Origin: a virus
IMG/VR virus record: IMGVR_UViG_3300010885_017644
Coordinates: 1-38,524 of that record
DNA length: 38,524 bases
Reading direction: 5' to 3' (one strand)
The notes under the pieces are model-generated. The model searched no databases. It saw nothing but the letters and a program-made list of their open reading frames with translations, and was not told the DNA's origin. Shown piece by piece: positions 1 through 38,524 of the stretch; within the stretch, counting starts at the first letter, position 1; each line of letters starts with the position of its first letter. Position numbers and translations under genes: made by a program.

Positions 1-389
1 AAAAAATCTATATGTTCCAATCGATTTAATTTAATAAACTTGTTAAATGTTAAAGTATTAACTGACTCATCATACCCGTCCCAATTTATTTTACAATATT
101 TGTCACTAGTGATTGCAGCATTTGTAAAAGACACAGGGTATCCATGTAAATTTTTTTTCAACGTATCAAAAAAAACCGATAAAGGTTCAACCGCATAACA
201 ATGTTTTGGTTTTTTATCTAAAACTCTATAAGTAAATTCACCGACGGTTGCTCCAATGTCTACAACAATATCACCTTCTTCAACTTCGAAAAACTTTTCA
301 TAATCATTTACTCCGTTAAATATTTCGTCTGTTACTTGTTTTTTGAAACTTTCTGAGGTTGGCCCCCAATTAAAATTATCTAAGTTCAT
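1..389 (-). CDS. FkbM-type methyltransferase, partial (3' end missing)
   Basis: The gene reads from the ATG at 387-389 leftward off the window edge, so only about 129 N-terminal residues are present. The SAM-binding signature VVDIGATVGEFTYR followed by CYAVEPL is typical of FkbM-family methyltransferases, which O-methylate sugars. The gene is clearly AT-richer than everything to its right, including long A runs, which suggests recent acquisition. A second FkbM-like gene lies at 13580-14137. The family call is fairly safe; the substrate is unknown. Confidence 0.75.
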   Translation of the reverse strand, partial: MNLDNFNWGPTSESFKKQVTDEIFNGVNDYEKFFEVEEGDIVVDIGATVGEFTYRVLDKKPKHCYAVEPLSVFFDTLKKNLHGYPVSFTNAAITSDKYCKINWDGYDESVNTLTFNKFIKLNRLEHIDF

Positions 390-452
390 GATTATCTTTA
401 TTTAATATTATTTTACTCTAGTTTTATAATTAGTTTAGTCTAGTGAAACAAA

Positions 453-476
453 AAAGGGAGCTTACGGGCTCCCTTT
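453..476. terminator. bidirectional intrinsic terminator
   Basis: A perfect 9-bp stem AAAGGGAGC / GCTCCCTTT with loop TTACGG. It has an A run on the left and T-rich sequence on the right, so it can stop transcription from either side. It sits just past the stop of the minus-strand lipoprotein gene. Confidence 0.85.
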
Positions 477-498
477 GAATTCAGCTGTTGTAATTAGA

Positions 499-681
499 TT
501 ACTTTACAGTTGAAGTGCTCGCAGCTGTGTCAGCATTAACGGCTGTTGTGTCTACTGCACAAGAATCAACGCAAACAGCGGTTGAGTCAGTTGAAGTAGA
601 GGCAGCATCGGTTGTTCCTGAGTTACAGCTTGTTGCGATAACCATCATGGCAATTGCCATAGCAAAAATTGCTTTTTTCAT
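499..681 (-). CDS. small lipoprotein, low complexity
   Basis: 60 residues. An N-terminal signal peptide (MKKAIFAMAIAMMVIATSC) ends in a lipobox with Cys19, so the mature protein is a lipid-anchored peptide of about 41 residues. The mature part is rich in Ser, Thr, Ala and Asp and holds two further Cys residues (VCVDSC). The function is not recognisable. Phage lipoproteins of this kind often act in superinfection exclusion, but nothing here proves it. It is transcribed alone, with a TATAAT-like box about 25 bases upstream and a strong terminator downstream. Confidence 0.75.
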   Translation of the reverse strand: MKKAIFAMAIAMMVIATSCNSGTTDAASTSTDSTAVCVDSCAVDTTAVNADTAASTSTVK

Positions 682-705
682 AGATATTTGTTTTTTTGTA
701 GAGTT

Positions 706-711
706 ATTATA
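706..711 (-). promoter_or_regulatory. -10-like box (GTATAATA class) for lipoprotein gene
   Basis: Minus-strand GGTATAATAAC, 25 bases upstream of the lipoprotein start. The same GTATAATA core recurs before 7750, 15924, 16886, 25765, 30760 and 31889. Confidence 0.5.
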
Positions 712-723
712 CCACCTAGTGTA

Positions 724-1128
724 TCAAAGTTTCCCACTCTTCTTATTTAATTCGCGAATTTGTTTGAGAACCCAGCGCTGAGCCGCATCAGCGTCTCGAT
801 CTGATTTATTACACGCAGTAATCTCGTATGGATGGTTCTCATAGTTTCGACCGTACTGGTCAAAGTACTGATCGTATTTCTCGTGAATCGGTTGTCTAAA
901 GTGAGTGTACTCATGTATCACAGTTTTAACCCAGTCCTTAAGGGTCGCATGTTTTTTAGGATTAAGCGTAATTATATTACTCACTTCATCGTACTCGCCA
1001 AAGTAACAGAAGTTAGAATTAATACGCAGCTTAAGAGTATCTAATTTTGCAAACCTGCTTGGGCCGTACTTTTGAATACACCAGTCCAGTGCAAGCAGAG
1101 CACTCTTTCTGGAGACAAGGTTGACCAT
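724..1128 (-). CDS. HEXXH zinc metallopeptidase-like protein
   Basis: 134 residues. The motif HEYTH at 72-76 followed by HPYEITA (Glu102) is the arrangement of a minimal zinc peptidase with two His and a downstream Glu ligand. The protein is short for a secreted protease and lacks a signal peptide, so it should act in the host cytoplasm or in the virion. It lacks the capsid tag carried by the other HEXXH protein at 28879-29253. It has its own late-type promoter, divergent from the lysis cassette. Confidence 0.65.
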   Translation of the reverse strand: MVNLVSRKSALLALDWCIQKYGPSRFAKLDTLKLRINSNFCYFGEYDEVSNIITLNPKKHATLKDWVKTVIHEYTHFRQPIHEKYDQYFDQYGRNYENHPYEITACNKSDRDADAAQRWVLKQIRELNKKSGKL

Positions 1129-1151
1129 GATGATAGTTAAAGATTTCTGTA

Positions 1152-1160
1152 TTATTTATC
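1152..1160 (-). promoter_or_regulatory. late-type promoter box GATAAATAA
   Basis: Minus-strand GATAAATAA, 23 bases upstream of the metallopeptidase start at 1128. It is one base away from the T4 late consensus TATAAATA and diverges from the + strand box at 1185. Confidence 0.5.
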
Positions 1161-1184
1161 TTATCATTTTTAGGTAACCTGGTT

Positions 1185-1192
1185 TATAAATA
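1185..1192 (+). promoter_or_regulatory. T4-type late promoter TATAAATA (lysis cassette)
   Basis: An exact match to the T4 late consensus TATAAATA, 22 bases upstream of the endolysin start. It is well placed to drive the three-gene lysis cassette late in infection. Confidence 0.7.
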
Positions 1193-1214
1193 ACCTAAAT
1201 TACGTTTTTTAACA

Positions 1215-1826
1215 ATGAGTCTAAAAGTATTACAGGAAAAGATCGGGGTGACTCCGGATGGAGCTTTCGGTCCTGGAACAATGAAAGCTGCAATGGCTTA
1301 CTTTAAATTAACCCCAGTTAGAGCTGCACACTTCTTTGCACAAACAGCCCACGAGACTGGCGATTATCAACTATTCACCGAGAACCTAAACTATTCAGCG
1401 CAAGGTCTTCAAACGACGTTTGGCAAGTATTTTCCAGGTAATCTTGAAGAGTCCTATGCTCGTCAGCCTGAAAAAATAGCCAGTCGAGTTTACGCTGACC
1501 GAATGGGTAACGGTAACGAAGCCTCAAAGGAAGGCTATACGTTTAGAGGTCGTGGTGCTTTGCAAACAACTGGCAAATCGAATTATGCAGCATTCTCTAA
1601 GTACCTAAATAAACCAGAGATCATGGCAAACCCTGATCTTGTTGCAACAACTTATGCATTCGAGTCAGCTATGTACTTCTTTGATAAGAACAAGTTATGG
1701 GATATTTGCGATAAAGGTGTCAATGACGCCGCTATCTTGGAATTAACTAAGAGAATTAATGGCGGAACAAATGGTCTAGCTGATCGATCGGCTAAGACTT
1801 ACAAATATTATGCCTACGTAAAATAA
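1215..1826 (+). CDS. endolysin, glycoside hydrolase family 19
   Basis: 203 residues. GH19 phage endolysins cut the peptidoglycan sugar backbone. The signature FFAQTAHETGDY gives the likely general acid Glu47, and the second acid is probably Glu56 (LFTENLNYSA). YADRMGNGNEAS and YTFRGRGALQTTGKSNY complete the family core. Residues 4-30 (LQEKIGVTPDGAFGPGT) look like a half peptidoglycan-binding repeat fused directly to the catalytic domain. No signal peptide is seen, so release should need the membrane protein encoded next. It is the first gene of the + strand lysis cassette. Confidence 0.93.
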   Translation: MSLKVLQEKIGVTPDGAFGPGTMKAAMAYFKLTPVRAAHFFAQTAHETGDYQLFTENLNYSAQGLQTTFGKYFPGNLEESYARQPEKIASRVYADRMGNGNEASKEGYTFRGRGALQTTGKSNYAAFSKYLNKPEIMANPDLVATTYAFESAMYFFDKNKLWDICDKGVNDAAILELTKRINGGTNGLADRSAKTYKYYAYVK

Positions 1827-1835
1827 TTAAATTCA

Positions 1836-2114
1836 ATGGAAAATCAATCGCCAGTTAGCGGATTCTTTGAAGTATTTCTTTCAAAATTAAAGGAGCAATC
1901 CTTTGTAATTATCCTGATGCTTGGGGTAATTTACTACCAGCACAGATTAATGGAAGAGCGCGTTGCCTTTTGGCAAGAACAATACGAGAAAAAGGACGCA
2001 TACATTGAACAAACAGTCAAAGACGACAAGGCTGCTGCTCTGGGCCGAATAGAATATCTTCAAACTCAAAGAGATAAGTACGTCGATGAGGCTTTGGAAG
2101 AGTTAAGGAAATAA
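1836..2114 (+). CDS. one-pass membrane protein with coiled coil (holin or spanin candidate)
   Basis: 92 residues. A single membrane segment (FVIILMLGVIYYQHRL, about residues 24-39) is followed by a charged, probably coiled-coil tail rich in Glu, Lys and Gln. It starts 9 bases after the endolysin stop, so a lysis role as holin or inner-membrane spanin is likely from context. No lipoprotein partner overlaps it, so a classical two-gene spanin is not seen. The family is not recognised; the position is the main evidence. Confidence 0.65.
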   Translation: MENQSPVSGFFEVFLSKLKEQSFVIILMLGVIYYQHRLMEERVAFWQEQYEKKDAYIEQTVKDDKAAALGRIEYLQTQRDKYVDEALEELRK

Positions 2115-2131
2115 TAAAATAACAGGTAAGT

Positions 2132-2725
2132 ATGTATACTAAAGAACAAATTGAGAAGGCAGTAAAGGCCAAAGGTTATGTTTGGTTTGAAGGAGCCAAA
2201 GACTATGATGCAAATCTAGTAGGTATTAGAAATTCAGCAGTTGGAAAGACTGTAACGAATGTATTTGACGATTGGATGACTCTAACTTTTAAAGTAGACG
2301 GGCAATGGCAATCTTATTGCTGGGCAATCACAACCGATCCTGGCACAAAAGCCGTTAAGGAATATCATAATCCAAATGGTGTTGCTCGAGTGGTACCAGG
2401 CCAATACAGAGGTATGTGGGCTATTGGTCTACACCAAGGTAAGTACAAAGCAATGACTCAAGTAAAACCAGTTAAGGTGTATCGAGATAAGAATAAGGAC
2501 ATGACCTTTGACGAAGTCATTATTCAAGAAGGTCTATTTGGAATTAACGGACACCGGTCAAATCCTACCACTGAATCAGCATACGTTGAGAATTGGTCTG
2601 AAGGTTGTCAAGTATTTAAGAGAGTAAAAGACTTTAATGTATTCATGGAGCTTTGCGAAAAGGCTAGAGCAATTCATGGAAACTCTTTCACATACACTCT
2701 ACTAGAGTCAAAGGACCTAGTTTAA
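2132..2725 (+). CDS. L,D-transpeptidase (YkuD)-like protein in lysis cassette
   Basis: 197 residues, cytoplasmic by sequence. His141 (GINGHRSN) and the later S156-E-G158-C159-Q fit the H...SxGC active site of YkuD-type L,D-transpeptidases, enzymes that use a catalytic Cys on peptidoglycan stem peptides. In a phage lysis cassette such a protein more likely cuts or remodels cross-links than builds them; that is inference. It is the last gene of the + strand cassette and ends 3 bases from the convergent prs gene, with no clear terminator between. Confidence 0.65.
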   Translation: MYTKEQIEKAVKAKGYVWFEGAKDYDANLVGIRNSAVGKTVTNVFDDWMTLTFKVDGQWQSYCWAITTDPGTKAVKEYHNPNGVARVVPGQYRGMWAIGLHQGKYKAMTQVKPVKVYRDKNKDMTFDEVIIQEGLFGINGHRSNPTTESAYVENWSEGCQVFKRVKDFNVFMELCEKARAIHGNSFTYTLLESKDLV

Positions 2726-2728
2726 AAG

Positions 2729-3679
2729 TTAGACCTTTTCAAAATGTGAATCCATTGAGTATGAATTTACAATCGCGCTGATTGCGACAGCAATTGAAGA
2801 AGCGCAGCTTACCACCTGAATCTTGGGATTCTCAGTCTGTTCAATTGAATCGGTTATAACCAATTCGTCCAACCACTCTGAATCCTGAATACGCTGATGA
2901 CCTGCACCAGATAGAACACCATGACAGATTACTGCAGTTACGCGGCTTGCACCGTTCTCTTTTAAGATACGTGCAGCATTAGTTAAGGTTCCGCCAGTAT
3001 CAATCATATCGTCTACTATAATTACGTGACGTCCTTTAACATCGCCGATTAGATCCATACGCTCAATTGAATTGGGCTTGTCTCTAAGCTTTGAAAGCAT
3101 TGTAAAGTGGGTATCAGGAAAGCTCTTTAAGAATCTTTGATAGAATTTAGAAGCTCTCTTAACTCCACCAGCGTCTGGCGAACAGACCACATAATCGTCT
3201 TGAGGTAAAGACTTTGCGAATCGGCTAAATGCTACATGACCAGGAATCATGTTAACTGGAATATTAAAGAATCCTTGAATTTGTTCAGAGTGTAGATCAA
3301 TAGAGATCAGTCTGTTTGCACCGGCTGTTTGTAACATGTCTGCCATTAACTTGGCTCCAATTGCGCCACGGGCTCCTTCTCTTCGGTCTTGTCTAGAGTA
3401 TCCAAAATACGGAATGACTGCAATTACCTCTGACGCTGATGCACGTTTCGCTGCATCGATTGCCAATAGGAGAGTCATAATCTTTTCAGGACTGGTTGTG
3501 CTTGAAACCAAGAAGACCTTTTTGTCTCGGATTGATTCCATGAATTGCGGACTAAGTTCGCCGTCTGAGAATCGGTCTACTTTAAATTCGCCTAGTACTT
3601 TTCCGTAAGCATCTTCAAGATGCATTGCAATTCGTTCAGCTAATTTAGAGCCGTCTACTGAGAAGATTTTATAGTTCAT
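2729..3679 (-). CDS. prs: ribose-phosphate pyrophosphokinase (PRPP synthetase)
   Basis: 316 residues, normal family length. It makes PRPP from ribose 5-phosphate and ATP, feeding nucleotide and NAD synthesis. Visible hallmarks are FSDGE near residue 37, YFGYSRQDRR (91-100) of the ATP loop, SIDLHSEQIQGFF (126-138) and the PRPP loop VDDMIDTGGT (222-231). All key residues appear intact, so it should be active. Its ATG overlaps the stop of the upstream thioesterase gene by 4 bases, implying coupled translation. Phage copies are usually read as boosting nucleotide or NAD supply; no PRPP-using partner is in the window. Confidence 0.95.
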   Translation of the reverse strand: MNYKIFSVDGSKLAERIAMHLEDAYGKVLGEFKVDRFSDGELSPQFMESIRDKKVFLVSSTTSPEKIMTLLLAIDAAKRASASEVIAVIPYFGYSRQDRREGARGAIGAKLMADMLQTAGANRLISIDLHSEQIQGFFNIPVNMIPGHVAFSRFAKSLPQDDYVVCSPDAGGVKRASKFYQRFLKSFPDTHFTMLSKLRDKPNSIERMDLIGDVKGRHVIIVDDMIDTGGTLTNAARILKENGASRVTAVICHGVLSGAGHQRIQDSEWLDELVITDSIEQTENPKIQVVSCASSIAVAISAIVNSYSMDSHFEKV

Positions 3680-4146
3680 ATTTGTTTAGGTGATTTCTTT
3701 GAGGTTCGGATGATTGCCATTTCTTCTGGCGTAAGTAGTGCTCGACCGTATTCTTTAACTCTCTCAGAGTATCGAGACTTAACTCTCTCGCTTATCGCTA
3801 GCGAATTACCTTCATCGTCTATTCTGACAAATTTCATGTTCGTATGAGTTACGACGGTCTGAACACCAGTGTAGACGTTATGCTTACGAACTTCTATATA
3901 GAGAGTAACTGATGTTGTGCCGAATGCTTTAACACAGCCGTATAACTTTAGGATATTACCTGATTTGACAGGCAATTTAAAAACAAGCTCGTCAATTTTC
4001 AAGGTAACAACTCGTTGAGTATCGCAGATTTGAGCTGCATATCCAGCAGCAGCATCGTCAATGAGTCCCAAAATAATTCCGCCGAACATATTGTTATGAA
4101 CTCCAATATCTCCTTGCTTGCAAATGTAGGTGCTAACTAATTCCAT
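3676..4146 (-). CDS. hotdog-fold acyl-CoA thioesterase (YciA-like)
   Basis: 156 residues. The segment HNNMFGGIILGLIDDAAAGY (about 17-36) matches the N-x-x-FGG...D core of YciA-type acyl-CoA thioesterases, with Asp30 or Asp31 as the likely catalytic acid. The segments VVTLKIDELVFKLPVKSGN and GTTSVTLYIEV supply the rest of the fold. The family hydrolyses acyl-CoA to free acid and CoA. The gene overlaps prs by 4 bases (ATGA) and follows gene 52 by 11 bases, so it belongs to the topoisomerase-prs operon. A thioesterase is unusual in a phage; the real substrate may be another thioester. Confidence 0.8.
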   Translation of the reverse strand: MELVSTYICKQGDIGVHNNMFGGIILGLIDDAAAGYAAQICDTQRVVTLKIDELVFKLPVKSGNILKLYGCVKAFGTTSVTLYIEVRKHNVYTGVQTVVTHTNMKFVRIDDEGNSLAISERVKSRYSERVKEYGRALLTPEEMAIIRTSKKSPKQI

Positions 4147-4157
4147 TCTAGACTATT

Positions 4158-5519
4158 CTACTTAATGGTTGTCTTTAAGTTCTTCTTTAATTCAGATAAA
4201 TCTTCGCGATACATATCGGTTGGATCTTTCTTTTTGATCTCAGCCAATAGAGCTCTCTTCTCAGCAACTTCTTTCAATAACTGCTCGTAAGTTTCTTTAG
4301 TCAATGAATGAATTGGCATTGATAACAAGTAGTTATAAGAGTCATTCACCATATCGAACCCATTCGCAACTAGATCCTTAATGATATCTGCTTTAGGTCG
4401 ATTGTTTACCTTTAACTTGCCTTCAATAATCATCTTAACGAATCTTGCACGATTTGACAAGTACATCAGCTCTTCGCCGTATTTCTTAATCAAGTATGCC
4501 TTACGTTTTGAATAGAATCCTAATCTAAAATTTGTAAAGTACTCTACAACTTGCGGAACATTATCAAAGATGATTAGTTTACCTCTCTCGTCCAAGCAGG
4601 TTAAGTTCTCAGTTTCCGTCTCAACCATCTTAAGTGTTTGGTCAAGGCGACCCTTTGCAATTAGATCAGCTAATGTTGCTCTTGCGAATTTAAGAGTGTA
4701 GTTGATTCCGTTTGAAGAATTATCTTCGTATGAAAAGATTATGCCTCGATCCTGTAGAGAATTAAGATGAGCCTCGTATTTTTGGAAAGTAATTGATGGA
4801 GGTAATTCAGAGATCTCGACAGTTGTTGTGTTTGCAACTCGGTACTGACCTCGCATAACATATTGATTTGTTCCAGTAACTTGCTCAACTGGACCCTTGT
4901 ACTCGTTCCACCAAGGAAGAAGCTTGCCAACTTTCTTGCCGTCTAATACTTTTACACATGCATCAACTAGGTCTAATGGATTACGGTTTAGGATATTGGT
5001 TGCAAAGCCCACCGCAATACCTGAACTTCCATTCAATAAGACAGTCGGAATAATTGGTAAGAAGTATTTTGGCTCAATCACATTACCCTCTTCAACTTGA
5101 TTCTCAAGCAATTCAAAATCTTTATATAAGAGTCTGAAATTCTTGGTCAATTTAGTTGAGATATAACGAGCTGCTCCAGCTTCAGGCGATCTTAATGATC
5201 CGAACTGGCCAATCTCTTCTAAGAGAGGTAGGGAATTCTTGAAGGACTGTGCCATACCAATGATTGCACCATTTAGAGAACCGTCACCATGATGGTAGTG
5301 GGCCTCAGATGCGATCCGACCACCTAACTGGAATATCTTTAATGGTTTCTCAGATCCATTACGCCAAACTCGGTCTGCGATAAAGATAATCTTACGAGCA
5401 GTAGGTTTAAAACCGTCTATCACTGATGGTATTGCTCGATTCTCTAGCGTGTACATTCCGTACATCGCATAGTCTTGATCGAGATATTCTGTTACTGTTT
5501 TATTTTGTAGCTGATTCAT
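4158..5519 (-). CDS. 52: DNA topoisomerase II medium subunit (T4 gp52-like)
   Basis: 453 residues, close to the T4 gp52 length. This is the DNA breakage-reunion subunit, equivalent to GyrA/ParC but without the C-terminal beta-pinwheel. AARYIST places the catalytic tyrosine at Tyr119; SVIDGFKPTARKI and HYHHGDGSL are family hallmarks, and the C-terminal third is helical. It works with the large subunit encoded at 5915-7750 to relax or decatenate replicating phage DNA. One small gene separates the two subunits. A TATAAT-like box lies only 8 bases before its ATG and may be chance. Confidence 0.95.
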   Translation of the reverse strand: MNQLQNKTVTEYLDQDYAMYGMYTLENRAIPSVIDGFKPTARKIIFIADRVWRNGSEKPLKIFQLGGRIASEAHYHHGDGSLNGAIIGMAQSFKNSLPLLEEIGQFGSLRSPEAGAARYISTKLTKNFRLLYKDFELLENQVEEGNVIEPKYFLPIIPTVLLNGSSGIAVGFATNILNRNPLDLVDACVKVLDGKKVGKLLPWWNEYKGPVEQVTGTNQYVMRGQYRVANTTTVEISELPPSITFQKYEAHLNSLQDRGIIFSYEDNSSNGINYTLKFARATLADLIAKGRLDQTLKMVETETENLTCLDERGKLIIFDNVPQVVEYFTNFRLGFYSKRKAYLIKKYGEELMYLSNRARFVKMIIEGKLKVNNRPKADIIKDLVANGFDMVNDSYNYLLSMPIHSLTKETYEQLLKEVAEKRALLAEIKKKDPTDMYREDLSELKKNLKTTIK

Positions 5520-5534
5520 TCGGTATTATTATAC

Positions 5535-5915
5535 TTAAATTAAGTCTAAACAGACGGTAGTTAGAAACCTATGGTCTTCGGGTAAAGTTAAGAGCTCTTT
5601 AATGTGTTCGTCACATGCTGTCTGAAATTTCTCAGGCTCACTGTTACCCCAAAGAGTTGCTTGATCGAAATGATTTAACTTAGCCAATCTAATCAGCTCT
5701 GCATAATCCTTATCTCGTAAGTGTCCTTTTAGTGGCATCAATCCGCCGACGCAAGTATTCCACTTAAGTTTGCGACCATTATAGGTTATCCAATAATAAT
5801 CCATATCGTCTTCGCCAACGGCAATGAGTCTCTCAATATCCCAGCTTGCATTGATTACGAATTGGCCTTTAAGCTTTTCAAACTCGGCAAGGATTAGTGT
5901 TTTATTGTCTGTCAT
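5535..5915 (-). CDS. hypothetical protein between topoisomerase subunits
   Basis: 126 residues, no membrane segment. It is rich in Trp and Asp (NASWDIERLIAVGEDDMDYY, WNTCVGGLMPLKGHLRDKDY), which suggests a compact globular fold; I do not recognise the family. Its first base coincides with the last base of the large topoisomerase gene, and it ends 16 bases before gene 52, so all three are probably co-translated. A topoisomerase accessory role is possible from position only. Confidence 0.75.
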   Translation of the reverse strand: MTDNKTLILAEFEKLKGQFVINASWDIERLIAVGEDDMDYYWITYNGRKLKWNTCVGGLMPLKGHLRDKDYAELIRLAKLNHFDQATLWGNSEPEKFQTACDEHIKELLTLPEDHRFLTTVCLDLI

Positions 5916-7750
5916 TATACTGAAAGTTTAAGAAGTTTCTCTTTACGCATTGCTGAATCTGTGCCGAACCAGTCGTTAAGACTGTCCTTGTACCTTTTGT
6001 CATTCTGCATTTTAACTAGAACTGGATTGTGAATAATATCTCGGTACTCAACGTCTTCCAAAGCGGCAAGACCTTTTTTGTATTCGACATCCCAACCTTT
6101 TGCACCAGTCTTATTTTCCCAAGCCGAATACTCTTCGTTAGAATAGAACGGTTTGACCTCCTTGCCTTTCTTTGCAACGACTAACGGTGTCATTACTTTA
6201 AAGATTCGACCTTGTTCAAATAGTTCCGGCCAGTACTTATTAAAGAAGTTCATTAGGAGTCCAGCAATAGAGTCTCCGTCTGGATCTGCATCAGTATAGA
6301 TGTACACGCTGCCATATCTCAGATCACCAGGTTCCTCTCCTAATTTGATTCCTAATGATGCCATAAGCTGGACAGCTTCGTCATTCTGAATGACTCCAGA
6401 GTTTGCCATCTCACTAACATTCAGGAACTTACCCTTTAACGGAAAGGCTCCGAACGTCTGTGGATCTCTGAATTTTCGAACGGCTGAGAGAGCTGACATT
6501 CCTTCAAATATTCCAAGCACGCATTTCTTACGATCCTTACCTTTTGCATCAATTAACTTAAGTACTTTAGTTGTCGCCAAAGACTTGTTTAATTTTCTAA
6601 GTTCAGCTCTTTCTTCTGCTGCTTTCTTCTGCTCAATCCAATCAAGTAGAGACGAGACAACCTCAGATGCAAAGACTGATTTAATAAACTTCTCTGATAC
6701 TTGGTGAGAGGTACCAAAGTCTTTAGGTTCAGTAATTAACTTCTCTTTGGTTTGAGAAGAGAATGCTGGATTGATTACAGTTGAGTTAATGAAAAGAAAA
6801 ACGTGATTACGAATCTCAGAAGGCTTAACCTCAACCTTATGTTTCTTTTTAATTAGACCACGTAAGCCTTCGATTACCTGATTTAGGATATAGTTCTCAT
6901 GAGTACCTCCGTCCTTTGTGCCAATTGAATTGACAAATGATACTGATTGGAATCCGTCTTTGGAAACTCCGAACGCAATCTCCCAATCGTTTGATCTTTC
7001 CCATATTGAATTTTGAGTATAGAGATCAACGTACTCTTTAAATGTTTTGAATCGGTATTTCTCGCCGCAGAATTCTAATTTAAGACCAGGATTTGCTGCT
7101 GCAATATCAATGACACGCTTACGCATCATCTTCCAATGAGAGTCATCGATCTCGGTCATTTCGAATTTTGCAAGATCCGGTACATAACTGATTTCAGTAA
7201 AGCCTTGACCTGTCTTGCTAATCTTTGGAGTGCTACGACTTGACATGTTATTGCTGAAAACTTGCAAGAATCGGTTCTTGCCGTCCGCTGTATCAATCGT
7301 AAATTTCTTAGAGAAGATATTAACGAGCGAAGCTCCAACTCCATTTGTTCCTGCAACAGTTCGACCTTCATCATCGTTAAAGTTTGAACCTGCTCGCAAG
7401 TTAGAGAAGATTAATTCTGGAATCCAGACTTTATGGTCGGGGTGTTGTAACACCGGAATCCCGCCGTTATCCCATACCGTAATTGTATCGTGAGTTACGC
7501 CAACTTTAATTGTATTGATTTTGCCTGATCGTTTATGCTCATCGACTGAGTTTGAGATGATCTCATCAAACAGTTTAAGAAAACCTGGATTATAGGTTAA
7601 CTCTTCTTTCTCATAGACTCCATCTTGTAGAATCCATTCGTTTGACGTGTGAGGTTTTGTAGAACCAATATACATACCTGGACGTTTAAGCACGTGCTCA
7701 ATCTCGTCTAACAACTGGTACTTCTTGCTTATTTCTTTATTAGATGCCAT
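5915..7750 (-). CDS. 39: DNA topoisomerase II large subunit (T4 gp39/gp60-like, fused)
   Basis: 611 residues from the ATG at 7748-7750. An in-frame extension to 7903 would run into the upstream gene and codes for a poorly conserved basic stretch, so I reject it. The GHKL ATPase shows FDEIISNSVDE (61-71), WDNGGIPV (93-100) and the lid GTNGVGASLVN (from 134). The TOPRIM domain shows LGIFEGMSAL and YTDADPDGDS, with the metal-binding Glu and Asp residues present. In T4 this protein is split into gp39 and gp60; here it is one chain, as in most relatives. It pairs with gp52. Confidence 0.95.
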   Translation of the reverse strand: MASNKEISKKYQLLDEIEHVLKRPGMYIGSTKPHTSNEWILQDGVYEKEELTYNPGFLKLFDEIISNSVDEHKRSGKINTIKVGVTHDTITVWDNGGIPVLQHPDHKVWIPELIFSNLRAGSNFNDDEGRTVAGTNGVGASLVNIFSKKFTIDTADGKNRFLQVFSNNMSSRSTPKISKTGQGFTEISYVPDLAKFEMTEIDDSHWKMMRKRVIDIAAANPGLKLEFCGEKYRFKTFKEYVDLYTQNSIWERSNDWEIAFGVSKDGFQSVSFVNSIGTKDGGTHENYILNQVIEGLRGLIKKKHKVEVKPSEIRNHVFLFINSTVINPAFSSQTKEKLITEPKDFGTSHQVSEKFIKSVFASEVVSSLLDWIEQKKAAEERAELRKLNKSLATTKVLKLIDAKGKDRKKCVLGIFEGMSALSAVRKFRDPQTFGAFPLKGKFLNVSEMANSGVIQNDEAVQLMASLGIKLGEEPGDLRYGSVYIYTDADPDGDSIAGLLMNFFNKYWPELFEQGRIFKVMTPLVVAKKGKEVKPFYSNEEYSAWENKTGAKGWDVEYKKGLAALEDVEYRDIIHNPVLVKMQNDKRYKDSLNDWFGTDSAMRKEKLLKLSV

Positions 7751-7820
7751 ATCGTTTATTGTATTTGCTATAATCACAAAGGTTTTAGCGTAGCCCAGCT
7801 GAGGTACGCCGATTAAGAAT

Positions 7821-7826
7821 ATTATA
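7821..7826 (-). promoter_or_regulatory. -10-like box (GTATAATA class) before gene 39
   Basis: Minus-strand TTTAGTATAATATTC, 71 bases upstream of the gene 39 ATG. The leader then holds a short GC hairpin (GCGTACC...GGGCTACGC), possibly a leader structure. It is the likely start of the topoisomerase-thioesterase-prs transcript. Confidence 0.5.
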
Positions 7827-7851
7827 CTAAAGGTATGGAGTAATGGTCGAC

Positions 7852-9540
7852 TTAGTAACCGTAGTCGTCTTCGTCGTCTTCTGAATAGTTCTTGTTGTCC
7901 CAAGTGTATTCAAGATCGTCAGTATCGTGGTTGCGAGTAATACCGTATTCTCTTTCATATTCACGAGCGTTCTCTGAATAGAAATCCCATAGACCCATTG
8001 CATCGTCTTCATGATGAATCGAATCCATGTAATCTTTGTATTCTGCTCTAAGCATCCTCATGAATTCGGAGAGAGTTGTTGCCTTTGGATCGTCAACCAA
8101 TCCCAATTGCTTAAGGCGTCCAATATTGTTTTGACGATTCTCTTTTAACATCTGTGAAAGTCTTTCAACCTCTTTAAAGTCTCTAGCATCGAGTGCTTGA
8201 TCAATTAGATCTTGGATCTCAGTCTGACTAAGTTCTCTATCTTCCGGCTCTTCAGCTTGGAAGCTTGGGAAATCCTGATCTTCAGGTTCTTCAGCATACT
8301 GATCTTCAGCATACGGATCTTCGTAATTAGCAGAGTCAACTGAGTCTTGCCAATCCTGAAGTTCTTGTTTAATTATTTGAATCAGCTTACGAACTTTGAC
8401 TTGAGCCTTTGGCATAGCCTCTTCAGCCGCAGTGATTTCAGCCTCAGTGTATTGAGGCTCTCTTTCGCCTGGCGTTCTGTATAATGGAGCCGCTGTAAAT
8501 ATTAAATTCATTAGCTCAAGGAATTCTTTGTCAGGTATTAGATTTGCATCAATCATTTTACCCCAAACGTATTCACGACCATTTTCAATATCATCAACTT
8601 CCGAAAAAGACTGGATAAAATCTCTAAGATCTGCTGCGGTTAATTTAGCACGCTTTAGGTCTTGAACCTCGTCTTGTGCAGTATCAGTATTCATAAATAC
8701 TTTAGCAATAACTTCATCACTAAGATGTGCAAGACCTCGCTGATTAATTATTCCGTAAATTGCCTTGATTGCCTCGTGGAATAGCATTGCCTGGTCTAGA
8801 CCCAAAATGGTTAAAGTTGGAGAAGTTTGAACCTCCTCAGCGGAGTCTTCAGTCTCTTCAGACTCTTGCTCTTCTTCTTGCTCTTCCTTTGCTTTAATTG
8901 GTTTCCATTCAATCTTAGATATTCCGCTTAATCCATCGCCCATTTCAATCATGCGAGCGCCTACCTCTTCTGGGATTCTCCAGTCGCGAGCATTACAAAT
9001 ATCAGTAATCATAACCAATAGCTCAACCATCTTGTTGGCATTGGCTTCGCCGAATAGTTGAGTTAATCCATTTACGTTAGTATCGCCCATTAACATCTTC
9101 TTGGAATTAATGGCCTCGCCTTGCGCAATCATGTTCATGATCTTACGCTTGTAAATTGCATTCTTTGTATCTTCGTCTTCAATATCTTTAAACGATGGCA
9201 TCTCCGGTTTTTCATCAGATTTTTCCTGATCCATCTTTTGTTTCATTTCACGTTGGTCGGTCGGGATTCTGATGTCTAATTCGGTGCCTTCTAAAATTAG
9301 TCCGTATTTTTCCATGATAACTTCTCGAGTTAGATCCTCAATCTGTTTCTCTTTACCGCGTTGCATCATCTGTACTTGACCAACGGCTCTCATTAAAGAG
9401 CCCATGTCGCGACCGTATTTGGCCTCAACCTCTCTTGCGCTCTGTTCAGCACGTTGATTTAAGGAATTTAAGTATTCTGGCGAAATCGCGGGATTACCCT
9501 TGATATCCGCTTCGTTTAAGAATTGTTTAAAGCTCTTCAT
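7852..9540 (-). CDS. capsid-tagged acidic protein, unknown body
   Basis: 562 residues beginning MKSFKQFLNEADIKG. The amphipathic leader ending L-N-E followed by Ala matches a T4-type capsid-targeting sequence and the gp21 prohead protease site (L/I-x-E), so I infer a head internal or scaffold-core protein trimmed after Glu10. The body is very acidic and helical, with Glu-rich low-complexity patches (around 222-240) and an Asp/Glu/Tyr-rich C-terminus. No enzyme motif is seen. It overlaps the next upstream gene by 14 bases and is last in the four-gene tagged operon. Confidence 0.8.
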   Translation of the reverse strand: MKSFKQFLNEADIKGNPAISPEYLNSLNQRAEQSAREVEAKYGRDMGSLMRAVGQVQMMQRGKEKQIEDLTREVIMEKYGLILEGTELDIRIPTDQREMKQKMDQEKSDEKPEMPSFKDIEDEDTKNAIYKRKIMNMIAQGEAINSKKMLMGDTNVNGLTQLFGEANANKMVELLVMITDICNARDWRIPEEVGARMIEMGDGLSGISKIEWKPIKAKEEQEEEQESEETEDSAEEVQTSPTLTILGLDQAMLFHEAIKAIYGIINQRGLAHLSDEVIAKVFMNTDTAQDEVQDLKRAKLTAADLRDFIQSFSEVDDIENGREYVWGKMIDANLIPDKEFLELMNLIFTAAPLYRTPGEREPQYTEAEITAAEEAMPKAQVKVRKLIQIIKQELQDWQDSVDSANYEDPYAEDQYAEEPEDQDFPSFQAEEPEDRELSQTEIQDLIDQALDARDFKEVERLSQMLKENRQNNIGRLKQLGLVDDPKATTLSEFMRMLRAEYKDYMDSIHHEDDAMGLWDFYSENAREYEREYGITRNHDTDDLEYTWDNKNYSEDDEDDYGY

Positions 9541-11212
9541 TTGTTAGCATTTTAAGTCTTTTTATTACGTCGTCTGCTTCAGCCTTTGCTGGTTCAGGTT
9601 GTTTGAATGGTTGTTTGGTTGGGATTGGACTCGGTCTGCTTGGTGTAGAAGGACGAGTCGCTGGTTTGGTTGGAGCAGGTTTAGTAGTTGGCTTAACTGC
9701 AGGCTCTGCTGCCCAATACTCAACGATCTGATCAAAATCTTCTGGTTCAATTGACTCCATTACGGCATCAACGTCTCCTCGGTTTAGACCAAGTTCTCTG
9801 AGTACATCGTTTTCCTGCGCCAAGATATTTCTAACTTGCGGGAATACTAGACTTGGATCCTCCTTTGCAATCAAGTTTACCTCAGCGAAAATTGAAAGAG
9901 TTGAGTCGATAATTGCCTGAATATCTTGATCACTAGCCTCAGCTAAGAGCATCTTAACTAATTGAGCAGAGAATTTAGAGAGAACTCCTTGATCCTTGTA
10001 CATTTTCAAGACCTGATCTTGAGTTAAGTTTTCTTTAATACGAGTATCAACAATATGTAAAACAATATTTAAGGAATCTTGGTTTGCAGCTGGATCAACT
10101 AGATAACTCTGTTTAATAATATTAAATAGGAGCTCAACTGGTTTTGTTTTATCTAATTTAAGATCGTAAACTACTTTCTTAACCATCATTTCAGTTGCAA
10201 GCTCTTGCACAACATTTGACACCAAAGCTTGTGGATATCCCAATTGAGTAAGGTGCTCAGTTGGATCGCTTGATTTCATAATGTGTCTGTCGTTAATGTC
10301 ATGAGAGGTTCTAACTTTACCATTATAGTAAACAGTTGTTCCTGTCAAGAAGAGAGGATCGCTTGGATCTGTACCGAAATTAAAAATATTTAATTGAACT
10401 GCATCACTTGCATAACTTGAGAAAGAACCACGGTTAATACACCAGTTTGCAACTGCGCATAATTTCTTTTGTGCATTCTCTGTACGCATGCTCATTACCA
10501 AGTACTGTTCGTCTGAATAGATTACTCCAGCCTCAGGTTCAAGCTCTTCAAGCTCTTTAACCTTTTTGCTTAGGCCAAGGTTTGCGAATCCTTTAACGTA
10601 GTTTGCAGTGTATTCTAAAACTTGTTCAATTGTCCAAGATGACATTGCCTTGATCTTTGCAAAGAGTCGACCGATTGCGCTTTCACCAAGCTCTTTTAAT
10701 TGAATAGCTAGAGTAATTGCCTCCTTCTTTCTCTCTCCGTCTAGTGCACGATATTGATCTCTTAAAGTTCTTGGCAGAGATTCCATAAACCATTTCGCGT
10801 CTTTTGCTCGCTCCATTGTTCGAAGTTCGTCCATTAACTGTTCAAAACCTTGGATACCATTAACTGGTTCAAGGTTTGCCCATTGATCAATTGGAATCGT
10901 TAACTGCTGTATCAAGTGTTTTTTAGTCTTTACGATCTCCAATAATGAGGTTAGGTCTTGGATCGTTGCTCCATGATCGAAATGGAATTTGATAAATGGC
11001 ATTGCATATCCTGGATAAGCCTTAACTAGATTAAGTATTTGTAGATAAGCTGGCTCAGTTAAAGCCTTGTCTCTCTCCTCTGGAGTTAACGCATTTGGGT
11101 CTTTACGCAATCTTTTCGCGTATCTCTTTTGCATATAGATCTTGGCTGCAGAGATGTTCTCATTAAGAGAGTGTCCAGCCAACCAGTTACTAAATGATTC
11201 TACTATTCTCAT
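9527..11212 (-). CDS. capsid-tagged protein with WCI motif and Pro/Thr-rich linker
   Basis: 561 residues. The N-terminus MRIVESFSNWLAGHSLNEN carries a tag-like leader with L-N-E at 16-18. The body is helical to about residue 240, then has the segment AVANWCINRGSFSSYAS (253-269), which resembles a WC[IT]...SY motif I associate with uncharacterised phage proteins. A Pro/Thr/Lys-rich linker follows near 505-545. No catalytic residues can be assigned. It lies 2 bases after the stop of the preceding gene and overlaps the next one. It is probably a packaged head protein. Confidence 0.75.
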   Translation of the reverse strand: MRIVESFSNWLAGHSLNENISAAKIYMQKRYAKRLRKDPNALTPEERDKALTEPAYLQILNLVKAYPGYAMPFIKFHFDHGATIQDLTSLLEIVKTKKHLIQQLTIPIDQWANLEPVNGIQGFEQLMDELRTMERAKDAKWFMESLPRTLRDQYRALDGERKKEAITLAIQLKELGESAIGRLFAKIKAMSSWTIEQVLEYTANYVKGFANLGLSKKVKELEELEPEAGVIYSDEQYLVMSMRTENAQKKLCAVANWCINRGSFSSYASDAVQLNIFNFGTDPSDPLFLTGTTVYYNGKVRTSHDINDRHIMKSSDPTEHLTQLGYPQALVSNVVQELATEMMVKKVVYDLKLDKTKPVELLFNIIKQSYLVDPAANQDSLNIVLHIVDTRIKENLTQDQVLKMYKDQGVLSKFSAQLVKMLLAEASDQDIQAIIDSTLSIFAEVNLIAKEDPSLVFPQVRNILAQENDVLRELGLNRGDVDAVMESIEPEDFDQIVEYWAAEPAVKPTTKPAPTKPATRPSTPSRPSPIPTKQPFKQPEPAKAEADDVIKRLKMLTNEEL

Positions 11213-11214
11213 CT

Positions 11215-12093
11215 TTATTGTTGTAGCTTTTTTATGTGGTCATTAATTTGGTCAATGGCAGATTGAGTATCAAATTTTAATCGAGTGTCCATCTTTAAAT
11301 CAGCTGCTCTTAATTTTAAAGTATACGATTTAAGCATTAAATTAAGATACTCAAGCCTATTCATTCTATAAAGCGGCTGTGCTTGATTTGATAATTCCTT
11401 TGCCTGTATAAGTAGGTTGTCCGCTTCAGTACGAGTAGGTGCAGTCTTCTTCTTTACATTGTACTTCCATTCAGTCGGTTCAGGATAGAGAGTAGCATGT
11501 TCAAAGTCTATTTTTTCTGAAGCCCATAGCATTGCAGTATTAAAGAAATCTGCAGTTGAGGTCACTTCTCTAAACTTTTTGATCTCAATATTCATTGATC
11601 CTAATCCGCCTCTTCTACTCCATATACCGACATTAATTCCTTTAGGCGTCATACGTCTAATTACTTTAGGGCCAGGAAAGAATCCAATACCCCAACCGTC
11701 TTTGACACGATAGTTTGGGTCTAACGAAAATACTACAGTTCCATTCATCAACTGTCTTGGACTTGAAACCATGTGTAGACCTTTGGCGAAAAGAGCCTTT
11801 GCTCCATCAGAGCCAAGGCCAGCTAAAGTATTAATACCTGATAATTCACCAAGGTTTTTTAAGATTTCCAAATCTTCCTGTTCTTTATAATTAAGCTTGA
11901 GCCCTTTAACTAATCGCTGATATGCGCTAACGATCTTTTTAAATTCGTCTTTATAACCTGAATCGTCAATTAAGCCCAAGTCAACAAGTCGTTTAAGATT
12001 AATAGCTGTCTTGCCAAGACCGGTCGCTTGAGACTCAGCGTCTGTGATATCTCTATTCTCGGAAATGTATTGAGCAAATTTAAGTAGTTTCAT
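11215..12093 (-). CDS. capsid-tagged protein, unknown body
   Basis: 292 residues starting MKLLKFAQYISENRD. The I-S-E at 10-12 is a candidate prohead protease site. The middle part contains MTPKGINVGIWSRRGGLGS and many beta-type segments; the C-terminus is helical. I do not recognise the fold. It sits 2 bases from each neighbour in the tagged operon, so it is expressed with the nucleotidyltransferase and the two large tagged proteins. Confidence 0.75.
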   Translation of the reverse strand: MKLLKFAQYISENRDITDAESQATGLGKTAINLKRLVDLGLIDDSGYKDEFKKIVSAYQRLVKGLKLNYKEQEDLEILKNLGELSGINTLAGLGSDGAKALFAKGLHMVSSPRQLMNGTVVFSLDPNYRVKDGWGIGFFPGPKVIRRMTPKGINVGIWSRRGGLGSMNIEIKKFREVTSTADFFNTAMLWASEKIDFEHATLYPEPTEWKYNVKKKTAPTRTEADNLLIQAKELSNQAQPLYRMNRLEYLNLMLKSYTLKLRAADLKMDTRLKFDTQSAIDQINDHIKKLQQ

Positions 12094-12095
12094 AA

Positions 12096-12863
12096 TTAAA
12101 AATCTTCGCTTCCCATTTTTGTTTGCGGGTCAGAATAGATTGCGGAATAGGCATTTGAACCTGCGTCTATCAATCTTTCTAACCAACCTGTATTTCTGAG
12201 TCTCTTGAAAACAAGATTCTCTATTGAGAACTCGCCGTCTTTTGCAAGACCGTCTTTACGAGCTTTCATAATTTTTTCTTTTAAGACTTTGACACGATCG
12301 GCTAAGCCTCTAGCATCTTCAGAATCAGATCGCTTGATCATCTTCTCAATCTCTTCGATCTCAGTCATAAATGCTTCAGCTTTTCTAGATACATCTTGCG
12401 GATCAACGGTTGGCGGATTCCATTTAGGTTTTACAATCCATTCAGCTTTGAGTAGAGAATAGAGACCTGATGCAATGTGGGGTTCATTCACGTCCTGCGC
12501 ATAGAGCTCAACGTCATGTCTGCGAATCACGACTGGGTGTCGCAAGTTCCAAACGAAACGCTGACCGTCCAGCCCTTTCTTTACTAGCTCTGTGTCCTCG
12601 CTAATCTGCGAGAAGTCTAGTAGCACGTGAACGTCTAAGTCCGAGTTCTCGGTCCAAGTGTAGTTCGCAATTGAGCCAGTTAATTGAATATCGGAGATTG
12701 GAACTTCAATCTTAAGATCTGTGTAGAAATCGTCTGCAATCTGCAGAAGTTTCGTTCTAACCTCCGGATTAAACTCTTCACCGTTCCAAAATGCTGGATG
12801 CAAGCCCTTTTGATAGAACTCGCTCTCATTTATAAAATCTGTAAATTTGTTTAAATATCTCAT
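12096..12863 (-). CDS. capsid-tagged nucleotidyltransferase (Pol beta superfamily)
   Basis: 255 residues. The tag MRYLNKFTDFINES (I-N-E at 11-13) is followed by a nucleotidyltransferase core: G63-S64 in LTGSIANYTW and the metal-binding D75-L-D77 in NSDLDVHVLLDF, with a likely third acid in RRHDVELY (about 117-119). The family transfers NMP from NTP to RNA, proteins or small molecules; the target cannot be read. A tag plus an enzyme of this kind resembles the logic of T4 Alt, which is packaged and injected to modify host proteins; here that is inference. It is first in the tagged operon. Confidence 0.8.
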   Translation of the reverse strand: MRYLNKFTDFINESEFYQKGLHPAFWNGEEFNPEVRTKLLQIADDFYTDLKIEVPISDIQLTGSIANYTWTENSDLDVHVLLDFSQISEDTELVKKGLDGQRFVWNLRHPVVIRRHDVELYAQDVNEPHIASGLYSLLKAEWIVKPKWNPPTVDPQDVSRKAEAFMTEIEEIEKMIKRSDSEDARGLADRVKVLKEKIMKARKDGLAKDGEFSIENLVFKRLRNTGWLERLIDAGSNAYSAIYSDPQTKMGSEDF

Positions 12864-12868
12864 CAGGT

Positions 12869-12877
12869 TTATTTATT
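12869..12877 (-). promoter_or_regulatory. late-type box AATAAATAA very close to the start codon
   Basis: Minus-strand AATAAATAA lies only 5 bases before the ATG at 12863. If it is a late -10 box, the mRNA would be nearly leaderless. It may instead serve as an A-rich translation start region, common in Bacteroidota. Confidence 0.4.
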
Positions 12878-12887
12878 CCAGAAAATC

Positions 12888-13583
12888 TTAAATATTAAGA
12901 TACTTATTTTTGTACACAGTTCCTTCCAAGATTCCGTAATTGACTCTAAATTTTTGAAGCAAGTACGGAAGACTAAGTTGATCCTGTACAGACCAGATGC
13001 AATTATGATAAAACCAGTCCTTAAATAAGTTTAGATCAGGATTCTGCACGGCTCTATTTGAATAGACAAAGGCTCCACATTCAAATAGGGAATCGTCTAT
13101 AAATTTTGGGTCAGCTAGATATGAGGAGACTTGGCCTGCCATATCTTCTCCAGCATATCTGTCAATAATGTATTGTGAATCATTGTTTAGGCGATCGATC
13201 ACGTATTCAAGCTCTAGTTGGATTGACTCTCGAGCAGAGTGCCTAAAGAAACAGGCATCTTTATCTGAACAGGCTTCAACTAGAGACTCTGCTGCTTTTG
13301 GATTGTCAATTCTTAATTTTGAGTCTACCCAAATGTAATAGTCGTAACCTGGAAATTCGGCCCATTGTAGCATCTTTGGCATCTTTGCTCTAAGTCGTGG
13401 ATGCATTGCATTAAGCCGATCCGCTTGATTAACTGTCTTAACTTGATCAGTTGAGGTTAGTGTTGCCAAGTTATCCGAAATCCGGTTAACCGTTATGTCA
13501 AGAGCATTAGACTCCTGTTGAACAATGTTATCGGGCAATGAACTACCAAATGAAGCGCTAGTTATTAATACTCGAGGTCTCAT
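12888..13583 (-). CDS. glycosyltransferase-like protein (DUF616/TOD1-type)
   Basis: 231 residues. The features YDYYIWVDSKLRI (80-92), CFFRHSARESIQLE and SVQDQLSLPYLL fit the DUF616 group of glycosyltransferase-like proteins, with the Asp of WVD in the place of a metal/nucleotide-sugar DxD. It overlaps the upstream methyltransferase gene by 4 bases. With the GT2 and FkbM genes it forms a sugar-handling operon, perhaps decorating a virion protein or host glycan. Confidence 0.65.
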   Translation of the reverse strand: MRPRVLITSASFGSSLPDNIVQQESNALDITVNRISDNLATLTSTDQVKTVNQADRLNAMHPRLRAKMPKMLQWAEFPGYDYYIWVDSKLRIDNPKAAESLVEACSDKDACFFRHSARESIQLELEYVIDRLNNDSQYIIDRYAGEDMAGQVSSYLADPKFIDDSLFECGAFVYSNRAVQNPDLNLFKDWFYHNCIWSVQDQLSLPYLLQKFRVNYGILEGTVYKNKYLNI

Positions 13584-14137
13584 CTTAGTGCCATGTGCCA
13601 GCCGTATGGCCCGATATTTCTGATTGTAAAGCCGTTGCTGTTTATCAAATGGAACGATGCTTCAGTTAAAGACTTCCAGGCAGGATTCAGCCAATCATGG
13701 AAGCTTACAATTAGCTGATCAATCTTTGCAAAATCTTCAGTATCCATTGAGTGTAGTAACGGAAACTCGGCACCTTCAATATTCATTTTTAAGATTGAGA
13801 TCCTGTCTATTTCAAATTGCTTACAAAAACTCTTCCAGCTTAAAGAAGGAGTCCATTCTCCAGAGCTATCGCCGGTTGCAATGCTAGATGCGTCATTATC
13901 GAAATTCATTTTAACTTGGCCGTCAAAACTGCCAACTATTCCTTTAAATAGTTCAGCTCCTTCCGGCATAGTTTTTTCGAATGGATCTGCTCCGATTACT
14001 CTCTTTTTACCAATAAATGGTGCTGACCAATTCCAGTGAACGCAACCTAAATCAATGATGCAGCCATCGTGTTCAAAGGCCCTAGGGTCTATTCTTGAGT
14101 AATTTTCGCCAGGAATAGTTTGAATTAAATTGTCCAA
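13580..14137 (-). CDS. FkbM-like methyltransferase
   Basis: 185 residues. CIIDLGCVHWNWS (about 26-38) is the SAM-binding motif I and ILKMNIEGAEFPLLHSM is the FkbM-type K-x-N/D-IEGAE motif. The protein is shorter than stand-alone FkbM enzymes but both core motifs are present. It sits 4 bases after the GT2 gene and overlaps the next gene by 4 bases, consistent with methylating a sugar added by its neighbours. Confidence 0.75.
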   Translation of the reverse strand: MDNLIQTIPGENYSRIDPRAFEHDGCIIDLGCVHWNWSAPFIGKKRVIGADPFEKTMPEGAELFKGIVGSFDGQVKMNFDNDASSIATGDSSGEWTPSLSWKSFCKQFEIDRISILKMNIEGAEFPLLHSMDTEDFAKIDQLIVSFHDWLNPAWKSLTEASFHLINSNGFTIRNIGPYGWHMALR

Positions 14138-14141
14138 TTAG

Positions 14142-14894
14142 TTAGCTATTATTTTTAATAAACTCTCGCAATAGGAGAGAATAGTCTTTTTTCCAATTAG
14201 GTCTAAGTGTAACTTGACCGGTTGGAATTTGGCCAGCGGCTCTCAATGATTCAACATGGTCCGAGTGTCTTGTTATAACATTAGGTCTCTCGTCATTGTC
14301 TGTTCCCAGTCCGCTCATGTGATATCCTCGACCACCCCACATGTAGAACCAGCTAACTTCATTGTCGGCTGGGCTGGCTAATACAATATTACGGCTTGCG
14401 TTCTTGATTGCAATAACAAATGTCATATCATAACCTGCATTTTCAAGAGGATGGCCACCTAATTGTTCCCAAATTCTTTTGCTGTACACAATACCTGAGT
14501 TTCCAAGACCGGTGATTGCGCTAATATTTGGTTCGTTGAATAGGACTCCACGTTCCCAGTGTAATAGGTCAGAGCCTTCAGTAAAGAACTTGGCAATGTT
14601 TGTGAGATGGTTAGGCATAGCAACATCATCATCATCCCAAACAGCAATGATATCAGCTGAACACTTAGAGACTGCAAAGTTCTCCTTTTCGCCAATCGTT
14701 TCAAACGTTTGATCTAAATTGTAGATCTTCACATCGGGATGATCGTACTCTAATTTTTGTAGAGGATAGTCATTTACAATAATGAGTTCCTTTTTACCAG
14801 GATACTCTTGTTTAATAAATGATTCTATGCTCTCTTCTAATAAATTAACACGACCGTAAGTAATACACTTACACGAAATAAAAGGATACTCCAT
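14142..14894 (-). CDS. family 2 glycosyltransferase
   Basis: 250 residues. The GT-A fold is clear: CKCITYGRVNLLEESIESF at the N-terminus, KKELIIVNDYP, and the metal-binding run WDDDD at 86-90. ISAITGLGNSGIVYSKRIW and YDMTFVIAI continue the family pattern. It transfers a sugar from a nucleotide donor to an unknown acceptor. It is first in the three-gene operon and follows an exact TATAAATA box, so expression should be late. Confidence 0.88.
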   Translation of the reverse strand: MEYPFISCKCITYGRVNLLEESIESFIKQEYPGKKELIIVNDYPLQKLEYDHPDVKIYNLDQTFETIGEKENFAVSKCSADIIAVWDDDDVAMPNHLTNIAKFFTEGSDLLHWERGVLFNEPNISAITGLGNSGIVYSKRIWEQLGGHPLENAGYDMTFVIAIKNASRNIVLASPADNEVSWFYMWGGRGYHMSGLGTDNDERPNVITRHSDHVESLRAAGQIPTGQVTLRPNWKKDYSLLLREFIKNNS

Positions 14895-14913
14895 TAAGTT
14901 GATTTGTTTATTT

Positions 14914-14921
14914 TATTTATA
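14914..14921 (-). promoter_or_regulatory. T4-type late promoter TATAAATA (glycosylation operon)
   Basis: An exact minus-strand TATAAATA, 19 bases before the GT2 start at 14894. It overlaps the end of the upstream small gene. Confidence 0.65.
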
Positions 14922-15144
14922 GGGGCTCAACTACCTCACCATTAACTAGAAATCCCTTAACATCTGGAGTTGTCTCAAGAACTCGGTTAATGTAGGCTTG
15001 TGGATTCTTGATGTTTGTGTACACAATGTTTGAGCCATTCGCGGTGATCACCGTTACCTCCGATCCGCCTGGTGTCAGACTTAGTTGATTGACTCTGAAT
15101 TCTGGTTTTACTCGTATTTCGTTTAAGTTATTATGCTGTTCCAT
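14917..15144 (-). CDS. hypothetical protein, 75 aa
   Basis: A small soluble protein with beta-rich pattern (FRVNQLSLTPGGSEVTVIT, NIVYTNIKNPQAYINRV). No family recognised. Its start overlaps the end of the upstream membrane-protein gene by 14 bases, so the two are probably coupled. Confidence 0.65.
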   Translation of the reverse strand: MEQHNNLNEIRVKPEFRVNQLSLTPGGSEVTVITANGSNIVYTNIKNPQAYINRVLETTPDVKGFLVNGEVVEPL

Positions 15145-15325
15145 TTGGTGGTCGGTTATTTAGTAGGTATGAAATAATAAAGACGGTTAGCATAATTGGC
15201 CATAGCACAACCAAGATTACTCGAGCCAATACATCGGTATCTGCAAGAGATTTAACTGGGGCTTGGTTATCAAGCCATTCAAAAAGGGCTCCCCATAGGA
15301 GCCCTATTATAAAGTATATAAGCAT
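15131..15325 (-). CDS. small two-pass membrane protein
   Basis: 64 residues with two hydrophobic segments (LIYFIIGLLWGALF and VILVVLWPIMLTVFIISYLL). Function unknown. Codons 8-14 of the gene form a strong terminator-like hairpin with a T tract (15286-15304), so it can be transcribed only by read-through of the terminator of the preceding gene or when the hairpin is disrupted. The only other in-frame ATG is too far in to give a membrane protein. Confidence 0.65.
   Translation of the reverse strand: MLIYFIIGLLWGALFEWLDNQAPVKSLADTDVLARVILVVLWPIMLTVFIISYLLNNRPPNGTA
15286..15304 (-). terminator. intrinsic terminator overlapping a coding start
   Basis: A perfect 7-bp stem GGGCTCC / GGAGCCC with a 5-base loop; on the minus strand it is followed by CTTTTTG-like T tract. 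It lies 30 bases past the stop of the 15334-15924 gene and inside the first codons of the 64-residue membrane protein. Confidence 0.7.
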
Positions 15326-15333
15326 GTAATTTA

Positions 15334-15924
15334 TTATGGTGCGTAAAGAATTGTTGGATTGTCCTTATGAACATCAACGTACGCGCATTCTGATTTGAAT
15401 TTCTGTAAGTTGAATGGAGACGTTATAAGATGCTTACCGTTTGGTGTTGGGATCTCCGCATATATCATTCCACCCATATCGTTTTGTTCCCATAAGTCTA
15501 GGATAATTGACTTAATGAACTGTTCGTCATTGTCAGTAGTTCCATCTAAATCGATTAACCATTTCTTTTCTGGATCAGAATGAAATTCTCCGCAAACTGA
15601 TGGGTAGATATTACGAGCAGCTTTAGTATCGCCGCTAATCAGCAAGTCAGTTAATCGCTTCATCATCATTAACGCGATCTTATCAGTATGCCTAACGTTC
15701 AGACGAATGTAGGCTCTAGCATTATAGGCTTCGCAATCCTTGATGATACATTCTTCAAGTCGAGCCAAATCGTTTTGAGAGTACAGATAATAATCACGAA
15801 TGACTTTCATATCCACTTCCATATCAGGATTGTCTTTACGACGCTGATATATCTGAATAAAATAGAAGTTGCCAGGTTCATTGAACCTTAAAAACTCCTG
15901 TATTTGTTGAAAGTTATTTGTCAT
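15334..15924 (-). CDS. hypothetical protein, possible primase-like (AEP) fold
   Basis: 196 residues. The combination WLIDLDGT (D-x-D) and later EIPTPNGKHLITSPFNL (His-containing strand) loosely recalls the catalytic core of archaeo-eukaryotic primases and their relatives, but the match is short and I hold it weakly. The protein is soluble and has no tag. A TATAAT-like box lies 16 bases upstream and a terminator follows, so it may be a single-gene unit. Confidence 0.7.
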   Translation of the reverse strand: MTNNFQQIQEFLRFNEPGNFYFIQIYQRRKDNPDMEVDMKVIRDYYLYSQNDLARLEECIIKDCEAYNARAYIRLNVRHTDKIALMMMKRLTDLLISGDTKAARNIYPSVCGEFHSDPEKKWLIDLDGTTDNDEQFIKSIILDLWEQNDMGGMIYAEIPTPNGKHLITSPFNLQKFKSECAYVDVHKDNPTILYAP

Positions 15925-15940
15925 GATCTATTTTTATTAT

Positions 15941-15946
15941 ATTATA
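15941..15946 (-). promoter_or_regulatory. -10-like box (GTATAATA class)
   Basis: Minus-strand AGAGTATAATATAAT, 16 bases upstream of the start at 15924. It belongs to the same recurring box class as at 706 and 16909. Confidence 0.45.
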
Positions 15947-15967
15947 CTCTCTTCTGCTTGAATTTGG

Positions 15968-16171
15968 TTATCCAAATTTTGCAATGCTTTTGTACTTCTT
16001 CTTGATATCTTCAATCTCTCGCATTGCCTCGTTAAACTTGCCCTTGATCTCATCGTTCACTGTGAAGTCTAATATGGTTTGACAGCTTGGGCAAACTGAA
16101 ACCGGGTGTTTCATTATGAATTGCAGGTCTATGCCTAATGGGGTTCTACATGCTGGACAAGGTAATGGCAT
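15968..16171 (-). CDS. small zinc-ribbon protein
   Basis: 67 residues. CPAC (5-8) and CPSC (27-30) form a four-Cys zinc knuckle pair, followed by a Lys-rich helix (IEDIKKKYKSIAKFG). It probably binds nucleic acid or a protein partner. It starts 1 base after the stop of the upstream gene and is likely co-expressed with the DUF2589-like protein. Confidence 0.75.
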   Translation of the reverse strand: MPLPCPACRTPLGIDLQFIMKHPVSVCPSCQTILDFTVNDEIKGKFNEAMREIEDIKKKYKSIAKFG

Positions 16172-16172
16172 G

Positions 16173-16886
16173 CTATATTGTTTTGTCAGTATGACTCACG
16201 TCATCTAATTTTTGAATTAGCATCTCAACTAGTCTGGAAACTGCTTCAGGTTTTTCGTCCTTTTTGAATTTAACTTTAACGGTTGCCATGCCAGCTTTGT
16301 TATCCGAGTTTGGCGAATTACTGTCAACCGAAATATTTGTTACAGTATGAGTGTAGTCAGATGCAGTTGCAACTCCTAGTAGTTTACACGTTGCATCGTC
16401 AGCTTCGCCAGTCTGTGGAATCTTGTGCTTCAATTGATATAACATTAGAGCCTCTCTAGCCTTGGGCCCAATAACTCCATCGACTCCATTCTTTTTGGCG
16501 CCAGTTTTTCCAAGCATAGTCTTATATGGATCGCCTAACTTAACTAAGGCTTCTTGAACTCCACGAATTGTCTGATCTTCAATCTTCTTAAAGATCGGCA
16601 AAACATTTTCCTTAAGACTAGACGGAGTTCTATCATCGGATGCGAGCAATCGGATATCGAAATTAATATCTAATTCTTCTAGCCCCATTGAAGAATGGTC
16701 TGCTAAAATATAGAGCGGAATTTCCAAGGTCTTGTCGCCAAGCAGGAATGTTTTAGTAAGAGGTTCGCCATCTGGGGTAAAGTACTTTGCAATAGTATTG
16801 ATGTGCTGTCTTTCCTGAATACCTAGAACTATCAGTGCTGCTTCTTGTAGACCGCCCAATAATTCTTCTAGATTGATTTTAGCCAT
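16173..16886 (-). CDS. DUF2589-like protein with peptidoglycan-binding-like insert
   Basis: 237 residues from the ATG at 16884-16886; an upstream ATG at 16940 would cross the promoter and terminator, so I reject it. Residues with LEIPLYILADHSSMGLEEL and INFDIRL resemble the DUF2589 core. A middle segment (GVDGVIGPKAREALMLYQLK) matches the second half of a PG_binding_1 repeat. The C-terminus has KAGMATVKVKFKKDEKPEAV, as in DUF2589 proteins. The role is unknown. It is the partner of the longer DUF2589-like protein upstream. Confidence 0.65.
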   Translation of the reverse strand: MAKINLEELLGGLQEAALIVLGIQERQHINTIAKYFTPDGEPLTKTFLLGDKTLEIPLYILADHSSMGLEELDINFDIRLLASDDRTPSSLKENVLPIFKKIEDQTIRGVQEALVKLGDPYKTMLGKTGAKKNGVDGVIGPKAREALMLYQLKHKIPQTGEADDATCKLLGVATASDYTHTVTNISVDSNSPNSDNKAGMATVKVKFKKDEKPEAVSRLVEMLIQKLDDVSHTDKTI

Positions 16887-16908
16887 AATTATGTGATTTG
16901 TATTAATA

Positions 16909-16914
16909 ATTATA
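16909..16914 (-). promoter_or_regulatory. -10-like box (GTATAATT) for 16886 gene
   Basis: Minus-strand AGTAGTATAATTATT, 22 bases upstream of the chosen start. It lies between the terminator at 16943-16968 and the gene, which supports the shorter start. Confidence 0.45.
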
Positions 16915-16942
16915 CTACTTAAGCTGAATCGGTTTAACAAAA

Positions 16943-16968
16943 AAAGAGACCAGTTAACTGGTCTCTTT
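16943..16968. terminator. perfect palindromic terminator
   Basis: A 26-base perfect palindrome (13-bp arms starting AAAGAGACCAG), A-rich on the left and T-rich on the right. It ends the minus-strand gene 16992-17588. Confidence 0.85.
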
Positions 16969-16991
16969 AAGGTCTATTGTCCGAGTACTGA

Positions 16992-17588
16992 TTACTTGTT
17001 TGGATCAGCAGTAAGAGGAATCAAAGAAGGCTCTAACATTTGAGTCAAATAGTCAGAAAGCTTTAACATACCTTCAGTTGCAGGCAATTGCTCAGCGTGT
17101 ACTTTTACATTGTACTTTGCAGAGTTATCTGTGCTACGAGTGTTCTCTTTATGAGTCGCAACTTTACCAGCCATGCTCACCGAGTACTTCATTCCCCAGA
17201 ATCCGCCAGAAGCAGAAGCTTGAATTGAAGATTCAGTATCAGTACTTGATTTGTCTACTTCAGAAGTTTTTACTTCCATTGTGAATTCAATATCAGCTGA
17301 TGTAATAGCCAATGAAGGAAGTGGAACTAAAGGTAACATAGGAACCTTTGAGTATAGGGTTTGAACTGTTTGTTCGCCAGTAGTACCGTCAGTAACAACT
17401 CTGTTCATTTCAACATCTAAAGAGCGAGCTTGAGTTTTGCCGTCTTTGTCTGTTACGAATGCAACTTCAGAAATATATTTCCAAGTTACATCGTTTAATT
17501 TTGCTTGTCCTTTTGCCATACCAATAATAGGAGACACAATAAGGTCTTCAATTGGTAATCCAGCAAATTGTTGTGCGATGTCTGCCAT
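16992..17588 (-). CDS. DUF2589-like protein
   Basis: 198 residues. The start (FAGLPIEDLIVSPIIGMAKG), the middle (VPMLPLVPLPSLAITSADIE) and MEVKTSE followed by KYNVKVHAEQ near the C-terminus fit the DUF2589 pattern of a beta-sandwich protein. A Ser/Thr-rich loop and an SGGFWGMKYSVSMAGK segment lie between. Function unknown; the family is found in Bacteroidota and phages, often in pairs, as here with 16173-16886. It has a late-type box upstream and its own terminator. Confidence 0.7.
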   Translation of the reverse strand: MADIAQQFAGLPIEDLIVSPIIGMAKGQAKLNDVTWKYISEVAFVTDKDGKTQARSLDVEMNRVVTDGTTGEQTVQTLYSKVPMLPLVPLPSLAITSADIEFTMEVKTSEVDKSSTDTESSIQASASGGFWGMKYSVSMAGKVATHKENTRSTDNSAKYNVKVHAEQLPATEGMLKLSDYLTQMLEPSLIPLTADPNK

Positions 17589-17607
17589 TTTTAATCTGGT
17601 TTTCTAG

Positions 17608-17616
17608 TTATTTATC
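17608..17616 (-). promoter_or_regulatory. late-type box GATAAATAA
   Basis: Minus-strand GATAAATAA, 19 bases before the start at 17588. Confidence 0.5.
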
Positions 17617-17630
17617 TGGCTGGAGTGTCA

Positions 17631-17969
17631 CTATTTCCACACCAATTGAATAACTAGAATCGCTAGACCGAGCAGTAGGCAAACCCAAGTCTTGGTGTTT
17701 AGACCTTCAGCGAATAGAAATTGAGCCATCACAGTGAAGACAAAGATACCAATTGTGAACCCAATTAATCGACTGGGCCAAATTGTACCATCGAATGCAA
17801 TAACGAAATGCTTAACCGAATTCATGAAGAGCCACGAAATCGGAATACCCATTAGGATAAGCCAATTGCGATTCTCTTTAAATGATTCCCATTTTAGCGG
17901 GCCCTGTAGTTGAATGAATGTTAGCGACTGAGCGATCAATCCATAAAGAAACCCCAAAAATAGATTCAT
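17631..17969 (-). CDS. multi-pass membrane protein (DMT-like)
   Basis: 112 residues with four hydrophobic segments, including LILMGIPISWLFM, LIGFTIGIFVFTVMAQFLF and WVCLLLGLAILVIQLVW. The FGLN-type C-terminal half resembles small drug/metabolite transporter repeats, but it is too short for a full transporter. Function unknown. It starts 1 base from the stop of the next small membrane gene, so it is probably last in a three-gene membrane operon. Confidence 0.7.
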   Translation of the reverse strand: MNLFLGFLYGLIAQSLTFIQLQGPLKWESFKENRNWLILMGIPISWLFMNSVKHFVIAFDGTIWPSRLIGFTIGIFVFTVMAQFLFAEGLNTKTWVCLLLGLAILVIQLVWK

Positions 17970-17970
17970 G

Positions 17971-18108
17971 TTAAAATAACTTAGAGATTAGGTAGACAAC
18001 ACCGAAACCAATTCCGAATGCTATCATAATGAATGTTGCGGCATGTGCGTAATCGACCTGGTCTTTACGCTTTCCTTGCCAATCGTTTGGATCAAACTGC
18101 TTATCCAT
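17971..18108 (-). CDS. small one-pass membrane protein, 45 aa
   Basis: Starts MDKQFDPNDWQGKRKDQ and has one hydrophobic segment (TFIMIAFGIGFGVVYLI). It is below usual gene-calling length but is packed tightly: its ATG overlaps the end of the 33-residue gene upstream, and its stop lies 1 base from the start of the next gene. Function unknown. Confidence 0.65.
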   Translation of the reverse strand: MDKQFDPNDWQGKRKDQVDYAHAATFIMIAFGIGFGVVYLISKLF

Positions 18109-18202
18109 AAATTACAGCGATCATAGTTATGCCACTAAACCATATTAATGCAGCGACTGCTGCGATCCAATCTTGCTTGGACCAATGTCTTATACTTTTC
18201 AT
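18101..18202 (-). CDS. small one-pass membrane protein, 33 aa
   Basis: Starts MKSIRHWSKQDW and has the segment IAAVAALIWFSGITMIAVI. It overlaps the next small gene by 8 bases, which supports translation. Upstream lies the box GTATATTA at about 18225. Function unknown. Confidence 0.55.
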   Translation of the reverse strand: MKSIRHWSKQDWIAAVAALIWFSGITMIAVIYG

Positions 18203-18230
18203 ATTAAATCTTGTTTATAGACTTAATATA

Positions 18231-19580
18231 CTAAAGGTCAGATAGATTGGTCTCGGCCCATTCGGCCCAATTGCTGAATACGGTAGTTGGTTGCTGTTCT
18301 CTATTTTTGTAGATCAGCTCTACTTTTATGTCGATCTCGTCGTTCTGGTTGAGCTCAGAAAGTTTTGCGTTAATTTCAGGCTCAAGAATATCAAGGCTCT
18401 CAACTGGCCCACGGCAGCTGAATTTAACGTGATTTACTGGATCCGTATATCGTAGGCTGTACGGCATAAACACGGTTAAATAGACACCAAGTTCTTTGGC
18501 TCTCTCCTTGATTTCGGTGTACATTCCCTTGAGCACTGTCAAGTATTTTAAACGGCCCTTACGTAGTTGGGAGATAGGGCCATCTACTACAACAGACAAT
18601 GCATTAATCTCAAACTCAGTTGGGTCCATTAGCCCTAGTCTAAATAGTCTAAGTTTTTGGTTAATTGAAGTAGATTCGTTTATCGGCTCTTCATCAATTA
18701 CCTCTCTAAGCCATGGATACCAAATTGAATCTGCTTGATACGGATATGCTTTGATTGGTGAAATGCCTGACATTGCAAGCTCAGGTAAATTACTGAATAC
18801 TTGAGCTGACCACTCAGGCATGTGCCATAGCCGGGAGCTAACTGTTTGATCGTCAGTTGACTTGCCGGCATAGGGCTTGGATTGTATTGACCTGCCAGCA
18901 TAGGAATTGGATTGTATTACTCCAAACCTCTTAACGAATTTTTTAAACTCTTTAAATTTAGCAGTATTGGTATGAGCCGGGAATCCCAGATCAGGATCAG
19001 TGGGCTCGCTCTGAGTTTCAATCTGAACCAGGTTAATTCGGCCAGTTAGACCCAATCTGTCAAGTCTTTTCCACCTATTGAATTTTTCAATTGCGTCTTC
19101 TATTGAAGTTGCCTGCGTAGCGTGCTCAACTGACTCGTTAAGCTTGGGCTTCTGCATTGAGCCTGTACCGACCAGTTCACGAGTATATGGATCGTAGAAC
19201 TGACCCTCTTCTCGTAAGTGTAATAGATCCCATCTGCCAGCACGGGCCTCGCGAATTAGGTGATCAAATATTTCGTCAGAGTCTCCTTCTTGACCAAACC
19301 ACTCTTTCCAATCTGACCAAATATCGTCAATACTCTCCTGCCAACCATCATGGTTGTCGCTAACTGGCCAGTTATCGTAATCGTACAGAGTAAATAGTGG
19401 ACCCTGTGCTACGTAATGATCTTTGTGCTTGGTGTCTGCGAAATCATCTAATGATTCCCAGTGTACAGTAACGCTCAGCACTTTTAAACCTGAGTCAGAG
19501 AGACCTAACTGTACCAGTCTAAACTTCTTCTTTGCAGTAGACGGCTGATGTAGATCTTCGTATAGTTTAAGGTACTTCAA
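18231..19580 (-). CDS. capsid-tagged protein, unknown body (TTG start)
   Basis: 449 residues. The start codon is TTG (19578-19580), fixed by the tag KYLKLYED that follows and is nearly identical at DNA level to that of the next gene upstream. After the tag comes a segment KFRLVQLGLSDSGLKVLSV and a similar KLRLFRLGLMDPTEFEINAL near residue 310, suggesting an internal duplication. The rest is Trp- and Asp-rich and unrecognised. No clear L/I-x-E site follows the tag, so cleavage is uncertain. Confidence 0.7.
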   Translation of the reverse strand: MKYLKLYEDLHQPSTAKKKFRLVQLGLSDSGLKVLSVTVHWESLDDFADTKHKDHYVAQGPLFTLYDYDNWPVSDNHDGWQESIDDIWSDWKEWFGQEGDSDEIFDHLIREARAGRWDLLHLREEGQFYDPYTRELVGTGSMQKPKLNESVEHATQATSIEDAIEKFNRWKRLDRLGLTGRINLVQIETQSEPTDPDLGFPAHTNTAKFKEFKKFVKRFGVIQSNSYAGRSIQSKPYAGKSTDDQTVSSRLWHMPEWSAQVFSNLPELAMSGISPIKAYPYQADSIWYPWLREVIDEEPINESTSINQKLRLFRLGLMDPTEFEINALSVVVDGPISQLRKGRLKYLTVLKGMYTEIKERAKELGVYLTVFMPYSLRYTDPVNHVKFSCRGPVESLDILEPEINAKLSELNQNDEIDIKVELIYKNREQQPTTVFSNWAEWAETNLSDL

Positions 19581-19590
19581 GTTAACCAGA

Positions 19591-19962
19591 TTATATTTTA
19601 TAGAAATGAATGCCTGTTACTGGATTAATGTCCGCAACTCCTTTTGCTGCTTTTTGTAAAATATCGCTAACTTGCGAGAACGTGATTTTTTGTGGATCAA
19701 CACCGCCTTCAACATATCGGTTGAAGATTAGATCGCCATTTGGCTTCTTCACAAGATCTCTAAAATTTAGATCGTATGTCTGAACTAGCGCTGACCCAAC
19801 TACTCTGTATTTTCGAGTAGTATTGTTTGCAGTGATCGCAACAACGTTCTGCTTACCGCCCGATGTGTCCTTCTTCATGGTTGCATCAAGCGGATTTGAA
19901 TAGGTTATTGCGGTCGCCGTTGAAACTGATTCAGAGTCTTCGTATAGTTTAAGGTACTTCAT
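19591..19962 (-). CDS. capsid-tagged small protein
   Basis: 123 residues from the ATG at 19960-19962; an ATG two codons earlier is also possible. The tag MKYLKLYEDSES is shared with the 18231-19580 protein, and the first 26 bases after the initial base are the same. The body is basic and beta-rich (TTRKYRVVGSALVQTYDLNF) and unrecognised. It lies between a structural protein gene and a tagged gene in the same operon. Confidence 0.65.
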   Translation of the reverse strand: MKYLKLYEDSESVSTATAITYSNPLDATMKKDTSGGKQNVVAITANNTTRKYRVVGSALVQTYDLNFRDLVKKPNGDLIFNRYVEGGVDPQKITFSQVSDILQKAAKGVADINPVTGIHFYKI

Positions 19963-19973
19963 AGTCATTTTAA

Positions 19974-20729
19974 TTAGTTTGCAGGCTCAGCGATTCCGTC
20001 GATATGATATTGATTTCCGTTAGCGACTGTGAATGTCGGTAGAGTTATAGCTCCAGTTCCAGCAACAGTATCTAATGGATCAGTGCCGGTAGCGCCGCCA
20101 CTAAGATCAATCGTCTTAAGAATCGTGGTTGTTCCGGTTATTAGAGCGTAAACTGTATCGCCAGCTGAGACCGTAATTGTGCCGCTTGCTGATACTCCAG
20201 TATTTGCAACGATTGAACTGTTTTTATAAACCCTAAAGCTTGCTGCAACTGAGCTAGATTTAGAGTAAGACCAGTGCAGAGTCGCTGGAAATAGAGTGGT
20301 TGTCGTCGTTAAGCCGCTATCTGTCGTAGTAGTGGTTGTACCGGACGAGGTCGTTGAAGTAGTTGTGGTCGCAGGAGCCTCAGTCGTTGTTGATGTCGTT
20401 GTTGCTGAGGTCTGGATGTTAGAGCTCAATATGAATACTCCGTCGGTTCCTTCGGCTGGCGTAATTAGTCCGCCTGATCCAAAATCGTATTCGTAATAGA
20501 TTCCAGTAATTCCCATGGTTAGCAGATCTCTAAAGATTTTCTTGTCTGCACTTGATGGAAACTGAATTATGAGCGGGCTCTTTGGCCAGTCTCTAATCCA
20601 TAATTCAATTTCATCTGATCCGCTAACATAATCGTACAAGAGTATGTTATTCGCTGGGTCTGGAATAAAGTAAACGGTAGGTTGACCGTTTACGTAGTTA
20701 ATAATTTGTATTACTTTAGCTGCCGCCAT
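19974..20729 (-). CDS. Thr-rich virion structural protein candidate
   Basis: 251 residues. An N-terminal globular domain (1-105) is joined by a Thr/Ser/Ala-rich linker (about 106-145) to a C-terminal beta domain with SASGTITVSAGDTVYALITG, like a small beta-sandwich. Such linkers are common in tail and decoration proteins of Bacteroidota phages and may be glycosylated. The linker DNA is a simple repeat of GTT/GTA/GTC-like triplets on the + strand and so may vary in length. Function inferred as virion surface. Confidence 0.65.
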   Translation of the reverse strand: MAAAKVIQIINYVNGQPTVYFIPDPANNILLYDYVSGSDEIELWIRDWPKSPLIIQFPSSADKKIFRDLLTMGITGIYYEYDFGSGGLITPAEGTDGVFILSSNIQTSATTTSTTTEAPATTTTSTTSSGTTTTTTDSGLTTTTTLFPATLHWSYSKSSSVAASFRVYKNSSIVANTGVSASGTITVSAGDTVYALITGTTTILKTIDLSGGATGTDPLDTVAGTGAITLPTFTVANGNQYHIDGIAEPAN

Positions 20730-20757
20730 TATCTGTATTATTTAAAATCGTATAGAG

Positions 20758-20766
20758 TTATTTATC
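20758..20766 (-). promoter_or_regulatory. late-type box GATAAATAA
   Basis: Minus-strand GATAAATAA, 28 bases before the start at 20729. Confidence 0.45.
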
Positions 20767-20771
20767 TAACC

Positions 20772-21014
20772 TTATACTTGTTGAACTGTCCAGTCTGATC
20801 CGCTTAGGATGCCTAGCATCTCAGCATGGGTGTAAGGGCCTTGTGCCGTAGTCAAGTCTGCAATACACGCCGGCGTGTCGCCTTCCCACTTAACGAAAGT
20901 ATTGGTTCCATTTGCGGATTTGCGTAAAGTCTCAGCCGAGGATTCGAGTACTTCAGCGAAATTAATTAGCTGGAGCTCGCTCACGTTAAAGATTAAGTAA
21001 TTTCGGTTTTCCAT
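20772..21014 (-). CDS. hypothetical protein, 80 aa
   Basis: A small soluble protein (NYLIFNVSELQLINFAEVLE; WEGDTPACIADLTTAQGPY). No family recognised. It sits between the Thr-rich protein and the LamG genes, so it may belong to the tail or fibre group. Confidence 0.65.
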   Translation of the reverse strand: MENRNYLIFNVSELQLINFAEVLESSAETLRKSANGTNTFVKWEGDTPACIADLTTAQGPYTHAEMLGILSGSDWTVQQV

Positions 21015-21032
21015 ATTAAAAAGGTTTTGTTG

Positions 21033-22046
21033 TTATCTAGCAGATTGTGCATTATAATTTTGAAGTATTTCGGCAGCAGTTAGAACTCGATTGTATGCTA
21101 GCACATTACCAATATTCCCATTAAGATAACCCAACGGACTTGCACTTCCAATTCGACCAGCACCAATTGCTAGAGCCTGAGTACTCGAAGAGTTTTCGCT
21201 AATACCTGCATTTGATGAGCTTGAGTTAAGCGATCCGTTTATGTAGAACGCAGCAGTCTTTGTTGAATAGTTATAGGTTACTGCAATATGAGTCCATACA
21301 TTGGTACCAATCGTAGCTGAGCCAGTATCTCTAATATCTTGGTTCGACGTATTCCACCACCAAAGTTTACGATCAGATCCAACCCAAAAGGCCCAACCTC
21401 CGTAGCTTCCGCCTGGATTATCAAATTCCTTGTCAATGATTGCGGTTGGACTAGCAAGAGTTGCACCAAGTTTAACCCATGCACAAAATGTTTTACTTGA
21501 GCCGTCTAGCCCCAAATTCTGATTACCAAAGGTCACGTAATCGTTTGAACCATCAAATACAAGTGATCCTCCTTTTTCAGTACGGTAGGTTGGACCGTTT
21601 GTTAGGGTTCCGGTAGCTGCTGTGTTGCTTACATCGTACCACGAGTTACCTGAGTTGGGATAAGATGCTGTAAACCCTGCATCAACATTTAATACTAGAC
21701 CGTTTGTTACGATCGCTTCGTAATCTCTATTGACGCAGATCTTATCGTTTAGACCGGCATAGTATGCCAAACAGGCAGCGGCCGTTGCATAACCGGCAGG
21801 AGAGGCAACTGAGCCAGCAACATCTCTATTTGTCATGGAGATCAATTGAGAGTCTGACGTTGGACAGTAAATACTTGGACCACCACTTATTTTATTCTGA
21901 TAGATTGTGTAACCTCCGTTTGGTGGAGTTATGCCAGAATAGAATGATGTTCCAAAATCCGCTGATCCTACTCCAATTAGCATGTTTCCCTTTCGAATGC
22001 AGGTGGTTGGCGTAGAACCAGTTGAATATTTTATTAAGTTAGGCAT
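21033..22046 (-). CDS. LamG-domain virion adhesin, copy 1
   Basis: 337 residues. An N-terminal module (NLIKYSTGSTPT to about residue 110) is followed by a LamG/concanavalin-like jelly-roll: LVFDGSNDYVTFGN, TFCAWVKLG, WTHIAVTYNYSTKTAAFYIN and a C-terminal IGNVLAYNRVLTAAEI. LamG domains bind sugars; in a phage virion this suggests a fibre or receptor-binding role. The next gene is a paralogue with the same layout. Confidence 0.8.
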   Translation of the reverse strand: MPNLIKYSTGSTPTTCIRKGNMLIGVGSADFGTSFYSGITPPNGGYTIYQNKISGGPSIYCPTSDSQLISMTNRDVAGSVASPAGYATAAACLAYYAGLNDKICVNRDYEAIVTNGLVLNVDAGFTASYPNSGNSWYDVSNTAATGTLTNGPTYRTEKGGSLVFDGSNDYVTFGNQNLGLDGSSKTFCAWVKLGATLASPTAIIDKEFDNPGGSYGGWAFWVGSDRKLWWWNTSNQDIRDTGSATIGTNVWTHIAVTYNYSTKTAAFYINGSLNSSSSNAGISENSSSTQALAIGAGRIGSASPLGYLNGNIGNVLAYNRVLTAAEILQNYNAQSAR

Positions 22047-22061
22047 TCATGCTTAATTATT

Positions 22062-23048
22062 TTATAGTCCGTATCTCGCCTTTTGCGCATCAAAATTCTG
22101 CTTGATCTCGTTTGCTGTCAGTTCTCGATTATAGACCTGAAATGTTCCAATGTCTAGGCGATTCGTGTAGTTAGTCGAGTTCATCCAACCGCTGATCCTC
22201 ATTGTGCTGCCAAATCCTGGAGCTGAACCAGTTGAACTGTACTGTTGACTTAGGTTTTGTTGATTGGCGTTAATATAGATTTTGTTACTACTTGGAATAT
22301 TGGCATTAGCAGTCATTACGAATGCATAGTGAGCATAGCTACCGCTTAAACCTAGAGCTGAGACCTGTCCAGCTGAGATACCGTAAACGTCTCCATTACC
22401 AGTATTAAAGCCCAATGAATTGCCTTGCGTCCAAACATCGTAAGTCGTAAAGCCAAAGAACATGCCGCTCGTGAAAGAGGCCCATCTTATAAAGCCGGTT
22501 ACTGTTATTGTAGAAGCAGTGATGTGGCTTACGTTGACGTCTGCATAATCGTCAACTCCGTCAAAGTTAAGAAAACTTGCAGAAACCGATTGTGTGAATG
22601 TTGGACCGTTAATCATGCCTGCAGTCTTTGCGGCTGGGCTAACGTCGTACCATGTGCTACCGTTTCGTGGATAAGACGGGGCAAACGATGCATCAAAATT
22701 TAAGATTAGGTCGGTGGTAACAATCGCCTCATAATCTCTGTCGAGAGCCATCTTATCGGATTGAGTGTTAAACCAGTTAAGGCAGTCGGTTACAGTTGAG
22801 TAGTTTGTGCCTGCAATCTTATTGGTTATACGATAGAGACCGGCATCGTTGGCCGCAACATTAATACTTGGACCGCTGCTCGCCTTGTTTTGATAGACTG
22901 TGTAACCGTTTGTAGGTGGGGCAATTGCCGACCAGTAATCAGTTGTAACCGTTGGGCCCTTTGCAACATCGCCAACTCCAATCCAATAATTAGATTTTCT
23001 TAAAGCTTGAGTCTGTGCACTAGTACTGTATTTAATTGAATTAGCCAT
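22062..23048 (-). CDS. LamG-domain virion adhesin, copy 2
   Basis: 328 residues, paralogous to copy 1. The shared N-terminal module includes PPTNGYTVYQNKASSGPSI and RDYEAIVT, then FLNFDGVDDYADVN, a diverged lectin-like core, and FQVYNRELTANEI near the end. The N-terminal halves are much more alike than the lectin cores, as expected for receptor-binding parts under diversifying selection. It lies 15 bases upstream of copy 1. Confidence 0.8.
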   Translation of the reverse strand: MANSIKYSTSAQTQALRKSNYWIGVGDVAKGPTVTTDYWSAIAPPTNGYTVYQNKASSGPSINVAANDAGLYRITNKIAGTNYSTVTDCLNWFNTQSDKMALDRDYEAIVTTDLILNFDASFAPSYPRNGSTWYDVSPAAKTAGMINGPTFTQSVSASFLNFDGVDDYADVNVSHITASTITVTGFIRWASFTSGMFFGFTTYDVWTQGNSLGFNTGNGDVYGISAGQVSALGLSGSYAHYAFVMTANANIPSSNKIYINANQQNLSQQYSSTGSAPGFGSTMRISGWMNSTNYTNRLDIGTFQVYNRELTANEIKQNFDAQKARYGL

Positions 23049-23060
23049 TCATGATTGGCG

Positions 23061-23519
23061 TTATTTTGTCTTCTTCACATTGGCCCAAGACTTGCTTGGA
23101 CTTGCCGCATTTACTCTGGCCATTGCCCATTGGTGAGCCGTCATACCAGGTCTTGAACCTGAAGAATAGAACGCGCCCAGTCCCTTGGCATATTCCCGTT
23201 TAAGATCTGCAAACGAGTAACCTTTCTTGGTTGCAACCTTTCTGATCTTAGCAAGAGTCTCTTTGCTTAGCTTGGCCTCATTAACTTGACTGTCCTTGCG
23301 TGGAGTGTTCTTCCAACCCGATTTACTACGCTCCTGTTTTTCCATCTCATCTCTAAGACGGTACGCCGCCTGAGCATCTCCCTTCTTAAGTAGATCCTTG
23401 GCCTTGTCCAGCTTCTTGTCTCGTGAGCTGCCTTCCGGTGCTTTGTAGATTGCAGGATTCTCTGACTTCTTTTCGGTAATCGGTAACTGCCAGTTTTCAA
23501 ATAGTTTAATGTGCTTCAC
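23061..23519 (-). CDS. capsid-tagged DUF5824-like protein (GTG start)
   Basis: 152 residues. The start is GTG (23517-23519), chosen because the tag MKHIKLFENW follows directly. I-T-E at 14-16 is a possible processing site. The middle is Lys/Glu-rich and helical; the C-terminal module AFYSSGSRPGMTAHQWAMAR resembles a small domain (DUF5824-like) seen in other phage proteins. Probably a packaged head protein. Confidence 0.7.
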   Translation of the reverse strand: MKHIKLFENWQLPITEKKSENPAIYKAPEGSSRDKKLDKAKDLLKKGDAQAAYRLRDEMEKQERSKSGWKNTPRKDSQVNEAKLSKETLAKIRKVATKKGYSFADLKREYAKGLGAFYSSGSRPGMTAHQWAMARVNAASPSKSWANVKKTK

Positions 23520-23534
23520 TTAGCGTAGATAATT

Positions 23535-23987
23535 TTATTGGCGGCTTGGCCATACTCCTTCTACACAGATAATGTAGTTAATTCCTGCATAAGGTTGGCG
23601 GTTATTAACTGGTGTCCATTGCTCAGACACTCCAACGTTAGTCACAACGCTAGGAACGCCGTCTCTACCAGTTTCTTTGGTATCAAGCTTCTTCATCTCA
23701 ACATTAAGGTTAACATGATGGCCTGTGATAACGTTTGCTTCAGTACCGCCAGTCTCGCCGATATTAACTGGAGTTAAACCGCGACCTGAACCTGCTCCAA
23801 CTGGAACACGACCTCTAAGATCAGGCAGACAGAAAGTAGAGACACCGTCTCCTCCGTATAGGGTTCCGATTATCGCGTAAAGCGGGGTGTAATTTTTAAT
23901 TGATAGGGTTCGGCCGTCGCAATACATCCAACCGATTGGTTCGTAAGATCCAGCAAAAAGCTTGATCATTCCCATGAATTCTTCCAT
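23535..23987 (-). CDS. phage tail collar-domain protein
   Basis: 150 residues. The pattern MGMIKLFAGSYEPIGWMYCD, then YAIIGTLYGGDGVSTFCLPD and LRGRVPVGAG, is the classic tail collar domain (PF07484) of short tail-fibre proteins. RQPYAGINYIICVEGVWP closes the domain as usual. Likely a short fibre tip or attachment protein; close to the LamG adhesins. Confidence 0.92.
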   Translation of the reverse strand: MEEFMGMIKLFAGSYEPIGWMYCDGRTLSIKNYTPLYAIIGTLYGGDGVSTFCLPDLRGRVPVGAGSGRGLTPVNIGETGGTEANVITGHHVNLNVEMKKLDTKETGRDGVPSVVTNVGVSEQWTPVNNRQPYAGINYIICVEGVWPSRQ

Positions 23988-24011
23988 TGTATTTAAAGTT
24001 TTTTTATAGGG

Positions 24012-24020
24012 TTATTTATC
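24012..24020 (-). promoter_or_regulatory. late-type box GATAAATAA
   Basis: Minus-strand GATAAATAA overlapping the stop codon of the upstream gene and 24 bases before the tail collar start at 23987. Confidence 0.45.
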
Positions 24021-24260
24021 GTCGAGCCACGCAGATAATAGGCACACGGCAAACCAGATTCCATTGACCGCTAGAATAATCCAGAGTAGGGGCCATGCGA
24101 AACTCCAGCCTGCATAGGCTTCTGAATTTGATCGCCAATCATCGTCGTCTTGCTGCCCGTCATAGACATCAATACCTAGCGGGCTCTTGAACCTGTGTAG
24201 TAGAAATAGGGTTATTAGGTAGCCGACTGAATAGACAGCTAAGATATTGAATGCTGTCAT
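24012..24260 (-). CDS. small two-pass membrane protein
   Basis: 82 residues with hydrophobic segments ILAVYSVGYLITLFLL at the start and WSFAWPLLWIILAVNGIWFA near the end, separated by an acidic soluble loop. Function unknown. It begins 3 bases after the lipoprotein gene stops. Confidence 0.65.
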   Translation of the reverse strand: MTAFNILAVYSVGYLITLFLLHRFKSPLGIDVYDGQQDDDDWRSNSEAYAGWSFAWPLLWIILAVNGIWFAVCLLSAWLDDK

Positions 24261-24263
24261 GGT

Positions 24264-24671
24264 CTACTTGTGTTTTGTGCTCGTGAAACCCCTAATTACT
24301 TGACCGACTCTGTACCTGTTATCTGAATAGAACATGATGCCGCATTCAGTTACGTAGGCATACGGTGGCATCTCTCTGGTACCAATCACTTCGGCTATTG
24401 TACAGTCAAAGTGTTTCTCAGTCGTATCGATGGGCGGCGCGATGGTCTCCTCATAGGTTGACTTGCCGTTTGGTTGGCTCGTGATCGTTGTGCCTTGACT
24501 CGTGAAGTAATGGGAATTGCCGTCATTGAACCTGTACATGCGAATGCCATCGTATTCAAACAGGAACTCGATCTTGATATCGTTGCCGACCGTTGTTGTG
24601 GATTGCGGATCATGGTAGCACGAACTCAAGAGGCTCAGTGCGAGTAGAGAAAAGATTAGAGTATTTTTCAT
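24264..24671 (-). CDS. lipoprotein, DUF4884-like
   Basis: 135 residues from the ATG at 24669-24671; the longer reading from 24728 adds residues before a clean signal peptide and is rejected. The signal LIFSLLALSLLSSC gives a lipidated Cys near residue 17. The body holds YDGIRMYRFNDGNSHYFTS, a pattern seen in small lipoproteins of Bacteroidota and their phages. Likely sits in a host membrane. Confidence 0.7.
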   Translation of the reverse strand: MKNTLIFSLLALSLLSSCYHDPQSTTTVGNDIKIEFLFEYDGIRMYRFNDGNSHYFTSQGTTITSQPNGKSTYEETIAPPIDTTEKHFDCTIAEVIGTREMPPYAYVTECGIMFYSDNRYRVGQVIRGFTSTKHK

Positions 24672-24681
24672 TGTGCTTGGA

Positions 24682-24948
24682 TTACGAATTAAGTTGTACT
24701 GAGACCCAAATACCAAGATAGGAACCAATCACGGAGCCGGTAACGTAACCGATCCATTGGTGTAGAGCCTCCTCGCTGCGGGCGATCTTGCGGATAATAA
24801 AGAAAGACAGCGTGGCCAACATGAAATCAGTTAGTGCAGCTGAATGGTATTGAGTTGTTGCAACTGCTCGGTAATTAATACACAAGAGCGAGTAACTAAC
24901 GATCTGTATTGCGGCCAGTAACAAGGCCTCTTTGATTTTTTGTTTCAT
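24682..24948 (-). CDS. membrane protein, 88 aa
   Basis: Three hydrophobic segments: EALLLAAIQIVSYSLLCI, LTDFMLATLSFFIIRKI and YVTGSVIGSYLGIWVSVQL. Function unknown. The gene starts 1 base downstream of the preceding stop, in a run of small membrane genes. Confidence 0.65.
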   Translation of the reverse strand: MKQKIKEALLLAAIQIVSYSLLCINYRAVATTQYHSAALTDFMLATLSFFIIRKIARSEEALHQWIGYVTGSVIGSYLGIWVSVQLNS

Positions 24949-24949
24949 C

Positions 24950-25144
24950 TTATTTTGATTTAAGTTTAATTAATCCGTCTTTCTGAATGACTACTTTGCT
25001 CTTGTCTATGATTTTAACTTCACTTAATAAGATCTTACTCGGCTCATCTAAATAATAAATGTAGTCCTTATCATTTTCCATAATCATTCCCACTTCACAA
25101 TATAGTGGACTTATGCCGGGTGGCTGAAAATATATTGCGGTCAT
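24950..25144 (-). CDS. hypothetical protein, 64 aa
   Basis: A small soluble, beta-rich protein (YIYYLDEPSKILLSEVKIID). Not recognised. Its ATG overlaps the stop of the 59-residue gene upstream by 4 bases. Confidence 0.6.
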   Translation of the reverse strand: MTAIYFQPPGISPLYCEVGMIMENDKDYIYYLDEPSKILLSEVKIIDKSKVVIQKDGLIKLKSK

Positions 25145-25320
25145 TCTAGTCTTGTTTGTTTACGTTTATTAAAAATGTTGTGTTGATAGCTCAGGTCCCA
25201 GATAAATCGGGTTCGACACGTCCATACCCACCGCTTGACTCTCCACCAACGTTTGAGCTTGACCGGCCACGGATCGTTCTCCATTTCCTTAAGCAGTCTC
25301 TCTACTACTTTACTTCTCAT
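25141..25320 (-). CDS. small basic Trp-rich protein, 59 aa
   Basis: Reads MRSKVVERLLKEMENDPW, then a Lys/Arg/Trp-rich stretch (KLKRWWRVKRWVWTCRTRF). The strong positive charge suggests nucleic-acid or membrane contact. It overlaps the genes on both sides (4 and 11 bases), which supports it as a real gene although it is short. Confidence 0.65.
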   Translation of the reverse strand: MRSKVVERLLKEMENDPWPVKLKRWWRVKRWVWTCRTRFIWDLSYQHNIFNKRKQTRLE

Positions 25321-25765
25321 CTGACTTAGGTTTAGTAGTTATGTCAAAGGTTGCATAGATCTTTCGGGCCGCAATCTCGTGCCAGTCAGGAATGTTGCGT
25401 TCGTGTTTCTTCTGTTCCTCCTTGAGCCGTTGAGTAATTGCCTTTATGATCTGTTCTTTATCAGCAGACTCTGCCGATCCCGGCCAGTCCGTGTACCTAA
25501 GACCCCACTGCACATTGGTCCACAGCATCTGCCGTTCGGCCATGGCCTTGCGCATTTTCAGGTGCTTACGTAGGTAGGCAACGCCCCATGCCTTCCATTC
25601 CTCTGCCTGCTCGACCGTCATGGTCCAGTCCCGATACCACGCGTCCTTGCGATCCTTGATGTCTTCATAGGTTACGGGGTGGCCTGCAATCTCAAACATC
25701 TTGTTAAGGATATCGACGACTGACTGGTCTTGCTTCTGTTCTCGGGTTAGTCTGACAGTTTTCAT
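25310..25765 (-). CDS. hypothetical protein, 151 aa
   Basis: A soluble, charged, helical protein (MTVEQAEEWKAWGVAYLRKH; ITQRLKEEQKKHERNIPDW). Not recognised. A TATAAT-like box lies 9 bases before its ATG, so it may head the run of small membrane-protein genes down to 24012. GC content rises here compared with genes to the left. Confidence 0.65.
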   Translation of the reverse strand: MKTVRLTREQKQDQSVVDILNKMFEIAGHPVTYEDIKDRKDAWYRDWTMTVEQAEEWKAWGVAYLRKHLKMRKAMAERQMLWTNVQWGLRYTDWPGSAESADKEQIIKAITQRLKEEQKKHERNIPDWHEIAARKIYATFDITTKPKSDEK

Positions 25766-25774
25766 GGTAAGTCT

Positions 25775-25780
25775 ATTATA
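25775..25780 (-). promoter_or_regulatory. -10-like box (GTATAATA class)
   Basis: Minus-strand TTGGTATAATAGAC close to the start at 25765. The very short leader makes this tentative. Confidence 0.35.
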
Positions 25781-25809
25781 CCAAATATTGGGGAAAAGGT
25801 TATTGCAGA

Positions 25810-26634
25810 CTAGGCAGTCTTAACGATATCAGCTAGGGTCTTGGCTCTAGCGCCGACCTGTTTCGCCCAGTCCGAGTTTAGCATCTCCGATGAGGCAGCA
25901 CTGAAATTTTGTTGTTTGATTTGGGCTAGAAAGTTCGTGAAGGCCGAGAGACCCTTTTTACCAAGATTGAAAACCATTTCGGTTATAACTCCCTGCACGG
26001 CAGGCGGTAGAGAAGGTAGAGTTGGCACAAGCTCCTGTGCATCAGCCTTGGCCTGACCAAGATCGGTCAGTAGCAGCGAGTCTATTTGGGCCTGAGTTAA
26101 TGATGAGGTTCCGGCCTTGATCTTTTCGGGATTGGCTCCAACCTTTTTTAGTTGGGCAACAGCGTCTTCACGGTTAAGATTGAAACCTACACCAACTGTT
26201 GGAATCTGCCTGGAGTCTAGATACTTAACGGGCTTGGAACCCTCATGACGGATAACTCGGTCCTTGATTGAGGCAATGATTGGGTCGGTCGTTGGCGGCG
26301 GTGCAGTAAACGAATTCAGGTACCGTTCGGCCCCAATGGTCTTGACGTGGGTCATGATCTGATTACGGAAGCCAGAGTCCAGGATTCCAAGCTCGCCGTT
26401 GACCGCGTCGCCCACACTTGGATAGGCCCATGCTCTCTGCTGATCGTCATGCCCTGCCTTTAGGGCCTGATTGACCTTGACAAAAGAGGCAGCATCCGGA
26501 ATCTGGCGGATTGCCGAGACCAGACTCTCCTCGTCCGTGCCGAGTCCTGAGACTGCGGTCTGAATCTGTGCTGCCAGCTGGTCAGCAGTCGCGGCCTCGT
26601 TTAGCCAGCTCTCAAATAGGTTAATGTGTTTCAT
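25810..26634 (-). CDS. capsid-tagged lysozyme (GH24) with annexin-like N-terminal segment
   Basis: 274 residues. The tag MKHINLFESWLNEAAT has L-N-E then Ala (cleavage predicted after Glu13). Residues about 20-105 (AVSGLGTDEESLVSAIRQI) look like an annexin-type GxGTDE repeat. From 120 on is a T4-type lysozyme: Glu131, Asp140 and Thr146 keep the spacing of the T4 lysozyme triad (E11, D20, T26), with GVGFNLNREDA following. So this is a muramidase probably packed in the head or virion, distinct from the GH19 endolysin, perhaps used during DNA entry. The packaging is inference. Confidence 0.85.
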   Translation of the reverse strand: MKHINLFESWLNEAATADQLAAQIQTAVSGLGTDEESLVSAIRQIPDAASFVKVNQALKAGHDDQQRAWAYPSVGDAVNGELGILDSGFRNQIMTHVKTIGAERYLNSFTAPPPTTDPIIASIKDRVIRHEGSKPVKYLDSRQIPTVGVGFNLNREDAVAQLKKVGANPEKIKAGTSSLTQAQIDSLLLTDLGQAKADAQELVPTLPSLPPAVQGVITEMVFNLGKKGLSAFTNFLAQIKQQNFSAASSEMLNSDWAKQVGARAKTLADIVKTA

Positions 26635-26653
26635 TGTTAATAGTTGTCTGTGA

Positions 26654-27118
26654 TTAGCGAGCGTATCGCTTCAAGGTCTGTGCTGCCGCAGCTGGCGTCA
26701 CGTTGCGCCAAGTAACTCGGTTTGAAATCTCCTGTGCCAAGTCGTCGATCGTCATGCTCTGATCTTGCATGAATCTGTCAACAAGCTCTGCAACCTCTTC
26801 GCTGCCACGGTTGAAGTACTCGTCTGCTAGCACCATCTCCAAATTATCTGGACGGTTGCGGTACTTTGCTGCGGTCTGAGCATTACGACCTCCGTTAACA
26901 TCAGCCTCGCGCCAGTCTCTAGTACGAGCCGAGACCCTGTCAAAACGATCGCGATCAGCGGGTTTCATGGCCTCGTAATCGTCCACTATATCTAGCAGGT
27001 CCTGGTACGAGCCATCGTCCGCGCCACTACTATGGCTGTGGGCTCTACGCAGTAGGTCATGGGCTGGGTTGCTGCCCTCGGCTAGGAATTCGGTAAAGCG
27101 TTTAACTTGTGTCTTCAT
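26654..27118 (-). CDS. capsid-tagged protein, unknown body
   Basis: 154 residues. The tag MKTQVKRFTEFLAEGSN has L-A-E at 12-14 followed by Gly, an excellent T4-type prohead protease site. The body is helical, Arg- and Asp-rich (FDRVSARTRDWREADVNGG), and ends in ITWRN-like and AAAAQTLKRYAR segments. Not recognised. It follows a late-type box at 27143. Confidence 0.75.
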   Translation of the reverse strand: MKTQVKRFTEFLAEGSNPAHDLLRRAHSHSSGADDGSYQDLLDIVDDYEAMKPADRDRFDRVSARTRDWREADVNGGRNAQTAAKYRNRPDNLEMVLADEYFNRGSEEVAELVDRFMQDQSMTIDDLAQEISNRVTWRNVTPAAAAQTLKRYAR

Positions 27119-27142
27119 CTGTTAATATTTGTTTTTATCTGA

Positions 27143-27151
27143 TTATTTATC
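27143..27151 (-). promoter_or_regulatory. late-type box GATAAATAA
   Basis: Minus-strand GATAAATAA, 24 bases before the start at 27118; it overlaps the stop of the upstream gene. Confidence 0.45.
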
Positions 27152-27673
27152 TAAATCTGAGTCCAGCATATAGGCTGCATCGTGGTCTTCGCCTCTCCAC
27201 CAGACTGCACGGGCTCCGCTGCGTTGGTCAAGCCAAACCTCAAGGTCAATCGAGCCAAAGTTCTCTTGCGCAATGATCTCAGCGGACTCGGCCTGCACAA
27301 GATCTTGCTGGTCATCGAGCGCAAAGAGACCGGGTAACGAGCGCACGAGCGCCTTGAATCTGGGCATGTCGTGCCAGGTCGTTGCAGTTGTATTGAAGAC
27401 CTCGACCACCTGTTCCAGAGGTAGAACCTGCAGTACGGCGGCCTGATCCGCCAAGCCAAGCGCCTGCAGTCGAGCCGCAGCCGGGCCAAGCTCAAGGCCC
27501 AGCACCTTGCACGCCCACAGAGCGGAGTCAACCGTGTCCAGATAGTAGTTGACATCGTTGTCCAGCTGGACGGCCATCAGCTCTTCCGAAAAGTTATCCG
27601 GATTGACGACATCTCGGAGCGTTGCAATATCGTGCTCACGCGCGTAGTTCTCAAATAGTTTAAGGTGCTTCAT
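27143..27673 (-). CDS. capsid-tagged protein, unknown body
   Basis: 176 residues starting MKHLKLFENYAREHD. The tag core MKHLKLFEN is the same as in the 23061-23519 protein but no clear L/I-x-E follows. The body is acidic and helical (DSALWACKVLGLELGPAAAR) and ends in WWRGEDHDAAYMLDSDLDK. Not recognised. GC content is higher than in left-hand genes. An AATAAATAA stretch lies 4 bases before the ATG (27678-27686). Confidence 0.7.
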   Translation of the reverse strand: MKHLKLFENYAREHDIATLRDVVNPDNFSEELMAVQLDNDVNYYLDTVDSALWACKVLGLELGPAAARLQALGLADQAAVLQVLPLEQVVEVFNTTATTWHDMPRFKALVRSLPGLFALDDQQDLVQAESAEIIAQENFGSIDLEVWLDQRSGARAVWWRGEDHDAAYMLDSDLDK

Positions 27674-27773
27674 GCTTTTATTTATTCGATAGGTAGACCC
27701 GGTTCCAGGCCTTTTCGAGCCTCAAGACTCCGGTGCGCGCCCTACAACAATTAGGTAAAGATACCCAGTCTAC

Positions 27774-27866
27774 TTATACTAGAAAAAAGATAAAGATACA
27801 AGACAACACTACAGCCAGACCTATAGGCCAGACCCAACTCCATTCTATCTTACAAGTTCTTTTCAT
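27774..27866 (-). CDS. possible 30-aa membrane peptide
   Basis: ATG at 27864-27866 reads MKRTCKIEWSWVWPIGLAVV, then a hydrophobic end (LSCIFIFFLV) and TAA. A GTATATTAG box lies 4 bases upstream (27871-27880), like boxes before other genes. The size makes it tentative, but the charge-then-hydrophobic layout matches other small membrane peptides in the window. Confidence 0.4.
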   Translation of the reverse strand: MKRTCKIEWSWVWPIGLAVVLSCIFIFFLV

Positions 27867-27870
27867 AAGC

Positions 27871-27880
27871 CTAATATACT
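27871..27880 (-). promoter_or_regulatory. -10-like box AGTATATTAG
   Basis: Minus-strand AGTATATTAGGCTTAT. The core GTATATTAG recurs at 29391, 33671 and 34114. Confidence 0.4.
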
Positions 27881-27898
27881 CTATACCCGGTAACCGGG

Positions 27899-28126
27899 AC
27901 TAGGGAGTACCTGGCAACCTGACCAGCCTCCAGACCCTATAGACCCAGACACGGGACTAGGGAGTAACCCCGAACCCTGAGCCAGACCCCAGACTCGCCT
28001 GACCCCGATGGGACTAGGGAGTGCCGGGCAGCCAGCCGCCCTTGGGGTACCTGCTCGGCCTGCTTAAACACTAGGGAGTACGGTGACCCCCTCGGCCTCG
28101 CCGGAAACTCTGGACTCCAGGGTCTC
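27899..28126 (+). repeat. 57-bp-period array of ACTAGGGAGT
   Basis: Four exact ACTAGGGAGT copies start at 27899, 27956, 28013 and 28070, spaced exactly 57 bases. The first three are preceded by GGG. The 47 bases between copies are GC-rich and differ from unit to unit, so this is not a simple tandem duplication. The region is non-coding in all frames I checked and lies directly upstream of the recombinase gene at 28214. The rest of the 27674-28213 gap holds the tentative 30-aa peptide and GC-rich sequence with short hairpins. Confidence 0.9.
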
Positions 28127-28198
28127 GCGGGGCCGGGGATGCCGAGACTATAGGGACTGGACGGGACATGGGGATCCGCGGAGTCTCGGCAGACCGGG

Positions 28199-28206
28199 TA
28201 TAAATA
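28199..28206 (+). promoter_or_regulatory. T4-type late promoter TATAAATA (recombinase)
   Basis: An exact TATAAATA on the + strand, 7 bases before the recombinase ATG. It is the second exact + strand late box, with 1185. Confidence 0.6.
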
Positions 28207-28213
28207 AGTCTAT

Positions 28214-28882
28214 ATGGAAACACGCGATACACAAGACGGAGCCGAGGATAACAGAGATTACCTTGCGCCCGGCCACGGACCTACTGGCAATCTGGTCTAT
28301 AAGAAAGATGCAGCTCGGTACCTAGGTATAAGCCTTAAGACTCTAGAGCGCTATGTGAAACAGGGTCTGGTCAAGCCCTTTAAGAACGAGGTAAACGGCC
28401 GAACCTACTTTGACCAGCTGGATCTACTAGCCTTACTAGGGAGTAGACTACCCCAAGAACGAGAGGTTGTGCTGTACTGCCGGGCTGCGGGGATTCCGGA
28501 TCAGGGTAAAGCCGGCGTATCCAGCCAGGCCAGACTGCGAGACCAGGTAGACCGCTGTACCGAGTACTGTACCAAGGCTGGGGTCCGGGTCGATCGTATA
28601 ATCCAAGAGATTGGAAAGGGGCACACCCTGAATGGTCGCAGCGGGATTGACCAATTGCTGGATTTAGTGTTCCGAAAGAAGGTATCAATGATCGTGATCG
28701 AGTGCCCGGATCGTCTGGCTCGTTGGGGCATGGGCGAGGTCTTGGAGAGATTCCTGACCTGGCACGGTGTAGAGCTGCATGTTATAAACAAGGGCTGGTC
28801 ACGTGCCGAATTCCGCGAAGAGGTAAAAGAAGATCTTGCGGGAATCCTATTCGAGGCGAAACGCCTGCTAGGAGAAGCTTAA
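28214..28882 (+). CDS. IS607-like HTH serine recombinase, catalytic serine replaced
   Basis: 222 residues. A MerR-type HTH (YKKDAARYLGISLKTLERYV, about 29-48) is followed by a serine-recombinase domain: LYCRAAGIPDQGKAGVSSQ, then the helix LRDQVDRCTEYC, a GKGHTLNGRSGIDQLL segment, and PDRLARWG with the conserved DRLxR arginine. This order is that of IS607-family TnpA. The usual R-V-S-x motif that carries the nucleophile reads R-A-A-G here, so Ser is replaced by Ala and strand cutting should be lost. No tnpB is next to it. It may be a domesticated DNA-binding protein. GC content and codon use differ from the AT-rich genes to the left. Confidence 0.82.
   Translation: METRDTQDGAEDNRDYLAPGHGPTGNLVYKKDAARYLGISLKTLERYVKQGLVKPFKNEVNGRTYFDQLDLLALLGSRLPQEREVVLYCRAAGIPDQGKAGVSSQARLRDQVDRCTEYCTKAGVRVDRIIQEIGKGHTLNGRSGIDQLLDLVFRKKVSMIVIECPDRLARWGMGEVLERFLTWHGVELHVINKGWSRAEFREEVKEDLAGILFEAKRLLGEA
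28435..28444 (+). repeat. ACTAGGGAGT copy inside recombinase gene
   Basis: An exact copy within the recombinase coding sequence, in the frame encoding L-G-S. It is the only copy inside a + strand gene. Confidence 0.85.
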
Positions 28883-29253
28883 CTAAATATTGTTGGATTA
28901 CGGCGGCCCCATTCTCTGAGCAAGACGCCAGCCTGGGAGTTTGCCTCGTTCTCTATGTCAGATCCGTCGGCACCGTCCAAGACCTTGCCGCTGTCGCGCT
29001 GATGATGGTGTACCAATTCATGGGCCAAGGTTCTGTACCAGTCTGCACGGACTCTGGTTCCGCGAAGAACCCAGATCTCATTGGACTGTGGATTAAAGTA
29101 TCCCATTGACTTATTTAACATAGCCTCCCTATGGTCATCAGAAATGTGGATCGTTGGGGTGCTGGTCCAGCCTAACTGCTGACGACAGAAGTGTACGAAC
29201 TCCTCTAATTCGGAGTCTTCCTGCCATTCACGGGATTCTTTAATGTATTTCAT
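28879..29253 (-). CDS. capsid-tagged HEXXH metallopeptidase
   Basis: 124 residues. The start MKYIKESREWQEDSELEE is tag-like (MKYIK, with L-E-E at 16-18). The zinc motif HELVH is at 78-82, then a candidate third ligand in IENEANSQAG (about Glu103). It is convergent with the recombinase gene; the two stop codons overlap in TTAA. It is a second minimal metallopeptidase, here with a packaging tag, so a virion-delivered protease is possible. The leader contains a structured element and an AATAAATAA stretch. Confidence 0.78.
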   Translation of the reverse strand: MKYIKESREWQEDSELEEFVHFCRQQLGWTSTPTIHISDDHREAMLNKSMGYFNPQSNEIWVLRGTRVRADWYRTLAHELVHHHQRDSGKVLDGADGSDIENEANSQAGVLLREWGRRNPTIFS

Positions 29254-29318
29254 ATAGTTATTTATTCATGGAGTTTTCAGCGAACCCCAGAAATGTGACC
29301 TTTGTACCTGTCTCGGGG

Positions 29319-29367
29319 TTTCCCCCAGCACGGGGCGAGCTCCAGAGCCCATGCCAGGTCGGCACGG
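29319..29367 (-). ncRNA. structured leader element, copy A
   Basis: A 49-base GC-rich element that matches 38081-38130 at about 37 of 50 aligned positions. On the minus strand it forms a 7-bp stem CCGTGCC / GGCATGG (one G-U pair) with a 5-base loop that differs between copies; on the + strand the same pair would be an A-C mismatch, so the minus strand is the likely RNA strand. A second hairpin with CTGG at its loop and a shared CTGGGGGAA follow. It lies in the leader of the metallopeptidase gene, downstream of a GTATATTAG box. Confidence 0.5.
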
Positions 29368-29390
29368 CCCCGGGGCTTTGGGCGCCTTAT

Positions 29391-29400
29391 TCTAATATAC
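29391..29400 (-). promoter_or_regulatory. -10-like box GTATATTAG before leader element A
   Basis: Minus-strand GTATATTAGAATAAGG, upstream of element A and the metallopeptidase gene, giving a leader of roughly 130 bases. Confidence 0.4.
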
Positions 29401-29449
29401 CATTTTGCCCATCATTCGGCAATTAAATAATAAAAAAATAAGATACGTT

Positions 29450-29584
29450 ATGGCTAAACAGATTATTGCAAGACTCCACCTTGCTAAACCCAAAGTAAAG
29501 AAACCCGGCGTACACGCCAAGTCCGGTTCCTCTCGCAACAAGAGATCCAAGAACTACAAGAAGCCCAACGTTGGACAGGGCTAA
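29450..29584 (+). CDS. small very basic protein, 44 aa
   Basis: ATG at 29450; it reads MAKQIIARLHLAKPKVKKPG, then VHAKSGSSRNKRSKNYKKPN and VGQG. About one third of residues are Lys or Arg. The PGVHAKS...SKNYKK...GQG pattern looks like a conserved small basic protein of Bacteroidota and their phages, perhaps RNA- or DNA-binding, but this is from memory of the pattern and not checked. It ends at a terminator. Confidence 0.65.
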   Translation: MAKQIIARLHLAKPKVKKPGVHAKSGSSRNKRSKNYKKPNVGQG

Positions 29585-29594
29585 ACCCAAAAAA

Positions 29595-29615
29595 GGGACT
29601 CCACTAGGGAGTCCC
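29595..29615. terminator. terminator containing an ACTAGGGAGT copy
   Basis: An 8-bp perfect stem GGGACTCC / GGAGTCCC with loop ACTAG, preceded by an A run (a T tract on the minus strand). It ends the convergent DUF932-like transcript and perhaps the small basic gene. The loop and the right arm form ACTAGGGAGT at 29603-29612, so this copy may be chance or shared use. Confidence 0.85.
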
Positions 29616-29641
29616 TCTCTTCATTAACCAATTAACCTTTC

Positions 29642-30760
29642 CTAGATAGCAGCTAGGTCTGCGTGTTGTAGATCCCAAGTCTTAGCGAATAGATTTCCAC
29701 CGTCGACCTTGAAACGTTTTGAGTTCTCGAAGTTGAAGATCGACTGGTGACTTCCAATCCATGTCAACTCGTTAACTACATCCCATACAGTAGCATCAGT
29801 CTTGATAAACTTCTTCTGTGCGTCTGTTAGGGTCAATGGGTTGTGGCCCTTACGGAAGATACGTTTTGTTGCCGCATCGTATTCTGGAAAGAACTGTTGT
29901 TCTGCTGCCTTGATTAGGTGAGCCTTCATGTCAGGATTTTCTTCCTTGATCTGGCCAGTTACTGAGTACATCGCTCGCTCTAATTCTCCGTAGCTTGCAC
30001 GTGTTGTCATCGCTGTTTCCAATCTGTCTTGGAAAGTTCTTGGTACAAATCCTACCTTTGCCCAACCGTTCATGCTCGTTAAGAGTTCGCGGAAAGCGTC
30101 TTGGCCTTTACCAAACTCGAATGCTGTATTCAAGTTTCTGGCTACTGCACCGTTTGCGCAGCTTAGGCGTAAGAAGAAGTCGTCTACTCTTGAGTTGATA
30201 TTGGAGTTTACTAGGGAGATCCCGAAGCGGAACACCTCGTCCTTACCGATCTTCTCAAAGCCTACTTGACTGCCGTGGATGAGGTTGATACTTAAGCCGT
30301 TCTTGCCGCCATGGTCGATTGACTCTACATGCATGTCGGGGATCTCGTTAAGGATCGTCTCCGCCGTGTTGAATAGGGTCTCATTGCTTAGACGATGGTA
30401 ACGATCTGCCTTTACGATATCGCCAACTTCGCGTTTGTCCGCATCGCCGATAAGTAAGAACTCTTTTGAACCGTCACGCGTTTCTGAATAGGCTTTAACT
30501 GCCTGTAATAGTTTGGTCGCGACAGCTCTGTCCTCGTTCTTGTCCATGCGGCTAAGCAACGTGGATTGGATATTGACTGCCTGTCCCAAGCGGTTGAAGA
30601 ACCTGTTAGAGACTGGGATACGTGCGCCATCGATAAAGATGCATCCGTTCTTGATTGAACTATCGTCGATCTGAATATCAGATAACTTAACTCGCTTTGT
30701 TAGCGGATCCTGTCCTGCGAGATTTGCTTTGCTTTCGCTAAATTGACTTTGATTAATCAT
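29642..30760 (-). CDS. DUF932-like phage protein
   Basis: 372 residues. The layout, with GARIPVSNRFFNRLGQAVNI, DADKREVGDIVKADRYHRLS, FGISLVNSNINSRVDDFFLR and CANGAVARNLNTAFEF, fits the DUF932 / phage-plasmid TIGR03299-like family of unknown function. It lies directly downstream of the RadA/RecA-like gene (28 bases apart), so a role in recombination or replication is suggested by context only. The codons for SLVN at about 30210 hold a near-copy of the ACTAGGGAGT motif. Confidence 0.7.
   Translation of the reverse strand: MINQSQFSESKANLAGQDPLTKRVKLSDIQIDDSSIKNGCIFIDGARIPVSNRFFNRLGQAVNIQSTLLSRMDKNEDRAVATKLLQAVKAYSETRDGSKEFLLIGDADKREVGDIVKADRYHRLSNETLFNTAETILNEIPDMHVESIDHGGKNGLSINLIHGSQVGFEKIGKDEVFRFGISLVNSNINSRVDDFFLRLSCANGAVARNLNTAFEFGKGQDAFRELLTSMNGWAKVGFVPRTFQDRLETAMTTRASYGELERAMYSVTGQIKEENPDMKAHLIKAAEQQFFPEYDAATKRIFRKGHNPLTLTDAQKKFIKTDATVWDVVNELTWIGSHQSIFNFENSKRFKVDGGNLFAKTWDLQHADLAAI
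30210..30219 (+). repeat. ACTAGGGAGA, one-mismatch copy in DUF932-like gene
   Basis: Nine of ten bases match. On the minus strand it is read as ISLVN. The flank TTT before it matches the copy at 30982. Confidence 0.6.
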
Positions 30761-30787
30761 GTGGTATATGGTTTTTTGGTTTATATT

Positions 30788-30793
30788 ATTATA
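30788..30793 (-). promoter_or_regulatory. -10-like box (GTATAATA class)
   Basis: Minus-strand TTTAGTATAATAATAT, 28 bases before the DUF932-like start and overlapping the stop of the ATPase gene. Confidence 0.5.
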
Positions 30794-31889
30794 CTAAATT
30801 GTCTGTAGCTTCGTCCGTTTGCGGAGCAATAGTTTCCTCTTCAGTTGGGGTCTTAACTGATAAGAAGAGATCGTTGAACTTGTGTTCCAACTCCTGACGA
30901 CGAGCTGACTCCTCATCCGCAAGTTTAGCAACCTCGGTCTCCTGTCTCCATGAGGTCTCGTCCCACTTGACTTCACCGTTTACTAGGGAGTAGTACAAGC
31001 GCTTACCGACTAGGCTTCCTCCACGTCTGTTCTTTGAGAACTCTACGAAACGTCTGCCTGCCTCGTCGAACTTGATCTCCATCATGGATGTGGTCGCATG
31101 TTTAAGATAGGTAGATCCTACATACTGTCCGCCTTTCGTCATGTGCTGAATTGCAAAGATTGTTTTGCCGTGTTTGTCAGCAGCTTCGATGATGAGGTTG
31201 GTCAGCCATGTCTGGGCTCTCGTAGATTTCCAGCCTAGGATATCCGCAAGCTTTACAATAATATCCTGATGAGAGTCAATCAAGATTACGTCGTGATCCC
31301 CTTTGATTGTGTCTTCCAACACCTTGTCGAAACGACCCATCACGTAGTCCATAACCAATAAGGTCGGAACGTTCGCAATGATTGGGGTTTTTTGGAAGTA
31401 GAAGTAGAGATCGTTACGAGTCATCTCACTTGAGATGTAGAGGATCTTGGCCTCGGGCTGTACTCGCTTGATCTTAGAGATAAGATCCAATGTCACGGTT
31501 GATTTACCTACGCCCGACTCGCCGATTACAATATTAGCAGTTCCCGAAAAGATACCACCGTCTTCCGTATGGTCCGAGAAAAGCTTGTCAATAATACCGC
31601 CCGTCTTGTAGGCTTTAAACTCTGGGAAATCCATCTCACCGATCTCGATAATCTCGGCCACCATGTCTTGGGGTACCTCGATGGTAGGGGTTACTAGGGA
31701 GTCCGTCGTGATACCGGCTCTGAGCTTCTTTATTACTCCATTGAAGAGACCGTAACTCACATTGGCATCTGCACCTGTGGTCATGAACTCTGTGTAGAGC
31801 TGCTGTACTGTCTTGTCCGTTGGGACCTCGCCGTTATGGCTTTGTTCGAAGAAGGTTCGAACCGTAAGTTCTTTTTTTCCGATCTGCAT
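30789..31889 (-). CDS. RadA/RecA-like ATPase
   Basis: 366 residues. Walker A GESGVGKST (123-131) and Walker B VILIDS (201-206) lie in a RecA-type core. ILYISSEMTRND, LIDSHQD and the later EFSKNRRGG are laid out as in RadA/Sms (YVSGEES, DSIQ, KNR), but the RadA zinc finger and Lon-like tail are absent. An N-terminal helical region (1-115) is extra. Probably a recombination or branch-migration ATPase of this phage. Two ACTAGGGAGT copies fall in its codons, both read as SLV. An operator-like repeat pair lies upstream. Confidence 0.85.
   Translation of the reverse strand: MQIGKKELTVRTFFEQSHNGEVPTDKTVQQLYTEFMTTGADANVSYGLFNGVIKKLRAGITTDSLVTPTIEVPQDMVAEIIEIGEMDFPEFKAYKTGGIIDKLFSDHTEDGGIFSGTANIVIGESGVGKSTVTLDLISKIKRVQPEAKILYISSEMTRNDLYFYFQKTPIIANVPTLLVMDYVMGRFDKVLEDTIKGDHDVILIDSHQDIIVKLADILGWKSTRAQTWLTNLIIEAADKHGKTIFAIQHMTKGGQYVGSTYLKHATTSMMEIKFDEAGRRFVEFSKNRRGGSLVGKRLYYSLVNGEVKWDETSWRQETEVAKLADEESARRQELEHKFNDLFLSVKTPTEEETIAPQTDEATDNLV
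30982..30991 (+). repeat. ACTAGGGAGT copy in ATPase gene (3' half)
   Basis: An exact copy; the minus strand reads YYSLVNG. Confidence 0.85.
31693..31702 (+). repeat. ACTAGGGAGT copy in ATPase gene (5' part)
   Basis: An exact copy with the extended flank GTTACTAGGGAGTCC, shared with 36369 and 38390. The minus strand reads DSLVTP. Confidence 0.88.
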
Positions 31890-31918
31890 ATTTTATTTGG
31901 GGTTAATTGGTTTATAAT

Positions 31919-31924
31919 ATTATA
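31919..31924 (-). promoter_or_regulatory. -10-like box of ATPase gene
   Basis: Minus-strand TGTAGTATAATATTATAAAC, 30 bases before the start at 31889. Confidence 0.55.
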
Positions 31925-31926
31925 CT

Positions 31927-31987
31927 ACAGTTCTGCAGTTTTGGCTTCAGTTCTTCAGTTTTTTATTATTTATTTAGACTGAAGAAC
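31927..31987 (-). promoter_or_regulatory. operator-like direct repeats upstream of ATPase promoter
   Basis: CAGTTCTGCAG (31928-31938) and CAGTTCTTCAG (31948-31958) are direct repeats spaced 20 bases, about two helical turns, immediately upstream of the -10 box. An inverted copy CTGAAGAAC lies at 31979-31987. The layout suits a dimeric regulator binding on one face of the DNA. Confidence 0.5.
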
Positions 31988-31994
31988 CGGCCGG

Positions 31995-32004
31995 ACTAGG
32001 GAGT
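31995..32004 (+). repeat. ACTAGGGAGT copy just after a stop codon
   Basis: An exact copy beginning 1 base past the stop of the minus-strand gene 32006-32179, in an intergenic GC-rich patch (CCGGCCGG-like). Confidence 0.88.
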
Positions 32005-32005
32005 A

Positions 32006-32179
32006 CTACTCATCAAAGTACAGGAACTCAACCGCTTCCGCGCATTCAAACATTCCAAGGTCTTCGAACATGGTGTAGGCTCCGTCAGCATCGCTCATCG
32101 CGACCACCTCCATTGCCTGGTACACGGCGTCCTCGCCGAACTGGGCTATTGCTGCATCTATTTTTTCTTGTGTTACCAT
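32006..32179 (-). CDS. small acidic protein, 57 aa
   Basis: Reads MVTQEKIDAAIAQFGEDAVY and ends EFLYFDE. Asp/Glu-rich with a helix-turn-helix-like pattern of short helices (DADGAYTMFEDLGMFECAEA). Not recognised. It resembles the small acidic protein at 38150-38344 in style. Neighbour genes on the right are tightly packed. Confidence 0.65.
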   Translation of the reverse strand: MVTQEKIDAAIAQFGEDAVYQAMEVVAMSDADGAYTMFEDLGMFECAEAVEFLYFDE

Positions 32180-32184
32180 AGTTT

Positions 32185-32322
32185 CTATTTTATAATGATT
32201 GTAAATTCTGAACCGAAAGCCATTTGATATTCGCGCTCCAACTCTCTGGCCTCTTTAAGAGTTTTAGCGGTGTCAACTACCACGCGACCGTAGCGCGATA
32301 CTGCTATGATTTTATATGTCAT
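32185..32322 (-). CDS. hypothetical protein, 45 aa
   Basis: Reads MTYKIIAVSRYGRVVVDTAK, then LKEARELEREYQMAFGSEFT and IIIK. A beta-helix-beta pattern. Not recognised. It starts 2 bases after the stop of the 32325-32738 gene. Confidence 0.65.
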   Translation of the reverse strand: MTYKIIAVSRYGRVVVDTAKTLKEARELEREYQMAFGSEFTIIIK

Positions 32323-32324
32323 GA

Positions 32325-32738
32325 TTAGATTGATTTTAAAAGTTGAGTAAATGTTTGAGCTTCAGCAAGTGGCTTATCAAAACCAGTTGCTCGTGAAAAT
32401 GCTTCGGCCTTGCCGTTGTGGCCAGATTTACCGGTTACCCAGAAGAGTACCTCACCGGATTCGCGATCGCAGATTGAGAAGGAATCGTATAGCGGTCCGC
32501 TCATTGGGCAATTGTTCTTGAAGAACACATAGGTCTTTGTACAATCGATAGCACGACCTGATTCGCGAAGCGCATTGACGAACTTGATTACTTGACCCTG
32601 TAGTTTCTTTGCTCTCATGGGTAGAGATGAGTCCTTACAGAACCAATCATAGAAGTCATGGCAATGTGGATAAAGAGCTGATTGGCCTTGGGCCCATGCG
32701 TACATTTGGTCTGCGATTGATACTTGATTTTCTGTCAT
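32325..32738 (-). CDS. hypothetical protein, 137 aa
   Basis: A soluble protein with several Cys and His residues (YPHCHDFYDWFCKD, IDCTKTYVFFKNNCPM, SICDRESGEVLFWV). It may bind metal, but no known family motif is seen. It heads a three-gene unit under the promoter module at 32774-32842. Confidence 0.7.
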   Translation of the reverse strand: MTENQVSIADQMYAWAQGQSALYPHCHDFYDWFCKDSSLPMRAKKLQGQVIKFVNALRESGRAIDCTKTYVFFKNNCPMSGPLYDSFSICDRESGEVLFWVTGKSGHNGKAEAFSRATGFDKPLAEAQTFTQLLKSI

Positions 32739-32773
32739 ACGTTAAAGGTTTAATGGTTTAAGAATTAATTGAT

Positions 32774-32842
32774 ATGTAAATATAATACATTAGTTTGACA
32801 CTAAAAAACTTTTTATGACTTATTTTCAAAAAAGTTATTAAC
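32774..32842 (-). promoter_or_regulatory. early-type promoter module 1
   Basis: Reading the minus strand: GTTAATAAC, TTTTTTGAAAATAA, GTCATAAAAAG, TTTTTTAGTGTCAA, 10 bases, then TATATTTACAT. The last box is one base from the Bacteroidota -7 element TAnnTTTG. Five or six copies of this module occur right of 32.7 kb. It drives 32325-32738. Confidence 0.65.
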
Positions 32843-32851
32843 ATTGGATTG

Positions 32852-32935
32852 TTAATAACTCGCAGAGTCTGAGGCAGGTCGGAGTATACCTCCCGCTTCC
32901 TTGTTCCGAACCGTCCCGTCTAGATTGATTGACAT
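32852..32935 (-). CDS. possible 27-aa peptide gene
   Basis: ATG at 32933-32935; it reads MSINLDGTVRNKEAGGILRP, then ASDSASY and TAA. It fills the gap between two promoter modules and begins right after a TATATTTAC box. The GC-rich sequence unlike its flanks supports a coding or structured role. Tentative. Confidence 0.4.
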   Translation of the reverse strand: MSINLDGTVRNKEAGGILRPASDSASY

Positions 32936-33002
32936 AGTAAATATAATAAAAAACCCTGAATCTAAAAAATCCAGGGTCATTTATTTTCAGGAAAGTTATT
33001 AA
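32936..33002 (-). promoter_or_regulatory. early-type promoter module 2, with terminator inserted
   Basis: Minus strand: GTTAATAACTTTCCTGAAAA, a terminator hairpin (32953-32977), then TTTTTTATTATATTTACT ending at the 27-aa ATG. The hairpin replaces the middle part of the module, so the upstream gene ends and the next unit begins here. Confidence 0.5.
32953..32977 (-). terminator. terminator of 33009-33233 gene
   Basis: Stem ACCCTG / CAGGGT with inner AT pairs, followed on the minus strand by a run of T. Confidence 0.75.
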
Positions 33003-33008
33003 CAATTT

Positions 33009-33233
33009 CTAGTGTTCAGGAATCTCTAATTCTAGGTCTCCGATCTTTACTGTCTTGCCGATGAGGTCTCGACTGCTTGCCGCTTTGGCATGGCCGCGGT
33101 GGTCATGGTAATCAAGGTCTATTTCTTCAGTCGCGTTCGCAAGTAGGTTAAACATCTGTTCCGGTTCTTTTACACAAACCTCCCTGCCGTTTTCATAAAG
33201 GTATAGTCGTACTATCTCGTTCATGGTGGTCAT
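33009..33233 (-). CDS. hypothetical protein, 74 aa
   Basis: A soluble protein with a His/Asp-rich middle (EIDLDYHDHRGHAKAASSRD) and a hydrophobic end (IGKTVKIGDLELEIPEH). An ATG three codons in is also possible. Not recognised. Confidence 0.6.
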   Translation of the reverse strand: MTTMNEIVRLYLYENGREVCVKEPEQMFNLLANATEEIDLDYHDHRGHAKAASSRDLIGKTVKIGDLELEIPEH

Positions 33234-33258
33234 GGGTTTTTTGTTATTTAATAAAAAG

Positions 33259-33278
33259 AAAGGGGTTATAAACCCCTT
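33259..33278. terminator. terminator overlapping the end of 33266-33646
   Basis: AAAGGGGTT / AACCCCTTT palindrome; on the minus strand it is followed by TTCTTTTTAT. Confidence 0.75.
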
Positions 33279-33646
33279 TGCAATATTTCCTTTTCTCTTT
33301 GAGTTAGGGACTCAACTCCCGATCTCGAAATTTTATCAAGGATTTCGTCCACCGTTAAATCCGGTGTTGCAGTTTGCGCTGCCGTTTTGAGTACCGCATT
33401 GATCGCTTGCATCAACGCCTCAGGAAGATTTAGGTTCACCTTAGTTTCTTCCATTAAGAAGAATGTGGCTCCTGTTTCCTTCACATCCTGGGTGATCTCT
33501 TCCTCTGATGATTGAGTATTAAAGACCGACAGGATTGCGCCCGGAATTGGTGCGGCGAATGCGGGTCCTACAATGTGGGGTTTCAACGCTTGTGAAACCG
33601 CTGGGTTCGGAGCTGAGCCGAATCGAACTAAGAATAATTTTTTCAT
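33266..33646 (-). CDS. hypothetical protein with DUF6576-like tail
   Basis: 126 residues. The N-terminal part is unrecognised (FLVRFGSAPNPAVSQALKPH). The last 30 residues (VDEILDKISRSGVESLTQRE) closely resemble the short C-terminal module found after rhomboid proteases and other proteins in Bacteroidota (DILDKI-SG-SLT-EEK), which supports a Bacteroidota host. Function unknown. It is under the module at 33671-33738. Confidence 0.65.
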   Translation of the reverse strand: MKKLFLVRFGSAPNPAVSQALKPHIVGPAFAAPIPGAILSVFNTQSSEEEITQDVKETGATFFLMEETKVNLNLPEALMQAINAVLKTAAQTATPDLTVDEILDKISRSGVESLTQREKEILQRGL

Positions 33647-33670
33647 ATTTGGTTAGATTGATTTATAAAG

Positions 33671-33738
33671 CTAATATACAACAAAACTTTTAAATAAAAA
33701 AACTTTTGATGAATTATTTTCAGAAAAGTTATTAACAA
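33671..33738 (-). promoter_or_regulatory. early-type promoter module 3
   Basis: Minus strand: GTTAATAACTTTTCTGAAAA, then TCATCAAAAGTTTTTTTA, then TTTTGTTGTATATTAGCTT. The upper half matches modules 1 and 5 but the -10 box is GTATATTAG rather than TATATTTAC. The last part is shared with 34114-34122. Confidence 0.55.
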
Positions 33739-33742
33739 AAAA

Positions 33743-33761
33743 GGGAGCCACATGGACTCCC
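33743..33761 (-). terminator. terminator of 33790-34086 gene
   Basis: Stem GGGAG / CTCCC with partial inner pairs, followed on the minus strand by TTTTTTG. Confidence 0.75.
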
Positions 33762-33789
33762 GATCTTGTCAATAAACCAATTTTACCAA

Positions 33790-34086
33790 TTATACCAAAT
33801 GTAGTATCTCAGCTAGAGCGCGATCAGTTACTCGTCGGCTCATACCTCCAATATGCCATTCAATAGTTTCTTCTTTCGAGATGCGACGGTATTCTTTCCA
33901 GTCGTAGATGGTAAATACATCTCCTTCTTCCGTTTCGCAAATCCATTCGAAATTTACTTTATCTTCTCCAGTATTATCTTCAATCGTGGGTTCTCCAAGG
34001 ATTGCGATAAGGTCATTCACTGAACACTTTAATACTGTATCGTGGAACGAGGTTCCGCCTGCACGCTTTTCGGTTTTTCTAGCCAT
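33790..34086 (-). CDS. hypothetical protein, 98 aa
   Basis: A soluble protein with an N-terminal basic start (MARKTEKRAGGTSFHD) and VNDLIAILGEPTIEDN, then WICETEEGDVFTIYDWKEYR and a WHIGG motif. This order resembles small phage proteins of unknown role. A single-gene unit with its own promoter and terminator. Confidence 0.7.
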   Translation of the reverse strand: MARKTEKRAGGTSFHDTVLKCSVNDLIAILGEPTIEDNTGEDKVNFEWICETEEGDVFTIYDWKEYRRISKEETIEWHIGGMSRRVTDRALAEILHLV

Positions 34087-34113
34087 GGTTATTTTTTTAG
34101 TTGGTTGATAAAG

Positions 34114-34122
34114 CTAATATAC
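34114..34122 (-). promoter_or_regulatory. -10-like box GTATATTAG for 34086 gene
   Basis: Minus-strand TTTTTGTTGTATATTAGC, followed by TTTATCAACC; the same stretch appears in module 3. Confidence 0.5.
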
Positions 34123-34150
34123 AACAAAAACCTGATACTGGAAAATCTTT

Positions 34151-34444
34151 TTAAATATTTTTTACAGGTATTTTCTCGATCAAGGCTAGGCTGCCAAGCG
34201 GAGACCACATAGCCTCTTCATAGCTTTCAAACCGGGACCGGTCCCATAGCCAGACCAGACCGTGCTTCTTCCATTCCTCTCGCGCTGCACGCTCTGTCCT
34301 GCTTGCTTCGGCGATCTGCATCTGAAACAAGGCAATTGCATACACGGCTTTAAATGTTCCGCAGACACAGACAGGTTTTTCTTCTTCCCCTACACGAGAG
34401 GTTAGCAACCAGACTTCTTTATTTTTCCGGGTTGGACTAGGCAT
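34151..34444 (-). CDS. hypothetical protein, 97 aa
   Basis: From the ATG at 34442-34444; a start 10 codons earlier is possible but would overlap the 24-aa gene upstream. Helical with many Trp and Glu residues (EVWLLTSRVGEEEKPVCVCG; REEWKKHGLVWLWDRSRF). Not recognised. Confidence 0.6.
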   Translation of the reverse strand: MPSPTRKNKEVWLLTSRVGEEEKPVCVCGTFKAVYAIALFQMQIAEASRTERAAREEWKKHGLVWLWDRSRFESYEEAMWSPLGSLALIEKIPVKNI

Positions 34445-34445
34445 G

Positions 34446-34520
34446 TTAATCTCTTTTTTCTGGTACGAATACACAGTAGATACAGAATGCTACACTTACT
34501 AGGATTGCTATTGCGCACAT
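34446..34520 (-). CDS. possible 24-aa membrane peptide
   Basis: ATG at 34518-34520; it reads MCAIAILVSVAFCIYCVFVP, then EKRD and TAA. A hydrophobic stretch with a charged tail; it stops one base before the next gene starts. Similar small membrane genes lie at 35262-35387 and 27774-27866. Confidence 0.4.
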   Translation of the reverse strand: MCAIAILVSVAFCIYCVFVPEKRD

Positions 34521-34553
34521 GGTTGAATGGATTAAGGGGTTAATAATATTATC

Positions 34554-34802
34554 TTACCCAAGTTCTTCACTTAACTTCTTGAGGTCAGCACATTTCTCGT
34601 ACTGCTCTTTCTTTTCAAAATGCAAGATCATGGTCCAGATAGCCTGTTTCTTTTCTTCCATTGGGGTTCCATCGTGCACGACATCTCTGAATTCGCCGGC
34701 CAGTGCTTCATAGAGTCTGTCCATGAATCCATCGTAATCTGATTCGCGCAGCCGGATAAGTTCCAGCAGGATATCGTTGTATGTTCTGGTTTTCTTTGCC
34801 AT
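34554..34802 (-). CDS. hypothetical protein, 82 aa
   Basis: A helical, charged, soluble protein (TYNDILLELIRLRESDYDGF; EKKEQYEKCADLKKLSEELG). The C-terminal pattern resembles a short coiled coil. Not recognised. An AATAAATAA stretch lies 6 bases upstream (34809-34818). Confidence 0.65.
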   Translation of the reverse strand: MAKKTRTYNDILLELIRLRESDYDGFMDRLYEALAGEFRDVVHDGTPMEEKKQAIWTMILHFEKKEQYEKCADLKKLSEELG

Positions 34803-34877
34803 ATCTTTATTATTTATTCTTGTTTATTTAGAGTCACTCAGCGTGAATCTTAGCTTGTCTATAATATAGTACTAAAA

Positions 34878-34904
34878 AAGGGTCTTCGGAACACCGAGAC
34901 CCTT
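34878..34904 (-). terminator. terminator of 34922-35248 gene
   Basis: Stem AAGGGTC..CGG / CCG.GACCCTT, followed on the minus strand by TTTTTTAG. Confidence 0.8.
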
Positions 34905-34921
34905 AATAATAATTTGGATTA

Positions 34922-35248
34922 CTAGATAAATTGGGTTAGGTAGCCGGTCGGCCAGCCCTCATCGTCCTGTTCAAAGTCCATGTCTGTCTGAATCAGGTCC
35001 GAGTAAATGCTTAGCTTCTCGCGTGGTTCCAGCCCGGCAAAGCAGTTAGAGATTAGGGTATCTACTGATTCGTCTGGTACAAACTCATCGTCCAACCTGA
35101 CTGAACCATCTTCTAACATGAAGATGTCTACTGCTAAGTTCTCTCGCATTATGTCTATTGCATCTGCTGCATTTAACTCTGCAAGGTAAGCGTCTACTTG
35201 TTCGAACGCTTCTTCAATTGGAACTCTTAATAGGTCTGGATTTCTCAT
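34922..35248 (-). CDS. hypothetical acidic protein, 108 aa
   Basis: Soluble, Asp/Glu-rich (MRENLAVDIFMLEDGSVRLD; YSDLIQTDMDFEQDDEGWPT). Not recognised. It follows the 41-aa membrane gene and has its own terminator. Confidence 0.65.
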   Translation of the reverse strand: MRNPDLLRVPIEEAFEQVDAYLAELNAADAIDIMRENLAVDIFMLEDGSVRLDDEFVPDESVDTLISNCFAGLEPREKLSIYSDLIQTDMDFEQDDEGWPTGYLTQFI

Positions 35249-35261
35249 TGTTAAATCTTGG

Positions 35262-35387
35262 TTAGGGTTGATAAAAGAATAGAATACACGTTGCTACTAC
35301 TGCGAGAGCAATGATAATCAATGCTCCATTAATTAGAGAATCTCTTCTCATCATTTTAACTTCTTTTTCTGAAAATTTCTTTGCCAT
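35262..35387 (-). CDS. small one-pass membrane protein, 41 aa
   Basis: ATG at 35385-35387; it reads MAKKFSEKEVKMMRRDS, then a hydrophobic run (LINGALIIIALAVVATCILF) and a short tail. A basic head followed by one membrane segment. Function unknown. Confidence 0.65.
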   Translation of the reverse strand: MAKKFSEKEVKMMRRDSLINGALIIIALAVVATCILFFYQP

Positions 35388-35423
35388 CTTTTTTATATTT
35401 TAATTGATTAATAATTTAGGTAA

Positions 35424-35879
35424 TTAGGCGGCGTTCTTTACGAACGCCTTGTCTGCCCATGTCTTAGCTCCAGCCATCCTATAATTATTCTGACTGTATA
35501 GATTAGTATTAGACCAGTCTTGATTGATGTCGCCCACTTCCATTGCCAGGAACATGTCCGAATCCATTAACTTGATCTTGTTACCTGACCTTGCGAATAC
35601 AGTGATGAAGGTTTCTGATCCTTCTGCTCTGAACTCGATTGTCTGCAACGCGCCTTTTTTAAATCCTCTGAATACATCCATTGCAGAGTTCCAAGACTGT
35701 CTTCCCCAATTTGCTCTAATGCCATGGTCTTCAACGACTGTCATGAAGCCTGCCTGTACTCGAACGATTGCGCGGTATTCGCCTTTACGGCCTTGGATAA
35801 AATCCACTTGGCTGATTCTCTCCGCATTGAAGATTTCAACTGATGGTTTGTAGTCTGGATTAAATTGTTTCTTTTTCAT
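35424..35879 (-). CDS. hypothetical protein, 151 aa
   Basis: A basic N-terminus (MKKKQFNPDYKPSVEIFNAE), then beta-rich segments (YRAIVRVQAGFMTVVEDHGI; SETFITVFARSGNKIKLMDS). It could be a small ssDNA- or RNA-binding-like barrel, but this is a guess. Not recognised. It follows module 4 directly. Confidence 0.65.
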   Translation of the reverse strand: MKKKQFNPDYKPSVEIFNAERISQVDFIQGRKGEYRAIVRVQAGFMTVVEDHGIRANWGRQSWNSAMDVFRGFKKGALQTIEFRAEGSETFITVFARSGNKIKLMDSDMFLAMEVGDINQDWSNTNLYSQNNYRMAGAKTWADKAFVKNAA

Positions 35880-35902
35880 GGTTGATTGATTTGGTTTATA
35901 AT

Positions 35903-35957
35903 AGTAAATATAATACTTATTCTTGACAGTAAAAAACTTTTTATGAATTATTTTTTA
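35903..35957 (-). promoter_or_regulatory. early-type promoter module 4
   Basis: Minus strand: AATTCATAAAAAG, TTTTTTACTGTCAAG, 9 more bases, TATATTTACT. The TGTCA to TATATTTAC distance is 10 bases after TGTCAA, as in modules 1, 5 and 6. Drives 35424-35879. Confidence 0.65.
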
Positions 35958-36263
35958 AAATCTTTCTGAACCTAAATGAGAGCAGGCAGAAGAGTATCTC
36001 TCGAGAAGGTTGCTGCCGGCTAGCAGAAGAAAGCTTGAACCTGCAATTCCACGGATCTTATAATCTTCAGGTACTATAACACTGCCAAGTCTGCTGCCGC
36101 CTGAATCCAGTGTCATAATGAATCTACCTTCTCGAACCACTATGAATTCGGAAGAGAAGCCTTCCATCGTAGAGCCCGACGCAATTTGAGTCCAGCCAAT
36201 TTCTTGACCAGACTCGTTTAAGATTTGGAGGCTTGAACCTCGTTGTATAACATTACCTATCAT
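35955..36263 (-). CDS. hypothetical beta-rich protein, 102 aa
   Basis: Soluble, with repeating beta patterns (IGNVIQRGSSLQILNESGQE; FIVVREGRFIMTLDSGGSRL). Not recognised. It overlaps the 36260-36478 gene by 4 bases, so it is the third gene of the sigma operon. Confidence 0.65.
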   Translation of the reverse strand: MIGNVIQRGSSLQILNESGQEIGWTQIASGSTMEGFSSEFIVVREGRFIMTLDSGGSRLGSVIVPEDYKIRGIAGSSFLLLAGSNLLERYSSACSHLGSERF

Positions 36264-36478
36264 GCTGTTGTCTTTGAATTTTTAATACACTCTTGAAATT
36301 CTTCTTCCGTCAGGTCAGGTATATCCTGAGTTACAAGCTTTAGCAGGGTTGCTGCTTCTATCTCTGTTACTAGGGAGTCCTTATTGACTTTGCCCTTAAA
36401 AGGATCTCCTTCAGAGAATAGAATCTCGACTGCGGTCTCTGCCCAGAAGCGGGCTTCTAATTGAGTTGTCATTATCAT
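36260..36478 (-). CDS. small protein coupled to the sigma factor gene
   Basis: 72 residues (a start two codons in is also possible). Acidic and helical (EARFWAETAVEILFSEGDPF; DIPDLTEEEFQECIKNSKTT). Its start overlaps the sigma stop by 4 bases and its stop overlaps the next start by 4. A sigma-binding role is possible from coupling only. An ACTAGGGAGT copy falls in its codons (KDSLVTE). Confidence 0.65.
   Translation of the reverse strand: MIMTTQLEARFWAETAVEILFSEGDPFKGKVNKDSLVTEIEAATLLKLVTQDIPDLTEEEFQECIKNSKTTA
36369..36378 (+). repeat. ACTAGGGAGT copy in sigma-operon gene
   Basis: An exact copy with the extended flank CTGTTACTAGGGAGTCC, identical over 17 bases to the one at 38390. Read as DSLVTE on the minus strand. 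Confidence 0.88.
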
Positions 36479-37194
36479 ACGCCTACCTCCTTTCTCATTT
36501 TAGCACGAGCAACCTTAAGGGCACGGTTAACTTCGACTGGGGTTTTACCTACTGCATCCGCAACTTCCTTGGTAGAGAGACCGTCTCCAACGAGACCGTA
36601 GAACAACTCGACGATTTGACGTTCAGTTGGTTTAAGAACGTTAAGTACTCTACGGAGTATTCGGGTTTGGTCCTCACTATCGAATGGGTCTTGGAAATCT
36701 TCTCTTAACAAGAGATCGCCTACTGTATCGTCGCCATCCTCGCCGATTGGACGATCCAATTGGATGTTACGCATGTTAATGCTTTCGCCTGCCATCTTAC
36801 GTTTGTAAAGATCGTATTCCTGATTTACTGGAATTCGGACAGTACGACCGACTTCGCAAAGAGCAAGGTTTAATCTCTTACGAATCCAGAACTGAGCGTA
36901 AGTAATAAACTTTACGTCTTTATCTGGGGTAAAACGACGAGCAGCTTCGATAAGACCCGCATTACCTTCTTGGATTAAGTCATCGATGGAAAGACCCATA
37001 CCGATAAACTTGTTTGCAAGAGTAACAACGAACTTAAGATTCGCTTGTACTAATTGATGCATTGCTCGCTCATCTCCTTTCTGGATGCGGACTGCTAATT
37101 GAAGTTCTTCAGCCTTGCTGAGCGGAACTGCTACGGGCGCGATATCTTTGAAATATTGCGGTAGACTTTCTGATGTTTCGAATCTTTTCGACAT
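36475..37194 (-). CDS. primary-type sigma factor, Bacteroidota RpoD-like
   Basis: 239 residues. Region 1.2 (about 10-40), region 2 (45-118: ANLKFVVTLANKFIGMGLSI, DDLIQEGNAGLIEAARRF, KFITYAQFWIRKRL), a short region 3.2-type loop (QLDRPIGEDGDDTVGDLL) and region 4 (LKPTERQIVELFYGLVGDGL, STKEVADAVGKTPVEVNRAL) are all visible. Most of region 3.1 is missing, so the protein is about 45-50 residues shorter than host RpoD. It should direct host RNA polymerase to phage promoters. It is under module 5 and heads a three-gene overlapping operon. Confidence 0.93.
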   Translation of the reverse strand: MSKRFETSESLPQYFKDIAPVAVPLSKAEELQLAVRIQKGDERAMHQLVQANLKFVVTLANKFIGMGLSIDDLIQEGNAGLIEAARRFTPDKDVKFITYAQFWIRKRLNLALCEVGRTVRIPVNQEYDLYKRKMAGESINMRNIQLDRPIGEDGDDTVGDLLLREDFQDPFDSEDQTRILRRVLNVLKPTERQIVELFYGLVGDGLSTKEVADAVGKTPVEVNRALKVARAKMRKEVGV

Positions 37195-37222
37195 AGTTGG
37201 TTTGGTTTAATTGATTATTATA

Positions 37223-37291
37223 ATGTAAATATAAACAAAATTTCTGACAAGTAAAAACTTTTTATGACTTATTTTCAAAAAAGTTATTAAC
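37223..37291 (-). promoter_or_regulatory. early-type promoter module 5 (sigma operon)
   Basis: Minus strand: GTTAATAACTTTTTTGAAAA, TAAGTCATAAAAAG, TTTTTACTTGTCAG, 10 bases, TATATTTACAT. Nearly identical to module 1. Confidence 0.65.
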
Positions 37292-37296
37292 AATTG

Positions 37297-37407
37297 TTAG
37301 TTAACAACTTGACCGCAATCGCAGCATTTTACAAGTTTGATTCCTGAAACGTGGCGAACTGCTACGTAAGTTCTGATGTGTTGGCATTTGGCTGATTGGT
37401 TATTCAT
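37297..37407 (-). CDS. small zinc-knuckle protein, 36 aa
   Basis: ATG at 37405-37407; it reads MNNQSAKCQHIRTYVAVRHV, then SGIKLVKCCDCGQVVN and TAA. CxH near the start and CCDCG near the end form a likely zinc-ribbon. It lies between modules 5 and 6, with its ATG directly after module 6's TATATTTACAT box. Confidence 0.6.
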   Translation of the reverse strand: MNNQSAKCQHIRTYVAVRHVSGIKLVKCCDCGQVVN

Positions 37408-37465
37408 AATGTAAATATAACTATAATACTTGACAGTAAAAAACTTTTTGTGAATTATTTTCAAA
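37408..37465 (-). promoter_or_regulatory. early-type promoter module 6
   Basis: Minus strand: TTTGAAAATAATTCACAAAA, AGTTTTTTACTGTCAAG, 9 more bases, TATATTTACATTATG. The spacing matches modules 1, 4 and 5. The leader before the 36-aa ATG is only a few bases. Confidence 0.6.
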
Positions 37466-37483
37466 TTATTTTATACGCGAAAA

Positions 37484-37503
37484 GGGGTCCAACCACGGAC
37501 CCC
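37484..37503 (-). terminator. terminator of 37530-37811 gene
   Basis: Perfect 7-bp stem GGGGTCC / GGACCCC, followed on the minus strand by CTTTTCG. Confidence 0.75.
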
Positions 37504-37529
37504 AATTCTATCAATCAACCAATAGTATT

Positions 37530-37811
37530 TTAATTTAAGCAGATTCCTGTTTCTCGTAACAGGTTCTCTAATTGTATATCTTCTTCAGACATGCCTGATT
37601 CTCTCTTAACCTGTTTAATACAGAACTGCATAAGCAATCGTTGAAGCTCTTGCGTACTGCGCTCGTCCTGTGTTGCGGCCAATAGGGTTATTAATCCATT
37701 ACCGATTAAGATAAGTTCTGAATCAGATGTCTTGATTCCGCCCGCGATTAGGCTATTCGCCAAGGTCTCTAGCTCGGCTCTTGTTTTTTCTCTAATTTCT
37801 TTCTTATTCAT
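37530..37811 (-). CDS. hypothetical helical protein, 93 aa
   Basis: A soluble, helical, charged protein (KEIREKTRAELETLANSLIA; QELQRLLMQFCIKQVKRESG). Not recognised. Its terminator follows at 37484-37503. Confidence 0.65.
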   Translation of the reverse strand: MNKKEIREKTRAELETLANSLIAGGIKTSDSELILIGNGLITLLAATQDERSTQELQRLLMQFCIKQVKRESGMSEEDIQLENLLRETGICLN

Positions 37812-37839
37812 GGTAGTTGATTATTGATTTAATCTTATA

Positions 37840-38034
37840 TTACTCTTTTCCAAGCGCGATGGCCTTGTTCACTTCATAGATTCTTGACCAGAATTCGTTG
37901 TATTCAAGTTGATTGTCTGGCTTTACAGTTGACTGTACTCTCGCACCGCCGCCATAGGTTAAGTCAATGGGTTCTCCGATCGTTGGATCAATTCCCTGTA
38001 ATTTATAGATTAAGGCCTTAAGTATTTTCTTCAT
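37840..38034 (-). CDS. hypothetical protein, 64 aa
   Basis: Starts MKKILKALIYKLQGIDPTIG and has GGGARVQSTVKPDN. A soluble or peripherally membrane-bound protein. Not recognised. Leader element B lies directly upstream. Confidence 0.6.
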   Translation of the reverse strand: MKKILKALIYKLQGIDPTIGEPIDLTYGGGARVQSTVKPDNQLEYNEFWSRIYEVNKAIALGKE

Positions 38035-38080
38035 AGTTATTAGGTTTTACAGATTAAGTTTGTTTTTTAAGGGTCACGCG

Positions 38081-38130
38081 ATTCCCCCAGTACTACTGCG
38101 TGGTCCAGGACCCATGCCTGGGAGGCACGG
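38081..38130 (-). ncRNA. structured leader element, copy B
   Basis: 50 bases, matching copy A (29319-29367) at about 37 of 50 positions including one 1-base indel. The 7-bp stem with a different 5-base loop is kept, and the second hairpin keeps its CTGG loop. It lies 46 bases upstream of the start at 38034, so it is again in a leader. The frame shift between copies argues against a conserved peptide. Confidence 0.5.
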
Positions 38131-38149
38131 AAATCCAGGACTAGGTCTA

Positions 38150-38344
38150 TTAACAGATTCGATTGGCCACAAAGCCTTGTGCATCGCTTGCGCCATAGTA
38201 TTTCTTGATCGCGGCCGGTGCGGTAGGATTATCCATCAGCCAGCCATCCGCAATATCGAACGCCATTGAATCGTCTATGTCTCCGGCATCGATTGCGCCC
38301 AGTGCAAGCTCTCGTAATTCAGTATCTAATTTTTCTTTTGTCAT
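38150..38344 (-). CDS. small acidic protein, 64 aa
   Basis: Reads MTKEKLDTELRELALGAIDA, then GDIDDSMAFDIADGWLMDNP and KKYYGASDAQGFVANRIC. Asp/Ala-rich and helical, similar in style to 32006-32179. Not recognised. Copy B and a GC-rich gap follow its stop. Confidence 0.65.
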   Translation of the reverse strand: MTKEKLDTELRELALGAIDAGDIDDSMAFDIADGWLMDNPTAPAAIKKYYGASDAQGFVANRIC

Positions 38345-38389
38345 AGGTATTAGTTTTAGGGTTTAGGGTTAGATTTATAATCAACTGTT

Positions 38390-38399
38390 ACTAGGGAGT
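38390..38399 (+). repeat. ACTAGGGAGT copy after a stop codon
   Basis: An exact copy with the flank CTGTTACTAGGGAGTCC, 4 bases past the stop of the right-edge gene. It is the rightmost copy in the window. Confidence 0.88.
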
Positions 38400-38403
38400 C
38401 CGG

Positions 38404-38524
38404 CTAGGCCAGACCCTTGTCTCGTAAAAACAGGCAGCGCTGAATCCTGGTATACAGGTCCGGCAAGGAGTCTGTCATCGCTAAGATCTTCTTTAGGTCA
38501 GGCTTGGGTAGGGTTGACGCAACC
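38404..38524 (-). CDS. unknown gene, partial (5' end missing)
   Basis: An open frame enters from the right edge and stops at TAG (38404-38406). The visible C-terminus reads VASTLPKPDLKKILAMTDSL, then PDLYTRIQRCLFLRDKGLA. Not recognised. An ACTAGGGAGT copy follows the stop. Confidence 0.45.
   Translation of the reverse strand, partial: VASTLPKPDLKKILAMTDSLPDLYTRIQRCLFLRDKGLA

Follow-up and report, generated by a model that had tools for sequence, protein, structure and literature searches.

The question raised by this locus is why a 10-bp word should recur in a single orientation within one part of a large phage genome. In the window, i.e., the whole 38,524-nt stretch of viral DNA analyzed here, the word has eleven exact copies and one single-mismatch copy (ACTAGGGAGA, at 30210), all on the plus strand and all exactly where a sequence-only reading had located them (Table 1). 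The exact 10-mer occurred 11 times forward and never in reverse, and the reversed-pattern control gave 0 and 0 matches. Allowing a single mismatch raised the count to 13, whereas shuffled sequences contained a mean of 1.92 (maximum 6), and 13 was reached in 0 of 100 shuffles. The thirteenth match, ACTAGGCAGT at 25809, lies left of the array and is probably due to chance, so the earlier statement that no copy occurs to the left holds for the exact copies but not at one mismatch. The 15-mer GTTACTAGGGAGTCC, which three dispersed copies had been said to share, was located at 31690, 36366, and 38387. The regular 57-bp spacing of the first four copies can be read from the coordinates of the sequence-only reading, whose text does not comment on it.

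Table 1. Sites of the 10-bp word and associated genes, in window coordinates
Feature	Position	Strand	Remarks
Array: four exact sites in tandem (27899, 27956, 28013, 28070), each 57 bp apart	27899..28079	+	Spacers unrelated, GC-rich
TATAAATA, late-promoter-like box directly 5' of the dTnpA start codon	28199..28206	+	
dTnpA: MerR-type helix-turn-helix and IS607-type serine-recombinase domain, catalytic serine replaced by alanine (YCRAA)	28214..28882	+	
Exact site within the dTnpA gene, encoding LLGSR	28435..28444	+	Same place in the gene in 9/11 records; missing in G009 and G029
Metallopeptidase-like gene, 124 aa, convergent with dTnpA, late-like AATAAATA ahead	28879..29253	-	Weak matches
Exact site, part of a terminator-like hairpin downstream of the 372-aa gene	29603..29612	+	
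372-aa conserved protein, housing the variant site	29642..30760	-	No family match; 71-73% identical in relatives
Variant site ACTAGGGAGA within the 372-aa gene	30210..30219	+	
RadA/RecA-like P-loop ATPase, housing two conserved sites	30789..31889	-	Match to TIGR00416 (E 2.8e-12) short of the cut-off
Exact site within the 3' portion of the RadA/RecA-like gene	30982..30991	+	Ten bases kept in 8/8 genomes
Exact site within the 5' portion of the RadA/RecA-like gene, protein variable there	31693..31702	+	Ten bases kept in 8/8 genomes
Exact intergenic site, 1 bp off the stop codon of the right-hand gene	31995..32004	+	
Exact site within a 72-aa gene	36369..36378	+	Equivalent place in G003 and G007
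Sigma-70-type factor inside the site-bearing block	36475..37194	-	
Exact intergenic site, 4 bp off a stop codon	38390..38399	+	

On the scale of whole genomes, the pattern was clearly not one of equal strand use and random spread, the outcome that the sequence-only reading had named as fatal to it. A 253,137 bp genome, whose contig is near-identical to the window, contained 12 forward and 0 reverse copies, all within 173,699-184,736 (11 kb), and a 271,290 bp relative contained 10 forward and 0 reverse copies, all within 117,957-126,144 (8.2 kb). Of all the 10-mers that the 253-kb genome carries on a single strand only, ACTAGGGAGT is the most numerous. The copy that follows in G001 falls past the window end, at the equivalent of window position 38927. 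Relatives were sought with the sigma-70-type factor as the query, and 15 of 20 related records carried the word, with 133 exact copies on one strand only in each (near-identical records counted); the reversed pattern was absent from all 20. Across nineteen further related records, several of them near-copies, the exact copies were confined to one strand within each phage contig, the exception being a single inverted copy in one short contig (G030). Each genome holds roughly ten to fifteen same-facing copies within one stretch, and the large phages that carry them probably infect Bacteroidetes.

Oriented, G-rich words of this kind recall the Chi or KOPS sequences of a host, but such an origin is extremely improbable here, given the confinement of the word to a single locus of 8-11 kb in genomes of 253 and 271 kb. 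The genome-wide over-representation typical of Chi was not seen, and the sites lie on one strand in one block rather than pointing towards dif on both arms as KOPS do. In a 2.5-Mb Bacteroidetes metagenome bin that contains one of the related phage contigs, and which may not be the true host, 2 exact copies were found outside this contig, compared with about 4 expected from 4^10 arithmetic, which means that the word is not enriched there.

The word is nearly digital, with common variation only at its last base (T or A). The site regions of 11 records contained 77 exact copies, 16 of ACTAGGGAGA, 6 of ACTACGGAGT, and 1 of ACTAGAGAGT, against 1 antisense near-match, and two-mismatch words were near background (29 sense and 19 antisense in 10 of these 11 records). 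The consensus can be written as ACTAGGGAG(T/A), preceded by G or T and followed mostly by A or C; the logo was derived from 98 unique contexts in the 11 records after duplicate 60-bp contexts were removed. Near-copies (G002, G004, G005, G006, G016, G017, and G020) and chance matches (G024, G025, and G028) were omitted from the logo, spacing, and pair counts. The word is conserved across relatives although its surroundings diverge. In the RadA-like gene, where both sites are invariant, the codon is kept at 7 of 46 invariant Leu, Ser, or Arg residues, and four of these seven are site codons. The variant site in the 372-aa gene is kept in five of eight orthologues, whereas the other three encode Ser-Leu-Val through different codons. 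At the level of sequence comparison, these patterns show that the word is maintained at synonymous positions within conserved genes, an example of a DNA word under strong selection within the coding sequence of a phage.

A candidate binder is encoded beside the sites. In the relatives, 2-5 tandem copies spaced at 56-58 bp adjoin a gene for a protein with a MerR-type helix-turn-helix and an IS607-type recombinase domain, for which we coined the label dTnpA, and the array lies directly upstream of this gene in all eight records that span both (G001, G003, G008, G009, G011, G021, G022, and G023). When only the DNA pattern was used for scanning, two more phages emerged (G027 and G029), with sites around or near a dTnpA gene whose divergent product is 44-49% identical. 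dTnpA is likewise missing from three long contigs (G013-G015) that are related but do not carry the word. Sites without dTnpA were found in G007 (252 kb), G010, and G026, contigs that end in or near the region, and in the 4.5-kb contig G030, which holds a pair at 58 bp and five same-facing sites and one inverted site. Further pattern hits in G024, G025, and G028 were rejected as apparent chance tandem repeats, in that they share neither dTnpA nor its neighbor genes; G028 has only a weak sigma-factor match (32-36%). The word is quite likely to be the binding-site family of an exapted, dead IS607 TnpA, with dTnpA as the binder. Of the two ideas in the sequence-only reading, the binding-site family is thus strengthened by conservation amid diverging surroundings, by the synonymous positions, and by the adjoining helix-turn-helix gene, whereas the oriented guide sequence is not supported, given the one-block confinement and the lack of enrichment in the Bacteroidetes bin.

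The domain order of dTnpA, with an N-terminal MerR-type helix-turn-helix and a C-terminal serine-recombinase domain, is that of the IS607 family. All four dTnpA proteins scored with NCBIfam NF033518 (cut-off 110 bits) fell below the cut-off, at 102.4, 95.8, 72.6, and 92.4 bits. The residue that we take to be catalytic, by analogy with the resolvase family, is alanine in 8/8 dTnpAs, compared with serine in 5/5 IS607-type TnpA controls (YxRVS), and dTnpA is, on this prediction, catalytically dead. Its dN/dS values of 0.14 and 0.25, calculated for the only two pairs whose dS is under 1, show by this measure that the dead enzyme remains under constraint. A low-confidence structure model (mean pLDDT 66) matched solved IS607 catalytic domains and a BldC-type helix-turn-helix. 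Among annotated phages, no close relative of window positions 27700-29400 was found at the DNA level, and the protein matched 21 annotated records, each at <60% identity. A second transposase gene follows the matched gene in all four records that were inspected, being named TnpB in two of them, so those four look like live IS607-type elements.

Given the family match, the sites could be considered as places of active IS607-like transposition or of cassette exchange, but this is as improbable as a Chi or KOPS origin. The catalytic serine is gone in every dTnpA compared, the relatives largely agree in gene order near the sites (simple longest-ORF calls), the sites sit inside conserved genes, and no tnpB adjoins dTnpA in the window, where its neighbor is the convergent metallopeptidase-like gene. 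The presence of the word beside a dead transposase instead suggests reuse of a former transposase, together with its sites, as a control or organizing system.

The site block consists mostly of leftward genes that look early or middle, and the sites hold one orientation relative to transcription, apart from the inverted site in G030 and the site within the dTnpA gene, which faces the transcription of that gene the other way. The other leftward blocks of two whole genomes contain no sites. Simple longest-ORF calls placed 50 of 107 sites inside ORFs, although some array copies in G009, G011, G008, and G023 fall in probably spurious or extended ORFs. The intergenic dispersed sites shun promoters: of 34 such sites, 26 are no more than 30 bp away from the upstream stop codon, but only 1 is that close to the downstream start. 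This count covers sites flanked on both sides by minus-strand ORFs, without the three array rows of G009; a smaller count of 32 also omits two G026 sites that do have such flanks. Once about 60 bp of promoter space was barred, the stop-codon bias was non-significant (P 0.12 for 34 sites and 0.18 for 32 sites). Avoidance of promoter space therefore suffices to explain the bias, which does not by itself demonstrate a roadblock, and stop-codon proximity was rejected as proof of terminator function.

The single orientation relative to nearly all of the leftward genes, the very exact sequence, and the terminator-like hairpin to which one copy belongs would also fit an RNA-level element, with the word acting in leftward transcripts as ACUCCCUAGU, in antitermination or in antisense pairing with an array transcript. 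Terminator-like sites such as that at 29603 are no commoner in this region than in shuffles. Against an RNA-level role, the array and the copy inside dTnpA belong to the sense strand of that rightward gene. The flanks form no conserved hairpin, and the Rfam matches in the window all fall short of the cut-off. A flank-plus-site hairpin (GGGACT-AGGG-AGTCCC) suits some intergenic copies only, and, as the three bases ahead of the site vary between G and T, we did not take it as an RNA structure. An RNA-level role is accordingly improbable.

The timing of dTnpA expression can be approached through its promoter. An ATAAATA box precedes the dTnpA start in 9 of 10 genomes, and the TATAAATA box resembles the T4 late promoter; dTnpA is rather likely to be made late in infection. 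Late boxes make up 2/42 in the site block compared with 107/549 elsewhere, a weak depletion (Fisher test, 0.013 for the pooled data but 0.09 and 0.21 when taken singly).

We tentatively favor, with a little less than even confidence in the reading as a whole, a scheme in which dTnpA recognizes the oriented ACTAGGGAG(T/A) sites and transcription meets there an oriented roadblock or insulator, as at the stoperators of mycobacteriophage L5. The MerR-type winged helix-turn-helix would read an asymmetric site, such that all bound proteins face one way, and the recombinase domain would be retained as a dimerizing module. Probably made late, dTnpA would fill the array and might in this way regulate its own gene; it would also occupy the dispersed sites of the leftward block, where it would most likely act as an oriented roadblock or insulator between and inside transcription units; bridging of the dispersed sites to the array may assist. 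That the outcome of binding is a transcription block is, taken alone, plausible but somewhat doubtful. Several observations count against the scheme: the array spacing differs from that at IS607 ends, the site within dTnpA faces the transcription of its own gene the other way, some site-bearing contigs lack dTnpA, other leftward blocks are free of sites, the late-box depletion is weak, and the structure model is of low confidence. A bolder version, rather unlikely as it stands, has the exapted, dead serine transposase and its one-way sites build a polar nucleoprotein domain that acts in cis and covers 8-18 kb of a giant-phage genome, in which the array nucleates, the dispersed sites join, and the early gene block, or its replication, is switched as a unit late in infection.

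The main rival, somewhat less probable still, is a primarily architectural role, in which dTnpA bridges the array and the dispersed sites into a compact domain or tethers the locus, transcription being affected secondarily. In Bacillus, RacA tethers via its chromosomal sites; RacA helix-turn-helix structures are among the fold matches of the dTnpA model, and the NCBIfam RacA model hits the dTnpA of the window weakly (E 0.00039, far below its cut-off). The occurrence of sites inside and between genes alike, their scatter over 8-18 kb alongside one array, and the retained dimeric recombinase fold also suit this role, and in G027, five of 15 spacings fall at 461-463 bp, hinting at preferred loops. 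Against it, the dispersed sites showed no helical phasing above the null across genomes, and bridging alone does not explain the single orientation. The ParA-type ATPase PF13614 was absent from both genomes searched (G001 and G003, E 0.01), and partition by ParA was rejected.

Control of replication or recombination, through a polar, Ter-like fork barrier or an origin with oriented sites nearby, would account for the strict orientation and near-digital sequence, which are features of Ter and Chi. It would also suit the 500-bp bin of the array, which has 58-63% G+C in 7/7 records compared with whole-genome means of 38-39% (two genomes). However, no GC-skew switch lies clearly at the array and the skew revealed no origin, leaving this explanation unlikely, if slightly less so than an RNA-level element. 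We consider it very improbable that the array is a packaging start (pac) with dTnpA as the small terminase. The helix-turn-helix, the late-like box, and the tandem oriented sites would fit, and the phage packaging-motor chains 7lwr and 7lw0 align to the dTnpA helix-turn-helix with middling Z scores of 6.7-6.8. TerL, however, lies 64-70 kb away in the three genomes checked, the gene directly upstream of it has a gp16-like match in G001 (E 2.6e-5, below the cut-off) but not in G003, and dispersed in-gene sites would be superfluous for pac.

Among the literature matches listed, there was no dead TnpA with dispersed sites in phages; of 39 papers that contain the word literally, most of the ten listed deal with nucleosomes or chromatin, which was taken as coincidence, and a literature search found no published name for the sites. 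If the proposal is true, dTnpA would be the TnpA counterpart, from an IS607-type serine transposase, of the recent exaptation of TnpB to TldR. With a stringent, oriented natural site family and a single candidate binder, a small protein and a 10-bp site would be enough to test directly why some DNA sites have to share one orientation, be it for a roadblock, a loop, or a fork barrier.

RacA and its ram sites resemble the dTnpA system in the MerR-type domain and in the dispersal of sites around one chromosomal region. RacA, unlike the phage system, anchors a bacterial chromosome, and it binds as a symmetric dimer (PMC5859096). The same source describes how the MerR-type winged helix of Streptomyces BldC reads short direct repeats of 9 bp with polarity; BldC differs from dTnpA in being a cellular regulator without a recombinase domain that binds adjacent repeats. 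The stoperators of the cluster A mycobacteriophage L5 (PMC9283540, PMC6550527) are likewise numerous, asymmetric, and mostly in a single orientation relative to transcription, but their binder, the phage repressor, belongs to a different fold family, and they are spread genome-wide in short intergenic gaps and promoters, whereas the sites described here form one block per genome and also lie inside genes. A further difference is that our phages look T4-like and are not known to be temperate. The IS607-family TnpA proteins (IS1535, IS607, and ISC1926) share with dTnpA the domain order, the fold, and short direct repeats adjoining tnpA; IS607 TnpA itself binds such short motifs in direct repeat, and of the two models put forward, one has each dimer connect two DNAs (PMC6188088). 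dTnpA differs in lacking the catalytic serine, in a few-residue insertion after that position, and in having no adjacent tnpB in the window, and its repeats, at 56-58 bp, contrast with those at IS607 ends, which are adjacent and helically phased, with further dTnpA-linked sites over 8-18 kb of unrelated genes. TldR proteins, exapted TnpB relatives of phages, show that the other gene of such transposons likewise became a phage transcription factor, although TldR (PMC13418256) is RNA-guided, whereas dTnpA would act through a helix-turn-helix on repeated sites.

The window is a virus record of 38.5 kb. The sequence-only reading had listed eleven exact copies and one single-mismatch copy of the oriented 10-mer ACTAGGGAGT, all on one strand in the right part of the window, and every one of these positions proved exact. 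The same orientation and confinement held at the genome scale: a near-identical 253-kb contig (G001) contained 12 forward and no reverse copies, confined to 11.0 kb, and a 271-kb relative (G003) contained 10 forward and no reverse copies, confined to 8.2 kb. Beyond the site region, no exact word was found on either strand of these two sequences, and single-mismatch words occurred there only as expected by chance (3 in the 240 kb of G001 and 4 in the 261 kb of G003, both strands counted). The 270–271-kb contigs look like complete circularly permuted genomes, because the final 100 bases of G003 are repeated 31 bases from its start and the four contigs of this size (G002–G005) share identical site spacings and begin at different points. 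Contigs G000, G007, G008, G010, G012, G016, G021, and G022 end in or near the site block, which could be due to microdiversity, GC content, locus-driven contig choice, or real DNA ends.

Positions in the window of the oriented sites and neighboring features
Feature	Position	Strand
Sites (first to last copy)	27899–38399	+
dTnpA gene	28214–28882	+
Leader-like element, copy 1	29285–29385	−
Leader-like element, copy 2	38048–38148	−
ORFs with MK.(L/I)K.(F/Y)E.W-like N-termini	7852–29253	
AGTTATTAAC and neighboring AT-rich words	about 32–38 kb	

The word was present in 15 of 20 related records, a set that includes several near-copies of one another, with 133 exact copies that lay on a single strand within each record; the reversed pattern, used as a control, was absent from all 20. 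Alignment of dTnpA, the recombinase-like protein encoded beside the tandem array of sites, led to three further word-bearing records, each with all copies on one strand: G021 (4 exact), G022 (5 exact), and G023 (C291, a phage contig of a Bacteroidetes bin; 8 exact and 6 ACTAGGGAGA). A scan of DNA alone for two copies 40–60 bp apart returned 21 stretches, including seven new contigs, of which four (G026, G027, G029, and G030) were group members and three look like chance. The exact copies were on one strand in G027 (12 across 18 kb), G026 (4), and G029 (2). In G030, five copies faced one way and a sixth lay on the opposite strand, the only such inversion observed among the exact copies of the group. 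In the large terminase TerL, the nearest named isolates among the matches listed were approximately 33% alike.

The site takes the form ACTAGGGAG(T/A). When up to one mismatch was allowed, the site regions of 11 records yielded 77 exact copies, 16 with a final A, 6 ACTACGGAGT, and 1 ACTAGAGAGT, with one antisense near-match in the same 122 kb. The preceding base was G or T in 95 of 98 unique contexts, and the following base was A or C in 83 of 98. Words with two mismatches were near the background level; the word is therefore close to all-or-none. In the RadA/RecA-like ATPase gene, all ten bases were kept at both sites in 8/8 aligned genomes, one of these sites lying in a stretch of protein that was otherwise variable and gapped. 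The same codon was kept at only 7 of the 46 invariant Leu, Ser, or Arg residues of this gene, and four of the seven were site codons. The variant site in the 372-aa gene was present in five of eight genomes, and the other three encoded Ser-Leu-Val with different codons.

A tandem of two to five sites, 56–58 bp apart, stood directly upstream of the rightward dTnpA gene in 8/8 records covering both. Across all records, with some dispersed pairs included, 30 of 34 short spacings were 56–58 bp and four were 63 bp. In G027, the sites surround the dTnpA gene, and in G029, the array lies 2 kb past it; G027 (L137/L138) also has spacings of 461–463 bp (5 of 15, one-mismatch variants included) and of 57 bp (two). 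The array spacers were GC-rich and had no sequence kinship to one another; the 500-bp bin containing the array had 58–63% G+C in 7/7 records, against means of 38–39% in the two whole genomes.

The dTnpA protein has a MerR-type helix-turn-helix N-terminal to a serine-recombinase domain. In a low-confidence model (mean pLDDT 66), the helix-turn-helix matched BldC and the second domain matched the IS607 catalytic domain (6dgc, Z 12.5, rmsd 2.3, 99 residues). The position corresponding to the catalytic Ser of the resolvase family was Ala in 8/8 dTnpA members and Ser in 5/5 IS607-type proteins; the wing motif KNxxNxR was common to the eight and absent from the five, and all four members scored missed the NCBIfam IS607 cut-off. 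Two pairs had dS < 1, with dN/dS ratios of 0.14 (G011/G023) and 0.25 (G003/G011); the remaining pairs were more saturated. We chose the name because the repeats beside the gene and these family traits recall IS607 TnpA. Neither the word nor dTnpA was found in three long related contigs (G013, G014, and G015). G018 encodes an intact IS607-type TnpA (YARVSS) and has zero copies; therefore, the word does not accompany the IS607 family as a whole. Cases against the linkage were G030, with a site pair 58 bp apart yet no dTnpA found in its 4.5 kb, and G007, G010, and G026, whose contigs stop within or close to the region and in which sites were present and dTnpA was not found.

The site block is filled mostly by leftward genes. 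An ATAAATA box, which resembles the T4 late promoter, was strongly enriched ahead of ORFs in both G001 (in the 80 bp before 60 ORFs, against 93 occurrences) and G003 (before 58 ORFs, against 96), and preceded the dTnpA gene in 9/10 genomes. It stood within 50 bp of 2/42 site-block ORFs, compared with 107/549 elsewhere (Fisher 0.013 pooled; singly not significant). A T4-like reading would also draw on a topoisomerase A-type gene, a sigma factor, and a sub-threshold gp16-like match beside TerL. Many window and G003 ORFs open with N-termini that resemble T4 capsid-targeting sequences, and such ORFs may encode numerous internal head proteins. The 12–13 kb stretch of G003 is highly repetitive and probably encodes a repeat protein; words of the CCAGAAGAAC type reach about 100 copies there, almost all in the same orientation.

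Among the dispersed intergenic sites between leftward ORFs, 26/34 were ≤30 bp from the upstream stop and 1/34 was ≤30 bp from the downstream start. Uniform placement gave 14.2/34 near-stop sites, and 26 was reached in 0 of 20,000 runs; when the 60 bp before starts was barred, 23.2/34 were expected (P 0.12). The sites avoid promoters and are thus unlike classical operators, which overlie them. Since this avoidance already predicts 23.2/34, nearness to stop codons proves nothing further. In G001, AGTTATTAAC and its neighbors (8 plus vs 1 minus genome-wide) are perhaps part of early or middle promoters; six such words lie within 6.2 kb, often adjoining a site. A GC-rich leader-like repeat element, also found in G003, G009, and G027, occurred as six copies in four genomes (seven scanned by pattern). 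It comprised a hairpin, CCGUGCC...GGCAUGGG, and a second stem; in 4/17 pairs of the consensus fold, both partners differed in at least one sequence, and nothing in Rfam scored above cut-off. One site in G009 falls inside this element.

Given its position adjoining the array, its co-occurrence with the word, and its domain type, dTnpA is probably the protein that binds the sites. Bound there, it may form an oriented transcription roadblock or insulator, the outcome that we place first by analogy with the stoperators of mycobacteriophage L5, whose effect is lost when the site is reversed (PMC9283540, PMC6550527). A roadblock would fit the orientation of the sites relative to the leftward genes, their location away from promoters, and the placement of the array at the block border, between the site block and left-hand genes, some with late-like boxes. 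Some of these facts would equally be expected from DNA bridging, a replication fork barrier, or an RNA element. Compared with IS607 elements, the direct repeats beside the dTnpA gene recall the short directly repeated motifs borne by the element ends, and one of two proposed IS607 models holds two DNAs per TnpA dimer (PMC6188088). Among the literature matches listed, none describes a dead IS607 TnpA together with a family of dispersed sites. Exapted transposases and oriented multi-site regulators are each known separately, and their combination appears to be new.
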